Made by a program: the position numbers and the translations under genes. The notes under the pieces were generated by a model that saw nothing but the letters and a program-made list of their open reading frames with translations, was not told where the DNA came from and did not search any database. Of a stretch of DNA of 64,000 nucleotides, positions 1-64,000 are shown piece by piece (within the stretch, counting starts at the first letter, position 1; every line of letters starts with the position of its first letter). The stretch is from NCBI RefSeq assembly GCF_902168435.1, contig NZ_LR656165.1, forward strand, positions 359,201 to 423,200, in the 5' to 3' direction. The DNA comes from Bacillus marasmi. GTDB taxonomy: Bacteria; Bacillota; Bacilli; Bacillales; Cytobacillaceae.

Positions 1-768
1 TTGTCTTCCTGATAAGTCATTATCTCTAATATAGTTATTAAAACACTGAATAATATCTGTTTGATCTTTTAATGCATCGAGCTCTGCTTTGGCAAAATCG
101 GGCACCATATTGTATCTTTTTCCTGACTGGAATGTGAGGACTTCTACTTGAAAGTCATTATTTTGTTCGGCAAGAGGTGACTGCACTAAATCAAAATCGG
201 CAATTCCTTTTTCAGCATGGATAATCGGAAAATCAGCATCTGGTGCAAATCCCATTGTTGGCATTTCTTCATGCTTAAAATAATGCTCAACACAGCGCCA
301 GTTACTTTCTTCATCCGTTCCAATAATCATCCTAACACGACGATTCATCGGCACCCCTAATTCCTTCACGATTTTCATAGCGTAATAGGCAGCGATGGTC
401 GGTCCTTTATCGTCTATCGCACCACGGGCAAATATTTTCCCATCGCGAATCTCAGCCCCATACGGGTCACTACTCCAGCCATCTCCTTCAGGAACCACAT
501 CGACATGACAAAGAATTCCGACAAGTTCGCTTCCTTCACCAAATTCAATATGACCAGCTAAATTCCCAACATTTTTTATCGTAAAACCGTCTGCTTCACC
601 CTTTTGAAGCATAAATTCGAGTGCTTCTTTAACACCTTTACCTAATGGAGCATCAGCTGATGCATCGTCTTCGTCTAACACGCTTTTTATATGTAGAAAT
701 TTTTGAGTATCTTCAATAACCATATGTTTTCTTGATTCTACTTGTTTACTCCAGTCAATATGCTGCAA
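1..768 (-). CDS. ytjP: PepV-type dipeptidase (M20), C-terminus cut off by window edge
   Basis: N-terminal 256 residues of an M20 zinc dipeptidase of the PepV/Sapep type, a cytoplasmic enzyme that cleaves dipeptides during peptide use. Visible metal-site motifs are HVD (H88, D90), the bridging Asp in AIDDKGP (D120) and the catalytic Glu pair in GTDEESNW (E153/E154). The start is taken as TTG at 768 because AAGGAGG lies 9 nt upstream and no in-frame ATG precedes the conserved EDTQKFLHIKSVLDED segment. It is the leftmost gene, next to the ytzE homologue as in B. subtilis. The C-terminal part lies outside the window. Confidence 0.9.
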   Translation of the reverse strand, partial: MQHIDWSKQVESRKHMVIEDTQKFLHIKSVLDEDDASADAPLGKGVKEALEFMLQKGEADGFTIKNVGNLAGHIEFGEGSELVGILCHVDVVPEGDGWSSDPYGAEIRDGKIFARGAIDDKGPTIAAYYAMKIVKELGVPMNRRVRMIIGTDEESNWRCVEHYFKHEEMPTMGFAPDADFPIIHAEKGIADFDLVQSPLAEQNNDFQVEVLTFQSGKRYNMVPDFAKAELDALKDQTDIIQCFNNYIRDNDLSGRQ

Positions 769-808
769 AAGTTGATTCCTCCTTCATTTTATACATCCAC
801 TATACATC

Positions 809-818
809 ATTATACACA
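809..818 (-). promoter_or_regulatory. Extended -10 promoter for the dipeptidase gene
   Basis: On the minus strand TGTGTATAAT is a perfect extended -10 element (TGnTATAAT) about 40 nt upstream of the TTG start. No good -35 box sits 17 bp upstream, which is tolerated with an extended -10. Inference from motif only. Confidence 0.4.
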
Positions 819-956
819 GATTCCTTTCATAAAAACGTTTCGTTTGCTAATCTCTCACAAATCCTTTATGCTATTAATAATAATTAATAAAAAATTTAAA
901 ATTTTCTGTCTTTGGCATATTTACTCCATTTCCTACCATATTGTATAGTAATAATA

Positions 957-1112
957 AAGCGTAAGCGCCTCGTTCAGCTCACGACAGGACTGGAGCTATC
1001 CTGACTGAGATAAAGGAAACACGATGAGCACGTGAGTGACGAATCGATGTTGACTTATCGTAGGGAAGGATGGTGAAGGCCACTAGGCGCTAGGCGCTGA
1101 AGCTAGACTCTG
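957..1112. repeat. Dispersed intergenic repeat (AAGCG...CTAGAC family)
   Basis: About 155 bp starting with a GTAAGCGCCTCGTTCAG segment and ending in GCGCTGAAGCTAGACTC. The same end motifs recur at 21,637-21,868 and 44,726-44,998, and as short remnants at 4,745-4,770 and 22,507-22,536. It lies in the 629-bp gap between the dipeptidase and the regulator gene; the rest of the gap shows nothing I can name. It looks like a non-coding, structured dispersed repeat. Confidence 0.5.
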
Positions 1113-1397
1113 CTCTATTTCAAAAAACTGTTCTATTTAGCCCATGAATAAGAAAGGAGAATTTGTCCGAATAAACACAAAAGATTAATATTTTGTTAAA
1201 ATCATGTTGATTAAGTAGAAATTTTGAAAAAACAGGGGTACAATTATATTAGAATCATCGACATCGTAGATATGCCAATAAGGAAAGTAAAGGAGTTGTC
1301 TGCAGAGGGAAAACTACATATGTTGAAGTCATACTTCATGAGCCAGTCGGATGCAGGTATTTGCCACGGGTTTGAAAAAAGGATAGGGAGTGGTTTT

Positions 1398-1619
1398 TTG
1401 AAACCTTCGACTAACCGGATGCTAAACCGTATCAAATCCATCTATATGTTTATTAAGAAAAATGGGACCGTATCGACACAGGATCTAGTTGAGGAATTTG
1501 GAATTACGCCTCGCACGATTCAAAGAGATTTAAATGTTTTGGCTTACAATGACCTAGTAGAAAGTCCCAGCCGCGGCAGATGGACAACAACTCATAAAAA
1601 GGTAAAGATATCTTCATAA
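1398..1619 (+). CDS. ytzE: Small DeoR-type helix-turn-helix protein
   Basis: A 73-residue protein consisting of little more than a DeoR-type winged helix: RIKSIYMFIKKNGTVSTQDL, then the recognition segment EFGITPRTIQRDLNVLAYND. It resembles B. subtilis YtzE and should bind DNA, but no effector domain is present and no target is known. Start chosen at TTG 1398 because GGGAG sits about 7 nt upstream and family members begin KPSTNRML. The frame stays open for 58 more codons upstream without a convincing alternative RBS. It is followed by a bidirectional terminator shared with the convergent pseudouridine synthase gene. Confidence 0.75.
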   Translation: MKPSTNRMLNRIKSIYMFIKKNGTVSTQDLVEEFGITPRTIQRDLNVLAYNDLVESPSRGRWTTTHKKVKISS

Positions 1620-1688
1620 TTAATTGCGGAAACACCGCGATGCGTTGACAAACTATTAACTAAAAAGACAAATAATTTACAAAAAATA

Positions 1689-1718
1689 GAAATCGTCCAT
1701 TTGGGCGATTTCTTTTAT
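1689..1718. terminator. Bidirectional rho-independent terminator
   Basis: Ten-pair hairpin (GAAATCGTCC / GGGCGATTTC, one wobble) with loop ATTT, T-run on the plus side and A-run upstream. It separates the convergent ytzE and ytzG homologues. Confidence 0.8.
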
Positions 1719-2434
1719 TCTGGTTTAAAGGTTATGAGTTGTTCAATTTCGTCCTCGGTCAATTCGCGATATTCTCCCAGTTCGAGCTCTTCATCAAGCT
1801 TTAAAGGCCCCATCGTCATTCTTTTTAAATAAACAACACGCTTTCCAACTGCCTGAAACATCCGCTTCACCTGATGAAATTTCCCTTCAGTAATCGTCAA
1901 TTCAATTTCAGATCGAATGCCGCTTTTCAGAATGCTTAATTCCCCAGGCTTTGTAAAATAGCCATCATCCAGCGTGACACCTTTTTTAAAGGCTTCTACA
2001 TCTTCCTCTGTTACAACACCGTCAATCACCGCATAATACATTTTCGGAACATGTTTTTTCGGTGAAAGCAGCTGGTGTGCCAATTGCCCATCATTCGTTA
2101 ACAACAGCAATCCTTCCGTATCCTTGTCCAGACGTCCAACCGGAAACGGCTCATAAACCGCATCATTCATTTCCAATAAATCAATTACCGTTTCGTCTCG
2201 GGTATCTTCTGTCGCTGAAATCACCCCAGGTGGCTTGTTCATCATTAAATAAATGTATTGGCGATATTCGATCACTTCTCCATTCAGCGTCACTATATCA
2301 TTGTCAGTGTCGACATGCTGCTTGGCATCTTTAATGACGCCATCGTTGATTTTAACAGCACCAGATTTCAGTAATTGCTTGACTTCTTTTCGACTTCCAA
2401 AACCTAGGTTAGCTAACATTTTATCAATTCTCAT
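1715..2434 (-). CDS. ytzG: 16S rRNA pseudouridine synthase, RsuA family
   Basis: A 239-residue RsuA-type pseudouridine synthase. An N-terminal S4 RNA-binding domain (about residues 1-60) precedes the catalytic domain, whose signature GRLDKDTEGLLLLTNDG carries the nucleophilic Asp. RsuA isomerises U516 of 16S rRNA; assignment to that exact site is by family. GGAGG lies 6 nt before the ATG. It is upstream of murJ in the conserved Bacillus order but is divided from it by a small plus-strand gene. The length is normal for the family. Confidence 0.9.
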   Translation of the reverse strand: MRIDKMLANLGFGSRKEVKQLLKSGAVKINDGVIKDAKQHVDTDNDIVTLNGEVIEYRQYIYLMMNKPPGVISATEDTRDETVIDLLEMNDAVYEPFPVGRLDKDTEGLLLLTNDGQLAHQLLSPKKHVPKMYYAVIDGVVTEEDVEAFKKGVTLDDGYFTKPGELSILKSGIRSEIELTITEGKFHQVKRMFQAVGKRVVYLKRMTMGPLKLDEELELGEYRELTEDEIEQLITFKPE

Positions 2435-2544
2435 CTTATCCCTCCTTACATTCTAAAAATTACTTAGGCAATCGCCTATACCAAACCATTCATACCACAT
2501 AGACTGTTATCATGTTTACCCAATAAATACATGGAGATGATTAT

Positions 2545-2793
2545 ATGATGGATTACAGACAACAACAATTCCCGTTCCCTGGTGGCTTTCCTGGTGGTGG
2601 CCCCGGAAACGTTGACCGTCGCCTTGACAGACTGGACCGCCGTGTTGACCAGCTTGAAAGACAATTGAATCAATTAGATCGTCGTCTTGACAGAATTGAG
2701 CGCCGATTAGGAATTAGAGAAGATCAACAACAACCACAACAAGTACCAGTGCAATATCCACCACAGCTTCCACACCACGGCTATTATTATTAA
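2545..2793 (+). CDS. Small Gly/Pro-rich coiled-coil protein of unknown function
   Basis: An 82-residue protein in three parts: a Gly/Pro/Phe-rich head (PFPGGFPGGGPG), a central segment of about 30 residues with a strict LDRLDRRVDQLERQLNQLDR heptad pattern (a coiled coil), and a Gln/Pro-rich tail ending HHGYYY. I do not recognise the family. GGAG lies 8 nt before ATG 2545; a second ATG follows at once. A strong terminator directly downstream supports a real single-gene unit. The composition resembles spore-coat or adhesive surface proteins of Bacillus, but that is inference. Confidence 0.6.
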   Translation: MMDYRQQQFPFPGGFPGGGPGNVDRRLDRLDRRVDQLERQLNQLDRRLDRIERRLGIREDQQQPQQVPVQYPPQLPHHGYYY

Positions 2794-2812
2794 GGCTTAC
2801 ACTTAGACAGCA

Positions 2813-2862
2813 TGCCCCATTTAATCCATCAACCAACGGATTAAATGGGGCATTATTATTTT
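2813..2862 (+). terminator. Rho-independent terminator
   Basis: Perfect 15-bp stem (TGCCCCATTTAATCC and its complement) with a 10-nt loop, followed by TTATTATTTT, just after the coiled-coil gene. Confidence 0.85.
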
Positions 2863-2934
2863 GGGGCGAAAATTAATCTTTATTTATATAAGACCGTGTT
2901 AATGGACAGTGCTAATTTTTACCGCGTTGATCTT

Positions 2935-3044
2935 CACTGCAGGCACGTAGACTCCTATGGGAGTAGCTGGCATGGGAGACCCCACAGGCGCAAAGCGCCG
3001 AGGAGGCTCCCAGTTAGCCCCATGAACCGCACGTGCCTGAAGTG
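2935..3044. repeat. Dispersed palindromic intergenic repeat, copy 1
   Basis: About 110 bp bounded by a 14-bp inverted repeat with one mismatch (CACTGCAGGCACGT / ACGTGCCTGAAGTG). Inside are smaller palindromes, including GGCGCAAAGCGCC and TCCTATGGGA. The reverse complement of 33,292-33,411 aligns over most of its length, so the window holds two copies in opposite orientation. It sits just past the 3' end of murJ and may serve as its transcript end. No coding function is seen. Confidence 0.65.
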
Positions 3045-3069
3045 GAAATCATTCTTATTTTAAAAAATC

Positions 3070-4686
3070 TTAAAAAGGTAATCTTAGCTTTCTTTTCACA
3101 GAATGAGCTCTTTGACCAAACAATAAGTAGACAAGCTTAGACCGATAAGCTAAATAAATATAAATCCCCGCACCCACCAATGCTGTTAGTCCAATAATCA
3201 CTAACGATTGGAACTTGGAGTCCGGTGATAAAAATAATAAAGATAGTTTAAATGTAAGGAATGCGCCTACTAGCATCGCAAGCGTGAACGCAACAATCAA
3301 CAATGATCTGCGTACAACAAAACGAAATGGATAGCGAGCAAACTTTTTAATCACAAACAAATTAATCAAGATTGCCGCACTATAGCCTAATGCAGTTGCC
3401 ATGACTGCTCCGTTTGTTTCAAACAGCTTAATTAACGGGATATTTAAGCTTAATTTTACCAAAAGGCCGACCAAAAGGCTCAAGATCGTAAAGCGCTGTT
3501 CATTAATCCCCTGTAGTATCGCTGCTGTAACTGAATATAACGCAAACAGTATCGCTACTGGTGCATAAGCGCGAAGAACTTCTGTTCCTAATTCCTTGTG
3601 CTCATAAAAGACGGTATAAACAGGTTCGGCTAACAGCGACAAACCGACAACTGCCGGCAGCGTTAAAAATAGCATCACCTGGAAGGTTTGATTTAACTGA
3701 CGGAATAATTCCTTGCGATTCTTTTCCACGAACGCCTTCGTTACACTTGGAACAAGCGTTAATGAGAATGCTGTCGCTAAGGAAACTGGTATGATCACCA
3801 ATTTATGCGATTCGAAGTTCAAGACGCTTAGGGCAAACTCTGTTTCTTTCGCTAGTCCAATTGCAACCATTGCTTTGTTAAACGTTAATTGGTCAATTAA
3901 TTGAAACAACGGATTAGCAATCCCAACAAATACAAATGGTGCAGCGTAGATGAGTACCTCTTTATAAATTTGCGGCAGTGAAATTTGAACTGTTCCTTTA
4001 TCTTGTAGTAGCAATTCATCCAAAAATGGCTTTCTTTTAAACCAATACCAAAATAAAACGAATAAACTACCGATGGCGCCAATAAATGCTGCGAATGTCG
4101 CAACACTGACAGCAGTTACAAGACTGCCATCCATAATATGTATTACAACAAAAGCCCCCGCTAATACAAAGGCAATCCGCACGATTTGCTCAACAACTGT
4201 CGAAACGGCCGATGGCCCCATTGATTGATGTCCTTGGAAAAAACCACGAATCAAGCTCATAAACGGAACGACAATTAACGCAAAGCTAACCGCCCGAATA
4301 ACTGTAATGACATCCTTTGTACTCGATACTTGATCCTTATCCTCAATGACCATATCAGCCAGCATCGGGGCTGAAAAATATAACACTAAAAAAGCCACAA
4401 TTCCAGTCGTTAACATGACCACTAAACCAGATTTAAATAGTTTACGCCCAACGGCATATTCCTCAAGTGCATTGTATTTCGCGATAAATTTAGAAACCGC
4501 AAGCGGAACCCCTGCAGTTGCAATGCTGATGAAAATGGTATATGGTACGTAGGAATATTGGTACAGGATTGCGCCCTGATAACCAACAATCGCATAAAAC
4601 GGGATAACATAAAATAAGCCTAACACCTTTGATATTATCGTACCTAATGTGAGAATAAACGTTCCTCTTAAAAGCTTTGACGACAT
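3070..4686 (-). CDS. murJ: Lipid II flippase MurJ (YtgP/SpoVB-like MOP family)
   Basis: A 538-residue polytopic membrane protein with about 14 hydrophobic segments, starting MSSKLLRGTFILTLGTIISK, as in the YtgP/SpoVB branch of the MOP superfamily. YtgP of B. subtilis is the MurJ flippase that moves lipid II across the membrane for peptidoglycan synthesis. GAGGG precedes the ATG. It is monocistronic here, followed by the palindromic repeat and divergent from the ytfP homologue across a 214-bp gap. SpoVB itself is a close relative; gene context favours YtgP. Confidence 0.88.
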   Translation of the reverse strand: MSSKLLRGTFILTLGTIISKVLGLFYVIPFYAIVGYQGAILYQYSYVPYTIFISIATAGVPLAVSKFIAKYNALEEYAVGRKLFKSGLVVMLTTGIVAFLVLYFSAPMLADMVIEDKDQVSSTKDVITVIRAVSFALIVVPFMSLIRGFFQGHQSMGPSAVSTVVEQIVRIAFVLAGAFVVIHIMDGSLVTAVSVATFAAFIGAIGSLFVLFWYWFKRKPFLDELLLQDKGTVQISLPQIYKEVLIYAAPFVFVGIANPLFQLIDQLTFNKAMVAIGLAKETEFALSVLNFESHKLVIIPVSLATAFSLTLVPSVTKAFVEKNRKELFRQLNQTFQVMLFLTLPAVVGLSLLAEPVYTVFYEHKELGTEVLRAYAPVAILFALYSVTAAILQGINEQRFTILSLLVGLLVKLSLNIPLIKLFETNGAVMATALGYSAAILINLFVIKKFARYPFRFVVRRSLLIVAFTLAMLVGAFLTFKLSLLFLSPDSKFQSLVIIGLTALVGAGIYIYLAYRSKLVYLLFGQRAHSVKRKLRLPF

Positions 4687-4744
4687 ATAATCCCTCTTTA
4701 CACCGAGAAGCTGTAGCGCCAGAATCCAGTTAGGACAATGGTTG

Positions 4745-4770
4745 CAGGTGCGCCTGAGCTAGACAGTAAT
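4745..4770. repeat. Remnant of the CTAGAC-family dispersed repeat
   Basis: The segment CGCCTGAGCTAGACAGTAAT matches the end of the remnant at 22,507-22,536 (CGCCTGAGCTAGACAATAAA). It lies between divergent murJ and ytfP. Confidence 0.45.
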
Positions 4771-4900
4771 CAATTTTACTATTATTCTTGACAGAAAAAA
4801 TCACTCTAATTTTGTATTTTATCATAAGTTGTCGAAGACTACGGTGTTTTTTAGTATTTTTTCATATATAAAAAGATTAATTTATGGTTGGTGAAAACAA

Positions 4901-6184
4901 ATGCTATTTGATGTAATTGTAATTGGTGGAGGCCCTTCCGGATTGATGGCGGGAATCGCCGCAGCTGAACAAGGCCGGCAAGTGCTCCTTGTCGATAAAG
5001 GCGATAAGCTTGGTCGCAAGCTGGCCATTTCCGGAGGAGGACGCTGCAATGTCACGAACAGACTTCCCGTTGCAGAAATAATTAAGCACATTCCAGGCAA
5101 TGGTCGATTTTTACATAGTGCCCTTTCTATTTTTAGCAATGAGGATATCATTTCATTTTTTGAAAAGCTTGGAGTTGAGCTAAAGGAAGAAGATCACGGC
5201 CGCATGTTCCCGGTTAACGATTCCGCCCAGTCCGTTGTCGATGCCCTGATTCGTCGCCTAGATGAACTCGGAGTCAAACGGTGGACGAATTGCCCGGTTA
5301 AGACTGTTGAGTATGATGACGGTGGCGTCGCATCAGTGGTATTGCATAATGGTGAAGTCGTTGAGGCTCGGGCAGTGGTCATTGCTGTTGGTGGAAAATC
5401 AGTCCCACATACCGGCTCGACTGGCGATGGCTACGCCTGGGCAAAGAAAGCTGGTCACACGATTACCGAACTTTATCCAACTGAGGTTCCCTTAACCTCA
5501 GCTGAACCTTTTATTAAAAGTAAGACATTGCAGGGCTTGTCATTGCGAGAGATTGCTTTAAGTGTATTGAATGCGAAAGGAAAACCGCTGATTACACACA
5601 AAATGGATATGATTTTCACTCATTTCGGGGTTAGCGGCCCCGCCGTCCTCCGCTGCAGTCAATACGTTGTTAAAGAAATGAAAAAAACTGGTCTTGGTGA
5701 AGTGGTGATGAGCCTTGACGCTGTGCCGGATCGTAATGAAGAAATGTTGTTTCAAGATGTGATGAAAATAGTGAAATCAGAGCCGAAAAAAGCATTAAAA
5801 AATAGCTTAAAGGGCATTTTACCAGAACGTTATTTAATGTTTTTACTAGAGCAAAATGAGCTTGATCCGCTTGGTGTGGGTGCGACAATTCCGCATGATA
5901 AGATTCGTAGCTTCGTCGCAAGCTGCAAACATTTTCAATTTCGCGTGAACGGAACCCTTCCGCTCGAAAAAGCATTCGTTACCGGCGGTGGCGTGTCAGT
6001 TAAAGAAATCGAGCCACAAACGATGGCTTCACGTAAAATGAACGGTCTCTATTTTTGCGGTGAAATCCTCGACATTCATGGCTATACCGGCGGCTACAAT
6101 ATAACCTCCGCGCTAGTAACTGGCCGACTAGCAGGTTTGAACGCTGGGAAATTTGCCGCTTCTTCTGGATGGCAGGCAGAGTAA
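4901..6184 (+). CDS. ytfP: HI0933/YtfP-family FAD-dependent oxidoreductase
   Basis: A 427-residue flavoprotein. The N-terminal dinucleotide-binding motif is [20 protein letters not shown], with the family signature [16 protein letters not shown] at about residues 45-60 and a second FAD-contact region near the C-terminus ([20 protein letters not shown]). The family (HI0933-like, including BaiN) is cytoplasmic and its physiological substrate in Bacillus is unknown. GGTGA precedes the ATG. Gene order after murJ is as in B. subtilis. Tandem-repeat array A follows directly downstream. Confidence 0.85.
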
Positions 6185-6240
6185 ACACTGGATTACTTTC
6201 CGCTTTCTTGTGGTAATAAGTGACCTATTTTTGGATAAAA

Positions 6241-7080
6241 AGCTATTTGAGGGTACTTAGGCGTTGGTTATTTGCCCTATTTTTGGTAGGAAATCAATTT
6301 GAGGGTACTTAGCCCTTCTATGCACCCTCTTTTTTGTTGACCAACAATTTGAGGGTACTTAGGCGTTCTATGTACCCTAATTTTGGTTGACCAACAATTT
6401 GAGGGCACTTAGGCATGGTCTATGTACCCTATTTTTGGTTGACCAACAATTTGAGGGCACTTTGCCGTTCTATGTACCCTATTTTTGGTTGGGCGATCAA
6501 TTTGAGGGCACTTAGGCGTGGTCTATGTACCCTATTTTTGGTTGACCAACAATTTGAGGGTACTTAGCCGTTCTATGTACCCTAATTTTGGTTGGGCGAT
6601 CAATTTGAGGGCACTTAGGCGTGGTCTATGTACCCTATTTTTGGTTAATCAACAATTTGAGGGTACTTAGGTGTTCTATGTACCCTATTTTTGGTTGACC
6701 AACAATTTGAGGGCACTTAGACGTGGTCTATGTACCCTATTTTTGGTTGACCAACAATTTGAGGGCACTTAGGCGTGGTCTATGTACCCTATTTTTGGTT
6801 AACCAGCAATTTGAGGGTACATAGCCGTTCTATGTACCCTATTTTTGGTTGACCAGCAATTTGAGGGTACTTTGCCGTTCTATGTACCCTATTTTTGGTT
6901 GACCAGCAATTTGAGGGTACTTAGGCATGTTCTATGTACCCTATTTTTGGTTGACCAACAATTTGAGGGCACTTAGGCGTGGTCTATGTACCCTATTTTT
7001 GGTTAATCAACAATTTGAGGGTACTTAGCCGTTCTATGTACCCTATTTTTGTTCGGCAATCAATTTGAGGGCACTAAAAA
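6241..7080. repeat. Tandem hairpin array A, 17 units of 50-52 bp
   Basis: Seventeen GGG(T/C)AC left arms start at 6251, 6303, 6353, 6403, 6455, 6506, 6558, 6609, 6661, 6711, 6763, 6815, 6865, 6915, 6967, 7019 and 7069, so the period is 50-52 bp. Most units pair GAGGG(T/C)AC with GTACCCT across a variable loop (TTAGCCGTTCTAT or TTAGGCGTGGTCTAT), followed by ATTTTTGG and a GTTGACCAAC palindromic spacer. The 2-bp difference in period comes from the loop type. It fills the gap between convergent ytfP and cse60. Confidence 0.95.
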
Positions 7081-7116
7081 CTAACTAAAAAAAGGTATAT
7101 ATGCCTTTCAATGGAA

Positions 7117-7299
7117 CTATGCCCGATAAATTACCATTGCTGAGAAGCAATAAATTTGTTCGTCCTCATCCTCTTGGTAGGCTGCGACATTGTACTTGAT
7201 GTCGACCAGCTTTTTTTCGTCGAGATCCTCGAGAAACTTATTCATATCATCCTCTAAATCCTTTTCGTGCTCGTAATCGAATACCTTAACTTGTATCAC
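7117..7299 (-). CDS. cse60: Cse60-like small sporulation protein (DUF2758)
   Basis: A 60-residue acidic protein beginning VIQVKVFDYEHEKDLEDDMN and ending in EQIYCFSAMVIYRA, the pattern of B. subtilis Cse60 (DUF2758), a small protein made under the mother-cell factor sigma-E. The biochemical role is unknown. Start chosen at GTG 7299 because GGGAG lies 7 nt upstream and the family begins there; an in-frame ATG at 7356 has no RBS and would add 19 unconserved residues. It is convergent with ytfP, separated by array A. Confidence 0.75.
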   Translation of the reverse strand: MIQVKVFDYEHEKDLEDDMNKFLEDLDEKKLVDIKYNVAAYQEDEDEQIYCFSAMVIYRA

Positions 7300-7417
7300 G
7301 ACAGTCTCCCTCCGAGTTTTAGCACTATTATTGACAATTTTCGGAAAATTTAACATTTCCTTTTGGAAAAATAAAGACTGATTGGTGGTGAATTTATTTT
7401 ATTTGCCAAAAATAGTC

Positions 7418-7512
7418 ATTTATCCGACGTTTGGAGGCATTTATCCGATGTTTCTTGGCATTTATCCGACGAATTCAAAGGTTTATCCGACGTTTATAGG
7501 CATTTATCCGAT
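7418..7512. repeat. Tandem array F, 5 copies of a 21-bp unit
   Basis: TATCCGA(C/T) recurs at 7421, 7442, 7463, 7484 and 7505, an exact 21-bp period, within units like TTTATCCGACGTTTGGAGGCA. It lies in the 375-bp gap between ytwF and cse60 and is non-coding as far as I can see. Confidence 0.9.
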
Positions 7513-7529
7513 TTTCGACATAAATCGGC

Positions 7530-7604
7530 ACAAGAGCCGACACGAAAAACAAGCTACCCACTACCAGATACAAGAGCCGACACGCAAACAAGCTACCCTC
7601 CAAC
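7530..7604. repeat. Two-copy 40-bp direct repeat
   Basis: ACAAGAGCCGACACG followed by AAACAAGCTACCC occurs at 7530 and again at 7570. It sits between the 21-bp array and the ytwF terminator. Confidence 0.75.
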
Positions 7605-7625
7605 AAATACGAGCCCACCCACAAA

Positions 7626-7662
7626 AAAAATCCCGATCCACCACAAAATGGACCGGGATTTT
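7626..7662 (-). terminator. Rho-independent terminator of ytwF
   Basis: Stem AAATCCCGATCCA / TGGACCGGGATTT with one internal mismatch, flanked by an A-run on the plus strand that becomes the U-run of the minus-strand transcript, 13 bp past the ytwF stop. Confidence 0.75.
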
Positions 7663-7674
7663 CGTGCAATTAAT

Positions 7675-7983
7675 CTAGAGTACAACTTCGCCTTTCCACT
7701 CAAGCATTCCGCCGACCATGTTGCGTACCTTTACGCCATGGTCATGGAGGAACCAGCCAACACTTTCGCTGCGACGGCTTGAACGACAAACAAGGATATA
7801 TTCCTTGTCATCCTCGAAATGATCCAAATTCATCGCAATATCGCCCATCTTAATGTGCTTTGCGCCTGGAATCATTCCTTGGGCAACCTCTTCATCTTCA
7901 CGAACGTCAACGATTTCTAATTGTTCGCCCGCTTCGATTTTTTCCTGCAATTCTTCTGGTGTAATAATATTTAATCCTTCCAT
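7675..7983 (-). CDS. ytwF: Rhodanese-domain protein
   Basis: A 102-residue single rhodanese domain. The active-site loop ILVCRSSRRS carries the catalytic Cys that would accept sulfane sulphur. The early motif IVDVREDEEVAQG is the usual rhodanese substrate-side strand. It is probably a cytoplasmic thiosulphate/persulphide sulphurtransferase; the partner is unknown. Start at ATG 7983, 7 nt after GGAAG; an upstream TTG at 7989 is too close to that RBS. It has its own terminator and lies downstream of leuS, as in B. subtilis. Confidence 0.82.
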   Translation of the reverse strand: MEGLNIITPEELQEKIEAGEQLEIVDVREDEEVAQGMIPGAKHIKMGDIAMNLDHFEDDKEYILVCRSSRRSESVGWFLHDHGVKVRNMVGGMLEWKGEVVL

Positions 7984-8002
7984 CCCCAAACTTCCTTTCT
8001 AT

Positions 8003-8033
8003 AAAAGGCGGATGATTTGAGCCATCATCCGCC
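8003..8033 (-). terminator. Rho-independent terminator of leuS
   Basis: On the minus strand GGCGGATGAT / ATCATCCGCC (10 bp, loop of 7) is followed by TTTT. It lies between the leuS stop and the ytwF RBS, so ytwF may have its own promoter or depend on readthrough. Confidence 0.85.
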
Positions 8034-8076
8034 CTAAATATCATAACTAAAGTTATGAACCCCTTTATTTTACATG

Positions 8077-10491
8077 TTAATTTGCAACAATATTAACTAA
8101 TTTGCCTGGTACGGCGATGACTTTACGAACCGTTTTGCCATCGATTTGTTCTTTCACCTTGTCATCGTGCATCGCAATTTCTTCTAATGCCTCACGAGTT
8201 GCGTCTGAAGGCACGAATAATTTTGCTTTTACTTTACCGTTAATTTGAACGACAATTTCCACTTCGTCATCAACAAGCTTTGCTTCGTCATATGCTGGCC
8301 AGCCTTCGTAAGAAAGTGTTCTTTCATGACCAAGTTTTTCCCAAAGCTCTTCAGAAACGTGTGGCGCAATCGGCGCTAGCATTTTAACAAAGCCTTCAGC
8401 GAAATGTTTTGGTAAAACTTCAGCTTTATATGCCTCATTAATAAATACCATCATTTGTGAAATAGCTGTATTGAAGCGAAGACCTTCGTAGTCCTCAGTT
8501 ACCTTCTTAACAGTTTGATGGTAAACCTTTTCTAGAGTAGCGTCTTCACTTTGGACGATTTTTGCACTTAGGTCACCATTGTCCTCAATAAACAAGCGCC
8601 AAATTCGATCTAAGAAACGACGAGAACCGTCTAGGCCATTTGTCGACCAAGCAATGGAAGCATCAAGTGGACCCATGAACATTTCGTATAAACGTAATGT
8701 ATCCGCACCGTGGCTTGTGACGATATCGTCTGGATTGACGACATTACCTTTTGATTTACTCATTTTTTCGTTATTTTCACCAAGAATCATTCCTTGGTTA
8801 AATAGCTTTTGGAATGGTTCCTTTGTAGGTACCACACCGATATCATATAGGAATTTGTGCCAGAAACGAGCATACAATAAGTGAAGCACGGCATGCTCCG
8901 CTCCACCGATATAAATATCAACAGGCAGCCATTCGTTTAATTTTTCAGCCGAGGCTAACGCATCTTGATTGTTTGGATCGATATAGCGCAAATAGTACCA
9001 ACAGCTACCAGCCCATTGTGGCATCGTGTTCGTTTCACGACGACCTTTTTTCCCTGTTTCAGGGTCGACAACGTTCACCCAATCAGAGATAATCGCAAGT
9101 GGTGATTCGCCTGTTCCGGATGGCTTGATTTCAGTTGTTTTAGGTAGCACTAATGGTAGCTCTTCCTCTGGAACAGCTGACATGGTGCCATCTTCCCAAT
9201 GGATGATAGGAATTGGTTCGCCCCAATAACGCTGACGGCTGAATAACCAGTCGCGCAAGCGGTAAGTTACCTTCTTTGTACCGATACCTTTTTCCTCTAA
9301 CCAAGCGATCATGGCAGCAATACCGTCAGTCTTGTTCATTCCATCTAAGAATCCAGAATTAACATGTGGACCATCGCCAGTAAAGGCCTCTTCCGTTACA
9401 TCGCCACCAGCTAAAACTTCGATAATTGGCAGCTCGAACACTTTAGCAAACTCATAATCTCGTTCGTCATGAGCTGGAACGGCCATAATCGCACCGCTGC
9501 CATAGCTCATCAAGACATAATCAGCAATCCAGATTGGCATTTTCGCGTCATTGACTGGATTCACTGCATAAGCTCCTGTGAACACACCTGTTTTTTCTTT
9601 TGCTAGATCAGTTCGTTCTAAGTCACTCTTGCTCTTAATTTTATCTAAATAGGCTGCAACCGCGTCGCGTTGTTCTGCAGTCGTAATTTCACTTACTAAT
9701 GGATGCTCTGGAGCAAGCACACAGTATGTTGCACCAAACAGAGTATCTGGACGAGTTGTGAACACGGTGAAGGATTCACTGTGTCCATCGATTCCAAATG
9801 TTACTTCGGCTCCTTCTGAACGGCCAATCCAATTGCGTTGCATTTCTTTAATGCTTTCAGGCCAATCAACCTCTTCAAGATCCTCTAACAAACGATCTGC
9901 ATAAGCGGTAATGCGAAGCATCCACTGCTTCATCGGACGGCGTTCAACTGGATGACCACCACGTTCGCTTTTTCCATCAATAACTTCTTCATTTGCTAAA
10001 ACAGTTCCAAGTGCTGGGCACCAGTTTACAGCAACTTCATCAATATAGGCTAAGCCGCGCTTATACAATTGTAAGAAGATCCATTGTGTCCATTTATAAT
10101 AGTTTGGATCAGTTGTGTTGACTTCACGGTCCCAATCATAGGAAAATCCTAGTGCCTTGATTTGGCGACGGAAATTATCAATATTTTGCTTTGTAAATTC
10201 AGCAGGGTCATTGCCTGTGTCAAGTGCATATTGCTCGGCAGGTAGACCAAACGCATCCCAGCCCATTGGGTGCAATACGTTATAGCCTTGCATGCGTTTT
10301 AGTCTTGAAAGAATGTCTGTTGCGGTATAGCCTTCTGGGTGTCCAACATGTAAGCCTGCTCCTGAAGGATATGGGAACATGTCTAACGCATAGAATTTGC
10401 GTTTTCCCTTTTCTTCGCTTGTTTTAAACGTTTTATTTTCTTCCCAATACGTTTGCCATTTTTTTTCAATCTCCTGATGATTGAAACTCAT
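8077..10491 (-). CDS. leuS: Leucyl-tRNA synthetase
   Basis: An 804-residue class Ia synthetase that charges tRNA-Leu. The HIGH-type motif is HVGH (48-51), within [16 protein letters not shown]. The KMSKS loop is [10 protein letters not shown] at about residue 575. The CP1 editing domain lies between them (about 220-410), with the threonine-rich TTRPDT motif. GGAGG precedes the ATG, and a leucine-specific T-box lies upstream. Length and motifs are typical of bacterial LeuRS. Confidence 0.98.
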
Positions 10492-10631
10492 AGGTTTTTT
10501 CCTCCTATTTTCTATATGTATAGTTTTTTTATTTTTGCTGTTTTAATTTGCCGGTTGATTTCCTCTCCAGGCGCTTCACACCAATCAACCTCTTGTAACT
10601 CAAATAGTCAACAAATACTATATCAAATTAC

Positions 10632-10666
10632 AAAAAAACCCCTCATCCCAAAATAGGGACGAGAGG
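10632..10666 (-). terminator. T-box attenuator terminator of leuS
   Basis: Minus-strand hairpin CCTCTCGTCCC / GGGATGAGGGG followed by TTTTTTTG. Its 5' side competes with the antiterminator formed around the T-box sequence at 10,681-10,693. Confidence 0.9.
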
Positions 10667-10880
10667 TCTGATTATATCTCCCGCGGTACCACCCACATTA
10701 GTGTATACACACTCACTTCATACATCCTTAACGCGGAGAACGGCAAGTACTACTAATCTTTCACACCTGCGACTCGAAGGCGAGTTCATGAAGGGCCTGA
10801 TTGACTTGCACCAAACGTCAACTCTCTAAAGCAGGCTTACTAGCATTACTACTCCTTGTCCATGTCTTTAATCAAACTAT
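10632..10880 (-). promoter_or_regulatory. T-box riboswitch, leucine specific (specifier CTC)
   Basis: Minus-strand leader with the canonical T-box motif GGTGGTACCGCGG at 10,681-10,693. Stem I has the conserved AGAGAGTTGACG and GGTGCAAGTC elements. In the specifier loop, GAACTCGCC reads CTC (10,782-10,784) followed by a purine, matching tRNA-Leu(GAG). Uncharged tRNA-Leu should stabilise the antiterminator and switch leuS on. Confidence 0.95.
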
Positions 10881-10886
10881 AACGCT

Positions 10887-10915
10887 ATTGTATAAAATTT
10901 CCCTTTCACATGCAA
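10887..10915 (-). promoter_or_regulatory. Sigma-A promoter of leuS T-box transcript
   Basis: TTGCAT, 17-bp spacer, TACAAT on the minus strand, placing the start near 10,880, just before T-box stem I. Confidence 0.8.
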
Positions 10916-11016
10916 GTCTTGTCAAGCTAGCATCTAAAAAGGTACTACATATTGTATGCTGGGCACCAGGATACGTGCGCCACACAGTCTTTATTTTTCC
11001 AGAAAAATAATGATTA

Positions 11017-12207
11017 TTAAGATGCTTTCACGGAGATTTCGGTATTCTTAATAATTTTTCTATCAAAAACAAAAGTACTAATTAATGAAAGTAAAAATAA
11101 CCCCATCATCACAATAAAAAGTGTATGCATATCATAAAAATCAACTAGCATTCCACCGATAATAGGACCAAGCATTCTTCCACCTGTTGCAGCACTATTG
11201 GCGATTCCCTGAAAAAATCCTTCCCTACCAGGAGGTGCCAATTTGTCTGCAATCGTCGGCACGGCTGGCCATACGAGCATTTCTCCAATTGTCATGATTA
11301 CCATTGCGATGGCAAATCCCGAAAAGTTGCTTGCTTCGGATGCAATCCAAAAGGCTAAGGCAAAAATAATCGTGCCAATCACGATTTGTGACTTTACTGT
11401 TTTCGCAAACACTATCACCAGTCTGTTCAATAATGGTTGACCTAATACAATTAACGCCCCATTAATCGTCCATAAATAGCTATATTGTCTTAAGCTGATT
11501 CCCATTTCTTGAGTATATGGAGCAACAGTTGCTTGCCATTGACTGTAACCAATCCAGCAGAGCAGGTATCCGAAGCATAGAATGAGTAATGCCGTTAACT
11601 TCGGATTAACATTGCGAATTGAGGTTGTACGAGCCTCTTTCACTTCAGAAACAGCTTGCGGACGATCCATCCCTTTATAGCCAAACACGGCTATTACTAG
11701 AAACACTACATACAAGACAGCGTTGGCAATGAAAATCCACTGAAATGAAATGGCCGCCACCATTCCACCAAAAGCAGAACCAACAGCGACTCCTAAATTT
11801 GAAGCCACGTAAATCGCGTTAAAAGCCCTTCTGCCACCTTCCTTCCAGACAGATCCCGCCATCGCGTACATCGAAGGAAAAATCATCCCTGTGCCAAAAC
11901 CGATAATCGTTAGAAAAATAACATAATGAGGCCAGGTATTCCAAAAGGTCAAACCGATAAGAGCTATTAAAGTTAACACAATTCCTGATAAAATCGAGCG
12001 GTACCCGCCGAGGCGATCGAATAGTCGACCACCGAGCAAATTACCGATGACACTTGCTCCCGAATTTAACATTAAAACAATGCCTGCCACTGTTAAGGAC
12101 TTATCTAAATGTTCATGAATATATATCGAGTTTAACGGCCATAAAAATGAAGCACCCGTGACATTAACCGCCATCCCGATTACTAACAACCAAACTGCGC
12201 GTGGCAT
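11017..12207 (-). CDS. yttB: MFS-family transporter, probable multidrug exporter
   Basis: A 396-residue protein with 12 predicted membrane segments. The A-like loop motif GNLLGGRLFDRLGGYRSIL lies between segments 2 and 3, which marks the major facilitator superfamily. Proton-coupled drug efflux is the usual assignment for this branch (B. subtilis YttB); the substrate is unknown. Start chosen at ATG 12207, 6 nt after GGGGA; the frame extends 12 codons further upstream but that stretch overlaps a leader hairpin. It lies beside leuS as in B. subtilis. Confidence 0.8.
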   Translation of the reverse strand: MPRAVWLLVIGMAVNVTGASFLWPLNSIYIHEHLDKSLTVAGIVLMLNSGASVIGNLLGGRLFDRLGGYRSILSGIVLTLIALIGLTFWNTWPHYVIFLTIIGFGTGMIFPSMYAMAGSVWKEGGRRAFNAIYVASNLGVAVGSAFGGMVAAISFQWIFIANAVLYVVFLVIAVFGYKGMDRPQAVSEVKEARTTSIRNVNPKLTALLILCFGYLLCWIGYSQWQATVAPYTQEMGISLRQYSYLWTINGALIVLGQPLLNRLVIVFAKTVKSQIVIGTIIFALAFWIASEASNFSGFAIAMVIMTIGEMLVWPAVPTIADKLAPPGREGFFQGIANSAATGGRMLGPIIGGMLVDFYDMHTLFIVMMGLFLLSLISTFVFDRKIIKNTEISVKAS

Positions 12208-12226
12208 AACTATTTCCCCTTCATAT

Positions 12227-12256
12227 GAAAAGCGCAAGCACAAAAATGCTTACGCT
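12227..12256 (-). other. Terminator-like leader hairpin upstream of the MFS gene
   Basis: On the minus strand AGCGTAAGCA / TGCTTGCGCT (10 bp, one wobble) followed by TTTTC ends about 20 nt before the MFS start codon. There is no room for a promoter between it and the RBS, so it may attenuate the gene or act as an operator. Confidence 0.55.
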
Positions 12257-12445
12257 GAACGTCAATGTTTTTATATTAAAATAATATTATTCCTTTTCAT
12301 TGTGCTTGGCAATAGCTTTTCTTACCGTCATAATCTTCAGTTAATCAGTGACTTTTTCCATTGACGAAACGTCATGAATTTGTCACAATTACTGCATATG
12401 AAGTGTCTAGCACAAGCTCCAAGGAGCTTCTGCTTTTCTCATAAG

Positions 12446-12479
12446 AAAACACCAGGTAACCGCCATTACCTAGTGTTTT
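12446..12479 (-). terminator. Terminator of the nrf operon
   Basis: AAAACACCAGGTAA / TTACCTAGTGTTTT, a 14-bp stem with one mismatch and a 6-nt loop, 12 bp past the nrfA stop. Confidence 0.8.
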
Positions 12480-12490
12480 CGATAACGATA

Positions 12491-13933
12491 TTATTTTTTT
12501 GCAGCTGGTGCTGCAGCAGGCTGTTGACCTGGGAAGTAAGAATTAATTGCATGATCTTTCTTTTTCTTATGATCAGTTTCGCCAAAGACAGCCTGTTTTG
12601 CTTTTTCAATTTCTCCATCTAATTCTTCAAGGCTAACACCTTTTTTCACTAACTCTTCTGTTGCAATCTTGATTGCTTTATTTGATTCAGTGATTGATGT
12701 CTTTAAAGAATCCATAGATCCTTGTGGATTGTGGAATCCAGCAGAGTTTTCCGCCGCAATAATATCCCAGAACCATTGACCTTTACGAACATGATTTTGT
12801 GCTTCTTTAATCTTATCTGCACTTACTCCAGAAATAATCATTTTATTTACATAGTAGTGTGCTTCTGTTGAAATGTCTTGTGCTTCATGTAAAGCAGAAA
12901 CGTTTGTTTCTTGAATTTCTTCAACTGTTGCTTTTAATTCTTCAAGATCGCGGTTTGTATGACATGTTCCGCAAGAAGTATCCATTGTCTTAAGTGGTGA
13001 AGTCCAATAGTGAGAGCTAATTTTCTTCTTGCCGTCTGCACGCTCGTAAGGCATATGACAGTCTGCGCAAGTTACGCCAGCTTTACCGTGTGGACCTGAC
13101 ATATGTGTTTCAAACTCTGGATGCTGAGATTTTAATGTTGGTGTACCAGAAACGTTGTGAATCCAGTCTTTTTCAAAGCCTTCTGCTTTAGCAGTAGTTT
13201 CATAGTATTCATACATGTCTTCAGGTTTAAATCCATTATCCCAAGGATATGTTACTTCACTATTTGTAGCGTCGAAGTAGTACTCTACGTGACACTGACC
13301 ACATACATAGTTACGCATGTCATTCTTTGTAGGGTTTGATAGATCATAGCCTGCTGATTCCATAGCTTTTGTAAAGCTAGGACGTGTTACACGTAAATCC
13401 ATTGTTTCAGGGTCATGGCAGTCAGAACATCCGATTGGTGAGTGACCCATGCTTTCTGCTTTAGGCCAAATTTCACTGTTGAAGTTTCCTCCCCAGTAAT
13501 CATCGCCCATTTCTTCAATCATATGTGGAACTGCTGTAGATTTACATGTTAAACATGAACCTACTGATTTATCATTAATACGAGCGATCGCACGAATATC
13601 TTCGTTTGCATAAATATGGCCACGCTCTTCATTATATTCAGTCGCAAATCCATATCCATTAAATAGGACTGGTAGTAATGGCTCTTTATCTTCTTCATAC
13701 TTGCTTCGTTTTTCAGAACCACCGAATTTTGTATCTTCCATTTTTTCGTTCTTTTTGTAGCTGTCATATTGAAGCGGGAATAAATCCTTAAACGCCTCAT
13801 TACTAATTTCATCTTTTGCTAAGCCAGTTTTTAACTCTTCAGCATTCTTTGTATTTTCAGCCCCTGAGCAGCCAGCAATTAGCATAATGACAGCGACTAG
13901 GCTGATATAGACCCAATGTAGTTTCCTAGCCAT
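12491..13933 (-). CDS. nrfA: Cytochrome c nitrite reductase NrfA (ammonia-forming), lipoprotein
   Basis: A 480-residue pentahaem reductase that takes six electrons to reduce nitrite to ammonium outside the membrane. Haem sites in order: C127-LT-CK131 (the catalytic lysine-ligated haem), CSDCH (169-173), CGQCH (211-215), CADCH (289-293) and CGTCH (321-325). The N-terminus is a lipoprotein signal with lipobox LIAGC (C22), as expected for a Gram-positive. The C-terminus has an Ala/Pro tail. It overlaps nrfH by 8 nt and is last in an eight-gene operon. The lysine haem normally needs a dedicated haem lyase, which the upstream ccmF/ccmH-like genes may supply. Confidence 0.97.
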   Translation of the reverse strand: MARKLHWVYISLVAVIMLIAGCSGAENTKNAEELKTGLAKDEISNEAFKDLFPLQYDSYKKNEKMEDTKFGGSEKRSKYEEDKEPLLPVLFNGYGFATEYNEERGHIYANEDIRAIARINDKSVGSCLTCKSTAVPHMIEEMGDDYWGGNFNSEIWPKAESMGHSPIGCSDCHDPETMDLRVTRPSFTKAMESAGYDLSNPTKNDMRNYVCGQCHVEYYFDATNSEVTYPWDNGFKPEDMYEYYETTAKAEGFEKDWIHNVSGTPTLKSQHPEFETHMSGPHGKAGVTCADCHMPYERADGKKKISSHYWTSPLKTMDTSCGTCHTNRDLEELKATVEEIQETNVSALHEAQDISTEAHYYVNKMIISGVSADKIKEAQNHVRKGQWFWDIIAAENSAGFHNPQGSMDSLKTSITESNKAIKIATEELVKKGVSLEELDGEIEKAKQAVFGETDHKKKKDHAINSYFPGQQPAAAPAAKK

Positions 13934-14450
13934 TGTTTATAGAACCTCCCTTATCTTCTAATAACTCTCCCGGTTTTGGTGCTTTGTAGAAATCTTCTGT
14001 TTTAAAGCCTTTTCCATGCGGTACTGATTGATGACACTTAATACAGCTTTCTTTTACATCATGAGAAACATTATCTAAAGTGCTTGAATGGCAACTCACG
14101 CAGTTTGAATTGATCGCTTCCTCTGAACCTTGAGTTGGATGTAGGACCTCTGGGATTTTTGATTCCCCTAAACTATTAAAGTAAACGTGTCCAATCCCTG
14201 ATTTAGCTTTGAATGTATATTTACTAACTAAGGAATCGTGTGGTAAGTGGCAATCAGCACACGCTAATTCAGCATGAGTAGAATCTACGAATGAATCATA
14301 AACATTGTTCATGATATGACAGCTCTTACAAAACTCCGCAGAATCTGTATACGCTAATGTTTTCGCAGTGACCACCGACGCGATAATCCCAACAAACAAA
14401 CCAATAACCAGCAGCAAGCGTTTATCAATTGCCAGCAACTTTTTCAACAT
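13926..14450 (-). CDS. nrfH: NrfH, tetrahaem menaquinol dehydrogenase subunit (NapC/NirT family)
   Basis: A 174-residue membrane-anchored cytochrome. One N-terminal transmembrane helix (about residues 12-30) is followed by four haem motifs: CKSCH (41-45), CADCH (64-68), CVSCH (117-121) and CIKCH (136-140). NrfH oxidises menaquinol and feeds NrfA; menaquinone is made by the men genes in this window. Start at ATG 14450, 8 nt after GGAGG; an upstream GTG overlaps that RBS. It overlaps nrfA by 8 nt, which suggests translational coupling. Confidence 0.95.
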   Translation of the reverse strand: MLKKLLAIDKRLLLVIGLFVGIIASVVTAKTLAYTDSAEFCKSCHIMNNVYDSFVDSTHAELACADCHLPHDSLVSKYTFKAKSGIGHVYFNSLGESKIPEVLHPTQGSEEAINSNCVSCHSSTLDNVSHDVKESCIKCHQSVPHGKGFKTEDFYKAPKPGELLEDKGGSINNG

Positions 14451-14516
14451 GTTTTTCACCTCCCCAGAAATTTAAAAAATATCTATTAAAACACTTAAAA
14501 GGTGCTCTAACCAAAG

Positions 14517-15020
14517 TTATTGAAGCTTTTCTATCATCTCTATTAATTTCTTTTTCGTCGTCGGTCCAGAGAACCGCTCGCGTATGATTCCTTTTTCATC
14601 GATAATAATCGTTTCTGGCTGACCAACCACATTGTAGGACTTTGCGGCTTCCTCTTTCGTATCAAGCAAGTATGTTAGCTTCGAACCATTTTCGTTAATA
14701 TATTTGTTTACGCGTTTACTAGTTTCGCCTTTTGCTAAAATCAATAATTTGGCATCGTGATATTCAGTACCAAATGCTTCTAACTCAGGTGCTTCCTCAA
14801 TGCACGGATCACACCAGGTTGTAAAGTAATTCAGAACAACCATTTCGCCTTTAAAATCAGACAGTTTGACTTCATTACCAGATGTATCCTTCAAGGTAAA
14901 ATCTGGAGCTATATTGCCAACTTCTGCTGTGGATGCCTTTCCATTTAAACCTTTTAAAAGCAAACCAATGAAGATTGCCGCAATGAGCACTACCATCAAT
15001 TGCATCAATTTCTTTTTCAA
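14517..15020 (-). CDS. ResA/CcmG-like membrane-anchored thioredoxin
   Basis: About 167 residues: an N-terminal membrane anchor (residues 5-23), then an extracytoplasmic thioredoxin fold with active site WCDPC (C70, C73) and the cis-Pro region VVGQPETIIID. ResA and CcmG reduce apocytochrome haem-site cysteines before haem attachment; B. subtilis ResA has CEPC. Its place between the CcmF/CcmH-like genes and nrfHA suggests service to NrfA and NrfH. Start set at TTG 15020 because AAGGTGG lies 8 nt upstream; GTG codons further up overlap the RBS. The exact start is uncertain. Confidence 0.85.
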   Translation of the reverse strand: MKKKLMQLMVVLIAAIFIGLLLKGLNGKASTAEVGNIAPDFTLKDTSGNEVKLSDFKGEMVVLNYFTTWCDPCIEEAPELEAFGTEYHDAKLLILAKGETSKRVNKYINENGSKLTYLLDTKEEAAKSYNVVGQPETIIIDEKGIIRERFSGPTTKKKLIEMIEKLQ

Positions 15021-15035
15021 AACCAACACCACCTT

Positions 15036-15386
15036 TTAGGTGTAATAAGCTAAATCAAGATTCACCTTATCCAAATGCTTTTTATATTCACCCAGCTTTA
15101 TTTCATACTTTTCAGCAGTCAACTCGCCAACTAGCTTTTGATTTTCTAGTTCTGCAATCTTTCTTTCGATGATTTGTTTTCTTGTTAACAAATGCTGAAA
15201 CTGCTCTTCCTCCTGATTCCTCACTGGAGCGATATCAGCAGTCTTACTGCGTTTTATAAAGAACAGAGCAATGCCGACAAGTGCTAATATGATGAGCACC
15301 CAATGCGGATTCAACAGTTGCAAGCCTGGTGTATTAAACCAAAATCTAATCAACCACTCTGGATGAAATGGAGGTAATTGTGTCAT
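15036..15386 (-). CDS. Small membrane-anchored coiled-coil protein of the nrf/ccm operon
   Basis: A 116-residue protein with one transmembrane helix (about residues 28-45) followed by a charged coiled coil (about 60-110) on the positive, presumably cytoplasmic, side. The pattern RKIAELENQKLVGELTAEKY resembles the cytoplasmic loop region of CcmI-type cytochrome c biogenesis proteins, but no TPR domain is present. The start overlaps the stop of the upstream gene by ATGA. I do not recognise a defined family; a CcmI/NrfG-like role is inferred from position. Confidence 0.7.
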   Translation of the reverse strand: MTQLPPFHPEWLIRFWFNTPGLQLLNPHWVLIILALVGIALFFIKRSKTADIAPVRNQEEEQFQHLLTRKQIIERKIAELENQKLVGELTAEKYEIKLGEYKKHLDKVNLDLAYYT

Positions 15387-15748
15387 CCGGCATGCCTGCC
15401 TTTCTTTTTCCGAATTTCTTGAAGCTCAAGTATGATATCCTCATCAAGATAAGGGGCTTCGACTAATTCATTACGAACCTGCTTTTCTTCCATGCTTAAA
15501 TATTCAGCAGCCATGATTTGATAGCGCTGTTTCATTTCCTGAAAGTCAGCTTGGGTAATTTTTTTCATTAAATAGTCCATTTCCAATTCGTTTACAGCTG
15601 CATAGATTAATTCAATTGACATTTCCTGTTCCTGATCAATTAATGACTGGCTAATCGCTACCTCCCGCTTAAAGAAGGGAGCAGCCATAAAATAAAAGCA
15701 AATCATCGCAACCATGGAACCAACAATCAAATATACGTAGTCTGTCAT
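15383..15748 (-). CDS. CcmI-like membrane protein, short
   Basis: A 121-residue protein with an N-terminal transmembrane helix (about residues 5-25) and a cytoplasmic helical tail. The segment NELEMDYLMKKITQADFQEMKQRY matches the EL...D...GKI...DY pattern seen in the first part of CcmI proteins. The periplasmic TPR part of classical CcmI is missing. GGAGG precedes the ATG. It overlaps the next coiled-coil gene by 4 nt, so the two may be made together as halves of one function. Assignment is tentative. Confidence 0.7.
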   Translation of the reverse strand: MTDYVYLIVGSMVAMICFYFMAAPFFKREVAISQSLIDQEQEMSIELIYAAVNELEMDYLMKKITQADFQEMKQRYQIMAAEYLSMEEKQVRNELVEAPYLDEDIILELQEIRKKKGRHAG

Positions 15749-15808
15749 GATGTCCCTCCTTCGCGATCATCGGGCTTTGAATTCATATCGGATGTGTAAA
15801 GCTTTCCA

Positions 15809-16279
15809 CTAAAAGAATTTGCGTCGTTCTTCATCCATTGTTCGCTCAAAGATTTCCCGATCAGTATCGCTTTGCCATATCAATTGTTCGTCAGGCTTTT
15901 TCGTTGTTTTCAAAGTTAGCTTTCGGACCCAGATGACGATTATGGTTACCCCTACAACCAATCCTATTGCTGGCATGAGCCATGCTAATAGCCCTGTTAA
16001 ATCACTTCCGGGTGTCCTTAAGGCTGCTTGCCCATATTCATCGACATAGGATTGAATGATCGCCTCTTGTGATTGACCGTCATTCAGCATATCGACTACT
16101 TCTTCGTAATAAACCTTTTTCACACTGCAGGTTGAAAGCTCATGGTCAGCATGACCTTGCATGTCCAATTGATCGATTACCCAGTGAAATTCATCAGAAT
16201 TAACACTGTATGCTGCAAACACGAGCGTCGGTATACTTATGAACATGAGTAAAGTTACGATTAAGATTTTTTGCTTCAA
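15809..16279 (-). CDS. CcmH/NrfF-like thiol protein with a single cysteine
   Basis: A 156-residue protein with a cleavable-looking signal sequence (to about residue 23), a short extracytoplasmic helical domain, a transmembrane helix (about 95-117) and a cytoplasmic tail. The order ML-x-DGQSQEAIIQSYVDEYG then a Pro-containing segment and the helix is that of CcmH/NrfF, which reduce apocytochrome cysteines. The usual LRCxxCQ site is here LSTCSVKK, so only one cysteine (C51) remains. The start is TTG at 16279 after GGAAGGGG, 4 nt past the ccmF stop. Confidence 0.78.
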   Translation of the reverse strand: MKQKILIVTLLMFISIPTLVFAAYSVNSDEFHWVIDQLDMQGHADHELSTCSVKKVYYEEVVDMLNDGQSQEAIIQSYVDEYGQAALRTPGSDLTGLLAWLMPAIGLVVGVTIIVIWVRKLTLKTTKKPDEQLIWQSDTDREIFERTMDEERRKFF

Positions 16280-16283
16280 GTCA

Positions 16284-18263
16284 TCACGCCCCTTCCGCCT
16301 GCTTTACTGGCTTGAGGTTTAAGCGATGGAGGGTTGTTTTTCCTCCGATTAAGGCCACCGCGATTCCAAATACCATGATGATTCCGCCAGCCCAAATCCA
16401 GCTGACAAATGGATTTACTTTTACTAAAAATGTTGCTTTGTCACGGCTTTCCCAGGAACTTAATACGAGGTATAAATCCTCTTTCCAATTCGTTTTGATT
16501 TCTACCTCTGTTGATGGTTCTTCCCAGTTGGCAAAGAAAATCTTTTCAGGTTTGATTTTTCCGATCGATTTCCCTTGATATTTCACTGATAAATCGGCAT
16601 GAACAATATCATTACCCCTATCGGAATTCTCGGATAGACCGTTGAAAAGAAGCTCATATTCACCGATTTTGAAGCTTTCTCCTTTATTAATAGTTTTCAA
16701 CACTTCATCGGAGTATGCATGTGAGGAAATGACTCCAACTGCTAAAATCGCAATTCCGATGTGGACTAAATAGCCGCCATAGCGCCGTTGATTCTTAAAC
16801 GTCAAGCGAATGATTGCTGTGAAAAGTCCTTCTTTTGTTGCCTTTTTCCGTGCCCGAACGCCTCGGTAAAATTCCTGAATATGTGTGAGAATCATAAACA
16901 CGCAAGAGGATAGGCCGATAATCGCGAACGCTCCACTTATCCCGTAAACGACAAGTCCTAACGCAAATAGTACAGATGCAACAAGTGGTGCAAGCATATT
17001 TTTTAGGAATCGGTCTAATGCTGCTTTTTGCCAAGCGATAAGTGGACAAATCGCCATCAGAATGATTAGACCCAATAATATCGGAGCCATCACCTTATTA
17101 AAATAAGGAGCGCCAACGTTGACCTTTGTACCTGTTACCGCTTCTGAAATAAGCGGGTACATCGTGCCCCATAACACCGCAAAGGCTGCAACTATCAGAA
17201 TTAAGTTATTCAGCAAAAAGCTGCTTTCCTTTGAAAAATAAGACTGGAACGGGCTGCTTTCCCTTTTTATCAACTGGTATCGGCTCATGACGATATACAG
17301 AGATAGCAAGGTCATAAACGATAAGAAGATGATAAAGTATGTTCCAAGGTTTGTATCACTAAAGGCATGCACACTGGTTAAAATTCCGCTTCGTACTAAG
17401 AAGGTTCCAAACAGAGTTAATAAGTACGAAATGACAATCAAGCTGATGTTCCATGTACGCAGCATGTTTTTTCGCTCTTGTATCATAACTGAGTGCAAGA
17501 ACGCCGAGGCTGTTAGCCATGGTAAGAAGGAGGCATTTTCAACCGGATCCCAGGCCCAATATCCACCCCAGCCAAGCTCTAAGTAAGCCCACCAGCCACC
17601 GATGATATTACCAAGCGTTAGGAATAACCATGCTGTTAAGGTCCAGCGTCTCGTTAATTTAATCCACTCGGCATCCATTCGCTTCATGATTAAGGCAGCA
17701 ATTCCGTATGCAAATGGTACGGCAAGCCCAACATAACCTAAGTAAAGCGTCACCGGATGAAGAACCATGCCTGGATTTTGCAGCATTGGGTTTAACCCCT
17801 TGCCATCTGGTGGAATTTTATCGGTCATCTCAAACGGATTCACACTGAAGATCAAGACGATAAAGAAGAAAAGAATGTTTAGCATTAAGATGCTTGATAC
17901 ATATGGGATCATATCGTTCTTTTTCTTTGTTAATACAACCATTCCGGCATAGACTGCGAGAAGGAAAACCCACAGTAATAATGATCCTGCATTACCAGCC
18001 CAAAACGCCGTTAGCTTATAAATCATTGGTAGTTCAAGATTTGTGTAGGCTGCAACATATTTATATTGAAACTGGCTTGTTCCGAGTAGATAAAGGAGCA
18101 GGAATGCTGCGATACTCGCTACAAAGGTAACCGACAATACTCCTGCCTTGGCACTATCTAACCATTTTGGACTCTGCTTTTTTATTCCAATAAAATTGGC
18201 GATTAAAGCATATAAGGAGATGATCATTCCAAGATATAATGAAAGATTTCCTAATATATACAT
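16284..18263 (-). CDS. ccmF: CcmF/NrfE-type haem lyase subunit
   Basis: A 659-residue polytopic membrane protein with about 15 helices. The haem-handling WWD signature is WGGYWAWDPVENASFLPWL, flanked by candidate haem-ligand histidines in PGMVLHPVTLYLGY and SVHAFSD. CcmF, or its paralogue NrfE, joins haem to CXXCH/CXXCK apocytochromes on the outer membrane face. Bacillus normally uses the ResB/ResC system, so a CcmF beside nrfHA is notable; ccmABCDE are not in the window. ATG 18263 is preferred over GTG 18272. Translationally close to the CcmH-like gene. Confidence 0.92.
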   Translation of the reverse strand: MYILGNLSLYLGMIISLYALIANFIGIKKQSPKWLDSAKAGVLSVTFVASIAAFLLLYLLGTSQFQYKYVAAYTNLELPMIYKLTAFWAGNAGSLLLWVFLLAVYAGMVVLTKKKNDMIPYVSSILMLNILFFFIVLIFSVNPFEMTDKIPPDGKGLNPMLQNPGMVLHPVTLYLGYVGLAVPFAYGIAALIMKRMDAEWIKLTRRWTLTAWLFLTLGNIIGGWWAYLELGWGGYWAWDPVENASFLPWLTASAFLHSVMIQERKNMLRTWNISLIVISYLLTLFGTFLVRSGILTSVHAFSDTNLGTYFIIFLSFMTLLSLYIVMSRYQLIKRESSPFQSYFSKESSFLLNNLILIVAAFAVLWGTMYPLISEAVTGTKVNVGAPYFNKVMAPILLGLIILMAICPLIAWQKAALDRFLKNMLAPLVASVLFALGLVVYGISGAFAIIGLSSCVFMILTHIQEFYRGVRARKKATKEGLFTAIIRLTFKNQRRYGGYLVHIGIAILAVGVISSHAYSDEVLKTINKGESFKIGEYELLFNGLSENSDRGNDIVHADLSVKYQGKSIGKIKPEKIFFANWEEPSTEVEIKTNWKEDLYLVLSSWESRDKATFLVKVNPFVSWIWAGGIIMVFGIAVALIGGKTTLHRLNLKPVKQAEGA

Positions 18264-18366
18264 ACTTGGCACCTGCCTGTCGTTTTAGAGTAAATCTAAC
18301 TGAGTTATGAAGTGGACTGGACAGATTCGGGATGCTCCAAGTAATGCTTGCAATGAGTATTGGCTA

Positions 18367-19353
18367 CTATTTCGCCAGCTTTTGCAGCAGTTCTTGATAT
18401 TCTTCTTCTGTAATGCTGCCTTCGAGAAGCATACTTCTAAGACGCTTTTTCTTTTTATCAAGGTCAGCTTGTCCTACATCAACAGTTTGTTTTTGCTTTT
18501 TGTTTTTTGCATCTTTTTTGGTTTGGTTCCCTCTTTTTTTGAGGATAATGATGATCGCAGCGGCAATCACGATGCAAACGCCACTAATCACGCCGATAAT
18601 AATCCCAATCGGAAGTGTTTCATTATCCTTCGCAACACCTTTAGCTGCCGTCTGGTTACCCATTTCGTTCATAATATCCATAGTCGTTTTCGTTTCAGTG
18701 CGATCATACTTTAAGGTGTATTCCTTCACATCACCAGGCTTCATTCCCTGGTACTGGTACATAAACATGTTCATTCCATAACCATTTTCTTGATGAGATT
18801 CCGCAGCTGGAGTTAGGCTAAAGCTCTCCGTCTTTAATGGCTCTAAGAATAAAACGCGAACCATTCCAATGTCAGCAAAGCTTTCAAATTTGTAGCTCAA
18901 CGTATGATTGTCTTTGTTAACCTTAATGTCGTTTGTGTAATACTCGATTACAAATTTATATAGCTCACCTGGTTGAACCTCTTCAGTTGTTGTCCAGGCA
19001 ATTGTGCCTTTGTTTTTATCAATTTCGTATTCAATTTCATACATATTGGTTTGATCACGGTTATAATCCGCTACATAACCAATTTTGAAATCCTTCGCTT
19101 TTAGTGGTAGCGGAATTTCAATTTGTCCTTTTTGTGGCTTGTCGCTGTTATTGATCAATGTTCCATGTAATCCTACTAATAGCGGCGATTGATCCATCTT
19201 TTTATCTTCTGGATGGAAGGAATACTCTGGCATCACTTGAATCGAGAGCTCTTCCATTTTTAGTACTGGTTCGTTTGTATTGGCAAAAGCAATGTTTGGG
19301 AGAATGAGCATTAAACAGGTTATAACTAATAAAGCAACCTTTTGTTTTCGCAT
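18367..19353 (-). CDS. Unrecognised secreted-domain membrane protein, first gene of the nrf/ccm operon
   Basis: A 328-residue protein that I do not recognise. It has a signal peptide ending near AFA-NT (about residue 24), an extracytoplasmic domain of about 220 residues rich in beta-strand-like segments (for example GQIEIPLPLKAKDFKIGYV), one transmembrane helix (about 255-277), and a basic cytoplasmic tail. The tail ends in a SHOCT-like motif, KKRLRSMLLEGSITEEEYQELLQKL. ATG 19353 follows AGGAAG by 6 nt. Its place at the head of the operon suggests a role in cytochrome assembly or sensing, but no catalytic residues stand out. Confidence 0.75.
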   Translation of the reverse strand: MRKQKVALLVITCLMLILPNIAFANTNEPVLKMEELSIQVMPEYSFHPEDKKMDQSPLLVGLHGTLINNSDKPQKGQIEIPLPLKAKDFKIGYVADYNRDQTNMYEIEYEIDKNKGTIAWTTTEEVQPGELYKFVIEYYTNDIKVNKDNHTLSYKFESFADIGMVRVLFLEPLKTESFSLTPAAESHQENGYGMNMFMYQYQGMKPGDVKEYTLKYDRTETKTTMDIMNEMGNQTAAKGVAKDNETLPIGIIIGVISGVCIVIAAAIIIILKKRGNQTKKDAKNKKQKQTVDVGQADLDKKKKRLRSMLLEGSITEEEYQELLQKLAK

Positions 19354-19435
19354 CGTTGTCTTCCTTTCTGAACAGACGTTGTCGGTCATTTATTTAATGA
19401 TTATGTTCTTGTCCATCATTATTTTTACTTGGTTC

Positions 19436-19451
19436 AAACAGTGAACTGTTT
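19436..19451. promoter_or_regulatory. Perfect inverted repeat in the nrf operon leader
   Basis: AAACAGTGAACTGTTT is a 7-bp inverted repeat with a 2-bp centre. It lies just downstream of the inferred transcription start near 19,459 and could be an operator or a 5' hairpin. Confidence 0.5.
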
Positions 19452-19458
19452 TTTAGTT

Positions 19459-19508
19459 CTACCTTATTTAACGATTTTTCAAGTTCTCCATCTGTGACGT
19501 ACTTCACA
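19459..19508 (-). promoter_or_regulatory. Fnr-type site and promoter of the nrf/ccm operon
   Basis: TGTGACGTACTTCACA (19,493-19,508) is a perfect TGTGA-N6-TCACA palindrome, the Fnr/CRP-family consensus. Reading the minus strand, TTAAAT at 19,471-19,466 is a plausible -10, giving a start near 19,459. The box centre (19,500.5) then lies at about -41.5, the normal position for Fnr activation. A Rex site would need TTGTGAA-N4-TTCACAA, which fits less well. Confidence 0.7.
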
Positions 19509-19644
19509 CATTTTTTTCAAGTTCGTTACTACTTTGTGAACACGAATTAACACTGTTGTTGTAGTGTTTTCTGAGTTGTCGTTTCGTTGGGCTCATATCT
19601 ATTCACTCATCCAATTCACTTATCAATTTTAATTGCTGTATTTT

Positions 19645-19975
19645 GAACTCATGGAAGGCTCATGAGGTCATTTCTTCAAATTTCTTGGTCCGTTTTGAAC
19701 TCATGAAAGGCTCATGAGTTCATTTCTTCAAATTTCTTGGTCCGTTTTGAACTCATGAAAGGCTCATGAGGTCATTTTTTCAAATTTCTCGGCACGTTTT
19801 GAACTCATGAAAGGCTCATGAGGTCATTTCTTCAAATTTCTCGGCACGTTTTGAACTCATGAAAGGCTCATGGGGTCATTTCTTCAATTTTCTCGGCATG
19901 TTTTGAACTCATGGATGGCTCATGAGGTCATTTCTTCAAATTCCTTGGTCCGTTTTGAACTCATGATTGAAATAG
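19645..19975. repeat. Tandem hairpin array B, 7 units of exactly 52 bp
   Basis: GAACTCATG starts at 19645, 19697, 19749, 19801, 19853, 19905 and 19957. Units carry CTCATGA-AAGGC-TCATGAG, a 7-bp inverted repeat with a 5-nt loop, then TTTC and TTCAAATTTCT. It lies upstream of the nrf/ccm promoter, behind the 59-residue gene, in a 678-bp gap. Confidence 0.95.
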
Positions 19976-19992
19976 ATATGGCCCATTCCACA

Positions 19993-20019
19993 ATAAAAGC
20001 CTCACCATTTAGATGAGGC
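19993..20019 (-). terminator. Rho-independent terminator
   Basis: Minus-strand GCCTCA / TGAGGC hairpin with a 9-nt loop, followed by TTTTATT, 13 bp past the stop of the 59-residue gene. Confidence 0.7.
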
Positions 20020-20031
20020 CGTTAACAGTTC

Positions 20032-20211
20032 CTATCGTGATTGCTTCGGTTCGGGGTGGAATTTTGATTTTACGGGTTGCCCACCGGATTTTTCGTATTT
20101 TTTCTTTGATTCCTTAACGGGGTCGTAGTCAGTTCCAAGCTCTAGATCCTGATTATTTATACCATTTCGTGTTTTTTGTTCTGGGTTATTTTGTTTAGAA
20201 CGCTTTTTCAT
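20032..20211 (-). CDS. Small basic hydrophilic protein, unknown
   Basis: A 59-residue, highly charged protein beginning MKKRSKQNNPEQKTRNGINN with a Pro/Lys-rich tail (HPEPKQSR) and no hydrophobic segment. I do not recognise it. ATG 20211 follows GGGGAGTG by 7 nt, and that RBS overlaps the ytzC stop codon, so the two genes form one transcript ended by the hairpin at 19,993-20,019. Composition recalls small spore-core proteins, but that is only a resemblance. Confidence 0.6.
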   Translation of the reverse strand: MKKRSKQNNPEQKTRNGINNQDLELGTDYDPVKESKKKYEKSGGQPVKSKFHPEPKQSR

Positions 20212-20218
20212 TCTTTTT

Positions 20219-20491
20219 TCACTCCCCAAAATGATCGAGTAAGGTCATTGAATTTTGAAGCTGTTGAATTTGCAGCCTCATCCGATGGAGCTCGTCACGT
20301 TGCTGCCCATTGGCGCTTCTTGCCATATCAGCCAATTCATTATAAGCTCCCTCTAGTCTTTGCATGGCATCAGTATAGCTGTCGTTATGATAATGATTTT
20401 GCTTGCTTGCTACACTGTATTGGTCCTCTGCATATTTAATGACTTCTTCACATTTATGAATAAATTCATCCATTGATTGACGAGTAGCCAT
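20219..20491 (-). CDS. ytzC: YtzC-family protein (DUF2524)
   Basis: A 90-residue, all-helical cytoplasmic protein starting MATRQSMDEFIHKCEEVIKY, matching B. subtilis YtzC (DUF2524). The function is unknown. ATG 20491 is chosen because GGGGG lies upstream at the right distance; the frame extends nine codons further without support. It is divergent from ytqA across about 200 bp, as in B. subtilis, and coupled to the 59-residue gene downstream. Confidence 0.78.
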   Translation of the reverse strand: MATRQSMDEFIHKCEEVIKYAEDQYSVASKQNHYHNDSYTDAMQRLEGAYNELADMARSANGQQRDELHRMRLQIQQLQNSMTLLDHFGE

Positions 20492-20688
20492 TGGCTTTCC
20501 CCCTTTTATTATCCTCACGAAGCAATTGCTTCTTTAATTATTTTGTTCACAAATCGATATCCTAACACGAAAGAAAGCGTTCAATTCCTTCCAATTCAAA
20601 CAACGGCTTGGATAACTCTCGTTCTTCGTGATACAATCTTTTTTGAATCAATTCGAACAAAGCAAGTTTAATAAAGGAGGAATCTGAA

Positions 20689-21633
20689 ATGATTCAGACA
20701 AACCCCTTTCCATATGCAACGGACGCTAAACGTTACCATACATGGAATTACCATTTACGGCAAACCTTCGGACATAAGGTTTTTAAAATCGCCCTTGATG
20801 GTGGCTTCGATTGTCCTAATCGGGATGGCACTGTAGCCCATGGCGGCTGCACCTTCTGTAGCGCGGCGGGCTCAGGTGATTATGCCGGCAATCGTGCCGA
20901 AGACCTCGATGTTCAATTTGCAAAAATTAAAACAAAAATGCACGAAAAGTGGAAAGACGGCAAATACATGGCCTATTTTCAAGCCTTTACAAACACCCAT
21001 GCTCCGGTTGAGGTATTGAAGGAAAAATTCGAAAAGGTTTTACAACAGGAAGGTGTTGTCGGGCTTTCAATTGCTACAAGACCTGATTGCTTACCTGACG
21101 ATGTTGTGGAATATTTGGCTGATTTGAATAAAAGAACGTACTTATGGGTTGAAATCGGGTTGCAAACTGTTCATGAACGAACAGCACTACTCATCAATCG
21201 AGCCCATGATTTCCAGACATATGTTGAAGGGGTAAATAAACTCCGAAAGCACGGGATTCGTGTTTGCAGCCACATCATTAATGGTCTGCCACTTGAAACA
21301 CCACAAATGATGATGGAAACGGCACAAGCTGTAGCTAATCTAGATGTGCAAGGAATTAAAATTCACCTGCTCCATTTACTAAAAGGAACACCGATGGTCA
21401 AGCAATACGAAAAAGGGATGCTTGAATTTCTAACATTCGATGATTATGTGAAATTAGTATGTGATCAATTAGAAATTTTACCCCCAGAAATGATCATCCA
21501 CCGCATTACTGGAGATGGACCGATTGATTTAATGATTGGACCAATGTGGAGCGTCAATAAGTGGGAAGTATTAAATGCCATTGATACCGAATTGCTACGC
21601 CGCAACAGCTGGCAAGGTAAATTTTATCAATAA
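20689..21633 (+). CDS. ytqA: Radical SAM protein of the YtqA family
   Basis: A 314-residue radical SAM enzyme. The iron-sulphur cysteines are in FDCPNRDGTVAHGGCTFC near residues 40-60, and the SAM-binding core follows (GLSIATRPDCL, YLWVEIGLQT, GLPLETPQMM). The family (TIGR01212) is Elp3-like in its N-terminal half but lacks the acetyltransferase domain. YtqA has been linked to tRNA or rRNA modification; the substrate cannot be read from sequence. GGAGG precedes the ATG by 8 nt. Followed by ytqB after a repeat-filled gap. Confidence 0.85.
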   Translation: MIQTNPFPYATDAKRYHTWNYHLRQTFGHKVFKIALDGGFDCPNRDGTVAHGGCTFCSAAGSGDYAGNRAEDLDVQFAKIKTKMHEKWKDGKYMAYFQAFTNTHAPVEVLKEKFEKVLQQEGVVGLSIATRPDCLPDDVVEYLADLNKRTYLWVEIGLQTVHERTALLINRAHDFQTYVEGVNKLRKHGIRVCSHIINGLPLETPQMMMETAQAVANLDVQGIKIHLLHLLKGTPMVKQYEKGMLEFLTFDDYVKLVCDQLEILPPEMIIHRITGDGPIDLMIGPMWSVNKWEVLNAIDTELLRRNSWQGKFYQ

Positions 21634-21636
21634 AAG

Positions 21637-21868
21637 CGGAAGCGCCTTGCTCAGGGGCGACAGGAAAGGTCCGCCCTGCAGGAAATCCTGATTTCCGGAA
21701 GGGATTGTAGGAAAAGTGAAAGTGGCTCGTTCAGGAGCGACGTGCGTAAGACGAATCACGCAAGAGATGATAATCTCTGGAGGGATTTGGCTTATGTACT
21801 CAGCTCCTAGCCACTTTCACTAGACAAACTTGTGACCCCGAGCCCCTAGGCCGCTTGCGCTAGACAAT
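21637..21868. repeat. Dispersed repeat cluster between ytqA and ytqB
   Basis: Two or more diverged members of the AAGCG...CTAGACAA family: AAAAGCGGAAGCGCCTTG at 21,634, AAGTGAAAGTGGCTCGTTCA at 21,715, CACTAGACAA near 21,820 and CGCTAGACAATAAT near 21,858. It fills almost the whole 299-bp gap. Confidence 0.6.
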
Positions 21869-21932
21869 AATCTTAATTCAGAATTACTTACTTTCTTTAC
21901 CGATAAGGAAAGAATTAAGGGAGAGTAACGAA

Positions 21933-22505
21933 ATGAAGCTTGAACGGATATTACCCTTTGCCCGTCATCTATTGGAACAAGCAGTTGGTCACGGTGACAT
22001 CGCCGTCGATGGAACGCTTGGCAACGGACATGACACAAAATTTTTAGCTGAGCTCGTCGGTGATACAGGAATGGTGTTTGGATTCGATATCCAAAAGGAA
22101 GCGCTTGAGGCTACCACCGCTCGATTACAAGAGAGTAACCTCCATGAACGAGTGATGCTGTTTCATAAAGGTCACGAAGAAACTCTTCAATCTATTCCAC
22201 CACATTATCACGGCCAGGTTCGTGGGGCGATTTTTAATCTTGGCTATTTACCTGGTGGAGATAAATCGATAGTGACGACCGCGGCTACAACAATTGCTGC
22301 CGTTGAACAGCTGCTTGACATCATGGCTCCTGAAGGGATTATCGTCCTTGTGATATATCAAGGGCACGAAGAAGGTGCGCTAGAACGGGATGAATTGCTT
22401 CAATACGTGAAAGGGATTGATCAACAGCAAGCCCACGTGTTGCAATACCAATTCATTAACCAAGTGAACAATCCTCCGTTTATTATTGCCATTGAAAAAA
22501 GATAA
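21933..22505 (+). CDS. ytqB: YtqB-type class I SAM methyltransferase
   Basis: A 190-residue methyltransferase of the rRNA_methylase family (PF06962). Motif I is AVDGTLGNGHDTKFLAELVG and the acidic ribose-binding residue is in VFGFDIQKEAL. The later GAIFNLGYLPGGDK is the catalytic-pocket region. B. subtilis YtqB binds SAM; a role in tRNA wobble-uridine methylation (MnmM) has been reported for this family, so that is the likeliest job. GGAGA precedes the ATG. It partners the upstream ytqA gene. Confidence 0.85.
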   Translation: MKLERILPFARHLLEQAVGHGDIAVDGTLGNGHDTKFLAELVGDTGMVFGFDIQKEALEATTARLQESNLHERVMLFHKGHEETLQSIPPHYHGQVRGAIFNLGYLPGGDKSIVTTAATTIAAVEQLLDIMAPEGIIVLVIYQGHEEGALERDELLQYVKGIDQQQAHVLQYQFINQVNNPPFIIAIEKR

Positions 22506-22506
22506 G

Positions 22507-22536
22507 AAAAGCGCAAGGCGCCTGAGCTAGACAATA
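22507..22536. repeat. Remnant of the CTAGAC-family repeat
   Basis: AAAGCGCAAGGCGCCTGAGC followed by TAGACAATAA directly after the ytqB stop, matching the ends of the larger copies. Confidence 0.5.
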
Positions 22537-22540
22537 AAAT

Positions 22541-22580
22541 AGGCTTATGCTAATGGGATACACCCACGCATAAGCCTTTT
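22541..22580. terminator. Bidirectional terminator
   Basis: AGGCTTATGC / GCATAAGCCT stem with T-run TTTT on the plus side, between convergent ytqB and ytpB. Confidence 0.75.
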
Positions 22581-23681
22581 TCACATAAAGGACCTTAGTA
22601 TTGCTGTTGGTTTCCATTTTTCAACCCTTCGAAAAATCAAGCCATTAACGTAGAAGAAATAACTTACTCCCCCACCGGCTCGGATAATCTCTTTCGCCAA
22701 CTTTTGAACCCCTTTTTGCTTTGAAACCTTTTCATCAGATAAATACATGCCGAGCAAGCCGCGATTAATTAACTGATGAAACCGTTGATTCGGAAGCTTT
22801 ACAGTGTGCCTGTCAGCTTCCAGCAAGAAATGCTTTAATCGATTAAACAAGCTTTGATTATTTTCATAGTAAAAACAAAAATTTAAATCGCCACCTTCGC
22901 GATCTTCTTCTTGGTCAATAAAATAATCGAGCAAAATATGCAGGCCTTGAATGTATGGAAAATAGCCATTGCGAATTTTTTCCGCATGAGATGATTCAAA
23001 ATCATCGCGCAGTCCGTAGGAAATTAAACAAAAAATTCCTAGCGTTGAGCCGGTACAAGCAGAAAATTCATACCATTCCATATTCGGAACATAGTTTTGA
23101 TAGCGCTGAAACCAATTCTTAAGGCGCGGAATTCGTTCTGCGACCTCAACATGCTTATGAATTTGCAAATCACAATAGTACTCACATAGCTCCAGTAAAT
23201 AATTTTTGATTTTTTCATAATGAGCTAATTCCTGTAAAATACTTCGACACACAGCAGCTAATTCTTCCAAATAACCGCCATCATCTTGGTCGCTTCGATA
23301 ACGATAATAGTTTCTAGGCTCCGGATTTAACATAAGTGCATCCTTCATTGATTCATGTAACGCAGCAAAATCCAACGGGTCAAGCGATGTACTTCGATCA
23401 CAAAGATTATCTAAATAATCACTAATTGTTTGGTATGCGACGATAAAACGAATGGCTTTATCGCGATTACGTGACGCTAGCAGTGAAAAAATCGCTCCAC
23501 CTTGGCAATGAAATGTTTTGGATTCAATGCTGGCCAATGCTTGCTTACGAAGCTCTGGATTCGGAATTTCCTCGGCTCGTTTTTTCCAATAATTCAATTG
23601 CTGCTGAACCATCGGAAAAACTCTCCAGTAGACTTTAGACATCAAGCTGATTGGCTGTGTTGGAATCTTCATTGACCTCAT
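22581..23681 (-). CDS. ytpB: Tetraprenyl-beta-curcumene synthase (YtpB)
   Basis: A 366-residue protein of the DUF2600/YtpB family. It has the unusual Asp-rich motifs DYLDNLCDR (about residue 90) and DYFIDQEEDREGGD rather than classical DDxxD motifs. YtpB cyclises C35 heptaprenyl diphosphate to tetraprenyl-beta-curcumene, the first step of C35 terpenoids (sesquarterpenes/baciterpenols) found in spores. ATG 23681 lies 6 nt after GGAGG. It overlaps the 3' end of ytpA by 47 nt in another frame, so the two are probably translationally coupled. Confidence 0.88.
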   Translation of the reverse strand: MRSMKIPTQPISLMSKVYWRVFPMVQQQLNYWKKRAEEIPNPELRKQALASIESKTFHCQGGAIFSLLASRNRDKAIRFIVAYQTISDYLDNLCDRSTSLDPLDFAALHESMKDALMLNPEPRNYYRYRSDQDDGGYLEELAAVCRSILQELAHYEKIKNYLLELCEYYCDLQIHKHVEVAERIPRLKNWFQRYQNYVPNMEWYEFSACTGSTLGIFCLISYGLRDDFESSHAEKIRNGYFPYIQGLHILLDYFIDQEEDREGGDLNFCFYYENNQSLFNRLKHFLLEADRHTVKLPNQRFHQLINRGLLGMYLSDEKVSKQKGVQKLAKEIIRAGGGVSYFFYVNGLIFRRVEKWKPTAILRSFM

Positions 23682-24495
23682 CAATGTCCTCCTTTATATA
23701 ATAGCCAATCACTTTTAACTGACTATTAACAAAATCCTTCGCATATTCAAAAACATCCTCACGCTCAGGCTCGTTAAAGATTTCATGATAGCATTGATTC
23801 CATTCCTTAAACCGCTTTTCTGAAAGCGGCACCTGATTAAACCATTCACGTACACTTTGCTTGTTAACAATTTTATCATCGCCCCCCTGCATCACCAGCA
23901 TTGGGACATCGGGCAATTTTTTGATATTCGTATATGCGAGCTTCATCGCCTCGACGAGCTCCCGATACCAACGGACTGACACCTTTGTGACGTATAAGGT
24001 ATCGTTTAAATCCGCGTCGCGAACATCCTGATTTCTTGTGGCGAGTTCAACTGTGATACCTGAATTCATCCTCAGTTCGGGATAGATGACGTTCATGGCA
24101 ACCCCCAGAGCATTTAACCATTTTGGAGGATAGTTCACCAGTCCGAAGCAAGGCGAGGAAAGAATCACCCCAGCAACCTTCAAGTGTTCCTCCTGAAGCA
24201 AGCGCACGGCAATCAAGCCTCCCATACTGTGTCCAAGTATAAATACCGGTAGCTCAAATTGATAGGCGGCTTGAATCCAATCCTTTACCTCTATTATATA
24301 ATCGTCAAACAATTCAATATGACCTCTTCTTGACCTGGTCGTCATCCCCTGTCCAGGCAGGTCTCCCATGATGACATGAAATCCAGAAGAACGCCACATT
24401 TGAATGAGCCACCCGTAGCGACGGTGATGCTCCATAGCTCCGTGAATCATCACGATGACTGCCTTTGCTTCTCCCTCTGCTTCCCATTTCCACAT
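23635..24495 (-). CDS. ytpA: Alpha/beta hydrolase, lysophospholipase-like (YtpA)
   Basis: A 286-residue serine hydrolase. The nucleophile elbow is FILGHSMGG (about residue 90), the oxyanion region VIVMIHGAMEHH, the acid is in MQGGDDKIV and the His in CYHEIFNEPE. The monoacylglycerol lipase/lysophospholipase fold matches YtpA, linked in B. subtilis to the phospholipid antibiotic bacilysocin. GGAGG precedes the ATG. The C-terminal tail (about 35 residues beyond the fold) is acidic and its codons overlap the start of ytpB. Confidence 0.85.
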   Translation of the reverse strand: MWKWEAEGEAKAVIVMIHGAMEHHRRYGWLIQMWRSSGFHVIMGDLPGQGMTTRSRRGHIELFDDYIIEVKDWIQAAYQFELPVFILGHSMGGLIAVRLLQEEHLKVAGVILSSPCFGLVNYPPKWLNALGVAMNVIYPELRMNSGITVELATRNQDVRDADLNDTLYVTKVSVRWYRELVEAMKLAYTNIKKLPDVPMLVMQGGDDKIVNKQSVREWFNQVPLSEKRFKEWNQCYHEIFNEPEREDVFEYAKDFVNSQLKVIGYYIKEDIDEVNEDSNTANQLDV

Positions 24496-24640
24496 ATATA
24501 TATCCTCCGTTTTAACAAAAAATACCCTTTACCCTCTATGTCAATCGACATTTTTTTGAATATTCAAGTAAAAACCTTTGACAAACTGCCCAATGATTTG
24601 GCTAAATTTAATATAAACAGTCGAAAAAGGAGAGTAATTT

Positions 24641-25165
24641 ATGATTTATCCATTTAAGGGAATTCACCCTAAAATTGCCGATTCCGCCTTTATTGCGGAC
24701 TATGTAACCATTACAGGCGATGTTGAAATCGGCGAAGAATCTAGCGTATGGTACAATACCGTGATCCGCGGCGATGTCGCTCCAACGATTATTGGTAAAA
24801 AAGTCAATATTCAGGACAACTCTGTGCTTCATCAAAGTCCAAATAACCCACTTATCCTTGAGGATGAAGTAACCGTTGGACATCAAGTCATCCTGCATAG
24901 CTGTGTGATTCGAAAAAAAGCGCTAATCGGCATGGGCTCTATCGTTCTTGATAATGCTGAAATCGGCGAAGGTGCATTTATTGGCGCTGGTAGTCTCGTA
25001 CCACAAGGAAAAAAAATCCCGCCAAATACACTTGCTTTCGGAAGACCCGCTAAAGTCATTCGCGAACTAAACGATGACGATATCGCCGACAAGGAAAGAA
25101 TCTCCCGAGAATATGCTGAAAAAGCCCAGTATTACAAATCCGTTCAGGATAATCACCAGAAATAA
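24641..25165 (+). CDS. ytoA: Gamma-carbonic-anhydrase-like hexapeptide-repeat protein
   Basis: A 174-residue left-handed beta-helix protein with repeated [LIV]-G-x-x-x-x hexapeptides (ITGDVEIGEESSVWYNTVIR, LEDEVTVGHQVILHS, IGMGSIVLDNAEIGEGAFIG). Zinc-ligand histidines typical of the gamma-CA/PaaY/YrdA family are at NSVLHQS and VGHQVILHS. Whether it hydrates CO2 is unknown; many members have other or no activity. GGAGA precedes the ATG. Confidence 0.85.
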   Translation: MIYPFKGIHPKIADSAFIADYVTITGDVEIGEESSVWYNTVIRGDVAPTIIGKKVNIQDNSVLHQSPNNPLILEDEVTVGHQVILHSCVIRKKALIGMGSIVLDNAEIGEGAFIGAGSLVPQGKKIPPNTLAFGRPAKVIRELNDDDIADKERISREYAEKAQYYKSVQDNHQK

Positions 25166-25270
25166 TAGTAGTGTATATAGGTTCCCCTACACTAAATCGA
25201 GTTATTCCCATATTGATTTTACTTCTTATTATAGCTTTAGTTAATTGTCTATACCAAGTTATTTAAAGAA

Positions 25271-25322
25271 AAGAGGCTGACTCGCGGAGAATTTTCCAAT
25301 CCGCAAAAGTCAGCCTCTTCGT
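25271..25322. terminator. Bidirectional terminator
   Basis: AAGAGGCTGACT / AGTCAGCCTCTT, a 12-bp perfect stem with a 25-nt loop, between convergent ytoA and asnB. Confidence 0.7.
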
Positions 25323-25328
25323 ATTTGT

Positions 25329-27224
25329 TTATCTTTGTAATGCCGTTTGCTTTAATAAGTCTTGCTCAAAATTGTACTTTTTTTCAATATAGACATCATG
25401 CCAAACCATAAACATCAGTACCGTCCAAATTTTCCGGCTGTTGTCGGCCTTTCCTTGACAATGATCTTCTAATAGGTTTAATACATACGATTTATTGATG
25501 ATATGATCGGTGTTACTTTCTTTAATCGTCTTTTTAGCCCAATCGTTCATTTCAGCTTTTAACCAATGACGAATCGGAACAGGGAAGCCAAGCTTCTTAC
25601 GTGTTAAAACGTGATCCGGTACAACCCCTTCAACCGCCTTACGTAAAATATATTTCGTTGTCCCGTTCGCTGTCTTTAGGCTAGTTGGAATTTTCGAAGC
25701 GACATCAAACACTGCCTTATCAAGGAATGGCACCCGTAGCTCCAACGAATGTGCCATCGTCATTTTATCAGCCTTTAATAATATATCGCCGCGCATCCAA
25801 GTATGGATATCGATAAATTGCATTTGATCAACCGGATCATAGCCTCTACTTTCCTGATAAAGCGGCTTCGTGATATCGCGGTAATCAACTGAATCATTAA
25901 ATACATGAAGAATTTGACGTTTTTCCTCTTCAGTGAACATCTTCGCATTACCGATATAGCGTTCCTCCATCGGCGTAATACCACGCTCGATAAAGCTTTT
26001 ACCCTTCATTCCTTCAGGCATGATGTGCGCAATTCCTTTAAGTAGCGATTTACCAATAGCCGGGATTTTATTAAACACTTCCAAGTCCTGAGGTTCACGA
26101 TAAATATTATAGCCACCGAAAAGTTCATCCGCACCTTCACCAGATAGAACAACCGTTACATGCTTGCGCGCTTCTCGGGCAACGAAATAAAGCGGAACGC
26201 AAGCTGGGTCCGCAAGCGGATCATCTGTATGCCACATAATTTTCGGAAGCTCATTAATATACTCTTCAGGTGTAATAATATAGCTGATGTTCTCAACACC
26301 AAGCTTTTCAGCCGTTTCCTTTGCAACATCGATTTCACTAAAACCGTTATGCTCAAATCCCACCGAGAAAGTTTTAATTCCTGGATGGAACTCTTTTGCA
26401 ATCGAAGCAATAATGGAGGAATCAATCCCACCTGATAGGAAAGAACCTACTGGCACGTCACTGCGCATATGGATTTTAACCGAATCATACATCACATCGC
26501 GGATTTCTTTAACAAAATCTGCTTCAGATTTATGAACTGGTTTGAAAGCCGCACGCCAATAACGCGAAATTTTCATAGGTTCGCCAATTTTTTTTGTAAA
26601 ATAATGACCAGGCTCGAGTTTATAAATACCTTCAGTCATCGTATATGGTTCTGGAACAAATTGATATGTTAAGTATTGCTGAATGCTTTCATGGTTTAAT
26701 GTTTCTTTTTCAAGCGCTAATAATATGCTTTTCTTTTCCGAAGCAAAATAAGTTTGTTCTTTTGTTTCGTGATAGAAGAAAGGCTTAATTCCAAATGGGT
26801 CTCTTGCGCCATAAAGCGTTTGCTCCTGCTTGTCCCAAATGACAAACGCAAACATACCGCGAAGACGTTCAACTGCTTTTTCTTTTAAATGACTATAAAG
26901 AGCAATGATAACTTCTGTATCTGAATGTGTAGCAAACTCAAGCCCTGCTTTAATCAGCTCTTCGCGAAGCTCAACATAGTTATATACTTCTCCGTTAAAG
27001 ATAATCCAGTAACGTTCATTTTCATAAGTAAGCGGCTGATGACCGCATTCGATATCAATAATGCTTAAGCGGCGGAAACCGAATTGAATATGTTCGTCAT
27101 AGAAATAGCCGTCATCATCGGGGCCACGATGCGTGATGATGTTATTCATGTTTTGAAATAGCTGCTTTTGGTCATCCCGATATTCTTGTGTTTTTTCGTG
27201 TACACAACCAATAAAACCACACAT
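25329..27224 (-). CDS. asnB: Asparagine synthetase, glutamine-hydrolysing
   Basis: A 631-residue two-domain enzyme making asparagine from aspartate, ATP and glutamine. The N-terminal class II amidotransferase starts MCGFIGCV, with Cys2 as nucleophile after Met removal; NHRGPDDDGYF-type elements are present (ITHRGPDDDGYF). The synthetase domain has the PP-loop SFLSGGIDSS (about residue 260) and VLSGEGADELFGGY. GGAGAAGGTG precedes the ATG. It lies upstream of ytoA and downstream of metK as in B. subtilis. Confidence 0.95.
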   Translation of the reverse strand: MCGFIGCVHEKTQEYRDDQKQLFQNMNNIITHRGPDDDGYFYDEHIQFGFRRLSIIDIECGHQPLTYENERYWIIFNGEVYNYVELREELIKAGLEFATHSDTEVIIALYSHLKEKAVERLRGMFAFVIWDKQEQTLYGARDPFGIKPFFYHETKEQTYFASEKKSILLALEKETLNHESIQQYLTYQFVPEPYTMTEGIYKLEPGHYFTKKIGEPMKISRYWRAAFKPVHKSEADFVKEIRDVMYDSVKIHMRSDVPVGSFLSGGIDSSIIASIAKEFHPGIKTFSVGFEHNGFSEIDVAKETAEKLGVENISYIITPEEYINELPKIMWHTDDPLADPACVPLYFVAREARKHVTVVLSGEGADELFGGYNIYREPQDLEVFNKIPAIGKSLLKGIAHIMPEGMKGKSFIERGITPMEERYIGNAKMFTEEEKRQILHVFNDSVDYRDITKPLYQESRGYDPVDQMQFIDIHTWMRGDILLKADKMTMAHSLELRVPFLDKAVFDVASKIPTSLKTANGTTKYILRKAVEGVVPDHVLTRKKLGFPVPIRHWLKAEMNDWAKKTIKESNTDHIINKSYVLNLLEDHCQGKADNSRKIWTVLMFMVWHDVYIEKKYNFEQDLLKQTALQR

Positions 27225-27276
27225 TATGTACGTTCACCTTCTCCGTTCTAATCGCATCCCTAGTTGGGAACTCATT

Positions 27277-27304
27277 ATTATAGTTATGAATCACTTATTG
27301 CCAA
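27277..27304 (-). promoter_or_regulatory. Sigma-A promoter of asnB
   Basis: TTGGCA, 16-bp spacer, TATAAT on the minus strand, about 55 nt upstream of the asnB ATG. Confidence 0.65.
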
Positions 27305-27420
27305 ATTCATACGTTTTATCTTACCATATTCGAACCAAATAAAAAACAGGACTATACGTTCATCTCAAAAACGGGAAATGATTAGGCCTCTATTTGACGA
27401 TTTTATTAACTTCTTTTCAG

Positions 27421-28098
27421 GGATGGGCATCAATCTTGCGCTTTGATTCCCATTTTTTCGCGGTTTCAAATTTTTGGGCATCAATTAGGCGCTTTGATTC
27501 CCATTTTTTCGTGGCTTTAGATTTTTGGGCATCAATTAGGCGCTTTGATTCCCATTTTTTCGTGGTTTCAGATTTTCGGGCATCAATCTTGCTCTTTGAT
27601 TCCCATTTTTTCGCGGTTTCAGATTTTTGGGCATCAATCACACGCTTTGATTCCCATTTTTTCGTTGTTTCAGATTTTTGGGCATCAATCTTGCGCTTTG
27701 ATTCCCATTTTTTTGTGGTTTCAAATTTTTGGGCATCAATCAGGCGCTTTGATTCCCATTTTTTTGTGGCTTCAGATTTTTAGGCATCAATTAGGCGCTT
27801 TGATTCCCATTTTTTCGCGGCCACAGATTTTTGGGCATCAATGTTGCGCTTTGATTCCCATTTTTTCATAGCTTTAGATTTTTAGGCATCAATTAGGCGC
27901 TTTGATTCCCATTTTTTCGCGGCCACAGATTTTTGGGCTTCAATGTTGCGCTTTGATTCCCATTTTTTTGTGGTTTCAAATTTTTGGGCATCAATGTTGC
28001 TCTTTGATTCCCATTTTTTCGTGGTTTCAGATTTTTGGGCATCAATGTTGCTCTTTGATTCCCATTTTTCCACGGTTTCAATTTTTTTGGCATCAATC
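27421..28098. repeat. Tandem hairpin array C, 14 units of exactly 51 bp
   Basis: The GGGCATCAAT arm starts at 27425 and recurs every 51 bp to 28088. Each unit pairs GGGCATCAA with TTTGATTCCC (one mismatch) across a variable loop (TCTTGCGC, TTAGGCGC, TCACACGC, TGTTGCTC), then has ATTTTTTCG and a GTGGTTTCAGATTTTT spacer. Read on the plus strand the hairpin plus T-run looks like a weak terminator. It lies between metK and asnB, which are both on the minus strand. The open frames through it are a by-product of the 17-codon period. Confidence 0.95.
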
Positions 28099-28121
28099 TT
28101 TATTTCTTAAATTGAAAAATC

Positions 28122-28172
28122 AAAAAGGATATCCAGTAATTAGCAAATACTAATTAGTGGACATCCTTTTTT
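28122..28172. terminator. Terminator of metK
   Basis: Long hairpin AAAAAGGATATCCAGTAATT / AATTAGTGGACATCCTTTTT with two mismatches and a short loop, just past the metK stop; A-run and T-run flanks make it work in both directions. Confidence 0.8.
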
Positions 28173-28179
28173 GGTTTTA

Positions 28180-29379
28180 TTATTGATTAGCTTGCTCTTT
28201 TAATGTTTCTGCTTTATCAGTGCGTTCCCATGGAAGCTCGATGTCTGTACGGCCGAAGTGACCGTATGCAGCCGTTTGCTTGTAGATAGGACGACGTAAA
28301 TCAAGCATTTTGATAATTCCTGCTGGACGGAGGTCAAAGTTTTTGCGAACAAGTTCTACTAATAAGTCCTCATCCACTTTCCCCGTACCGAATGTATCAA
28401 CCGCGATTGATACCGGCTGCGCTACCCCGATTGCATATGCTAGCTGAACCTCAACTTTTTCTGCAAGTCCAGCAGCGACAAGGTTTTTCGCTACATAACG
28501 AGCAGCATAAGCAGCAGAACGGTCAACTTTAGTCGGATCCTTACCAGAGAATGCACCACCGCCGTGACGAGCGTAGCCACCGTAGGTATCAACAATAATC
28601 TTACGACCTGTTAAGCCTGCATCACCCTGTGGACCGCCAATAACAAAACGGCCAGTTGGGTTAATGAAATATTTTGTATTTTCATCAATAAGTTCCTTAG
28701 GAACCACTGGATTAATAACATGTTCTCTAATATTGCGTTGAATTTGCTCCAACGTAATTTCAGGATGATGTTGAGTGGAAATAACAATCGTATCAATGCG
28801 TACTGGTTTGTCATTTTCATCATATTCAACAGTCACCTGTGTTTTTCCGTCTGGACGAAGATATGGAAGAACATCCTCCTTGCGAACCTCAGTTAGACGA
28901 CGTGCGAGTTTATGTGCTAATGAGATTGGTAGAGGCATAAGTTCTTTCGTTTCATTACATGCAAACCCGAACATCAAGCCTTGGTCACCAGCACCGATTG
29001 CTTCAATTTCATCATCAGTCATCTGACCTTCTCTTGCTTCAAGAGCCTGATCAACACCCATTGCAATATCCGGTGACTGTTCATCAATAGAAGTTAACAC
29101 GGCACAAGTTTCCGAATCAAATCCATACTTTGCCCGAGTATACCCAATGTTTTTAATGGTTTGACGTACAAGTTTAGGAATGTCTACATAAGTAGAAGTT
29201 GTAATCTCCCCTGCAACAAGTACTAATCCAGTCGTAACTGAAGTCTCTGCTGCAACACGTGCATTGGCATCCTTTGCTAAAATAGCGTCTAAAATCGCAT
29301 CAGAAATTTGGTCGCAAATCTTATCTGGATGACCTTCTGTTACCGATTCAGAAGTAAACAAACGACGTTTTGTTGACAT
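28180..29379 (-). CDS. metK: S-adenosylmethionine synthetase
   Basis: A 399-residue MetK that joins methionine and ATP to give SAM. Signatures are [20 protein letters not shown] at the N-terminus, [12 protein letters not shown] (about residue 115) and [19 protein letters not shown] (about 265). GGAGG precedes the ATG. Expression is set by the SAM-I riboswitch upstream. Length is typical. Confidence 0.98.
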
Positions 29380-29557
29380 CTGATTTCCTCCTTATATATA
29401 GAAATAAAGCGAGGTTAGTCTAGAATTATGTATCGTGTCCTATTATTAACCTCAGTGTTGATACGGTACTCATTCCCTAAGTAGTATGAAATAAACATGG
29501 GGTTTTTATCCTGAATAGGTATAAAAACGACACTCGCTTTTTTCAAAAGGTACAAAT

Positions 29558-29760
29558 AAAAAAACCTTCCCTACTAATTGAGGAAAGGTTTGAGAATCAA
29601 TTTGCGCCTTTCACTCTTATCGTTCAAGGTTGAACCTTGCGTCAGGTTAGCACCTTTTCTAGAAAAAAATCATAAAGCTAAATTTTTTTAGCCGATTTTT
29701 TTCTTAGCAGGTTGCTGGGTTTCATAGGGCCTGTCCCTCCACCAGCTCGGGATAAGAGAG
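29558..29760 (-). promoter_or_regulatory. SAM-I (S-box) riboswitch and terminator controlling metK
   Basis: Aptamer 29,614-29,759: P1 strands CTCTTATC and GATAAGAG, the GGTGGAGGGA and GGCCCTATGAAACCC core, CAGCAACC and the GTGCTAACC signature. A terminator (AAACCTTTCCTC / GTAGGGAAGGTTT, then a T-run) lies at 29,555-29,592. High SAM should end transcription before metK. Confidence 0.97.
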
Positions 29761-29777
29761 TATCCGTTCAAGGTAGA

Positions 29778-29806
29778 ATCATACCGAACGTCTTAAATGA
29801 TGTCAA
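29778..29806 (-). promoter_or_regulatory. Sigma-A promoter of the metK leader
   Basis: TTGACA, 17-bp spacer, TATGAT on the minus strand, placing the start just upstream of the SAM aptamer. Confidence 0.85.
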
Positions 29807-30023
29807 TAATGTTTTAGAATTGTTCACCAATTATTAACCAATAACCGATAAATCAATGAACTCCTGCAATTTACTGTATTTTCAATTAAAACCACTACTT
29901 CCTATTTAGGTTATCCTTATTGACAATTTAACTTATTTTTCTACCATAATTATATCCTTAAACGTTGTAACTTTAATTTTAATTAATAAAAATATTCATA
30001 ATAGTATAGATTAATCATTCAAT

Positions 30024-30034
30024 TGTGTTATACT
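30024..30034 (+). promoter_or_regulatory. CcpN-like operator overlapping the pckA -10 box
   Basis: TGTGTTATACT fits the CcpN consensus TRTGHYATAYW, as I recall it from B. subtilis, at all 11 positions. It contains a -10 hexamer TATACT (30,029-30,034) about 45 nt upstream of pckA. CcpN represses pckA and gapB on glycolytic carbon in B. subtilis. Confidence 0.55.
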
Positions 30035-30078
30035 ATTTATACACTCAAAAATATTTGATAAAGGATGGTATTTATCAG

Positions 30079-31668
30079 ATGAACTCTGTAAGTATTTCCA
30101 ATGAACTTAATGAATTGTTAAAAGGCGGAAACATCCGCAATCAACTTTCTGTACCACAATTAGTAGAAAAAGTATTAGAGCGCAAAGAAGGAATTATTTC
30201 CTCAACTGGAGCTGTTCGCGCTACAACTGGAAAATATACCGGTCGTTCTCCTAAAGACAAGTATATCGTTGAAGAAGCATCATCAAAAGAAAAAATCGAT
30301 TGGGGTCCAGTAAACCAACCGATCTCTGAAGAAGCATTTTCAAATCTTTACAATAAGGTAATCAAATTTTTACAACAACAAGACGACGTATTTGTATTCC
30401 GCGGCTATGCTGGCGCTGACAAAAAACATCGTTTACCAATCCAAGTTATCAATGAATATGCTTGGCACAATCTTTTCTCACATCAATTATTCATTCGTCC
30501 TCAAGAAGGCGAGCTTGCAGATCATGAAAATCCATTCTCTGTTATTTGTGCACCAAACTTCAAAGCTGATCCAGCTGTTGATGGCACTAAATCAGAAACT
30601 TTCATCATCATTTCATTCGAGCGCAGAACTGTGCTAATCGGTGGAACTGAGTATGCCGGAGAAATCAAAAAGTCTATCTTCTCCGTAATGAACTACATGC
30701 TTCCTGAAGCTGAAATTATGCCAATGCACTGCTCTTCAAACGTTGGTGCTGAAGGTGATGTAGCATTATTCTTCGGTTTATCTGGTACTGGTAAAACAAC
30801 TTTATCAGCAGATCCAAACCGTAAATTAATCGGTGACGATGAACATGGCTGGTCAGCAAACGGTGTATTCAACATCGAAGGCGGCTGCTATGCAAAATGC
30901 GCTGACTTAACTCGTGAAAAAGAACCACAAATTTTCGATGCAATCCGTTTCGGAGCTGTGCTTGAAAACGTCATCCTTGACGAAGAAAGCCGCATTGCAG
31001 ATTACTGTGATACATCTTTAACTGAAAATACTCGTGCAGCTTATCCATTACAAGCAATTTCTAATATCGTGGATCCAAGTGTTGCCGGTCATCCTAACAC
31101 AATTATTTTCTTAACTGCTGATGCGTTTGGGGTATTACCTCCAATCTCTAAGCTTACTAAAGAACAAGCTATGTACCATTTCTTAAGTGGTTATACTTCT
31201 AAGCTTGCTGGTACTGAAAGAGGCGTTACTAGCCCTGAAGCAACATTCTCAACATGCTTTGGTTCACCATTCCTTCCACTTCCAGCTACTCGTTATGCGG
31301 AAATGTTAGGAGAAAAAATCGATGAGCACAATGCAAATGTATTCCTAGTGAATACTGGTTGGACTGGCGGAGAGTACGGAGTTGGTTCACGTATGAAGCT
31401 TTCTTATACTCGTGCTATGGTTCAAGCTGCACTTAACGGTGAATTAAACCACATCGAAACTGAAAAAGATGAAATCTTTGGTTTAGATATTCCTTCTCAT
31501 GTACCAGGTGTACCTGATGAAGTTCTTCAACCAAGCAAAACTTGGGCTGACAAAGCTGCTTATGTTGCAAAAGCGACTGAATTAGCAGGTAAGTTCCATG
31601 AGAACTTCAAGAAGTTCGGAACTGTTTCTCAAGAAATCAGCGTAAAAGGTGCACCGGTTGCACGCTAA
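30079..31668 (+). CDS. pckA: Phosphoenolpyruvate carboxykinase (ATP)
   Basis: A 529-residue gluconeogenic enzyme converting oxaloacetate and ATP to PEP. The N-terminal signature is [20 protein letters not shown], the P-loop is [16 protein letters not shown] (about 233-248), and the metal/ATP site is [13 protein letters not shown] 30079 is chosen because B. subtilis PckA begins MNSV in the same way; the frame extends 18 codons upstream into the promoter. GGATGG is a modest RBS. Codon use is highly biased to AT-rich preferred codons, as for an abundant protein. Confidence 0.96.
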
Positions 31669-31747
31669 GCTATGCTTATTGCATGCCCATGGGGATGGAA
31701 TGCAATTTTTATGGGGAAATGAACGGAACTAAAGGGGAATTAATACG

Positions 31748-31785
31748 AAAGGCTGCTTAGGATAAACCTAAGCAGCCTTTATTTA
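31748..31785 (+). terminator. Terminator of pckA
   Basis: AAAGGCTGCTTAGG / CCTAAGCAGCCTTT, a 14-bp perfect stem with a 5-nt loop followed by ATTTATT. It can also end convergent ytmB. Confidence 0.9.
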
Positions 31786-31833
31786 TTGTTGCGAAAGCAT
31801 CTATGTGCCAAAAGACACATGCTGCTTCCACTT

Positions 31834-32076
31834 TTAGTTTGTCGTATGTAATGCGACAAGTTCATACGTTATCTTTGTTTGGCTATTTTCCCATTCAACC
31901 TTTTTAATTAAGGCTGTACCGTTTATCTCACTATCCAATGTCTTTTTCACTTCTACTGGAATATCAATTGGATAGAGTCTATAGCCTTCTTTTACTAATG
32001 AGAAATTGTTTTCATCTAATCGATGCTCTCGTCCCTTTGTCACAATCAAAGTATTTAATTCTAGCGGCATTCCCAT
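31834..32076 (-). CDS. ytmB: YtmB-family protein (DUF2584)
   Basis: An 80-residue cytoplasmic protein beginning MGMPLELNTLIVTKG and ending ITYELVALHTTN, matching B. subtilis YtmB (DUF2584). The function is unknown. ATG 32076 follows GGAGA by 6 nt; an upstream in-frame ATG at 32094 lacks an RBS. It is the second gene behind ytmA, 41 bp away, and probably in one transcript. Confidence 0.78.
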   Translation of the reverse strand: MGMPLELNTLIVTKGREHRLDENNFSLVKEGYRLYPIDIPVEVKKTLDSEINGTALIKKVEWENSQTKITYELVALHTTN

Positions 32077-32117
32077 ACAATCTCTCCTTTGCATCTTATT
32101 ACCTTATTTTATCATGA

Positions 32118-32900
32118 TTAACGCTGCGCTTTCATCCAATTACACAAATCTTTTACGACCTGCCGGTTTACTGCTGGCGGAAAGTAATGGGTAAACTCTT
32201 TGAAATACCACGCTTCCACCTTCTTATTTAGAGCGTTTAATCCACGTTCTAATCGCTTCGCATGCTCGACTGAGACATTTGAATCGTTCCAGCCATGAAT
32301 GATTAATACTGGTGCTTCAATGTGCTGGAGTTCATACAATGGCGTTCTATCGCGATAACGCTCAGGATATTTATCTGGTGTCCCGCCAATCACCCGCTTT
32401 AGCATCTTTCGCAAATCCTCCCGTTCCCGGTAGGTTAGTTCCATATCACTCACCCCACCCCAAGTCACAAGGGATGCAGCACTCGGAAATTGAATAGCAC
32501 TTTGCAAGGCCATAATACCCCCGCGTGAAAAACCAAAAATATGGACTTGCTTGACGCGCGGATGGCTCTGGAGCAGTGAAAAACCAGCAAACGCATCATT
32601 GCGATCCTCTCCACCAAAATCCTCGTTGCCTTCACCGCCCTGATTTCCGCGATAAAACGGTGCAAATACGATAAAGCCTTCAGCAGCAAATTGGGCAATG
32701 CGCGCTGGTCTAACTTTCCCGACGTTTTTGATTCCCCCTCGTAAATATAAAAAGCCGTCTAAAGCTTCCCTTCCATTAGGCTCCGCTAGTAAACCTTTTA
32801 CGGTTAAGCCTTGAGATATGTATGTAATTAGCGTTAGTGATACTTGTGGATTTGGAGATGGATATCTCCATCTTGAGACTATTTTACGGTCTTCCTTCAT
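32118..32900 (-). CDS. ytmA: Alpha/beta hydrolase of the S9/prolyl oligopeptidase type (YtmA)
   Basis: A 260-residue serine hydrolase. The nucleophile elbow is IFGFSRGGIMAL (about residue 120), the Asp is in IHGWNDSNVS and the His in FTHYFPPA. The upstream GGEGNEDFGGEDRNDAFAG stretch is typical of S9-like dipeptidyl-peptidase domains, although no propeller domain is present. The substrate is unknown. The order ytmA-ytmB beside pckA is conserved in Bacillus. Confidence 0.82.
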   Translation of the reverse strand: MKEDRKIVSRWRYPSPNPQVSLTLITYISQGLTVKGLLAEPNGREALDGFLYLRGGIKNVGKVRPARIAQFAAEGFIVFAPFYRGNQGGEGNEDFGGEDRNDAFAGFSLLQSHPRVKQVHIFGFSRGGIMALQSAIQFPSAASLVTWGGVSDMELTYREREDLRKMLKRVIGGTPDKYPERYRDRTPLYELQHIEAPVLIIHGWNDSNVSVEHAKRLERGLNALNKKVEAWYFKEFTHYFPPAVNRQVVKDLCNWMKAQR

Positions 32901-32927
32901 GTTTCATTCTCTGCCCCCTTATAGATC

Positions 32928-33140
32928 ATTTTTGCGGACATCAATCAGTGCCGTGCCCTCTAATAGATTTTTGCGGACATCAGGGCCGCTATTTTAACAA
33001 TATGGATTGATTTTATTTACCGAACGGACACCAGAGCCCTTAATCGGTTAAAAATAGGCATGATTCATTGCTTTTTATGGAAATAACGCATCCTGTGTCC
33101 GATTAAATCAAATAATTGGCGAATTTCTCTTAAATAAGGT
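32928..33140. repeat. Degenerate GCGGACATCA / TGTCCG repeats
   Basis: ATTTTTGCGGACATCA occurs twice (32,929 and 32,968), ACCGAACGGACACCAG follows near 33,020, and inverted TGTGTCCG copies lie near 33,100 and 33,142. It looks like a decayed inverted-repeat array in the divergent gap between ytmA and ytlA. Confidence 0.5.
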
Positions 33141-33260
33141 CCATTGTGTCCGCCAAAACTACGACCCACTCACGCGCTTCATGATACAAAACCAAAACAA
33201 TATAGGCAAACACACATTTTTTTATTTTTCATAAACTATCCTAAAGTTATTCACCATTTA

Positions 33261-33428
33261 GATTTTGCACTCACAAAACAGGAATGTTAATTTCCGCTCC
33301 AGGCACTTCGCTTTCCACGGGCGGTAGCGGTAAGCCTCCTTGGCGCTTTTCGCCTATGGGGTCTCCCCTGCCACGTACTCCCGTAGAAGTCTTCGTGCCT
33401 TCCGCTCTAATTAACAAGGTGCAAAATC
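33261..33428. repeat. Dispersed palindromic repeat, copy 2, inside a larger palindrome
   Basis: Outer arms GATTTTGCAC (33,261-33,270) and GTGCAAAATC (33,419-33,428) are perfectly complementary, with a second pair GTTAATT / AATTAAC inside. The core 33,292-33,411 is the inverted homologue of copy 1 at 2,935-3,044. The whole 168 bp could form one large stem upstream of ytlA. Confidence 0.7.
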
Positions 33429-33478
33429 AATAATGTCCTTACCATAGTCAAATTTTACAAGCTTAGGAGGGTCACGTG

Positions 33479-34489
33479 ATGAAAAGCAAATTTAAAATAG
33501 GTTTCGCTATCTTTCTCATTGCTATTCTTATGATACCAGTCATAGCCTGCACCAATCAAAACAAGGGCGATGAGCTGGTGAAGGTTAGAGTCGCCGAAGT
33601 TACCCGCTCCTTATTCTACGCTCCGCAATATGTAGCAATTACCGAGGGCTTCTTTGAAGAAGAAGGGCTTAAGGTTGAATTAACGACAACTGCCGGTGGC
33701 GATAAAACGATGACAACCCTATTGTCTGACGGAGCCGATATTGCTCTAGTTGGCTCAGAAACGAGTATTTACGTCTATGCGCAAGGCTCAAACGACCCGG
33801 TCATAAATTTTGCGCAACTCACCCAGACAGACGGTACCTTCCTTGTTGCCAGAGCAAACATCGAAAACTTTACATGGGATATGCTGATTGGCACGACATT
33901 TTTAGGTCAGCGCAAAGGCGGTATGCCGCAAATGGTCGGTGAATTTGTCCTTAAAAAGTTTGGTATTGACCCATTCAATGACCTGAACTTAATTCAAAAT
34001 GTCGACTTCGCAAATATAGCTAATGCTTTCGCCTCCGGTACAGGCGATTTCGTGCAATTGTTTGAACCTACTGCAAGCCTTTTTGAAAAAGAAGGCAAGG
34101 GTTATATTGTTGCTTCATTTGGTGAAGAATCCGGTCACGTGCCTTATACGACCTTCATGGCCAAGGAAAGTTATATATCAGAGAACAAGGAAACGGTTGA
34201 AAAATTCACCCGTGCTATTTATAAGGCACAGCAGTGGGTTGACACTCACTCTGCCGAGGAAATTGCTCAATCAATCCAAACGTTCTTCCCGGACATTGAC
34301 CTCGATATCCTGGAAACGGCCGTGGAACGTTATCAAAAGCAAGGCTCATTTGCAACCGACCCGATTTTGGATGAAAAGGAATGGAATAACCTGCAAAACA
34401 TTATGGATGAAGCTGGTGAACTACCAAAAGAAGTCGATCATGATACATTGGTTAACACGGAAATTGCCGAAAGTGTCACGAAGGAATAA
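33479..34489 (+). CDS. ytlA: ABC transporter substrate-binding lipoprotein (SsuA/THI5-like)
   Basis: A 336-residue solute-binding lipoprotein with lipobox VIAC after a hydrophobic leader (about residues 8-24). The fold is NMT1/THI5/SsuA-like: VRVAEVTRSLFYAPQYVAIT, then a VELTTTAGGDK segment. Family ligands include sulphonates, nitrate and pyrimidine precursors; the ligand here cannot be told from sequence. GGAGG lies 8 nt before ATG 33479, with a GTG directly upstream. First of a three-gene ABC operon. Confidence 0.88.
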   Translation: MKSKFKIGFAIFLIAILMIPVIACTNQNKGDELVKVRVAEVTRSLFYAPQYVAITEGFFEEEGLKVELTTTAGGDKTMTTLLSDGADIALVGSETSIYVYAQGSNDPVINFAQLTQTDGTFLVARANIENFTWDMLIGTTFLGQRKGGMPQMVGEFVLKKFGIDPFNDLNLIQNVDFANIANAFASGTGDFVQLFEPTASLFEKEGKGYIVASFGEESGHVPYTTFMAKESYISENKETVEKFTRAIYKAQQWVDTHSAEEIAQSIQTFFPDIDLDILETAVERYQKQGSFATDPILDEKEWNNLQNIMDEAGELPKEVDHDTLVNTEIAESVTKE

Positions 34490-34513
34490 CCTTATCTTCT
34501 GGAGGGCTTGAAT

Positions 34514-35290
34514 ATGTCATTTTTAAAAATTAAAAATATTCATCACACCTATTTCACAAAAACCTCAAGCACAAACGCCCTCTCCGATGTATCGCTAGAA
34601 GTTAAGGAGGGAGATTTTGTCTCCTTCCTTGGCCCAAGCGGTTGTGGGAAAACAACATTGCTATCCATCATCGCAGGATTAATTAAGCCTACAAGCGGAG
34701 TGGTCACGATTGAGGATAAACCAATTAAAACGGATGGAAGCCAAATAGGCTATATGCTCCAACAAGACTATTTATTTCCTTGGAAGACAATTGAAGAAAA
34801 TATTTTACTTGGCTTAAAGCTGACCAAGCGCCTAAATATAGAAACCAAGCTTTATGCCTTTGATCTCCTTGAACAAATGGGCCTAATCGGTTTAGAAAAT
34901 CAACTACCGAAGCAGCTTTCTGGTGGAATGAGGCAGCGCGTCGCTTTAGTTAGAACTTTGGCAACTGAACCAAAGCTATTAATGCTTGATGAGCCATTTT
35001 CAGCCCTAGATTATCAGACAAAACTGAAACTTGAAAACCTCGTATCACTGGCGTTAACCAGCTTTAATAAAACAGCAATCCTCGTTACCCATGATATTGG
35101 TGAAGCCATCGCGATGAGCGATTGTATTTATTTATTTTCCGCCCGACCAGGAAGAGTCCATAAGGCCTTCTTCGTTCCAGAAGAATTCCGAAATCTCGAC
35201 CCCTTCCAAGTAAGAAATCATCCATCCTTCTCTGAGCTGTTTCAAACTATATGGAAGGAGTTGGAGTCCCTTGAATCAACAAAAGCCTGA
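34514..35290 (+). CDS. ytlC: ABC transporter ATP-binding protein
   Basis: A 258-residue nucleotide-binding subunit of the SsuB/TauB type. Walker A is [10 protein letters not shown], the signature [13 protein letters not shown], Walker [13 protein letters not shown] and the switch His in [12 protein letters not shown] 34514 follows GGAGG by 9 nt; the in-frame TTG at 34508 is too close. It overlaps the permease gene by 20 nt. Confidence 0.92.
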
Positions 35291-36086
35291 TATTCATCTC
35301 CTCCATGAAAGCTATCTCCATACCTTGAAGCGTGAAAAGCAATGGGTTCGTTTATTCCAGTCATTAATTTTCCTAGCTTTTTTTGCATTATGGGAAATCG
35401 CCAGTCGCCAAAACTGGATTGATCCACTAATCTTCAGTTCACCAACGAAGGTCTATCGTTTATTTATTGAAAAAATCGTCGATGGTTCGTTGCTGACTCA
35501 TTTAGGTGTTACCTTAACTGAAACCGTACTTGGCTTTATTCTCGGAACTTTGCTCGGCACTTTACTTGCCTCTCTCCTATGGTGGTCACCGATTCTTTCA
35601 AGAATACTTGATCCGTACTTAGTTATACTCAACGCGATGCCAAAGGTAGCTCTTGGTCCGATTTTAATCGTCGCCCTTGGACCCGGACTCGGTTCGATTA
35701 TTGCCATGGGAACGATTATCTCAGTTATAATTACGACAATAGTGGTTTATACCTCCTTCAAGGAAGTCGATCCAAACTATTTGAAAGTACTGCATACGTT
35801 AGGGGCATCTAGATTTCAAAGCTTTAAGGAAGCCATCCTCCCTGCTTCCTTTCCAACGATTATTTCAACCTTAAAGGTAAATGTTGGGCTATCGTGGGTC
35901 GGGGTTATCGTCGGAGAATTTCTTGTTTCCTCAAGAGGACTCGGCTACATGATAATTTACGGTTTTCAAGTGTTTAATTTTACGCTTGTCCTCCTGTCCT
36001 TACTCGTCATTGCTGTATTTGCCACCATTATGTATCAACTCGTCGCTCTACTTGAGAAGAAAATTATTAAAGATGGTGAGAATTAA
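35271..36086 (+). CDS. ytlD: ABC transporter permease (SsuC/TauC-like)
   Basis: A 271-residue inner-membrane permease with six predicted helices and the EAA loop [21 protein letters not shown] that contacts the ATPase. The start is TTG at 35271 inside the 3' end of ytlC (20-nt overlap), after GGAG. With YtlA and YtlC it makes a complete importer. Confidence 0.9.
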
Positions 36087-36189
36087 TTCTATGCTTTTAA
36101 ATAACTGAAAGAAACTAGGACGGAACTAAATCGTTCGCTATTAAAACCGAATGATTTTTATGGAGGAATATATTAAAGTTCAGTGTTGA

Positions 36190-36425
36190 TTTTCATGTAG
36201 GTATGAGAATCTAAATAAGAGTAGAATTTCCCCTTATTGTATGTAAGGGGGGCTAAATGAGCTGAAATAAGGGTAGATTTTCCGCTTAACGACTCCCCAA
36301 ACGACAAAATCAATTGATTTTTATGAAATAAGCGGAAAAACTCCCGTTATTATAAGGGAAATATGGGTCTTTTCCAAAATAAGCGTAATTCTTCCGCTTA
36401 TTTTCAAACACAAGGAAATCAACAT
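36190..36425. repeat. Degenerate AATAAG..CCGCTTATT inverted repeats
   Basis: Diverged copies of AATAAGNGTAGAATTTTCCGCTTA and its complement recur near 36,214, 36,263, 36,340 and 36,378 to 36,405. They fill the convergent gap between ytlD and ytkD before the terminator. Confidence 0.5.
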
Positions 36426-36522
36426 TCGGGTTAACAAACCCTCAAGCAAAAAAACTGCACTTAATGTGTGATCCAATCCACATTTATTTCAGGGTAGCTC
36501 TATAGAAAAAGAATTAAAAAAT

Positions 36523-36573
36523 CGAACTATTAGGAAATTCTAAGTTAGAATTTCACATGATAGTTCGGTTTTA
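36523..36573. terminator. Bidirectional terminator
   Basis: CGAACTAT / ATAGTTCG enclosing a second perfect stem GAAATTCTA / TAGAATTTC, with A-run and T-run flanks, between convergent ytlD and ytkD. Confidence 0.7.
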
Positions 36574-36617
36574 TGTTTAGCTGAAATACTTATGTCCCTG
36601 CCTCTTTTCATATTGCC

Positions 36618-37106
36618 TTAACGAGAAGAATGCATTTCGGATTTCAAAGTCTCTAGATACTCGAGACTTTTTTTAATCACATCATCCTTCATAATAAAGC
36701 TATATTTTGCTTGAAACCGTTCTTCAAGTATATTTCCCATTTCAAACACAGGCCCATTGGTCTCTAAGTAATCATCTTTTTTGACCAATTTCTTTATTTT
36801 TCCATAAAAAATAGTTTTTACAAATTTGCTATTTCCGTTGCTTACTTGGTATTCACCGAGTGGGAAAAAGTTTTCTAGCACCCCGCCAGTTTCCTCAAAT
36901 ACCTCACGTACCGCAGCTTGCTCGGGTGTCTCCCCTTTTTCAATTTTACCACCGGGAAATTCCCAGCCCCGCTCCTTATGGGAAGTTAGTAACCATTTAT
37001 CACTATAAGAGCAAATCACAATGACATGTCCGCTACTTTGTTCGAAAGAGTGTTGCTTGAAGGCCAGCTGTACCGTACAGCCATGCTCATCTAAAAATTG
37101 TTCCAC
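36618..37106 (-). CDS. ytkD: Nudix hydrolase, 8-oxo-dGTPase type (YtkD)
   Basis: A 162-residue Nudix enzyme; the Nudix box [20 protein letters not shown] followed by ETGG has all metal-binding Glu residues. B. subtilis YtkD hydrolyses 8-oxo-dGTP and other nucleoside triphosphates and lowers mutation in spores and stationary cells. The start is GTG 37106 after GGGGGG; an overlapping ATG is in the wrong frame. Position beside dps fits an oxidative-stress region. Confidence 0.85.
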
Positions 37107-37179
37107 ATCCGGTCCCCCCGCTCTTGTCTATCTCCTCCTATTTTACAATAGGTCAGCGCTACGGGGAAATTTGATTACT

Positions 37180-37503
37180 TTACTGCAAATCAGGTAGTAT
37201 GCCAATTGAACGGATATGCTGTTTCGCTACATCGTCACCAAGCTCATATATCATTTTATAAATCTGCTGCAGTGTGTCGTCATAGGCATCGTTTTCACGA
37301 TCGTAATGATATTGCACATAAGGTACATGAGCCCTAGCAAAACTTTGCCAATCAGTTGAATAGTTTTGGTCAAAGTACTCTCGCAGCTTTGTAATTTCAT
37401 CATCATTGGCTTCAATTTTAAAGTCCCACGGCGAATCCGTCGCCGTTTTCATAATTTGTCCAGTAGAAATGGTGATATAGTAGGGCTTTTTTGTTTGATC
37501 CAT
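37180..37503 (-). CDS. Conserved-looking hypothetical protein
   Basis: A 107-residue soluble protein, MDQTKKPYYITISTGQIMKT, then an acidic helical part with many aromatic residues (PYVQYHYDRENDAYDDTL). I do not recognise a named family. ATG 37503 follows GGGGA by 7 nt; the frame is open for 34 codons upstream but that part has no RBS and overlaps the likely promoter. It has no membrane segment or signal peptide. Confidence 0.65.
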   Translation of the reverse strand: MDQTKKPYYITISTGQIMKTATDSPWDFKIEANDDEITKLREYFDQNYSTDWQSFARAHVPYVQYHYDRENDAYDDTLQQIYKMIYELGDDVAKQHIRSIGILPDLQ

Positions 37504-37759
37504 CTTGTCATCCCCTTTTACTCTGCTCTTTATCGTTTCCCACAGAAACGCTTTATTTATTCGTTCTAAAGTACTGATTTTTCTATAAAAAGGATAATCT
37601 TTCATATTTTTAAGTTACTTAACTAACACTTCGGTGTAGTTTTGGGGTAAACTGAAAATATAAAATATTCAGGGACGAATAAATCCTACCTTAAGTGGGA
37701 TTTAATAAGTAAGGCCAACATAAAATGATTACTACCATAAAAGAAATGGAGGTGTAGAA

Positions 37760-38017
37760 ATGAAATTAGTGGATGAACTGTTTGAATTATACCGTGACAA
37801 GCTTTCTGGAGACGATGAAGATATTGATATGCTTGCCTTTGCTATTTTAGAGGAAATGAGTCGTGATGACCTGTTACACCTTATTCAGGAATTATCAACC
37901 CAAGAGCTACATAACGTGATTGGCGTTTATTTGATTGAAAGTCTGCGTGAAAAATTTGCGCAACAGGAATACGGCCAACACCGTCCACAAACAATCGTTT
38001 CGCGAAATATTCATTAA
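37760..38017 (+). CDS. Small acidic helical protein (possibly DUF6154)
   Basis: An 85-residue protein, MKLVDELFELYRDKLSGDDE followed by three predicted amphipathic helices and a short basic tail. It looks like a Bacillaceae family annotated DUF6154, which is from memory and uncertain; no function is known. A strong RBS (GGAGGTG) precedes the ATG, and a terminator follows directly. Confidence 0.7.
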   Translation: MKLVDELFELYRDKLSGDDEDIDMLAFAILEEMSRDDLLHLIQELSTQELHNVIGVYLIESLREKFAQQEYGQHRPQTIVSRNIH

Positions 38018-38027
38018 CCAATACATA

Positions 38028-38059
38028 AAGCTGGCAGTAGCTGCCAGCTTCTTTATTTT
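38028..38059 (+). terminator. Terminator
   Basis: AAGCTGGCAG / CTGCCAGCTT stem with a 3-nt loop followed by CTTTATTTT, between convergent small gene and dps. Confidence 0.85.
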
Positions 38060-38076
38060 ATTCTGGACTTTCTTTG

Positions 38077-38514
38077 CTAACCTAAAAAGGCTTGAAGCAT
38101 CCACATTGTTTTGCGGAGATTAGTTTGCATATCAAGGAAAACATCTGCGGTTCCTTGATCATCCGCTTTCTCAGCTAGCTCGATAACTTGCTTGTTTTCA
38201 TTCATTATTGTGCCAAAGTCGGTGTGAATGTTTTTCACCATCGTCGATGCATCTTCTCCACCCTCTGACTCTTGAATTGATGCGAGTTCCAAGCATTGTT
38301 TAATCGAACCAATCGGACTCCCACCAACGGCTAAAATTCTCTCTGCTAATTCATCAATATAACCTGCTGCTTCATCATAAAATTCCTCAAACTTTTCATG
38401 TAGCGTAAAGAAGTTCTGTCCCTTTACATACCAATGATAATTATGGAGCTTCACGTAAAGTACAGTCCAATTGGCAATTTGCTTATTCACCGCCTGAATT
38501 ACGTCTGTTGACAT
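38077..38514 (-). CDS. dps: Dps-family ferritin-like DNA-protection protein
   Basis: A 145-residue Dps protein. The ferroxidase signature runs NYHWYVKGQNFFTLHEKFEE then FYDEAAGYIDELAERI, carrying the His/Asp/Glu ligands that oxidise iron at the dimer interface. Dps stores iron and shields DNA against peroxide. In B. subtilis dps is under sigma-B; a sigma-B-like promoter is visible upstream here. GGAGG precedes the ATG. Confidence 0.93.
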   Translation of the reverse strand: MSTDVIQAVNKQIANWTVLYVKLHNYHWYVKGQNFFTLHEKFEEFYDEAAGYIDELAERILAVGGSPIGSIKQCLELASIQESEGGEDASTMVKNIHTDFGTIMNENKQVIELAEKADDQGTADVFLDMQTNLRKTMWMLQAFLG

Positions 38515-38537
38515 GTTATCAACCTCCCGAGACTATT

Positions 38538-38561
38538 ATGCCCGGTGGTATGTGAAATAAC
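38538..38561 (-). promoter_or_regulatory. Possible sigma-B promoter of dps
   Basis: Minus strand GTTATT, 12-bp spacer, GGGCAT, against the sigma-B consensus GTTTAA-N12-15-GGGTAT. Two mismatches in the -35 and one in the -10. The position, about 25 nt upstream of the ATG, suits. Confidence 0.45.
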
Positions 38562-38641
38562 TCATGACTTTTTAAATATATAAACTATCTCAAAAGTGAT
38601 AATTTTATGATAAAATAATGAAGAGTAAGGGGGGAATAATT

Positions 38642-38803
38642 TTGACAGTAGTAATGATTATTTCGGTTATTATTGTAGTTGTTGTATTATTATTAGCAGT
38701 GTTAACGACGGGGAAAGCATATAACTATAAACATACAATTGATGAACTTCCACAAATAGATGAAAATAACGATGATTCCAAAAAAGCAGGGACTGACCTA
38801 TAA
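38642..38803 (+). CDS. ytzI: YtzI-like single-span membrane protein
   Basis: A 53-residue protein: one long hydrophobic helix (MIISVIIVVVVLLLAVLTTG) then the tail KAYNYKHTIDELP, the pattern of the small YtzI family as I recall it. The function is unknown. The start is taken as TTG 38642, 8 nt after AAGGGGG; an in-frame ATG at 38618 lies before that RBS. A terminator overlaps the end of the gene. Confidence 0.65.
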   Translation: MTVVMIISVIIVVVVLLLAVLTTGKAYNYKHTIDELPQIDENNDDSKKAGTDL

Positions 38804-38820
38804 CGGCAGTCCCTCTTTTT
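38788..38820 (+). terminator. Terminator overlapping the ytzI stop
   Basis: AGGGACTG / CAGTCCCT stem followed by CTTTTT; its 5' arm lies inside the last ytzI codons. Confidence 0.8.
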
Positions 38821-38848
38821 GTTTCAGCACCTAGGCGCTTCTGCTTTT

Positions 38849-39322
38849 TTATGCGAATATTTCTTTTAAATTGTTTTTATCGTGATCGAGCCAGAAACGC
38901 ATTAATTTCTTTGCTCCTTCTAAATCATGAAGCTTAGCCTGACCGCATTGTTTTTCGTTAGCTGCAGGAATTTCAGTAATTTCTACCGCTTCCTTCATCG
39001 TATCCTCAAGCAGGTCGATAATTTCCTCAACAGTTGGTTCTCCACTTACAACTAAGTAATACCCAGTTTGACAACCCATTGGTGAAATATCGATAATATC
39101 GAAATGATCATATTTCTCTGAGTGCTTTCGGATATTAAAAGCAAGTAAGTGCTCCAATGTATGAATCGCATCTGGCTTCATTGCTTGTTTGTTCGGCTGA
39201 CAAAAACGAATATCAAATTTATTTACAACACCGTCGCTACCCACTTTATGAACACCGCAGTGTCTTACGTATGGCGCAACAACAGCATTATGGTCTAAAT
39301 CAAAGCTTTCTACTGATGGCAT
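38849..39322 (-). CDS. luxS: S-ribosylhomocysteine lyase LuxS
   Basis: A 157-residue LuxS that cleaves S-ribosylhomocysteine to homocysteine and the AI-2 precursor DPD, part of the activated methyl cycle fed by MetK. Metal ligands are H54 and H58 (HTLEH) and C126; the catalytic C84 is in [15 protein letters not shown] precedes the ATG. Its place between the ytzI-like gene and yidD fits Bacillus order. Confidence 0.97.
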
Positions 39323-39435
39323 GTTAACACTCCTTCATATTTGATTGATTGCATCCCGCAATCACAATTTTAGACGAATCAGGAAAATTATGCTACCGTT
39401 TATTTAAATTAATGTTATTTGAAAGGATGCCCAAA

Positions 39436-39684
39436 ATGTTTGCGAAAATTTTTATGAAAATAATTCGTTTTTACCAAATAGTCATATCACCCATCAAACC
39501 ACCTACTTGTCGCTTTTACCCGACATGCTCACATTATGGTTTAGAGGCTATAAAACGGTTTGGCGCAATTCGTGGAGGATGGTTAACGATTAAGCGGATA
39601 TTAAAATGCCACCCGTTGCACCCGGGCGGCCTGGATTTTGTACCTGAGGAATGGCCCTCAAAGCATAAAAAACACCATCATTAA
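39436..39684 (+). CDS. yidD: Membrane protein insertion efficiency factor YidD
   Basis: An 82-residue protein with the family core [40 protein letters not shown] and [12 protein letters not shown]. YidD is a small amphipathic protein at the inner membrane face that helps YidC insert proteins. Start at ATG 39436 after GGATG; the frame continues 29 codons upstream without support. Convergent with the carbonic anhydrase gene, with a gap of only 6 bp. B. subtilis name ytjA. Confidence 0.88.
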
Positions 39685-39690
39685 TTGTTA

Positions 39691-40266
39691 TTATTCTGTT
39701 TCAGAAACCTCATAACCGTTTTCAATCAAATCAAGCTTACCAGTTGTTGGATCAATGACAAGACCATGAACTGAAACTTCTTTTGGTAGAAGCGGATGGT
39801 TTCGAATTACATTCACGCTATGAGTAACACTATCGCGAACATTATCAAAGCCTTTTAGCCAATTTTTAACATCTATTCCAGAATAGGACAAAGTATTAAT
39901 CGTTTCCTCTTTAACGCCGCGGGCCTTCATTTTCTCGATGATTGGGTCAGCTTTTAAGCCTGCCATCCCGCAATCATAGTGACCAATTACTAAAACTTCC
40001 TCAGCTTGCAATTCATATATTGCCACTAAAATACTACGCATTACGCTTCCAAATGGGTGTGTTAGGAGCGCGCCTGCGTCTTTAACAATTTTTACATCAC
40101 CATTACCTAGGTTTAATGCTTTTGGAAGTAATTCCAGAAGTCTTGTGTCCATACATGTCAAAATCACCATATGCTTATTAGGGAATTTTGTTGTAATGTA
40201 CGCTTCATACTTCTTTTCTGTAACAAATTCCTCATTATAGTTTAAAATTTCATCTAGTAATTTCAT
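39691..40266 (-). CDS. ytiB: Beta-carbonic anhydrase
   Basis: A 191-residue beta-class carbonic anhydrase. Zinc ligands and the Asp-Arg dyad are C38-x-D40-x-R42 (TCMDTR) and H96-x-x-C99 (HYDCGMAG). It interconverts CO2 and bicarbonate in the cytoplasm. The sequence matches the YtiB type. GGGGAG then AAAGGA lie upstream of the ATG. Confidence 0.9.
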   Translation of the reverse strand: MKLLDEILNYNEEFVTEKKYEAYITTKFPNKHMVILTCMDTRLLELLPKALNLGNGDVKIVKDAGALLTHPFGSVMRSILVAIYELQAEEVLVIGHYDCGMAGLKADPIIEKMKARGVKEETINTLSYSGIDVKNWLKGFDNVRDSVTHSVNVIRNHPLLPKEVSVHGLVIDPTTGKLDLIENGYEVSETE

Positions 40267-40350
40267 TCCTTTATTTCTCCCCTAATATTTGTCGTATTTT
40301 GTCCATAATAATAGAATACTCACTTTTTAACAATAGGACAAATTTTAATG

Positions 40351-40407
40351 TTGCAATTTTTGCATAAATTTTGTAAGATACAAAAAGACAAATCGTAACG
40401 GTTACGA
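40351..40407 (+). promoter_or_regulatory. Promoter with Zur-type operator for the zinc-binding protein
   Basis: TTGCAA (40,351), 17-bp spacer, TAAGAT (40,374) put the start near 40,386. Just downstream, TCGTAACGGTTACGA (40,393-40,407) is a perfect 7-1-7 palindrome close to the Zur box TCGTAATNATTACGA; both differences from consensus are symmetric. Confidence 0.75.
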
Positions 40408-40515
40408 ATTACAACAGATAATTCATAGTAATCTAGCAATTTAAAGAGCTATTGGCAAGCTAACCAAATTCTTTATGAATAATGGTCTCCTTGTCTGGGG
40501 AAGGATGATTTACAA

Positions 40516-41490
40516 TTGAAAAAATCTTTATTAGTAATGATGTCAGTTTTATTATCCATTAGTTTATTTTTAGTTGGATGCGGAAAAAAACAGGAAGAGG
40601 CTTCCAACGGTGCTTCTGACAAGCTTACCGTTTTCACAACTGTCTATCCATTGCAATTTTTCACTGAGCAAATTGGCGGAGAATACGTAGACGTTAATAC
40701 CATTTATCCGCCAGGTGCTGATGAACATACATTTGAACCAACACAAAAGGACATGATGAAGCTCGTTGATGCAGATTTATTCTTTTTCATTGGTTTAGGC
40801 TTAGAGGGATTTGTTGAGAAAGCCAAGGATACATTAAAAAATGAGGATGTTGAAATGGTTGCAACAGCCGAGAGCCTTGAGCTTGAAGAGTCCGAAGAGC
40901 ACAATGATGAGGAAGCACGTGAGGAAGAGGATGCTCATGAGGATGAGAAAGAAAATGGTCATAGTCATTCAGTTGATCCACATGTTTGGATTGATCCAAT
41001 TTATTCAAAAGAACTAGCCAAAACGATTAAGGATCATTTAGTGGAGAAAATGCCAGACCAAAAGGATACTTTCGAGAAAAATTATCAAGAGCTTGCTGAC
41101 GAATTAGATAAAATCGATCAAAAAATGGCTGATACAGTTTCATCTGCAAAACGTAAAGAAATTCTCGTATCCCATTCTGCTTATGGATACTGGGAAAAAC
41201 GATATGGCATCGAACAAATCAGCATTTCTGGATTATCAACTACAAATGAACCATCACAGAAAAAGCTCGAAGAAATTATTGAAAAAGCGAAAGAACATAA
41301 TATCAAGTACATGCTGTTTGAACAAAACGTTTCCTCTAAATTAGCGGATGTTGTTGAAAAGGAAGTAGGCGCAAAGCCGCTTACCTTGCACAACCTATCA
41401 ACCTTAACACAAGAAAACATCGACAACAAAGACAACTACATCACCATCATGGAACAAAACATCAAAACACTCAAAACTGCACTACAGTAA
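40516..41490 (+). CDS. Zinc ABC transporter substrate-binding lipoprotein (AdcA/ZnuA-like)
   Basis: A 324-residue cluster A-I metal-binding lipoprotein; lipobox LVGC (about residue 23). Metal-ligand regions include PGADEHTFEP, VDPHVWIDP, VSHSAYGYW and the late FEQNVSSK. A His/Glu/Asp-rich loop (about 130-158, with ENGHSHS) is the hallmark of zinc, not manganese, binders. The start is TTG 40516 after GGGGAAGG. No permease or ATPase gene is next to it, so it must work with a transporter encoded elsewhere. A Zur box upstream supports zinc repression. Confidence 0.88.
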   Translation: MKKSLLVMMSVLLSISLFLVGCGKKQEEASNGASDKLTVFTTVYPLQFFTEQIGGEYVDVNTIYPPGADEHTFEPTQKDMMKLVDADLFFFIGLGLEGFVEKAKDTLKNEDVEMVATAESLELEESEEHNDEEAREEEDAHEDEKENGHSHSVDPHVWIDPIYSKELAKTIKDHLVEKMPDQKDTFEKNYQELADELDKIDQKMADTVSSAKRKEILVSHSAYGYWEKRYGIEQISISGLSTTNEPSQKKLEEIIEKAKEHNIKYMLFEQNVSSKLADVVEKEVGAKPLTLHNLSTLTQENIDNKDNYITIMEQNIKTLKTALQ

Positions 41491-41535
41491 AGCGATGGGG
41501 GACAGTCCCCCATCGCTTTACTGTGTTAAATTTTT
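41484..41535 (+). terminator. Long perfect hairpin over the stop codon
   Basis: A 19-bp perfect stem (arms 41,484-41,502 and 41,506-41,524, containing AGCGATGGGGGA) with loop CAG. The 5' arm includes the stop codon of the zinc-binding protein. A T-run comes only after GTTAAA. It probably ends or protects the transcript. Confidence 0.6.
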
Positions 41536-41623
41536 TGGTAAGTTGGCCTCATTTTTACATGGATAGGACTGAGCGTTTTTTCAAATTATAGTGTTGTACC
41601 CTTAAGACAAGGAGTGATATTGG

Positions 41624-41791
41624 ATGGCTCAAGACGTATTATGCGATGTAAGCAACTGTCAATTCTGGAAAGAAGGAAATAGATGCGCTGCTGAGCAGAT
41701 TTATGTTGTGAACGAGGGCAGTGAAATGGCTGCCAATAGCTCAGGCACCAATTGTAAAACGTTTATTCCGAATGACGAACTTTCGATATAA
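41624..41791 (+). CDS. Small DUF1540-type cysteine-rich protein
   Basis: A 55-residue protein, MAQDVLCDVSNCQFWKEGNR, then a second half with GTNCKTFIP. Four conserved-looking cysteines (C7, C12, C21, C44) give the DUF1540 pattern of a small zinc-ribbon-like domain common in Firmicutes. The function is unknown. GGAGTG lies about 8 nt before ATG 41624. Confidence 0.75.
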   Translation: MAQDVLCDVSNCQFWKEGNRCAAEQIYVVNEGSEMAANSSGTNCKTFIPNDELSI

Positions 41792-41883
41792 TAAACGTTG
41801 ATCCTCTGTGCTTTTGGTACAAACGTAGAGCAAAGGTGGCTCGCCTTTCCCCATGCGTAAAGCCACCGAAGCTTGACTTAAAT

Positions 41884-41908
41884 AGGACCAGGTTTAATGC
41901 CTGGTCCT
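41884..41908. terminator. Possible bidirectional terminator
   Basis: AGGACCAGG / CCTGGTCCT, a 9-bp perfect stem with a 7-nt loop, directly after menC on the minus strand. The T-runs are weak. Confidence 0.55.
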
Positions 41909-41910
41909 TG

Positions 41911-43017
41911 TTAAAAAAAGATTGTTTCCCTATAAAGAGTCGACTCCGTAAGGCTTTTTTCATTTATTGTAAAACCAATACCAGCACCTGTTGGCACTTT
42001 GATGTGACCATTTTCAACAACAACCTCTGGCAGCGTTATATCCTCTTCCCAATAACGACTTGAAGCAGAAATATCTCCTGGAATTGTAAAGCCCGGCAGT
42101 GAAGCTAAAGCAATATTATGTGCCCTAGAAACTCCATATTCCACCATACCACCAACCCAAACTTGAATTCCCTTGTCCACCGCCAAGTCATGGATTGCTT
42201 TAGCAGTTCGCAAACCACCTACCCGGCCAATCTTTAAGTTGAGTACCTTGCAGCTCCCAAGTTCAATCGCATTTCGCGCATCCTCATACGTAACAATGCT
42301 TTCATCCAAGCATATCGGCGTCTTGATTTGTTGCTGGAGCTTGGCGTGCTGAATAATATCATCATGTGCTAACGGCTGTTCAATCATCAGCAGACCAAAC
42401 GAATCTAGCGCTTGTAAACGCGATACATCCTCGAGCGTATAAGCAGAATTGGCATCTGCCATGATTGCTAAGCTCGGATAGCGTTTCCTGATTGGCTCTA
42501 TCATTTCGACATCAGAGCCGGGGCTAATTTTTATCTTTATCCTTTTGTAGCCATCCTCTAAATATCCTTCAATTTGGCGATACGCTTCCGCAAGCGAACT
42601 CGTCGCAACGACCACTCCCGAAGGGATTTCTGTTTTTGTGCCCCCTAACAACGAGGACAACGACACTTGTTTTCTTTTAGCATATAAATCCCAATATGCC
42701 GTCTCTAACCCAGCTTTAGCCATTTCGTTTCGTCTGTATTTGTTTAGAAGCGGCGTCACCTGTTCAGGATGCTGTACTGGGTTATTTTTTAAAAGAGGAA
42801 TGAAAAAGTCCTTCAGCATATGGTAAGCGGTCTTTACCGTTTCCTCGGTGTACCAAGGGGAGGAAAAGGCAACCACTTCACCATAGCCCTGCAAACCGTC
42901 ACTGTCAGTCAGCTCAACGATAATCGATTCACGGTTAACCACCGTCTCCAAATGCGTCGCAAAGGGGAATTTGAGTGATTTGGAGATGACGTACAGCGAT
43001 ATGCTATGAATGTTCAT
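41911..43017 (-). CDS. menC: o-Succinylbenzoate synthase
   Basis: A 368-residue enolase-superfamily enzyme that dehydrates SHCHC to o-succinylbenzoate in menaquinone synthesis. Catalytic motifs are KIKIS (Lys), MADANSAYT (Asp), ICLDESIV (Glu/Asp) and LNLKIGRVGG (Lys). GGGGAG precedes the ATG. It overlaps menE by 14 nt. Confidence 0.9.
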   Translation of the reverse strand: MNIHSISLYVISKSLKFPFATHLETVVNRESIIVELTDSDGLQGYGEVVAFSSPWYTEETVKTAYHMLKDFFIPLLKNNPVQHPEQVTPLLNKYRRNEMAKAGLETAYWDLYAKRKQVSLSSLLGGTKTEIPSGVVVATSSLAEAYRQIEGYLEDGYKRIKIKISPGSDVEMIEPIRKRYPSLAIMADANSAYTLEDVSRLQALDSFGLLMIEQPLAHDDIIQHAKLQQQIKTPICLDESIVTYEDARNAIELGSCKVLNLKIGRVGGLRTAKAIHDLAVDKGIQVWVGGMVEYGVSRAHNIALASLPGFTIPGDISASSRYWEEDITLPEVVVENGHIKVPTGAGIGFTINEKSLTESTLYRETIFF

Positions 43018-44527
43018 TATGCTTACTCTCCCCTCCTCGTTCTAGCTCATCGCGGAGATTTCGTCTCAATAACTTATTTGAAGCGTTACGCGGCAATGAA
43101 TCTGTAAAATAGATTTTCTTGGGCACTTTATATTTAGCCAGTCTTTGCTGACAAAATTCCAGCAGTTCAGCTTCCTCTATTGCTTTTCCAGGCTCAATGA
43201 CAACAAAGGCAACCGGAACTTGGCCCCATCGTTCATCATCAATACCAACTACGCCCGCTTCTGCAACCTTCTCATTGGAAAGCAACACCCCTTCAATTTC
43301 AGCGGGGTATATATTTTCACCACCGGAAATAATTAAATCCGCGCGCCGGTCAAGCACATATAGAAATCCCTCTTCATCTAAATATCCGATATCGCCGGTA
43401 TGAAGCCAGCCAGCTTGAATTTTTTCCGTATTTTCCCTCTCACGATACAAATAGCCCTTCGTAACATTTGGCCCTTTGACCACAATTTCCCCTTCAGTAT
43501 GAGGCGGTTGGTCCTGTCCGTCTCTGTTGAGTATTTTGATTTGTGCCGGAAACAACGGCTTTCCTGCTGAACCAAGCTTACGCATACTGTCTTCTGGTGA
43601 AAGCGTTACAATTTGCGAAGCCGTTTCCGTCATACCATATGTTTGGAAAACGGGAATACCGATGCTCGCACAACTATTCAACAGTGATAGCGACGCAGGA
43701 CCACCACCTAGAAGCATGCAGCGAAATTGATCCGAAAGCTTCACATTACCAAGTTCCTTAATAATTCTAGTGAGTACCGCCGCAACAACGGACATAATCG
43801 TGACCCGATGAGTCCTAATGTCCTCTATTACCTTGCTTTCGTTAAAACCGTCATGAAGCACAATCGGCATCCCATATATAACGCTACGAATTAGGATTGA
43901 ATAGCCACTAATGTGAAAAAGAGGAACATTACAGAGCCATACATCCTTTTCAGTTAAACCTAAATTTAAAACCGACCCAATCGCACTCCACCAATGATTG
44001 CCATATGTTTGCATAACACCCTTCGGAAAACCAGTCGTGCCAGAGGTGTACATGATTGAGCATACCTCGTCTAGATTGTATTCTTCGCGAATTGTGGTGG
44101 AATCGTTATTTTGGGATGCTTCTAATTCATGTAGCTGCTGCTTCGTCCAAATTGTATAGGACGGTTGCTTGGCTTGAAGCATTTCAAGAGCATTTGTGAA
44201 TCCCTCTTCACTAATTAAGCTTGTGCAGCGGGAATCCTCAAGCTGCCAAGCTAATTCCTCAACAGTGAGTCTGTTGTTAAGGATAACAGCTGTTGCTCCG
44301 AGCATTTGCAATGCGTGAAAAATAATGACAGTATCTGGGTGATTTTTTAGCAATACGCCTACATAATCCCCCTGCTTAATCGAGATCGAGGTTAATTTAT
44401 GTGTCATTTTCACTGCTTTTATGTATGTATCATGAAAAGTTAGTGTTTCATTTTCAAATATGATAGCTGGTCTAGTCGGGGTGAGAAATGCCCGTTTTTT
44501 TAACCAATTTGGAATTTGCTGTGACAA
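43004..44527 (-). CDS. menE: o-Succinylbenzoate-CoA ligase
   Basis: A 507-residue adenylate-forming ligase activating o-succinylbenzoate with CoA. AMP-binding signature MYTSGTTGFPKGVMQT (about residue 165), then QTYGMTETAS, and the late hinge/Lys region VLDRRADLIISGGENIYP and KIYFTDSLPRNASNK. The start is TTG 44527 after GGTG; an overlapping ATG is out of frame. A terminator and a repeat block separate it from menB. Confidence 0.92.
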   Translation of the reverse strand: MSQQIPNWLKKRAFLTPTRPAIIFENETLTFHDTYIKAVKMTHKLTSISIKQGDYVGVLLKNHPDTVIIFHALQMLGATAVILNNRLTVEELAWQLEDSRCTSLISEEGFTNALEMLQAKQPSYTIWTKQQLHELEASQNNDSTTIREEYNLDEVCSIMYTSGTTGFPKGVMQTYGNHWWSAIGSVLNLGLTEKDVWLCNVPLFHISGYSILIRSVIYGMPIVLHDGFNESKVIEDIRTHRVTIMSVVAAVLTRIIKELGNVKLSDQFRCMLLGGGPASLSLLNSCASIGIPVFQTYGMTETASQIVTLSPEDSMRKLGSAGKPLFPAQIKILNRDGQDQPPHTEGEIVVKGPNVTKGYLYRERENTEKIQAGWLHTGDIGYLDEEGFLYVLDRRADLIISGGENIYPAEIEGVLLSNEKVAEAGVVGIDDERWGQVPVAFVVIEPGKAIEEAELLEFCQQRLAKYKVPKKIYFTDSLPRNASNKLLRRNLRDELERGGESKHNEHS

Positions 44528-44663
44528 TCTTCATCACCTTCTTGTATGGCTTGATTTTCTTTATACGGACCTTTTGCTACATTTTAAGATGAGTTTTGGC
44601 CTTATGAAATTCCGAAAATAGGTAACTGATTTTTCCAACTTCAAGAACACATCCAAATCCTTC

Positions 44664-44695
44664 AAAAAAACAGCTTGATGGAGTCCATCAAGCTG
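44664..44695 (-). terminator. Terminator downstream of menB
   Basis: Minus-strand CAGCTTGATGG / CCATCAAGCTG followed by TTTTTTT. It ends the menFDHB transcript, so menEC need their own promoter or readthrough. Confidence 0.85.
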
Positions 44696-44725
44696 CTTTA
44701 TTTCCATTCTACTGTTAAGCACAAA

Positions 44726-44998
44726 CGAGCCGCTTCCGCTTTTCGACTTGTCTAGCTCCAGCGGCTAGCCCCTCGAGGTCTTAAGCCAATCCGCCCAGTA
44801 GGTCAACGTGCGACCTTCTGGCCGGCTCGTCTTATGCTTGTCGGGGCTTATCGAGCCGCTTCCGCTTTTCGACTTGTCTAGCTCCTGCGGCTAGCCCCTC
44901 GAGGTCTTAAGCCAATCCGTCCAAAAGGTAAACTACAACCTTTCGGCCGGCTCGTCTTAAGCTTGTCGGGCTGGTCAAGCCGCTTCCGCTTTTCTAAA
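44726..44998. repeat. Dispersed repeat in tandem, two copies of about 125 bp plus a partial third
   Basis: CGAGCCGCTTCCGCTTTTCG starts at 44,726 and 44,852, and a partial copy begins at 44,976. Each copy contains CTTGTCTAGCTCC, CCCCTCGAGGTCTTAAGCC and GGCCGGCTCGTCTTA. In reverse complement this is the AAAAGCGGAAGCGGCTCG...GAGCTAGACAA family. It fills the 472-bp menB-menE gap together with the terminator. Confidence 0.8.
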
Positions 44999-44999
44999 A

Positions 45000-45818
45000 T
45001 CAAGGGAAACGTGGGAATTTGCCAAAGTCTGGTTTGCGTTTTTCTTTGAACGCATCGCGTCCTTCTTTGGCTTCATCAGTTGTGTAATAAAGCAAAGTTG
45101 CATCCCCTGCGAATTGCTGAATACCAGCAAGTCCGTCAGTATCAGCATTGAACGCTGCTTTTAAGAAACGAAGTGCAGTTGGGCTCATTTCAAGCATTTC
45201 CTCACACCACTTAACTGTTTCTTCTTCCACTTGAGCAAGCGGAACAACAGTGTTAACAAGTCCCATGTCTAATGCTTCTTGAGCATTGTATTGGCGGCAT
45301 AGGTACCAAATTTCACGAGCTTTCTTATGTCCAACGATACGAGCTAAATAGCCTGAACCGTAACCAGCATCAAAGCTACCTACTTTTGGACCAGTTTGTC
45401 CAAATCTTGCATTGTCAGCTGCAATTGTTAAGTCACACACGATATGTAATACATGTCCGCCACCGATTGCATAACCTTTAACCATTGCCACAACTGGCTT
45501 AGGAATTACACGGATTAAGCGTTGCAGGTCAAGCACATTTAGGCGTGGGATTTTGTCATCACCAACATAGCCACCATGACCGCGCACTTTTTGGTCTCCA
45601 CCTGAACAGAATGCGTCATCTCCTGCACCTGTTAAGATGATAACACCAACTTCACTGTCATCACGAGCTTCTGCAAAAGCATCAATTAGCTCCATTACCG
45701 TTTTTGGACGGAATGCATTGCGTACTTCTGGACGGTTAATCGTAATTTTGGCAATGCCATTGTATGTTTCATAAAGAATGTCTTCGTATTGTTTACGAGC
45801 TACCCATTCAACTGTCAT
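45000..45818 (-). CDS. menB: 1,4-Dihydroxy-2-naphthoyl-CoA synthase
   Basis: A 272-residue crotonase-fold enzyme closing the second ring of menaquinone. Crotonase elements: [33 protein letters not shown] and [29 protein letters not shown] is the MenB-specific loop. GGAGG precedes the ATG; 17 bp separate it from menH. Confidence 0.96.
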
Positions 45819-45835
45819 AAACTCTTCCTCCTTAA

Positions 45836-46645
45836 TTATGTAGATTGTAGAAACTCCCTTACTATTGTACCAAATTTTTCATCTTGTTCCACATGAATTG
45901 CATGACCACAAGCATCAACTACAATCCATTTGCTATTTTTCACCAATTGGCACATTTCACTCGCAATTTGGCAAAACTTTTTATCAAGTGAACCGGTTAT
46001 CAGCAATGTCTCACTGGTAAGCTGCTCAAGCGCCTCCCAGTTCGACATTTGAGCACCTGTGCCCATTCCAATCAAGCTACCCGAAAGCCCTTCAACAGAA
46101 TTGGATAAGCGTTGCTCTCGAATCCCTTTACGCACCTCTTCAGGGAGCCCCAATTGCGTTTGAAACAAAGGGATTTCTTCCCAAAAATCAACAAACTTTT
46201 CGATGCCTTCGGTGGAAATAAACGCTGCAAGCTTCGCATCGCTTTCCCGACGCTGCGCCCGTTCTTCCTCCGTCTTTAATCCTGGAGAAGCACTTTCCAA
46301 TACAAGCTTTCTGACCATTTCTGGATGAGCTAATGCAAACGACAATGCCAAACGGCCGCCCATCGAATATCCAAGAAAATCAGCACAATCAACGCCTAAC
46401 TTCGATAGCAATGCGGCTAAATCCTCGACTACCTTATCCATTAAATAACGCGAAGAATCGCTAGGAGCATCACTTTCACCATGTCCAATGATATCAACCA
46501 TGATTAACTGAGACTGCTCCGACCATTTGTCACTAAAACCGCGCCAGTTCGTGCCTGCACCGGTAAATCCATGAAGCAGCACGAGTGGAAAGCCCTCACC
46601 CACGACCTCAACATGGTAGTGAATCCCGTTAACACTTATCTTCAT
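45836..46645 (-). CDS. menH: SHCHC synthase, alpha/beta hydrolase
   Basis: A 269-residue hydrolase-fold enzyme that removes pyruvate from SEPHCHC. The nucleophile is in [13 protein letters not shown] (about residue 97), with LLHGFTGAG for the oxyanion hole and [10 protein letters not shown] for the His. It overlaps menD by 4 nt (ATGA). The B. subtilis name is ytxM. Confidence 0.9.
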
Positions 46646-48396
46646 TGAGCTGCACCTTTAAGCCAAATTTCTATTTCCTGGGAAACACTTTTCCACAATT
46701 CTCGATGCTCTTTTAAATTTGTGTCGCGTTCTGTTACGAGCTCATGCACGTTCAAACCAGCATTTTGCGCAGGTTTCTCAAGCGATTGAGCCAAGTGCTC
46801 CCAATCGTTAACCTTTGTATATTCACCACCGTACAATTGGACAGCATGGCTAAAATCAAGATCAACTGGCGTGCCAAATAATAATTCGAAATGCTTCGGA
46901 TGATTTGATTGGGGTAAAAAGGAAAATATACCGCCACCATTGTTATTAATCACAACAACATCAATCGGGATACTATGCATTTTCGACGCTACTAAACCAT
47001 TCAAATCATGGAAGAGAGTTAAATCGCCTAATATTAAATAGAGCGGCTGATGGACAAATGCCGCGCCCAAGGCAGTCGAAACAATTCCATCGATGCCATT
47101 CGCACCACGATTAGCCATCACGCGAATATTTTTATCATTATTATGGAAAAAAGAATCCAAATCGCGAATTGGCATGCTATTACCGACAAATACAGTCGCA
47201 TTTTCCGGTAGCAACTCTGCCAAACGATAAAATAATTTAGCTTCACTAAGCTTTGTCTCATCATTTACGATGGTTAAGCTTTGCTTTGTTACGGTGTTCA
47301 AGCCTGTCCAGCGCTGTAAATAGCTTGATTGGCTCCGCGCCGAAATATGCGGTAGCACTGCTTGACACAACAAAGCCTCATCGCAATAAATCATTTCTGA
47401 AGTAATCGCATTTGGATCGCGCCAGCCTCCACCACCATCGATTACATAATGAGTCGCTTCACTGTTTTCTTTTAAGAAAATCGTCAGTGCCTTCGAGACC
47501 GGCATCGCCCCAAAGCGAATGACGATATCAGGTTTCACATAATCCTTTGCTGGTTGATTTCTTAAAAATGTATCATATGTATCGATTACTAAATCCTTGC
47601 TATGTTGGCCGCTTCGCAGTTGTGATAATGGGTCGGCTAAAATCGGGAATTGCAGCTTCTCTGCCAAATCTAAAAGTGCAGCTTGAAATGATGAATCTTC
47701 GATCGGACCACAAACAATGATTCCTTTTTCCGAGTTTGACCATGTTTGAGCCAACCGAGTAAATTCACCCAGTGGCAATGTTAATTGACCACCATGAATC
47801 TTAATCGAGCCTTTTACCCGTCGATATTTTTCAAATAGCTCTGGATCATCGAGCTGCGGGATTAACGGTTCACGGAATGGAAAATTCAAATGAACCGGAC
47901 CGGCAGGAGTCATTTGTGAAGTGGCAATCGCCCGGGCACAAACGGTTTGGGCGTATGAAATCATTTCATTCGTTGCTTCGGGTAAGGCCATCTCAACAAA
48001 CCATTTCACATGGTTGCCATATAAGTGTATTTGATTAATCGCCTGGGGCGCTCCGACATCGCGAAGTTCATGCGGTCTGTCTGCAGTCAGCACAATCAAC
48101 GGTACTCGTGAAATATTCGCTTCTACCACCGCTGGGTAGTAATTGGCTGCAGCAGTCCCGGAAGTACAAAGAAGCGCCACCGATTTATGGGACGCCTTGG
48201 CTATTCCTAATGCAAAAAATCCTGCAGAACGCTCATCAATTTGGATATGTACCCGAAGGCCGGGATGCTCGGCCATCATTAACGCAAGTGGAGTTGATCG
48301 TGAACCGGGGCTGACGACTACATCAGTCAAACCTGATTGTACAAGCTCTCCAACAAATGCTGCTAAATATGCAGTAAGTGATTCCTGGTGATTCAT
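46642..48396 (-). CDS. menD: SEPHCHC synthase, ThDP enzyme
   Basis: A 584-residue thiamine-diphosphate enzyme joining 2-oxoglutarate and isochorismate. Pyrimidine-binding domain with VVSPGSRSTPLALM, and the ThDP motif GDLTLFHDLNGL (about residue 435 onward) with NNNGGGIFSFLP. ATG 48396 is chosen because GGAGG overlaps the codons further upstream; it lies directly behind the menF stop. Confidence 0.95.
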   Translation of the reverse strand: MNHQESLTAYLAAFVGELVQSGLTDVVVSPGSRSTPLALMMAEHPGLRVHIQIDERSAGFFALGIAKASHKSVALLCTSGTAAANYYPAVVEANISRVPLIVLTADRPHELRDVGAPQAINQIHLYGNHVKWFVEMALPEATNEMISYAQTVCARAIATSQMTPAGPVHLNFPFREPLIPQLDDPELFEKYRRVKGSIKIHGGQLTLPLGEFTRLAQTWSNSEKGIIVCGPIEDSSFQAALLDLAEKLQFPILADPLSQLRSGQHSKDLVIDTYDTFLRNQPAKDYVKPDIVIRFGAMPVSKALTIFLKENSEATHYVIDGGGGWRDPNAITSEMIYCDEALLCQAVLPHISARSQSSYLQRWTGLNTVTKQSLTIVNDETKLSEAKLFYRLAELLPENATVFVGNSMPIRDLDSFFHNNDKNIRVMANRGANGIDGIVSTALGAAFVHQPLYLILGDLTLFHDLNGLVASKMHSIPIDVVVINNNGGGIFSFLPQSNHPKHFELLFGTPVDLDFSHAVQLYGGEYTKVNDWEHLAQSLEKPAQNAGLNVHELVTERDTNLKEHRELWKSVSQEIEIWLKGAAQ

Positions 48397-48397
48397 G

Positions 48398-49795
48398 TTA
48401 TTCTCCTCCAAGCGCGGTTAACATCGGACGAAACTTAATGTTTGTCTCTAAGTATTCACTTTCTGAATCTGAATCGGCAACAACACCGCAGCCGGCAAAC
48501 AAAGATGCTTCGTTCCCTTGAATTAAACCGGAGCGAATCGCAACGGCAAACTCTCCGTTACCACGATAGTCAAGCCAGCCGATTGGCGCGGCATAAAAGC
48601 CGCGGTCGAGCAACTCAACTTCACGGATTTTTTCAACAGCTTCTTTTTTGGGCAAGCCACCAAGTGCGGGTGTCGGATGGAGTCGTTCGATGATTTGCAG
48701 TAGTGACGCATCATCATCGGTTTTTCCAATAACCGGAGTATATAAATGCTGGATATCACGCATTTTCATCAATTGTGGCTGATTAGGCAGTATTACTTCC
48801 GTACATACCTCGCTCATCGCCTCTTTAATCATATCTACAACATACTGATGTTCAATTAAGTTTTTTTGATCAGCTAAGATGTCAGCACCCAACACCTTAT
48901 CCTCTTCAAGCGTTTTCCCCCGTTTGATTGAACCTGCTAAACAGGTTGTGAACACATCATTGCCGTTCTTTTTCAAAAGACGTTCAGGTGATGCGCCAAC
49001 AAAGCAATCTCCCTCGGATTCAAACGCAAAAATAAAGCTATCAGGCTGTTCACTGAACAAGTTCTCAAGTACCTTTTCAACCTGCACCGGCTCATTGAAA
49101 TGCAATCTGAGCTCACGGGCTAGTACAACTTTTTTCAGTGGGCCTTCCTTTAATTCATCAACAATTGCATCGACTGTTTTTTTCCAAGCTTCTGGCTGTA
49201 TTTCCTCTGTTCTTTCAAGTTGACTTCTATAAAAAGAAAAAGAACGATTGGCCGTTAACAATAACCGCTCACGCTCTTGCCAAACTTGCTCCACCATAGA
49301 TGTATCATCATCTTCAGTGCAAAGAATATTTGTTGTTAAGTATGCTTGCCCTTCAATTATTGAAAGCATATACTTTGGAATGTGAAATAGTGAATTTGAA
49401 TAATTAGACCAAAGCGCGGTTTTGGTTTTTAATGGATCAAAAGAAAAGCCACCAAATAGAGCCGGACCTACGCCCATATGTGAAAAAGGATTAAAGATAA
49501 TCGAATTTTCAATAAAGCGCTTCCACTCGTTTTGGACATAATTAAAACGATCAGTTACCTGATCTGTTTCAAATTGCTGACAAATCCCTAAACCAACTAA
49601 AAAGCTTTGGCTTGATGCGTCCTTCCAAAAGAAACGTTCACCAAAGTATTTTTCACTACCAGAAAAGAAAAATGACAGGGGTTCGATAGGATCAATTTTT
49701 TGAACTTCACTAACTAAAACAGGTAAAGTTAAAGCCTTGGCCTTTGAAATCGCTTCGAAGATCCGCGTCTTTAACCCCGAATGTAAGATTACCAA
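48398..49795 (-). CDS. menF: Isochorismate synthase
   Basis: A 465-residue chorismate-utilising enzyme, the first step of menaquinone synthesis. Signature motifs are KVVLARELRL, SFIFAFESEGDCFVGASPER, TCLAGSIKRG, HQYVVDMI and HPTPALGGLPK. The start is TTG 49795 after GGGGGG. A short hairpin lies directly before that RBS. Followed without a gap by menD. Confidence 0.93.
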   Translation of the reverse strand: MVILHSGLKTRIFEAISKAKALTLPVLVSEVQKIDPIEPLSFFFSGSEKYFGERFFWKDASSQSFLVGLGICQQFETDQVTDRFNYVQNEWKRFIENSIIFNPFSHMGVGPALFGGFSFDPLKTKTALWSNYSNSLFHIPKYMLSIIEGQAYLTTNILCTEDDDTSMVEQVWQERERLLLTANRSFSFYRSQLERTEEIQPEAWKKTVDAIVDELKEGPLKKVVLARELRLHFNEPVQVEKVLENLFSEQPDSFIFAFESEGDCFVGASPERLLKKNGNDVFTTCLAGSIKRGKTLEEDKVLGADILADQKNLIEHQYVVDMIKEAMSEVCTEVILPNQPQLMKMRDIQHLYTPVIGKTDDDASLLQIIERLHPTPALGGLPKKEAVEKIREVELLDRGFYAAPIGWLDYRGNGEFAVAIRSGLIQGNEASLFAGCGVVADSDSESEYLETNIKFRPMLTALGGE

Positions 49796-49808
49796 AATAA
49801 TCCCCCCA

Positions 49809-49831
49809 ATAACAGCAAAAAAGACTGTTAT
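49809..49831 (-). other. Inverted repeat before the menF RBS
   Basis: ATAACAG / CTGTTAT, a perfect 7-bp stem with a 9-nt loop, ends just upstream of the GGGGGG ribosome-binding site. It might influence translation of menF; no test is possible from sequence. Confidence 0.45.
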
Positions 49832-49853
49832 CCTTTCATTTTAAACTTATTAT

Positions 49854-49883
49854 AAGATACCCCTTTTTAAAAATCATGTCAAT
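49854..49883 (-). promoter_or_regulatory. Probable promoter of menFDHB
   Basis: TTGACA, 18-bp spacer, TATCTT on the minus strand. A second -10-like TATAAT lies 4-5 bp further on. The remaining menF-menA gap (to 50,085) shows no feature I can name. Confidence 0.6.
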
Positions 49884-50130
49884 AATTGGCGTATAATCGC
49901 ATCCTAGTATTTTCCTTATTATTATGTCATTTCACCAAGTCTATACAAATTGGTCACACTATTTCTATCAGATTTGTAAATTGACCCAGTAAATTTCCGC
50001 TTCAGGCTTAGTTTTCCTTATAAAACTATCCTTCCATCCAATAATATCATCCTTTTGATATTGTTTTCCAATCCCACGATAATAATTGACTAACCTTTCG
50101 ACATTTTTTACACTTAGATTAAGTGCTCCT

Positions 50131-50159
50131 TTGACAGGTTTTGATTTTTTCAGTAAAAT
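50131..50159 (+). promoter_or_regulatory. Sigma-A promoter of menA
   Basis: TTGACA, 17-bp spacer, TAAAAT about 45 nt before the menA start. A second candidate, TTGACT-17-TACACT, lies at 50,086-50,114. Confidence 0.7.
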
Positions 50160-50203
50160 AATAAAGTTTGATTCTATAATTTTTGCAAAGGAGAGTCTAA
50201 TAT

Positions 50204-51139
50204 ATGCAACCACAAATGCAAAATACAAAGTCTTCATCGGTTGTAAAACGGACCAGCTGGGGTGTTTGGTGGCAACTTACTCGACCTCATACGTTAACTG
50301 CAGCATTTGTACCAGTGCTCCTCGGAACTGCGTTAGCAATGCCGCATACTGATATTCATATTGGACTTTTTGCTGCAATGTTGCTTGCTTGTTTACTCAT
50401 CCAGGCTGCAACCAATATGTTTAATGAATACTATGATTTTAAAAGAGGTTTAGATACAGCTGAGTCAGTGGGAATTGGCGGAGCAATCGTAAGAGAAGGA
50501 ATTCAAGCAAGAACGGTTCTATATATTGCGTTAGCCTTATACGGAATCTCGCTATTACTCGGGGTTTACATTTGTGCCAGCACAAGCTGGTGGCTTGCTT
50601 TGATTGGTTCTGTATCAATGCTTATGGGTTATTTATACACAGGCGGTCCGATTCCAATTGCTTATACTCCGTTTGGTGAACTATTTGCCGGCTTTTTCAT
50701 GGGCTGCTTAATCGTATTAATTTCGTTCTTCATTCAAACTGGAACTGTCTCTGATACAGCGATTCTTGTATCGATTCCAAGTACTATTTTAGTAGGTGCC
50801 ATTCTGATGGCCAATAATATACGGGATTTAGACGGAGACAAAAAGTTCGGACGTAAAACATTAGCGATTTTACTAGGCAGAAAAGGTGCTATTCTATTTT
50901 TAGCTGGTATGTTCATTGTTTCATATGCTTGGGTGTTTGCATTAATTTTCTTGAGTATCGTAACGCCATGGTTAGCTGTTGTTGTGTTGAGTGCACCAAA
51001 GCCACTTAATGCAATAATCGGGTTCTTCAAGAACAACATGCCGTTGCAAATGATGCCAGCAATGAAAGCAACTGCACAAACGAACACAATCTTTGGATTC
51101 CTGCTTTCTATCGGATTGTTTATTTCCTATTTACTATAA
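50204..51139 (+). CDS. menA: 1,4-Dihydroxy-2-naphthoate polyprenyltransferase
   Basis: A 311-residue UbiA-family membrane enzyme attaching the polyprenyl chain to DHNA. Asp-rich motifs are NMFNEYYDFKRGLD (about residue 75) and NNIRDLDGDKKFGRKTLA (about 205), with eight or nine hydrophobic helices. GGAGA precedes the ATG. It is divergent from menFDHB and completes the quinone route that feeds NrfH. Confidence 0.95.
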   Translation: MQPQMQNTKSSSVVKRTSWGVWWQLTRPHTLTAAFVPVLLGTALAMPHTDIHIGLFAAMLLACLLIQAATNMFNEYYDFKRGLDTAESVGIGGAIVREGIQARTVLYIALALYGISLLLGVYICASTSWWLALIGSVSMLMGYLYTGGPIPIAYTPFGELFAGFFMGCLIVLISFFIQTGTVSDTAILVSIPSTILVGAILMANNIRDLDGDKKFGRKTLAILLGRKGAILFLAGMFIVSYAWVFALIFLSIVTPWLAVVVLSAPKPLNAIIGFFKNNMPLQMMPAMKATAQTNTIFGFLLSIGLFISYLL

Positions 51140-51162
51140 TTTTAAATCTTAAATGTTATTAC

Positions 51163-51194
51163 GACCCAGGTGTTATTTGCACTTGGGTCTTTTC
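51163..51194 (+). terminator. Terminator of menA
   Basis: GACCCAGGTG / CACTTGGGTC (one wobble) followed by TTTTC, 24 bp past the menA stop. Confidence 0.8.
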
Positions 51195-51235
51195 TTGTCT
51201 GCTGCACGATTTTAGGGGATTGGAATGGAAAGTAG

Positions 51236-51606
51236 CAGTTTGCTAGTTGGTTTCGGGGTTACACATAAAATAAGTAATCAATAAGGGTGATTGGCTATTT
51301 GGTTTTAAGGGATATACATAAAATATGTACTCAATAGGGGCGATTGGCTACTTCGTTTTCAGGGGTACACATAAAATAAGTACTCAATGAGGGCGATTGG
51401 CTACTTGGTTTTAAGGGGTACACATAAAACAAGTACTCAATGAGGGTGATTGGCTACTTCGTTTTCAGGGTTGCGCATAAACCAAGTAACCAATGAGCGC
51501 GATTGGCTACTTCGTTTTCGGGGGTACGAATAAAATAACTACTCAATGAAGGTGATTGGCTACTTCGTTTTAAGGGGTACACATAAAATAAGTAATCAAT
51601 AAGAGT
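51236..51606. repeat. Tandem hairpin array D, 7 units of 53 bp
   Basis: GATTGGCTA begins at 51289, 51342, 51395, 51448, 51501 and 51554, with a partial unit before. Units pair GGGTAC with GTACTC across ACATAAAATAA. Arms change together: GGTTAC/GTAATC in unit 1, GGGTAC/GTACTC in unit 3, GGTTGC/GTAACC in unit 5. It lies between convergent menA and glgP. Confidence 0.93.
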
Positions 51607-51676
51607 TCCTTCATTCCTGAGTTAGGTGCTTGTGCATTTTCCTATAAGATACTATTACATTCCTAAATAGAAAAAC

Positions 51677-51706
51677 GGCTCAGGAGCATAATCCCGAGCC
51701 ATTTTT
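51677..51706. terminator. Bidirectional terminator, glgP side
   Basis: GGCTCAGGA / TCCCGAGCC with one mismatch and T-runs on both strands, just beyond the glgP stop. Confidence 0.7.
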
Positions 51707-51718
51707 TATAATCAGACA

Positions 51719-54124
51719 TTACCCACGGTTGATTTTCCAAATACCATTGGCGTATTCTTGTATCGTCCGGTCACTTGAGAAATAACCTGAGCCAGCAATA
51801 TTGTGCAAGCTCATTTTGATCCACATATCCCGATCCCTAAATTTGTTTTCTACTTCTTTATGAATCGAAACATATGAATCAAAATCTCTTAGTACAAAAT
51901 ACTGATCGTTTTGAATTAACAATGAATCGTAGATTGGCACGAATTCATCATCGACATCAGAGAAGAAGCCATTTGTTAATTGGTCAATCACCTGGCGTAT
52001 CTTTTTATCGTGATGATAGTATTCCATTGAATGGTAGCCGCCATTTTGATAGAAATGGAGAACCTCTTCGGCAGTTAAGCCAAAAATAAAGATATTATCG
52101 TCGCCGACTTTTTCTTTAATCTCCACATTTGCTCCATCAAGTGTGCCGACAGTTAACGCTCCATTCATCATGAGCTTCATATTCCCAGTACCAGAGGCTT
52201 CCTTACTCGCGGTCGAAATCTGCTCGCTGACATCAGCTGCCGGAAATAGCTCCTCCGCAACTGAAACGCGGTAGTTTTCCAAGAATACTACCTTCAGCAT
52301 ATCGTGAACATCAGGGTCCCCGTTAATCCGATCCGCAACGGTATTAATGAGCTTGATGATTTTCTTAGCATAATAATAGCCTGGTGAAGCCTTTGCACCA
52401 AAGATGAACGTCCGTGGATACATTTTAAAGCCTGGATCCTCTTTTAAGCGATTGTACAAATGCATAATGTGAAGAATATTCAACAACTGCCGCTTGTAGG
52501 CATGGAGTCTCTTCACATGAACATCAAAAATCGAATTGGGATCGATACTGATGCCCGTTTGCTCATATACCCTTTGTGCGAACCGAAACTTGTTATCCTG
52601 TTTTACTACACGTAGCGAATCTAAAAAGCCTCTGTCATTCTGAAATTCCCTTAGTTTGACCAATTGCTGCGGGTCATGAACCCAGTCAATTCCAATTGCA
52701 CTCGTAATTAAGTTTGAAAGCTTAGGGTTGGATTTTACCAACCAACGGCGATGGGTAATCCCATTCGTCTTATTATTAAACTTATCGGGAAAAATTTGAT
52801 AAAACTGATTCATTTCTCGATTTTTTAAAATATCAGTGTGAATTTGCGCTACCCCGTTAATGCTGAAGCTTCCAACAAGGGCAAGATGCGCCATCTTTAC
52901 CTCATCATGAGTAATGATGGTCATATTATTGATGCGATCCCAATCGCCAGGATATTGCTTCCACAAATCCTCACAAAAACGGCGATTGATTTCCTCAATA
53001 ATCATATAAATACGTGGTAGCAATGGCTTGAACAAGCGGACAGGCCATTTCTCCAACGCCTCAGAAAGGGTAGTATGATTTGTGTAGGAAATCGTTCTCG
53101 TTGTAATATCCCAAGCCTCTTCCCAGCTCAGCTTGTCCTCATCAAGAAGAATCCGCATCATTTCAGGGATTGCCATGACAGGATGAGTGTCGTTAATATG
53201 TATCGCAATCCGATCAGGCAACTCTGAGAGTGGGCGATGCGTTGCCCGGAAGCCTCTCATGATGGTCCGAACACTTGCAGAAACAAGCAAATATTGCTGC
53301 TTAAGACGAAGGATTTTCCCATCATCATGTGTATCATCTGGATAAAGAAACTCAGATATTGCCTCAGTTTCCCGCTTATACCTCATCACATCTCGGTAAA
53401 ATGGATATGGTGAAGGCTCGGCACTCCATAACCTGAGTGTATTAACCGTTTCCGTTTGATAGCCAATTACAGGCAAATCATAGGGGACAGCCGTAACCAC
53501 TTCAGAATTTATATGACGGAAGCAAAGGCGACCCTTCTCGTCATTATAAGCTTCGATTTCGCCCCAGAACGGCACTTCAACGGCTAAGTCATTTTTTCGG
53601 ACCTCCCAAACTTGTCCATAACGGAGCCATTGTTCGGGAAGCTCAACCTGATAACCATCAACAAACTTTTGCTCGAACAGTCCATGACGGTAACGAATCC
53701 CGCAGCCATGACCAGGGAGATTTAATGAAGCAAGAGAATCTAAAAAGCAAGCAGCAAGTCGACCTAATCCGCCGTTTCCTAGACCTGCATCAGACTCAAT
53801 CTCTTCCAAGTCACCTAAATCTACGCCAAGCTCCTTCAAACCGCTTTCCACCAATTCTTCAATTCCTAAATTCATTAAATTATGGCGCAAAAGGCGGCCA
53901 AGCAGGAACTCAATCGATAAATAGTAAACTTGCTTTTGACCGTTCAACCGGTACTTTTCTTTCGTATGAATCCAATTGGAGCTAACATATTCTCGAATCA
54001 TATGACCAAGGGTTAAAAAATGGTCACTCTTCGTGCTTTCCTTAAACGGTTTACCACACATCATCTCTAGTCGCTTTAAAAAGGCGTGTTGAAATTCCTG
54101 TTTATTAGAAAACATGGCTTTCAC
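51719..54124 (-). CDS. glgP: Glycogen phosphorylase
   Basis: An 801-residue PLP enzyme releasing glucose-1-phosphate from glycogen. The PLP-lysine signature is [20 protein letters not shown] (about residue 640), with [19 protein letters not shown] near the N-terminus. GGAGTG precedes the ATG. The start overlaps the glgA 3' end by 20 nt. Last gene of glgBCDAP. Confidence 0.96.
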
Positions 54125-55559
54125 TCCTTGATATCAGTTCGGAATAAAGCCGATTGTATTGAAATGCTGATTGCGCCCAGCTATAATCCTTTGACATCGT
54201 TGTTTTCACCAACTTTTTCCAAGTTGGTTTTTTATAATGATAGAAAGATAAGGAACGACGCAATGTATACAGCATATCGTGTGCATTGAAGTTCGTGAAC
54301 GAAAATCCATTCCCTTTATCCGACCATTCATCATATGCTTGTACCGTATCATTTAGTCCGCCAGTTTCCCGAACGAGCGGGATACTACCATAACGCATGG
54401 CAATCAATTGTCCTAGACCACAAGGCTCGAATTTAGACGGCATCAAGAACAAATCAGAGCCAGCATAAAGCTGGTGTGCCCATTCTTCATTGAAGCCAAT
54501 TTGAACTCGGACCTGGTCTGGATAACGGTGCTCCATTTCACGGAAGAACCATTCGAACTCCAAATCCCCCGTACCCAACACGACCATTTGAATTTTTTCT
54601 GCCATCATCTCATGAAAAACAGCTTTAACAAGATCAAGACCCTTTTGCTTTGTTAATCGAGTAATCATCGCCACAATCGGAATGTCATCGTTTTGCGGAA
54701 GACCGAGTGTTTTTTGAATAAAACGTTTATTCTCAAGCTTCTTCTCCAACTTCTGCACATCATAATTTTGATGAATAAGCGGATCATTAGCAGGATTATA
54801 AAATTCATCATCAATCCCGTTTAAAATCCCCTTTAAATCAGATTGGCGTTTACGAAGAAGACCATCCAGCTTTTCACCGAAATATGCCGTTTGAATTTCC
54901 TCGAGATATGTCGGACTAACGGTCGTGATCATGTCCGCCGACACAAGGCCGGCTTTCATGAAATTGATATTTCCGAAAAACTCTAAATGATCCTGATTAA
55001 AATACTTGCTGTGAATACCTAATAAATCATCCATCGTTTCTTTCGGAAAAACACCTTGAAACATTAAATTGTGAATCGTAAAAATCGTACGGATGAATTC
55101 ATAGCCTGGCTTGCGGTAATATTCAACCCGATACAAGAATGGAATCATTCCAGTATGCCAATCGTGGCAATGGATAATATCTGGGGAAAAATCCAAATGA
55201 CTGATCGCATCGAGGACAGCACGATTAAAAAAGGCAAATCTCTCTCCATCATCGAAATATCCATATAAACCATCACGTTTAAAATAATACTCGTTGTCAA
55301 TAAAGTAATACGTTACTCCATCAAGCTTAAGCTCCATAACTCCACAATATTGATTTCTCCAACCAACCTTGACAGTGAAATCAGTTACTTTCTTCATCTT
55401 AAGCTTATACTTTTGGGCGATCATTCCATAGTTTGGAAGAATCACGCGAATATCAGTACCTTGATTCACAAGCTCCTGTGGCAGGGAACCAGCAACATCT
55501 GCAAGCCCACCTGATTTGATAAATGGAGTACATTCTGAGACTGCAAACAATATTTTCAC
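54105..55559 (-). CDS. glgA: Glycogen synthase (ADP-glucose)
   Basis: A 484-residue GT5 enzyme extending alpha-1,4-glucan. N-terminal ADP-glucose motif [16 protein letters not shown], later [11 protein letters not shown] and the E-x7-E region [19 protein letters not shown]. The start is GTG 55559, overlapping the glgD stop by 4 nt. It overlaps glgP by 20 nt. Confidence 0.95.
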
Positions 55560-56578
55560 GAATTCATCAGAGCTCCTTGAACCGTATCCTTGCGAAGAAT
55601 TTTTGGTGCATCTGGTGAAACACGAATTCTTCTTCCAGACTCAATAATTACATCTTTATCTAGAATGACATTTTCCAGAATGCAATTATCGCTAATCTCA
55701 CATTTTTGTAGTATCACACTATTTTTGATGACGGTATTTTTCCCAACTTTTACGCCTCTGGCAATGATGCTGTTTTCAACTCTTCCATCAATTTGGCAGC
55801 CATTGGCAATCATCGAGTTTTGAATCGACGCCTCTTTCGCATATAGCGTCGGTGGCTCATCCATTACCTTCGTAAAGATTGGCTGATCCTTTTGGAAGAA
55901 TTTTTTCCAAATCGCTGGCTGTAAAAACTCCATGCTCGTTTCATAATACTTTTTCACAGAGTCAACCATCACTGCATAGCCTTTAAATTGGTAATAACAA
56001 ACCTTGTAATCATGATTCAGTGAATGAACAACATCATTCATTGAAGTAAATCCTGTTTTCTCATGGTTCTCCAGTAGCTCAATTAATAGAGATGTCTTTA
56101 ATAAGTACATATCCATCGACTTGCCCTCATGACGAAGCTCAGTAATATCGCAATCTGCATCGATATGCGCATCTAAAATCGTCCGGAAATCGATATTGGC
56201 CACTGTAAAGCAATTCGCAACTAATGTATATTCCTGTGAGCTACGCTTGAAAAAGCTTAAATGTGCAGCAAACTGATCAAACGAGTTGCCCCCATTAGGC
56301 AGGTCGAACAATTGTGGTGGAAATAAGAACAACCCATCGCGCTTGCGGTTTAAATCCCAATTTCTACCGGATCCTAAATGATCCATAAGTGAGTGATATT
56401 GATATTTTGGAAAAAGTGCTACACTTTTAATACCCGAATTCACCATGCTAGATAGCACAAAATCAATTAATCGGTAGCGTCCCGCAAATGGAACAGCCGC
56501 CAAAGACCGTTCGATAATAAGCTCCTCTAGATCCCCTTTATAGGTTGCATCGATTACCCCTAATAATTTCTTTTTCAA
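55556..56578 (-). CDS. glgD: GlgD, ADP-glucose pyrophosphorylase regulatory subunit
   Basis: A 340-residue nucleotidyltransferase-fold protein with a left-handed beta-helix C-terminus. The catalytic GGxGxR pyrophosphorylase loop of GlgC is absent (here [20 protein letters not shown]), as expected for the GlgD subunit, which boosts GlgC in Bacillus. The start is TTG 56578 after GGAGGG. Confidence 0.92.
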
Positions 56579-56632
56579 CGCTGAAACCCTCCCAATTATT
56601 TATCTATCGCAAACAAATTTCGCTTTATCTTT

Positions 56633-57811
56633 TTATCCAATCTTCTTTTTCAGCGTCGATTCTGTTTGTATTTCTATGTCATCAAGCATCTCTTCTGATA
56701 CTAAAATAATGCCCTCTGGGTCTTCCGTACCACGAATCACTGCCCCATCTGGTATGGTTATCCCTCCAGGAATAATCGCCTTCTCAATGTACACGTTTCT
56801 ACCAATTACGGCTTCTGGCATGATCACTGATTCACGTACCACCGCGCCGGCTTCAATCGTAACTCCTTGGAAGATGACAGAGCGTTCCACATCTCCTTCA
56901 ATTGTGCAGCCTTCGTTAATCATCGAACCTAACACGGAGGCTTGCGGTGAAATATATTGTGGAGGCTGGTTCGGATTGACAGAATAGATGCGCCATGATG
57001 GATCAAATAGATTCAATTCGCATTTTTCATCCAACAGGTCCATATTCGCTTCCCAAAGGCTGCGAACAGTACCAACATCCTTCCAATAGCCTTTAAAAGG
57101 ATAAGCTACTAGCTTTTTCTCTTCCTCTAACAAGCGTGGAATAATATCCTTTCCAAAATCGTGACTGGAATTCGGAGTGTCATTATCCTTGATCAAGTAT
57201 TCTTTTAACACCTTCCAATTGAAGATGTAAATTCCCATCGAAGCTAAATTGCTTTTTGGAAAATCTGGCTTTTCTTCAAACTCAGTGATGCTCATATCAT
57301 CCGCAGCATTCATGATGCCAAAGCGGCTCGCTTCATCCCATGGAACCTCAATAACTGATATCGTTACATCCGCGCCTTTTTCCTTGTGGAAATCTAGCAT
57401 TGCTTCGTAATTCATTTTATAAATATGGTCTCCAGAAAGGATTAACACGTACTCTGGGTCATATTGGGTTAAATAATTGATATTTTGATAGATTGCACTA
57501 GCCGTACCGGAATACCATTTCACTTCCGATGTTTCTGCATATGGAGGAAGTACTGTTACTCCACCGTTTCTTCTATCTAAATCCCATGCACTGCCGATGC
57601 CGATATATGAATTCAATAATAGCGGTTGGTACTGAGTTAAAACACCAACTGTATCGATGCCTGAATTTGTGCAATTACTTAATGCAAAATCAATAATTCG
57701 ATATTTTCCTCCAAATGGTACAGCCGGCTTAGCAATCTCCTTTGTTAAGGAATTAAGCCTGCTTCCCTTTCCTCCTGCCAACAGCATGGCGACGCACTTT
57801 TTCTTTCCCAC
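56633..57811 (-). CDS. glgC: Glucose-1-phosphate adenylyltransferase
   Basis: A 392-residue catalytic subunit making ADP-glucose. The loop [20 protein letters not shown] and the substrate site [11 protein letters not shown] are present, followed by hexapeptide repeats. The start is GTG 57811 after GGAG. It overlaps the 3' end of glgB by 59 nt, so the two are coupled. Confidence 0.95.
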
Positions 57812-59702
57812 TATCTCCCAGCTCCTTTCTTTGTTTTACAGGGCGCAATACAGTGATTCCAAAAGGAGGAATCGTCATTTCAATCTGGTACGGTCTACCG
57901 TGAAATGGTTCATCTATTGCTTTAAGTACTTTCTTATTAACATTATTAGCACCACCGAAATCGGTAGCATCACTATTGATAATTTCTCGATAGGTTCCTG
58001 CCTTTGGTACCCCTACTTTATAATTTTCATATGGTAGCTCACTAAAATTGCACACCACAATCAAAAATTCATCGGAGCCTGTTCCTTTACGAATAAATGA
58101 AAAAATAGACTGATCTTGATTGTTTACATCTATCCATTCAAACCCCTCATACGTATGATCCAGCTCGTATAATGGTTTTGAACGCTTATATATTTTTAAT
58201 AATTGTTTCCAATACTCATTCATCTTAACGTGCATCTCATAGTCAAATAAGTTCCAATCTAACTGTTCCTTATCCTTCCATTCGGAAAACTGACCAAATT
58301 CTGTTCCCATAAACAGTAATTTTTTCCCTGGATGAGCCATCATGTAGCCAAGCAACAATCTTAGTTGCGCAAACTTACGCCAATAATCCCCAGGCATTTT
58401 ATTCAGAAGTGATTTCTTTCCATGAACAACCTCATCGTGTGAAAAAGGAAGTATGAATTTTTCTGAAAAGGCATATAGAAAAGAGAATGTGACCTTATTG
58501 TGCTGCGTAGAACGATGCTCCGGTTCTGTTTCCATGTAGCTCAGCATGTCATTCATCCAGCCCATATTCCATTTATAGCTGAAGCCGAGTCCGCCGTGTT
58601 CAACCGGTACCGTTACTTGGGGCCAATCCGTGGAATCTTCCGCAATCATCATAACCGTAGGATCCTGTTGGTGGACAATCTGATTTAAATGCTTTAGAAA
58701 ATCAAGTCCAAACGTATTCACATGTTGGCCGTCTGAATTTGGCCAGAAAATGATGTTTGAAACTGCATCTACTCTAAATCCATCGATATGGTAATGTTTC
58801 ATCCAAAACAGCGCGTTGGAAATTAAAAAGCTATGAACCTCTTTCTTACCTAAATCAAAATTAGCTGTTCCCCAAACATGATTTTCACGATCATGTTCTG
58901 CTTTGTATTCATAAGCGTAATCTCCATCAAACCGATACAGGCCATGAGCATCCTTACAAAAATGCCCCGGTACCCAATCTAGAATAACTCCTAGTCCGTG
59001 CTGATGACATTGATCAACAAAATACATAAAATCATCTGGTGTGCCATAACGACTTGTTAAGGAATAATATCCAACACCTTGATATCCCCAAGAGATATCG
59101 AGCGGGTGTTCAACAAGTGGTAATAGCTCCACATGGGTAAATCCCTCATCAAGTACATAAGGAATTAACTCATCAGCCAATTCACGATAATTTAGGAAGC
59201 TTTCGTCTTCTTTTTTCTTCCACGAGCCTGCATGGACTTCATAGATCACCATCGGATCATTAGCCGCACTTTTTCTTGCCTTCTTCCGCTTCCATGCCTG
59301 GTCGTTCCATTTGTAACCGTCTAGGTTGTATACAACTGAAGCTGTACGTGGTCTCAGCTCTGAGTAGAAACCATATGGGTCAGCTTTTAAAAGTCGTTCC
59401 CCAGTTTGCGAAATAATTTCATACTTGTATAATGAGCCCTCAAGGTTTCCCTCGAGAACGAGCACCCAAACTCCCTCTTTATTTAACTTATGTAACGAAT
59501 ACCCCAATCCATTCCAATTATTAAAATCTCCAACAACATTTACCTCTGTTGCATGTGGAGCCCACACACAAAATCTAGTAAATTGTCTACTATCTTCTTC
59601 AAAGATATGTGCACCAAATAATTGATAGCCTTCATACAATGTACCAGCATGAAAAAGATATAATTCAAACTCAGTTGGTAAAAATGTTTTCACTGTCATA
59701 TG
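57753..59702 (-). CDS. glgB: 1,4-Alpha-glucan branching enzyme
   Basis: A 649-residue GH13 branching enzyme. An N-terminal CBM48 (about 20-110) precedes the barrel; nucleophile Asp in [11 protein letters not shown], acid Glu in IAEDSTDWP, and [12 protein letters not shown]. The C-terminal tail is basic ([14 protein letters not shown]) and encoded over the glgC start. ATG 59702 is used. First gene of glgBCDAP; in B. subtilis this operon is sporulation-controlled (sigma-E). Confidence 0.95.
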
Positions 59703-59910
59703 ACACCCCGCCACCCTTTTTTTACTTGGCCTATTTAGTACTATACCTCGATATCCATTATTATCCTACCGATAATTTTCCAAATATTAAGACAGTATCT
59801 GTTCTTTTATGATACATACCGAGTCGATTCACTGTGATTTGTTCTAATTCGACATATTTTACATGTTGATTTGACAAAATAAACATAAACACAAAAGGGG
59901 GTCTATTAAA

Positions 59911-60102
59911 ATGAAAGCGCAACCAGGAAAACGGCTAGAAAACAACGAAGAGAAGGTCCCACTATTTGAGGCTCCAGATGGAAAAATACTAGCGACAGGC
60001 GATATGTTCCGAGGTCCTTCCACAGGATTTATATCAGATCTAGATCTAAACAATCCTGGTTCAAAATTACCATCAGATGATATAGAACAGCAGTTGAGGT
60101 AG
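59911..60102 (+). CDS. Small hypothetical protein
   Basis: A 63-residue soluble protein, MKAQPGKRLENNEEKVPLFE, with a Gly/Pro/Asp-rich second half (GDMFRGPSTGFISDLDLNNPGS). I do not recognise it. AAAAGGGGG lies 8 nt before the ATG, a strong RBS that supports translation. It is divergent from glgB and followed by array E. Confidence 0.6.
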   Translation: MKAQPGKRLENNEEKVPLFEAPDGKILATGDMFRGPSTGFISDLDLNNPGSKLPSDDIEQQLR

Positions 60103-60269
60103 TTGTATAACACCTGTATTTTGTTATTTTAAAATAACATTTTTGGAATTTTTTGTAATTTGGTTGGAAATTTATAAGTGGTGGCACGATATGAAGTTTA
60201 AGTTACCGCTGAGACGATTTTTGCTTGATTATGGGAATCATTCATTTGCTATGGTTCTCGTTATGATCG

Positions 60270-61345
60270 ATTATTGGGGCGATCGGGCATCATACGTCTC
60301 CTATGGTTACCGTTTCGATTCTTTTTGGGGGTTATTGGGCATCATACGCCTCCAATGGTTACCGTTATGATTGATTTTTGGGGTGGTCGGGCATCATACG
60401 CCTCCTATGGTTACCGTTCGGTTTGTTTTTTGGGCGGCACGGGCATCATACGCCTCCTATGGTTACCGTTCGGTTTGTTTTTTGGGGTGGACGGGTATCA
60501 TACAGCCTCTATGGTTACCGTTCGGTTTGTTTTTTGGGTGGCACGGGCATCATACGCCTTCTATGGTTACCGTTCGGTTTGTTTTTTGGGGTGGACGGGT
60601 ATCATACAGCCTCTATGGTTACCGTTCGGTTTGTTTTTTGGGCGGCACGGGCATCATACGCCTTCTATGGTTACCGTTCGGTTTATTTTTTGGGGTGGAC
60701 GGGTATCATACAGCCTCTATGGTTACCGTTCGGTTTGTTTTTTGGGTGGCACGGGCATCATACGCCTTCTATGGTTACCGTTCGGTTTGTTTTTTGGGGT
60801 GGACGGGCATCATACGCCTCCTATGGTTACCGTTCGGTTTGTTTTTTGGGGTGGACGGGTATCATACAGCCTCTATGGTTACCGTTCGGTTTGTTTTTTG
60901 GGCGGCACGGGCATCATACGCCTCCTATGGTTACCGTTCGGTTTGTTTTTTGGGTGGCACGGGCATCATACGCCTTCTATGGTTACCGTTCGGTTTGTTT
61001 TTTGGGGTGGACGGGCATCATACGGCCTCTATGGTTACCGTTCGGTTTGTTTTTGGGGATGGACGGGCACCATACGCCTCCTATGGTTACCGTTCGGTTT
61101 GTTTTTTTGGGTGGACGGGCATCATACAGCCTCTATGGTTACCGTTCGGTTTGTTTTTTGGGTGGCACGGGCATCATACGCCTTCTATGGTTACCGTTCG
61201 GTTTGTTTTTGGGGATGGACGGGCACCATACGCCTCCTATGGTTACCGCTGCGATTCATTTTGGCGGTGATTGGGCATCATACACCTCCTATGGTTACAG
61301 TTGCTATCCATTATTGGACGGCACGGGCATCATACACTCGCTTGC
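60270..61345. repeat. Tandem hairpin array E, 21 units of exactly 52 bp
   Basis: GGG(C/T)A(T/C)CATAC arms begin at 60285 and recur every 52 bp to 61325 with no slip. Each unit has imperfect arms GGGCATCATA / TATGGTTACC, a short loop (CGCCTCC, CAGCCTC, CGCCTTC), then CGTTCGGTTTG and a run of 4-7 T. Because 52 is one more than a multiple of 3 and the unit lacks stops, all three plus frames stay open for 299-368 codons; none has a good RBS and I do not call them genes. It ends just before the tRNA terminator. Confidence 0.97.
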
Positions 61346-61359
61346 CTAATCTACGAAAC

Positions 61360-61396
61360 ACAAAAAAGCTATTAACTTAGTAGTTAATAGCTTTTT
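61360..61396 (-). terminator. Terminator of the rRNA-tRNA operon
   Basis: AAAAAGCTATTAAC / GTTAATAGCTTTTT, a 14-bp perfect stem with a 6-nt loop, directly after tRNA-Glu. Confidence 0.9.
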
Positions 61397-61400
61397 CCTA

Positions 61401-61472
61401 TGACCCCTACGGGATTCGAACCCGTGTTACCGCCGTGAAAGGGCGGTGTCTTAACCGCTTGACCAAGGGGCC
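61401..61472 (-). tRNA. tRNA-Glu (TTC)
   Basis: Cloverleaf with anticodon stem CCGCC/GGCGG around CTTTCAC; CCA end not encoded. Last tRNA of the operon. Confidence 0.95.
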
Positions 61473-61480
61473 AATTTATC

Positions 61481-61571
61481 TGGCGGAGAAGGAGGGATTT
61501 GAACCCTCGCGCCGGTTACCCGACCTACACCCTTAGCAGGGGCGCCTCTTCAGCCTCTTGAGTACTTCCCC
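61481..61571 (-). tRNA. tRNA-Ser (GCT)
   Basis: Long variable arm; anticodon loop CTGCTAA; CCA encoded. Confidence 0.95.
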
Positions 61572-61578
61572 AAATAAA

Positions 61579-61653
61579 TGGCTCCGCAGGTAGGACTCGA
61601 ACCTACGACCGATCGGTTAACAGCCGATTGCTCTACCACTGAGCTACTGCGGA
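61579..61653 (-). tRNA. tRNA-Asn (GTT)
   Basis: Anticodon loop CTGTTAA; acceptor TCCGCAG; CCA encoded. Confidence 0.95.
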
Positions 61654-61677
61654 ACAATAAAAAGTTTATATAGAAAA

Positions 61678-61751
<74 letters not shown>

Positions 61752-61755
61752 TTAA

Positions 61756-61829
61756 TGGAGCGGGTGATGGGAATCGAACCCACAACAACAGCTTGGAAGG
61801 CTGTGGTTTTACCACTAAACTACACCCGC
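61756..61829 (-). tRNA. tRNA-Gly (TCC)
   Basis: Anticodon loop CTTCCAA; acceptor GCGGGTG; CCA encoded. Confidence 0.95.
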
Positions 61830-61841
61830 GTAAAATTTTAA

Positions 61842-61918
61842 TGGGGCGACTGATGGGAATCGAACCCACGAATGCCTGAACCACAATCAGGTGCGTTAAC
61901 CACTTCGCCACAATCGCC
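61842..61918 (-). tRNA. tRNA-His (GTG)
   Basis: Anticodon loop TTGTGGT; extra 5' G (G-1) opposite C73 as usual for tRNA-His; CCA encoded. Confidence 0.95.
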
Positions 61919-61950
61919 ATAATGTCAATCATTTTTAAAGATGATAAAGG

Positions 61951-62023
61951 TGGCTCAGGACGGAATCGAACCGCCGACACATGGATTTTCAGTCCATTGC
62001 TCTACCGACTGAGCTACTGAGCC
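61951..62023 (-). tRNA. tRNA-Phe (GAA)
   Basis: Anticodon loop CTGAAAA; acceptor GGCTCAG; the sequence after the discriminator A reads CCT, so CCA is not fully encoded. Confidence 0.94.
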
Positions 62024-62028
62024 ATAAA

Positions 62029-62105
62029 TGGCGGTCCGGACGGGACTCGAACCCGCGACCTCCTGCGTGACAGGCAGGCATTCTAACCAACTGAACTACC
62101 GGACC
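62029..62105 (-). tRNA. tRNA-Asp (GTC)
   Basis: Anticodon loop CTGTCAC; acceptor GGTCCGG; CCA encoded. Confidence 0.95.
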
Positions 62106-62108
62106 ATA

Positions 62109-62168
<60 letters not shown>

Positions 62169-62182
<14 letters not shown>

Positions 62183-62334
62183 ACGGTAAAAATTATAATA
62201 TTTTATTCATGCCCTTAGATTTAGTAAGGGCTGTCCCGATTTCGGAAAGCTTATTCAAGTAGCCTCTCAATCGGTACAACTCGCAGTATTTCGATGAAGT
62301 AACGCTCGTTGCTCCACCCCGCGACGGTAAAAAT
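62169..62334. repeat. 25-bp exact direct repeat of the fMet tRNA 5' end flanking a 116-bp segment
   Basis: TGCTCCACCCCGCGACGGTA plus AAAAT occurs at 62,169-62,193 and 62,310-62,334. The first copy is the 5' part of tRNA-fMet with its leader; the second is a fragment. The segment between has a CCCTTA / TAAGGG hairpin and no recognisable gene. Confidence 0.85.
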
Positions 62335-62357
62335 AAATATTAATTTTATAAATAAAA

Positions 62358-62450
62358 TGGCGGAGGAAGAGGGATTCGAACCCCCGCGCGGTTTAACCCG
62401 CCTGTCGGTTTTCAAGACCGATCCCTTCAGCCGGACTTGGGTATTCCTCC
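62358..62450 (-). tRNA. tRNA-Ser (TGA)
   Basis: Long variable arm; anticodon loop CTTGAAA; CCA encoded. Confidence 0.95.
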
Positions 62451-62466
62451 GCGATAAAAATATTAA

Positions 62467-62543
62467 TGGTGGACCTTGTAGGACTCGAACCTACGACCGG
62501 ACGGTTATGAGCCGTCTGCTCTAACCAGCTGAGCTAAAGGTCC
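62467..62543 (-). tRNA. tRNA-Ile2 (CAT, lysidine-modified)
   Basis: Anticodon CAT but the body (GGACCTTTAGCTCAG acceptor and D-arm) matches the Bacillus Ile2 tRNA whose C34 is changed to lysidine by TilS. CCA encoded. It is unlike the elongator Met gene next to it. Confidence 0.85.
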
Positions 62544-62548
62544 CAATA

Positions 62549-62625
62549 TGGTAGCGGCGGAGGGGATCGAACCCCCGACCTTACGGGTATGAACCGTACG
62601 CTCTAGCCAGCTGAGCTACACCGCC
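62549..62625 (-). tRNA. Elongator tRNA-Met (CAT)
   Basis: Anticodon loop TTCATAC; acceptor GGCGGTG; CCA encoded. Confidence 0.92.
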
Positions 62626-62647
62626 ATAATGGTATTTGAGATTAAAT

Positions 62648-62723
62648 TGGTGGAGCCTAGCGGGATCGAACCGCTGACCTCCTGCGTGCAAAGCAGGCGC
62701 TCTCCCAGCTGAGCTAAGGCCCC
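62648..62723 (-). tRNA. tRNA-Ala (TGC)
   Basis: Anticodon loop TTTGCAC; acceptor GGGGCCT; CCA encoded. Confidence 0.95.
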
Positions 62724-62742
62724 ATTAAATAAGAAGTGTGGA

Positions 62743-62819
62743 TGGTCGGGAAGACAGGATTCGAACCTGCGACCCCTTGGTCCCAAACCAAGTGCTCTAC
62801 CAAGCTGAGCTACTTCCCG
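62743..62819 (-). tRNA. tRNA-Pro (TGG)
   Basis: Anticodon loop TTTGGGA; acceptor CGGGAAG; CCA encoded. Confidence 0.95.
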
Positions 62820-62823
62820 ATTT

Positions 62824-62920
62824 AGATGTCAGAGTTCAGATGTTAGATGTCAGAATTTCAGAATTGCTTCGAAGCTTTTCTTTCAATTTGACTTATCACT
62901 TCTGATTTCTTACTTCTAGA
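62824..62920. repeat. Intergenic repeat in tRNA spacer, copy 1
   Basis: AGATGTCAGA ... GCTTCGAAGC ... ACTTCTGATTTCTTACTTCT, about 97 bp between tRNA-Pro and tRNA-Arg. Copy 2 lies at 63,283-63,379. Confidence 0.7.
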
Positions 62921-62922
62921 AA

Positions 62923-62999
<77 letters not shown>

Positions 63000-63011
63000 A
63001 TATATTAAAGA

Positions 63012-63100
63012 TGGTGCCGAGGACCGGAATCGAACCGGTACGGTAGTCACCTACCGCAGGATTTTAAGTCCTGTGCGTCTGCCAGTTCCGCCACCCCGGC
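63012..63100 (-). tRNA. tRNA-Leu (TAA)
   Basis: Long variable arm; anticodon loop CTTAAAA; CCA encoded. Confidence 0.95.
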
Positions 63101-63112
63101 AAAAATAGTAAG

Positions 63113-63184
63113 AGCGGAAGACGGGATTCGAACCCGCGACCCCCACCTTGGCAAGGTGGTGTTCTACCACTGAACTACTTCCGC
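63113..63184 (-). tRNA. tRNA-Gly (GCC)
   Basis: Anticodon loop TTGCCAA; acceptor GCGGAAG; CCA not encoded. Confidence 0.95.
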
Positions 63185-63195
63185 ATATAATCAAG

Positions 63196-63277
63196 TGCGG
63201 GTGAAGGGAGTCGAACCCCCACGCCTTGCGGCGCTAGATCCTAAGTCTAGTGCGTCTGCCAATTCCGCCACACCCGC
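63196..63277 (-). tRNA. tRNA-Leu (TAG)
   Basis: Variable arm present; anticodon loop CTTAGGA; CCA not encoded. Confidence 0.95.
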
Positions 63278-63282
63278 AAATA

Positions 63283-63379
63283 TAAGATGTCAGATGTCAG
63301 ATATGAGAGGTCAGAATTTTAGTATTGCTTCGAAGCAAAACAAACATTCTAACTTCCGACTTCTGATTTCCCACCTCTA
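63283..63379. repeat. Intergenic repeat in tRNA spacer, copy 2
   Basis: AGATGTCAGATGTCAGATAT ... GCTTCGAAGC ... GACTTCTGATTTCCCACCTCT, between tRNA-Leu(TAG) and tRNA-Lys; same order of motifs as copy 1. Confidence 0.7.
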
Positions 63380-63382
63380 AAA

Positions 63383-63458
63383 TGGTGAGCCATGAAGGAC
63401 TCGAACCTTCGACCCTCTGATTAAAAGTCAGATGCTCTACCAACTGAGCTAATGGCTC
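63383..63458 (-). tRNA. tRNA-Lys (TTT)
   Basis: Anticodon loop CTTTTAA; acceptor GAGCCAT; CCA encoded. Confidence 0.95.
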
Positions 63459-63464
63459 GAAAAA

Positions 63465-63540
<76 letters not shown>

Positions 63541-63541
63541 A

Positions 63542-63617
63542 TGGTGGAGGATGACGGGCTCGAACCGCCGACCCTCTGCTTGTAAGGCAGATGCTCTCCC
63601 AGCTGAGCTAATCCTCC
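63542..63617 (-). tRNA. tRNA-Val (TAC)
   Basis: Anticodon loop CTTACAA; acceptor GGAGGAT; CCA encoded. First tRNA after 5S. Confidence 0.95.
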
Positions 63618-63629
63618 AATTGTATAACA

Positions 63630-63747
<118 letters not shown>

Positions 63748-63875
63748 TATTATTTTTCATAGCGACATTATTTATTATAATATCTTTTATGAATTTTGCA
63801 AGAGAAAAATTTAAAATTCATTCTCTCAAAACTAGATAATGTAGAAGAAATATAAATAAGATATCACCTAAACTT

Positions 63876-64000
<125 letters not shown>

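What the first reader, a model, noticed from the sequence alone, without database searches (positions are those of the whole stretch)
6241..61345. Five sequence-unrelated intergenic arrays share one 50-53 bp hairpin-unit architecture
Seen directly: arrays at 6.2, 19.6, 27.4, 51.2 and 60.3 kb have units of 50-52, 52, 51, 53 and 52 bp, copy numbers 17, 7, 14, 7 and 21. Their sequences do not align with each other, yet each unit is an imperfect inverted repeat of about 20-27 nt with a variable loop, then about 25 nt of spacer, T-rich in arrays A, B, C and E. 51-53 bp is close to five helical turns, so all hairpins in an array face the same side of the helix. I know of no named repeat family with this design. 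Possible roles are nucleoid or topology control, RNA hairpin strings at transcript ends, or a shared expansion mechanism acting on different seeds.
Basis: partly seen in the sequence, partly recalled or inferred. Interest (0 to 1): 0.85.

Follow-up and report, generated by a model that had tools for sequence, protein, structure and literature searches.

The report
Known 52-bp Bacillus satellite hairpin arrays
The five arrays belong to an already published but unexplained class of bacterial satellite DNA with a fixed 52-letter repeat; here many of the repeats turn out to share one hairpin shape that is kept by matched mutations and mostly points the same way relative to chromosome copying, which gives a concrete handle on what they do.

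Summary
In detail: five intergenic arrays with 50-53 bp hairpin units. The class is not new: Subirana and Messeguer described constant-size (52 nt), variable-sequence tandem repeats in Bacillus, with the same two guesses at function, nucleoid or RNA (PMC8161180, whole text read). In this genome 48 arrays occur in 1.74 Mb scanned, sharply peaked at 51-53 bp. Many share one anatomy: a 27-nt imperfect hairpin (11+5+11, dyad on a base, G2-C26 pair invariant in 21 of 21 hairpins aligned) plus a 25-nt linker. Stems covary between families and are less variable than linkers in 22 of 23 arrays. Two points I did not find in that text: arrays are A-rich on the leading strand (42 of 48 own; 26 of 35 in other genomes), and hairpin feet are polar to replication (28 of 34). 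G-U and A-C stem changes are equal (10:10), which does not favour RNA. Best reading: DNA-level hairpin arrays sensed as folded strands, probably on the lagging-strand template, with fast turnover near gene ends. The factor is unknown, about a third of arrays (24 of 76 tested) show no significant hairpin, and replication is not cleanly separated from transcription.

The parts
6224..7075 (-). Array A: about 16.7 units of 50/52 bp, hairpin AGGGTACATAG-aacgc-CTAAGTACCCT on the leading (-) strand; between an aminoacetone-oxidase-family gene (+) and a rhodanese/leuS region (-)
   Evidence: same-family array of about 4.4 units at this spot in G004, unrelated 52-bp array in G065
19641..19966 (-). Array B: 6.3 units of 52 bp, hairpin TGACCTCATGA-gcctt-TCATGAGTTCA; between a 340-aa gene (-) and the mnmL/ytqA gene (+)
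27424..28100 (-). Array C: 13.3 units of 51 bp, hairpin GGGAATCAAAG-cgcaa-GATTGATGCCC; between metK (-) and asnB (-), after a long terminator-like inverted repeat seen by eye and before a promoter-like site
   Evidence: the consensus scan gives the promoter-like site at 27304-27277 but does not call the metK inverted repeat; no array found by TRF at this spot in G001, G002, G004, G061, G065
51251..51600 (-). Array D: 6.6 units of 53 bp, hairpin AGTAGCCAATC-gccct-CATTGAGTACT; between menA (+) and glgP (-)
   Evidence: no array at this spot in G002, G003, G004; another 51-bp family just downstream of glgP in G065 and C-type units in G001
60284..61302 (-). Array E: 19.6-21 units of 52 bp, hairpin GGTAACCATAG-gaggc-GTATGATGCCC; between glgB (-) and a cluster of 21 tRNA genes (-)
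   Evidence: same-family array of 7.9 units in G004 with a compensated stem change
51163..51189 (+). Terminator-like hairpin between menA and array D
   Evidence: 1 found, mean 0.6 in shuffles, so by that scan alone not beyond chance

Best explanation
These are members of the published 52-nt satellite class of Bacillus and relatives. In the commonest form each unit is a DNA-level module: a 27-nt imperfect hairpin with an invariant G-C pair near its foot, a mismatch-prone step at stem positions 3-4 and a 5-9 nt loop, followed by a 25-nt linker. Selection keeps the hairpin able to pair and keeps the unit at about five helical turns. The module is polar to replication: on the leading strand, which has the sequence of the lagging-strand template, the linkers are mostly A-rich and the TGCCC foot is mostly 3'. 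The most likely working is that the hairpin folds on exposed lagging-strand template, or by cruciform extrusion, and is recognised by its foot and shape by a cellular factor. Tandem copies at five-turn spacing would present many such sites on one face. Copy number and location change fast by unequal recombination or slippage, and arrays survive mainly in gaps near gene 3' ends. Shown: period, geometry, covariation, stem constraint, biased polarity, turnover between species. Inferred: single-strand folding, the factor, the benefit.
For: Class identity: PMC8161180. Period; successive TGCCC-foot hairpins 51/52/53 apart in 31/92/4 of 127 steps, some counted on both strands. Geometry: dyad on a base in 44 of 48 palindromes with score>=8, against 76:66 odd:even in shuffles of own and named units; 14 of 18 clusters, p 0.03. 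Covariation: 83.5% of cells paired against 50.7% in shuffles, score 0.766 against 0.200, slid versions at most 0.206; in 37 rows chosen by feet only, inner positions 6-10 are paired in 129 of 185 cells against 79.6 (sd 7.7, max 106) with arms swapped. Orthologous array E: own C7-G21, G004 G7-C21 in 6 of 8 units. Within-array divergence 0.032 stem, 0.093 linker, 0.150 loop; stem below linker in 22 of 23 arrays, permuted-column control 431 of 920. Polarity: A-rich on leading strand 29 of 33, mean AT skew +0.221 against +0.025 in 281 array-free gaps >=250 bp; 12 of 13 in C27/C23, analysed after the prediction was noted; 14 of 17 in named genomes. Feet: 19 against 4 own, 9 against 2 elsewhere. DNA rather than RNA: GU 10, AC 10 events.
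Against: 12 of 36 own arrays have no palindrome at p<=0.05. Polarity is imperfect: 6 of 9 in G001, and 6 of 9 in stretches of other relatives (G002, G023, G028, G031, G034), several with near-zero skew. With the leading strand set by GC skew, 37 of 48 own arrays agree rather than 42. The two polarity signals disagree in 6 of 23 arrays, three each way. Replication and transcription directions largely coincide, so polarity could reflect transcription. Unoriented G-U to A-C is 16:10. No candidate factor was found. 'Lagging-strand template' rests on polarity alone. Published RNA-seq hits show that such arrays are transcribed in B. coagulans (PMC8625621, passages).
Confidence: 0.4

Rival explanations
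1. RNA hairpin strings: arrays are transcribed by read-through or their own promoters and act as sponges or structured RNAs; A-rich linkers and loops on the co-directional strand are the single-stranded parts of that RNA.
For: Arrays in B. coagulans are hit by RNA-seq reads (PMC8625621, passages; also stated in PMC8161180). Arrays lie near gene 3' ends. Linkers are A-rich on the leading strand, which is usually also the sense strand: the T-rich strand equals the gene strand in only 2 of 16 tandem contexts.
Against: No excess of G-U over A-C in stems on the leading-strand sense: 10 against 10 unit-level events, 4 against 9 in 20 consensus hairpins. A terminator-like hairpin stands between stop codon and array in 26 of 60 facing gene ends, against 185 of 826 ends without arrays (no test run). 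No Rfam family at gathering threshold in the window's arrays.
Confidence: 0.26
2. Double-stranded DNA platform: a dimeric nucleoid protein binds each palindrome as a duplex, five turns apart on one face, and polymerises along the array.
For: Period near five helical turns; invariant G2/C26; a protein that needs a constant repeat size to polymerise is the authors' own suggestion (PMC8161180).
Against: Inner arms differ strongly between families within one genome and covary as base pairs, which a duplex reader would need several paralogues to explain; feet are asymmetric and polar.
Confidence: 0.15
3. Neutral by-product: hairpins promote slippage or recombination, so any hairpin seed expands; polarity reflects orientation-dependent stability at the fork, with no host function.
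For: Empty or differently filled orthologous spots; location in tolerant gaps.
Against: Period 51-53 in different families and genera; stems less variable than linkers in 22 of 23 arrays; compensated stem changes.
Confidence: 0.14
4. REP-like mobile hairpins moved by a Y1 (RAYT-type) transposase.
For: Imperfect hairpins with a conserved foot; strand polarity; Y1_Tnp matches in the own genome (2) and in 18 of 20 named genomes.
Against: None of 4 Y1 genes examined (2 own, 2 G001) has unit-like hairpins within 2 kb. Y1_Tnp also occurs in genomes whose single locus of about 20 kb showed no 52-bp array (whole genomes not scanned). Spot C looks like a replacement, not a clean insertion.
Confidence: 0.05

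Closest known systems
52-nt tandem repeats (satellites) of Bacillus and other Firmicutes, Subirana and Messeguer 2020/2021 (PMC8161180 whole text read; the 2020 J Bacteriol paper is not held)
   Same: 51-53 nt unit, variable sequence, several families per genome, non-coding, short signals often present with their reverse in one repeat, partial conservation between strains; selenatarsenatis, boroniphilus, subterraneus and mesonae, relatives of this organism, are on their list
   Different: The main text models RNA folds but gives no common hairpin geometry, no covariation or stem-constraint test, and no replication or gene-end orientation; it states no sequence conservation, whereas feet and the G2-C26 pair recur here across genera. 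Supplements were not readable here
REP/BIME elements (GTAG and CGTC superfamilies, PMC3733652, passages read)
   Same: Short imperfect extragenic palindromes with a conserved end
   Different: No Y1 transposase gene beside them in the 4 cases examined; strictly tandem at 52 bp; no shared GTAG or CGTC end inside the 21 aligned 27-nt hairpins, flanks not examined; D, not in that alignment, has GTAG near a foot
20-21 nt tandem repeats of the same papers
   Same: Constant size near two helical turns, variable sequence; one such array (7413-7511) lies beside array A
   Different: Unit length; not analysed for hairpins here
CRISPR arrays
   Same: Hairpin-forming repeat alternating with a spacer of constant length
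   Different: Linkers are repeated within an array (mean divergence 0.093), not unique

Membership tests
52-nt tandem repeats of Bacillus (Subirana and Messeguer) | Repeat length 51-53 nt | tested here: met
   array A alternates 50 and 52
52-nt tandem repeats of Bacillus (Subirana and Messeguer) | Several families of different sequence and equal length in one genome | tested here: met
52-nt tandem repeats of Bacillus (Subirana and Messeguer) | At least four repeats, not coding | tested here: met
   window arrays have 6.3-19.6 copies; 0 of 35 own arrays inside a called gene (ORF-based calls, ORFs more than 30% covered by an array were left out beforehand)
[quoted passage not shown]
   hairpin feet
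52-nt tandem repeats of Bacillus (Subirana and Messeguer) | Only partly conserved between strains, variable copy number | tested here: inconclusive
   shown between species; no second strain of the same species was compared
REP / RAYT (REPtron) | Hairpins flank a Y1 transposase gene | tested here: not met
   0 of 4 genes within 2 kb
REP / RAYT (REPtron) | GTAG or CGTC terminal tag | tested here: inconclusive
   no shared tag inside the 21 hairpins of A2; bases outside the 27 nt were not tested
CRISPR array | Unique spacers | tested here: not met
Type III toxin-antitoxin RNA arrays | Repeats directly upstream of a toxin gene | not tested
   the array-flanking window genes that gave NCBIfam matches look like housekeeping genes; no toxin model was searched

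The most novel reading that the evidence does not exclude
A chromosome-wide set of replication-polar hairpins: probably about a hundred arrays per genome of structurally selected 27-nt hairpins that fold on the lagging-strand template and are read by a dedicated single-strand hairpin-binding factor, acting as polar landmarks or assembly sites for replication, repair or nucleoid proteins.
Probability: 0.25. Interest if true: 0.85.

Novelty: new member of a known kind. Interest (0 to 1): 0.55.

Why it matters
The 52-nt satellites have been an unexplained class since 2020. Fixed hairpin geometry, compensated stem changes and a replication bias narrow the function from 'nucleoid or small RNA' towards something that senses a folded strand, and they make simple tests possible: array inversion, stem-breaking changes, and pull-down with folded single strands. 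If polarity holds across genera it would be a new kind of direction-bearing repeat in bacterial chromosomes. If it does not, the class stays a curiosity of satellite evolution.

Tried and rejected
Rejected or weakened: REP/RAYT mobility; CRISPR (linkers not unique); intrinsic-terminator strings (for C the T tracts lie on the strand opposite to metK and asnB); chance period clustering; coding repeats (52 is not a multiple of three).

Led nowhere: C-type pattern in genome contigs and viral contigs, 0 matches each, where records near the own genome may be left out; Rfam, no family in the window's arrays; G-U against A-C, no asymmetry once oriented (16:10 unoriented).

Dropped rows: searches used 33 of 35 arrays (2 at contig edges, array E among them); one search used 23 of 36 arrays (the others had no palindrome at p<=0.12 or fewer than 4 usable units; four were listed for a hand-set frame and three were given one); one search dropped three more whose frame was doubtful, leaving 20; one search judged the own arrays with at least two foot-matching units (23 of 48), named arrays with at least one (3 of 17), and 8 of 9 G001 arrays (one had none). 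The ORF-based gene calls place arrays A and B as tandem, although the neighbours make A convergent and B divergent.

Sampling: C16 is the window's own contig; C19, C21, C23 and C30 were known to hold a C-type array, and C27 a Y1 gene, so the density per Mb may be somewhat high. Of the 13 arrays in the prediction test one (C23b 9306) was already known. The G001 stretches used for polarity were mostly picked for C-type hits.
Full report
WHAT IS THERE. TRF confirms five intergenic arrays in the window, with periods 50/52, 52, 51, 53 and 52, shown unit by unit. They lie by an aminoacetone-oxidase-family gene and leuS (A), upstream of mnmL/ytqA (B), between metK and asnB (C; metK by DNA similarity), between menA and glgP (D), and between glgB and a cluster of 21 tRNA genes (E). 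The nearest named genomes by AsnB are Mesobacillus, Neobacillus, Cytobacillus and related Bacillus species; the record of the organism itself may have been left out of that list.

GENOME-WIDE PICTURE. Array C has five homologous arrays elsewhere in the genome; in 61 genomes matches occur in 3, the own genome and two congeners (at most 9 candidates scored per genome). TRF on 1,244,073 bp gives 24 of 121 rows at 51-53 bp, and 11 of the 17 rows with period above 60 are multiples of that length. With more contigs the count is 48 merged arrays in 1,744,073 bp, covering 25,603 bp or 1.5%. Eighty asnB neighbourhoods from other genomes (1,459,114 bp) show the same narrow peak: 51:1, 52:9, 53:1, with different sequences in different genera. 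In 20 stretches from seven further relatives, arrays were seen in five (G002, G023, G028, G031, G034) and not in G015 and G026.

PRIOR ART. This is the class described by Subirana and Messeguer: constant repeat size of 52 (51-53) nt, variable sequence, several families per genome, and short signals often present with their reverse in one repeat. They suggest nucleoid stabilisation or small RNA and show RNAfold models (PMC8161180, whole text read). Their follow-up reports RNA-seq hits in B. coagulans (PMC8625621, passages); an earlier survey (PMC6749651, passages) did not show the class in the passages I saw; their 2020 J Bacteriol paper is not held. The listings of searches showed no paper on the class by other authors. 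In the text I read there is no common hairpin geometry, covariation test or replication polarity; supplements were not readable here.

HAIRPIN ANATOMY. A simple palindrome score is significant (p<=0.05, 60 shuffles) in 24 of 36 own arrays, 12 of 17 arrays of named relatives and 16 of 23 published families. Folding energy alone is weaker: 17 of 36 and 7 of 17. The commonest form is 27 nt (11+5+11, or 10+7+10, or 9+9+9) plus a 25-nt linker. The dyad falls on a base in 44 of 48 palindromes with score at least 8, against 76:66 odd:even in shuffles; after crude single-linkage clustering 14 of 18 clusters are odd (p 0.03). In 21 distinct hairpins from several genera the pair G2-C26 is invariant. In 20 own consensus hairpins oriented to the leading strand, mismatches gather at stem positions 3 and 4 (8 and 13 of 20) and at the loop end (positions 10 and 11: 8 and 11 of 20), while positions 5-9 are mostly paired (1 to 4 of 20 unpaired).

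SELECTION ON PAIRING. Counting the 11-pair stem on the 21 hairpins: 83.5% of cells paired against 50.7% in shuffles, covariation 0.766 against 0.200, and at most 0.206 for slid partners. Because those rows were picked as palindromes, a second test picked 37 hairpins by their feet alone: inner positions 6-10 are paired in 129 of 185 cells, against a mean of 79.6 (sd 7.7, maximum 106 in 1000 trials) when 3' arms are swapped. Orthologous array E differs between the own genome (C7-G21) and G004 (G7-C21 in 6 of 8 units, G-G in 2). In G065 an unrelated array at spot A carries G-C, A-T and both single-change intermediates at one stem pair. Within arrays the stem is the least variable part: 0.032 against 0.093 (linker) and 0.150 (loop); stem below linker in 22 of 23 arrays. 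With columns permuted the same kind of procedure gives 431 of 920.

POLARITY. On the leading strand, taken as the majority gene strand within 50 kb, arrays are A-rich in 29 of 33 cases, with mean AT skew +0.221 against +0.025 in 281 array-free gaps of at least 250 bp. The prediction was noted (in the same turn as the fetch, and before any analysis of it) and then checked on contigs C27 and C23: 12 of 13; in all 42 of 48. With GC skew as the definition the figure is 37 of 48, and 37 of 43 where both definitions agree. In named relatives 14 of 17 are A-rich on the AsnB strand, taken as leading from the B. subtilis arrangement (recalled). In G001, a complete genome, 6 of 9 agree by AT skew, and 6 of 9 in the other relatives by the sign of local GC skew, several of these with skews near zero: 26 of 35 outside the own genome. 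A second signal, the 3' foot TGCCC, points with the leading strand in 19 of 23 own arrays and 9 of 11 elsewhere. Of the 23, three keep the foot orientation with reversed AT skew, three (A-type, where both feet are alike) are A-rich on the leading strand with the foot reversed, and one is reversed in both. So the two signals are partly separate and neither is absolute.

CONTEXT AND TURNOVER. 14 of 33 arrays lie between convergent genes, against 113 of 710 gaps (odds ratio 3.9, p 0.0004); divergent gaps hold 3 of 33 against 143 of 710 (p 0.18) (simple ORF-based gene calls). A terminator-like hairpin lies between stop codon and array in 26 of 60 facing ends, against 185 of 826 control ends (no test run). 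TRF finds no array at spot C in G001, G002, G004, G061 and G065, nor at spot D in G002, G003 and G004. Downstream of glgP (spot D) G065 has another 51-bp family, and G001 has a few C-type units. Spot A holds the same family in G004 and an unrelated 52-bp one in G065. Spot E holds the same family in G004 and a related one in G061. At spot C the own genome also has a different inverted repeat after metK, and only the end of the relatives' terminator remains on the far side of the array, so this looks like a replacement rather than a clean insertion (by eye).

MECHANISM. Covarying inner arms argue for a strand that folds. Equal G-U and A-C changes (10:10) do not favour an RNA on the leading-strand sense. 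Asymmetric feet and biased polarity suggest that one strand is recognised, and the leading-sense strand is the one exposed as lagging-strand template. The five-turn unit would keep sites in register. The single-strand step, the factor and the benefit are inferred, and transcription direction cannot be fully separated from replication direction with these data. Y1 transposase matches occur in the own genome and in 18 of 20 named genomes, but none of 4 genes examined is flanked by unit-like hairpins.

VERDICT. A correct observation of a known, unexplained class, with new structural and polarity evidence that makes its function testable.

Noticed in passing
window 7413-7511: A 21-bp tandem array (4.7 copies, TTTATCCGACG core) lies beside array A; G004 has one of similar sequence (L230 3425-3476). 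It fits the published 20-21 nt class, near two helical turns.
   Followed up: partly
own contigs C16 129284-130132 and 153144-153607, C19 118632-119026: 52-bp arrays with a core like ATTCATTAC..CTAG show no significant hairpin, so the 27-nt hairpin is not universal in the class.
   Followed up: partly
L225 (G001), within 721-1510: A GC-rich element (GGAGCGGAAGG..CTCCTGCGGGAGTAGCGGGACAGG) sits in the menA-glgP gap of G001; it resembles a dispersed repeat of many Bacillus genomes (recalled, not searched).
   Followed up: no
own contig C30 95479-96050 and 114512-114689: Repeats built on GAAACACGGGGACGGTTC, periods 90 and 59, a separate repeat family.
   Followed up: no
window 18367-19389 (-): 340-aa gene beside array B with no NCBIfam match at E 0.001.
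   Followed up: no
G000:C27:254130-254471 and C4:4555-4881: Two Y1 transposase-like genes with open frames of about 200 aa and no unit-like hairpins nearby; similar matches occur in many relatives and might be domesticated.
   Followed up: partly
window 10652-10871 and 29614-29758: T-box leader beside leuS and a SAM riboswitch beside metK, as expected.
   Followed up: no
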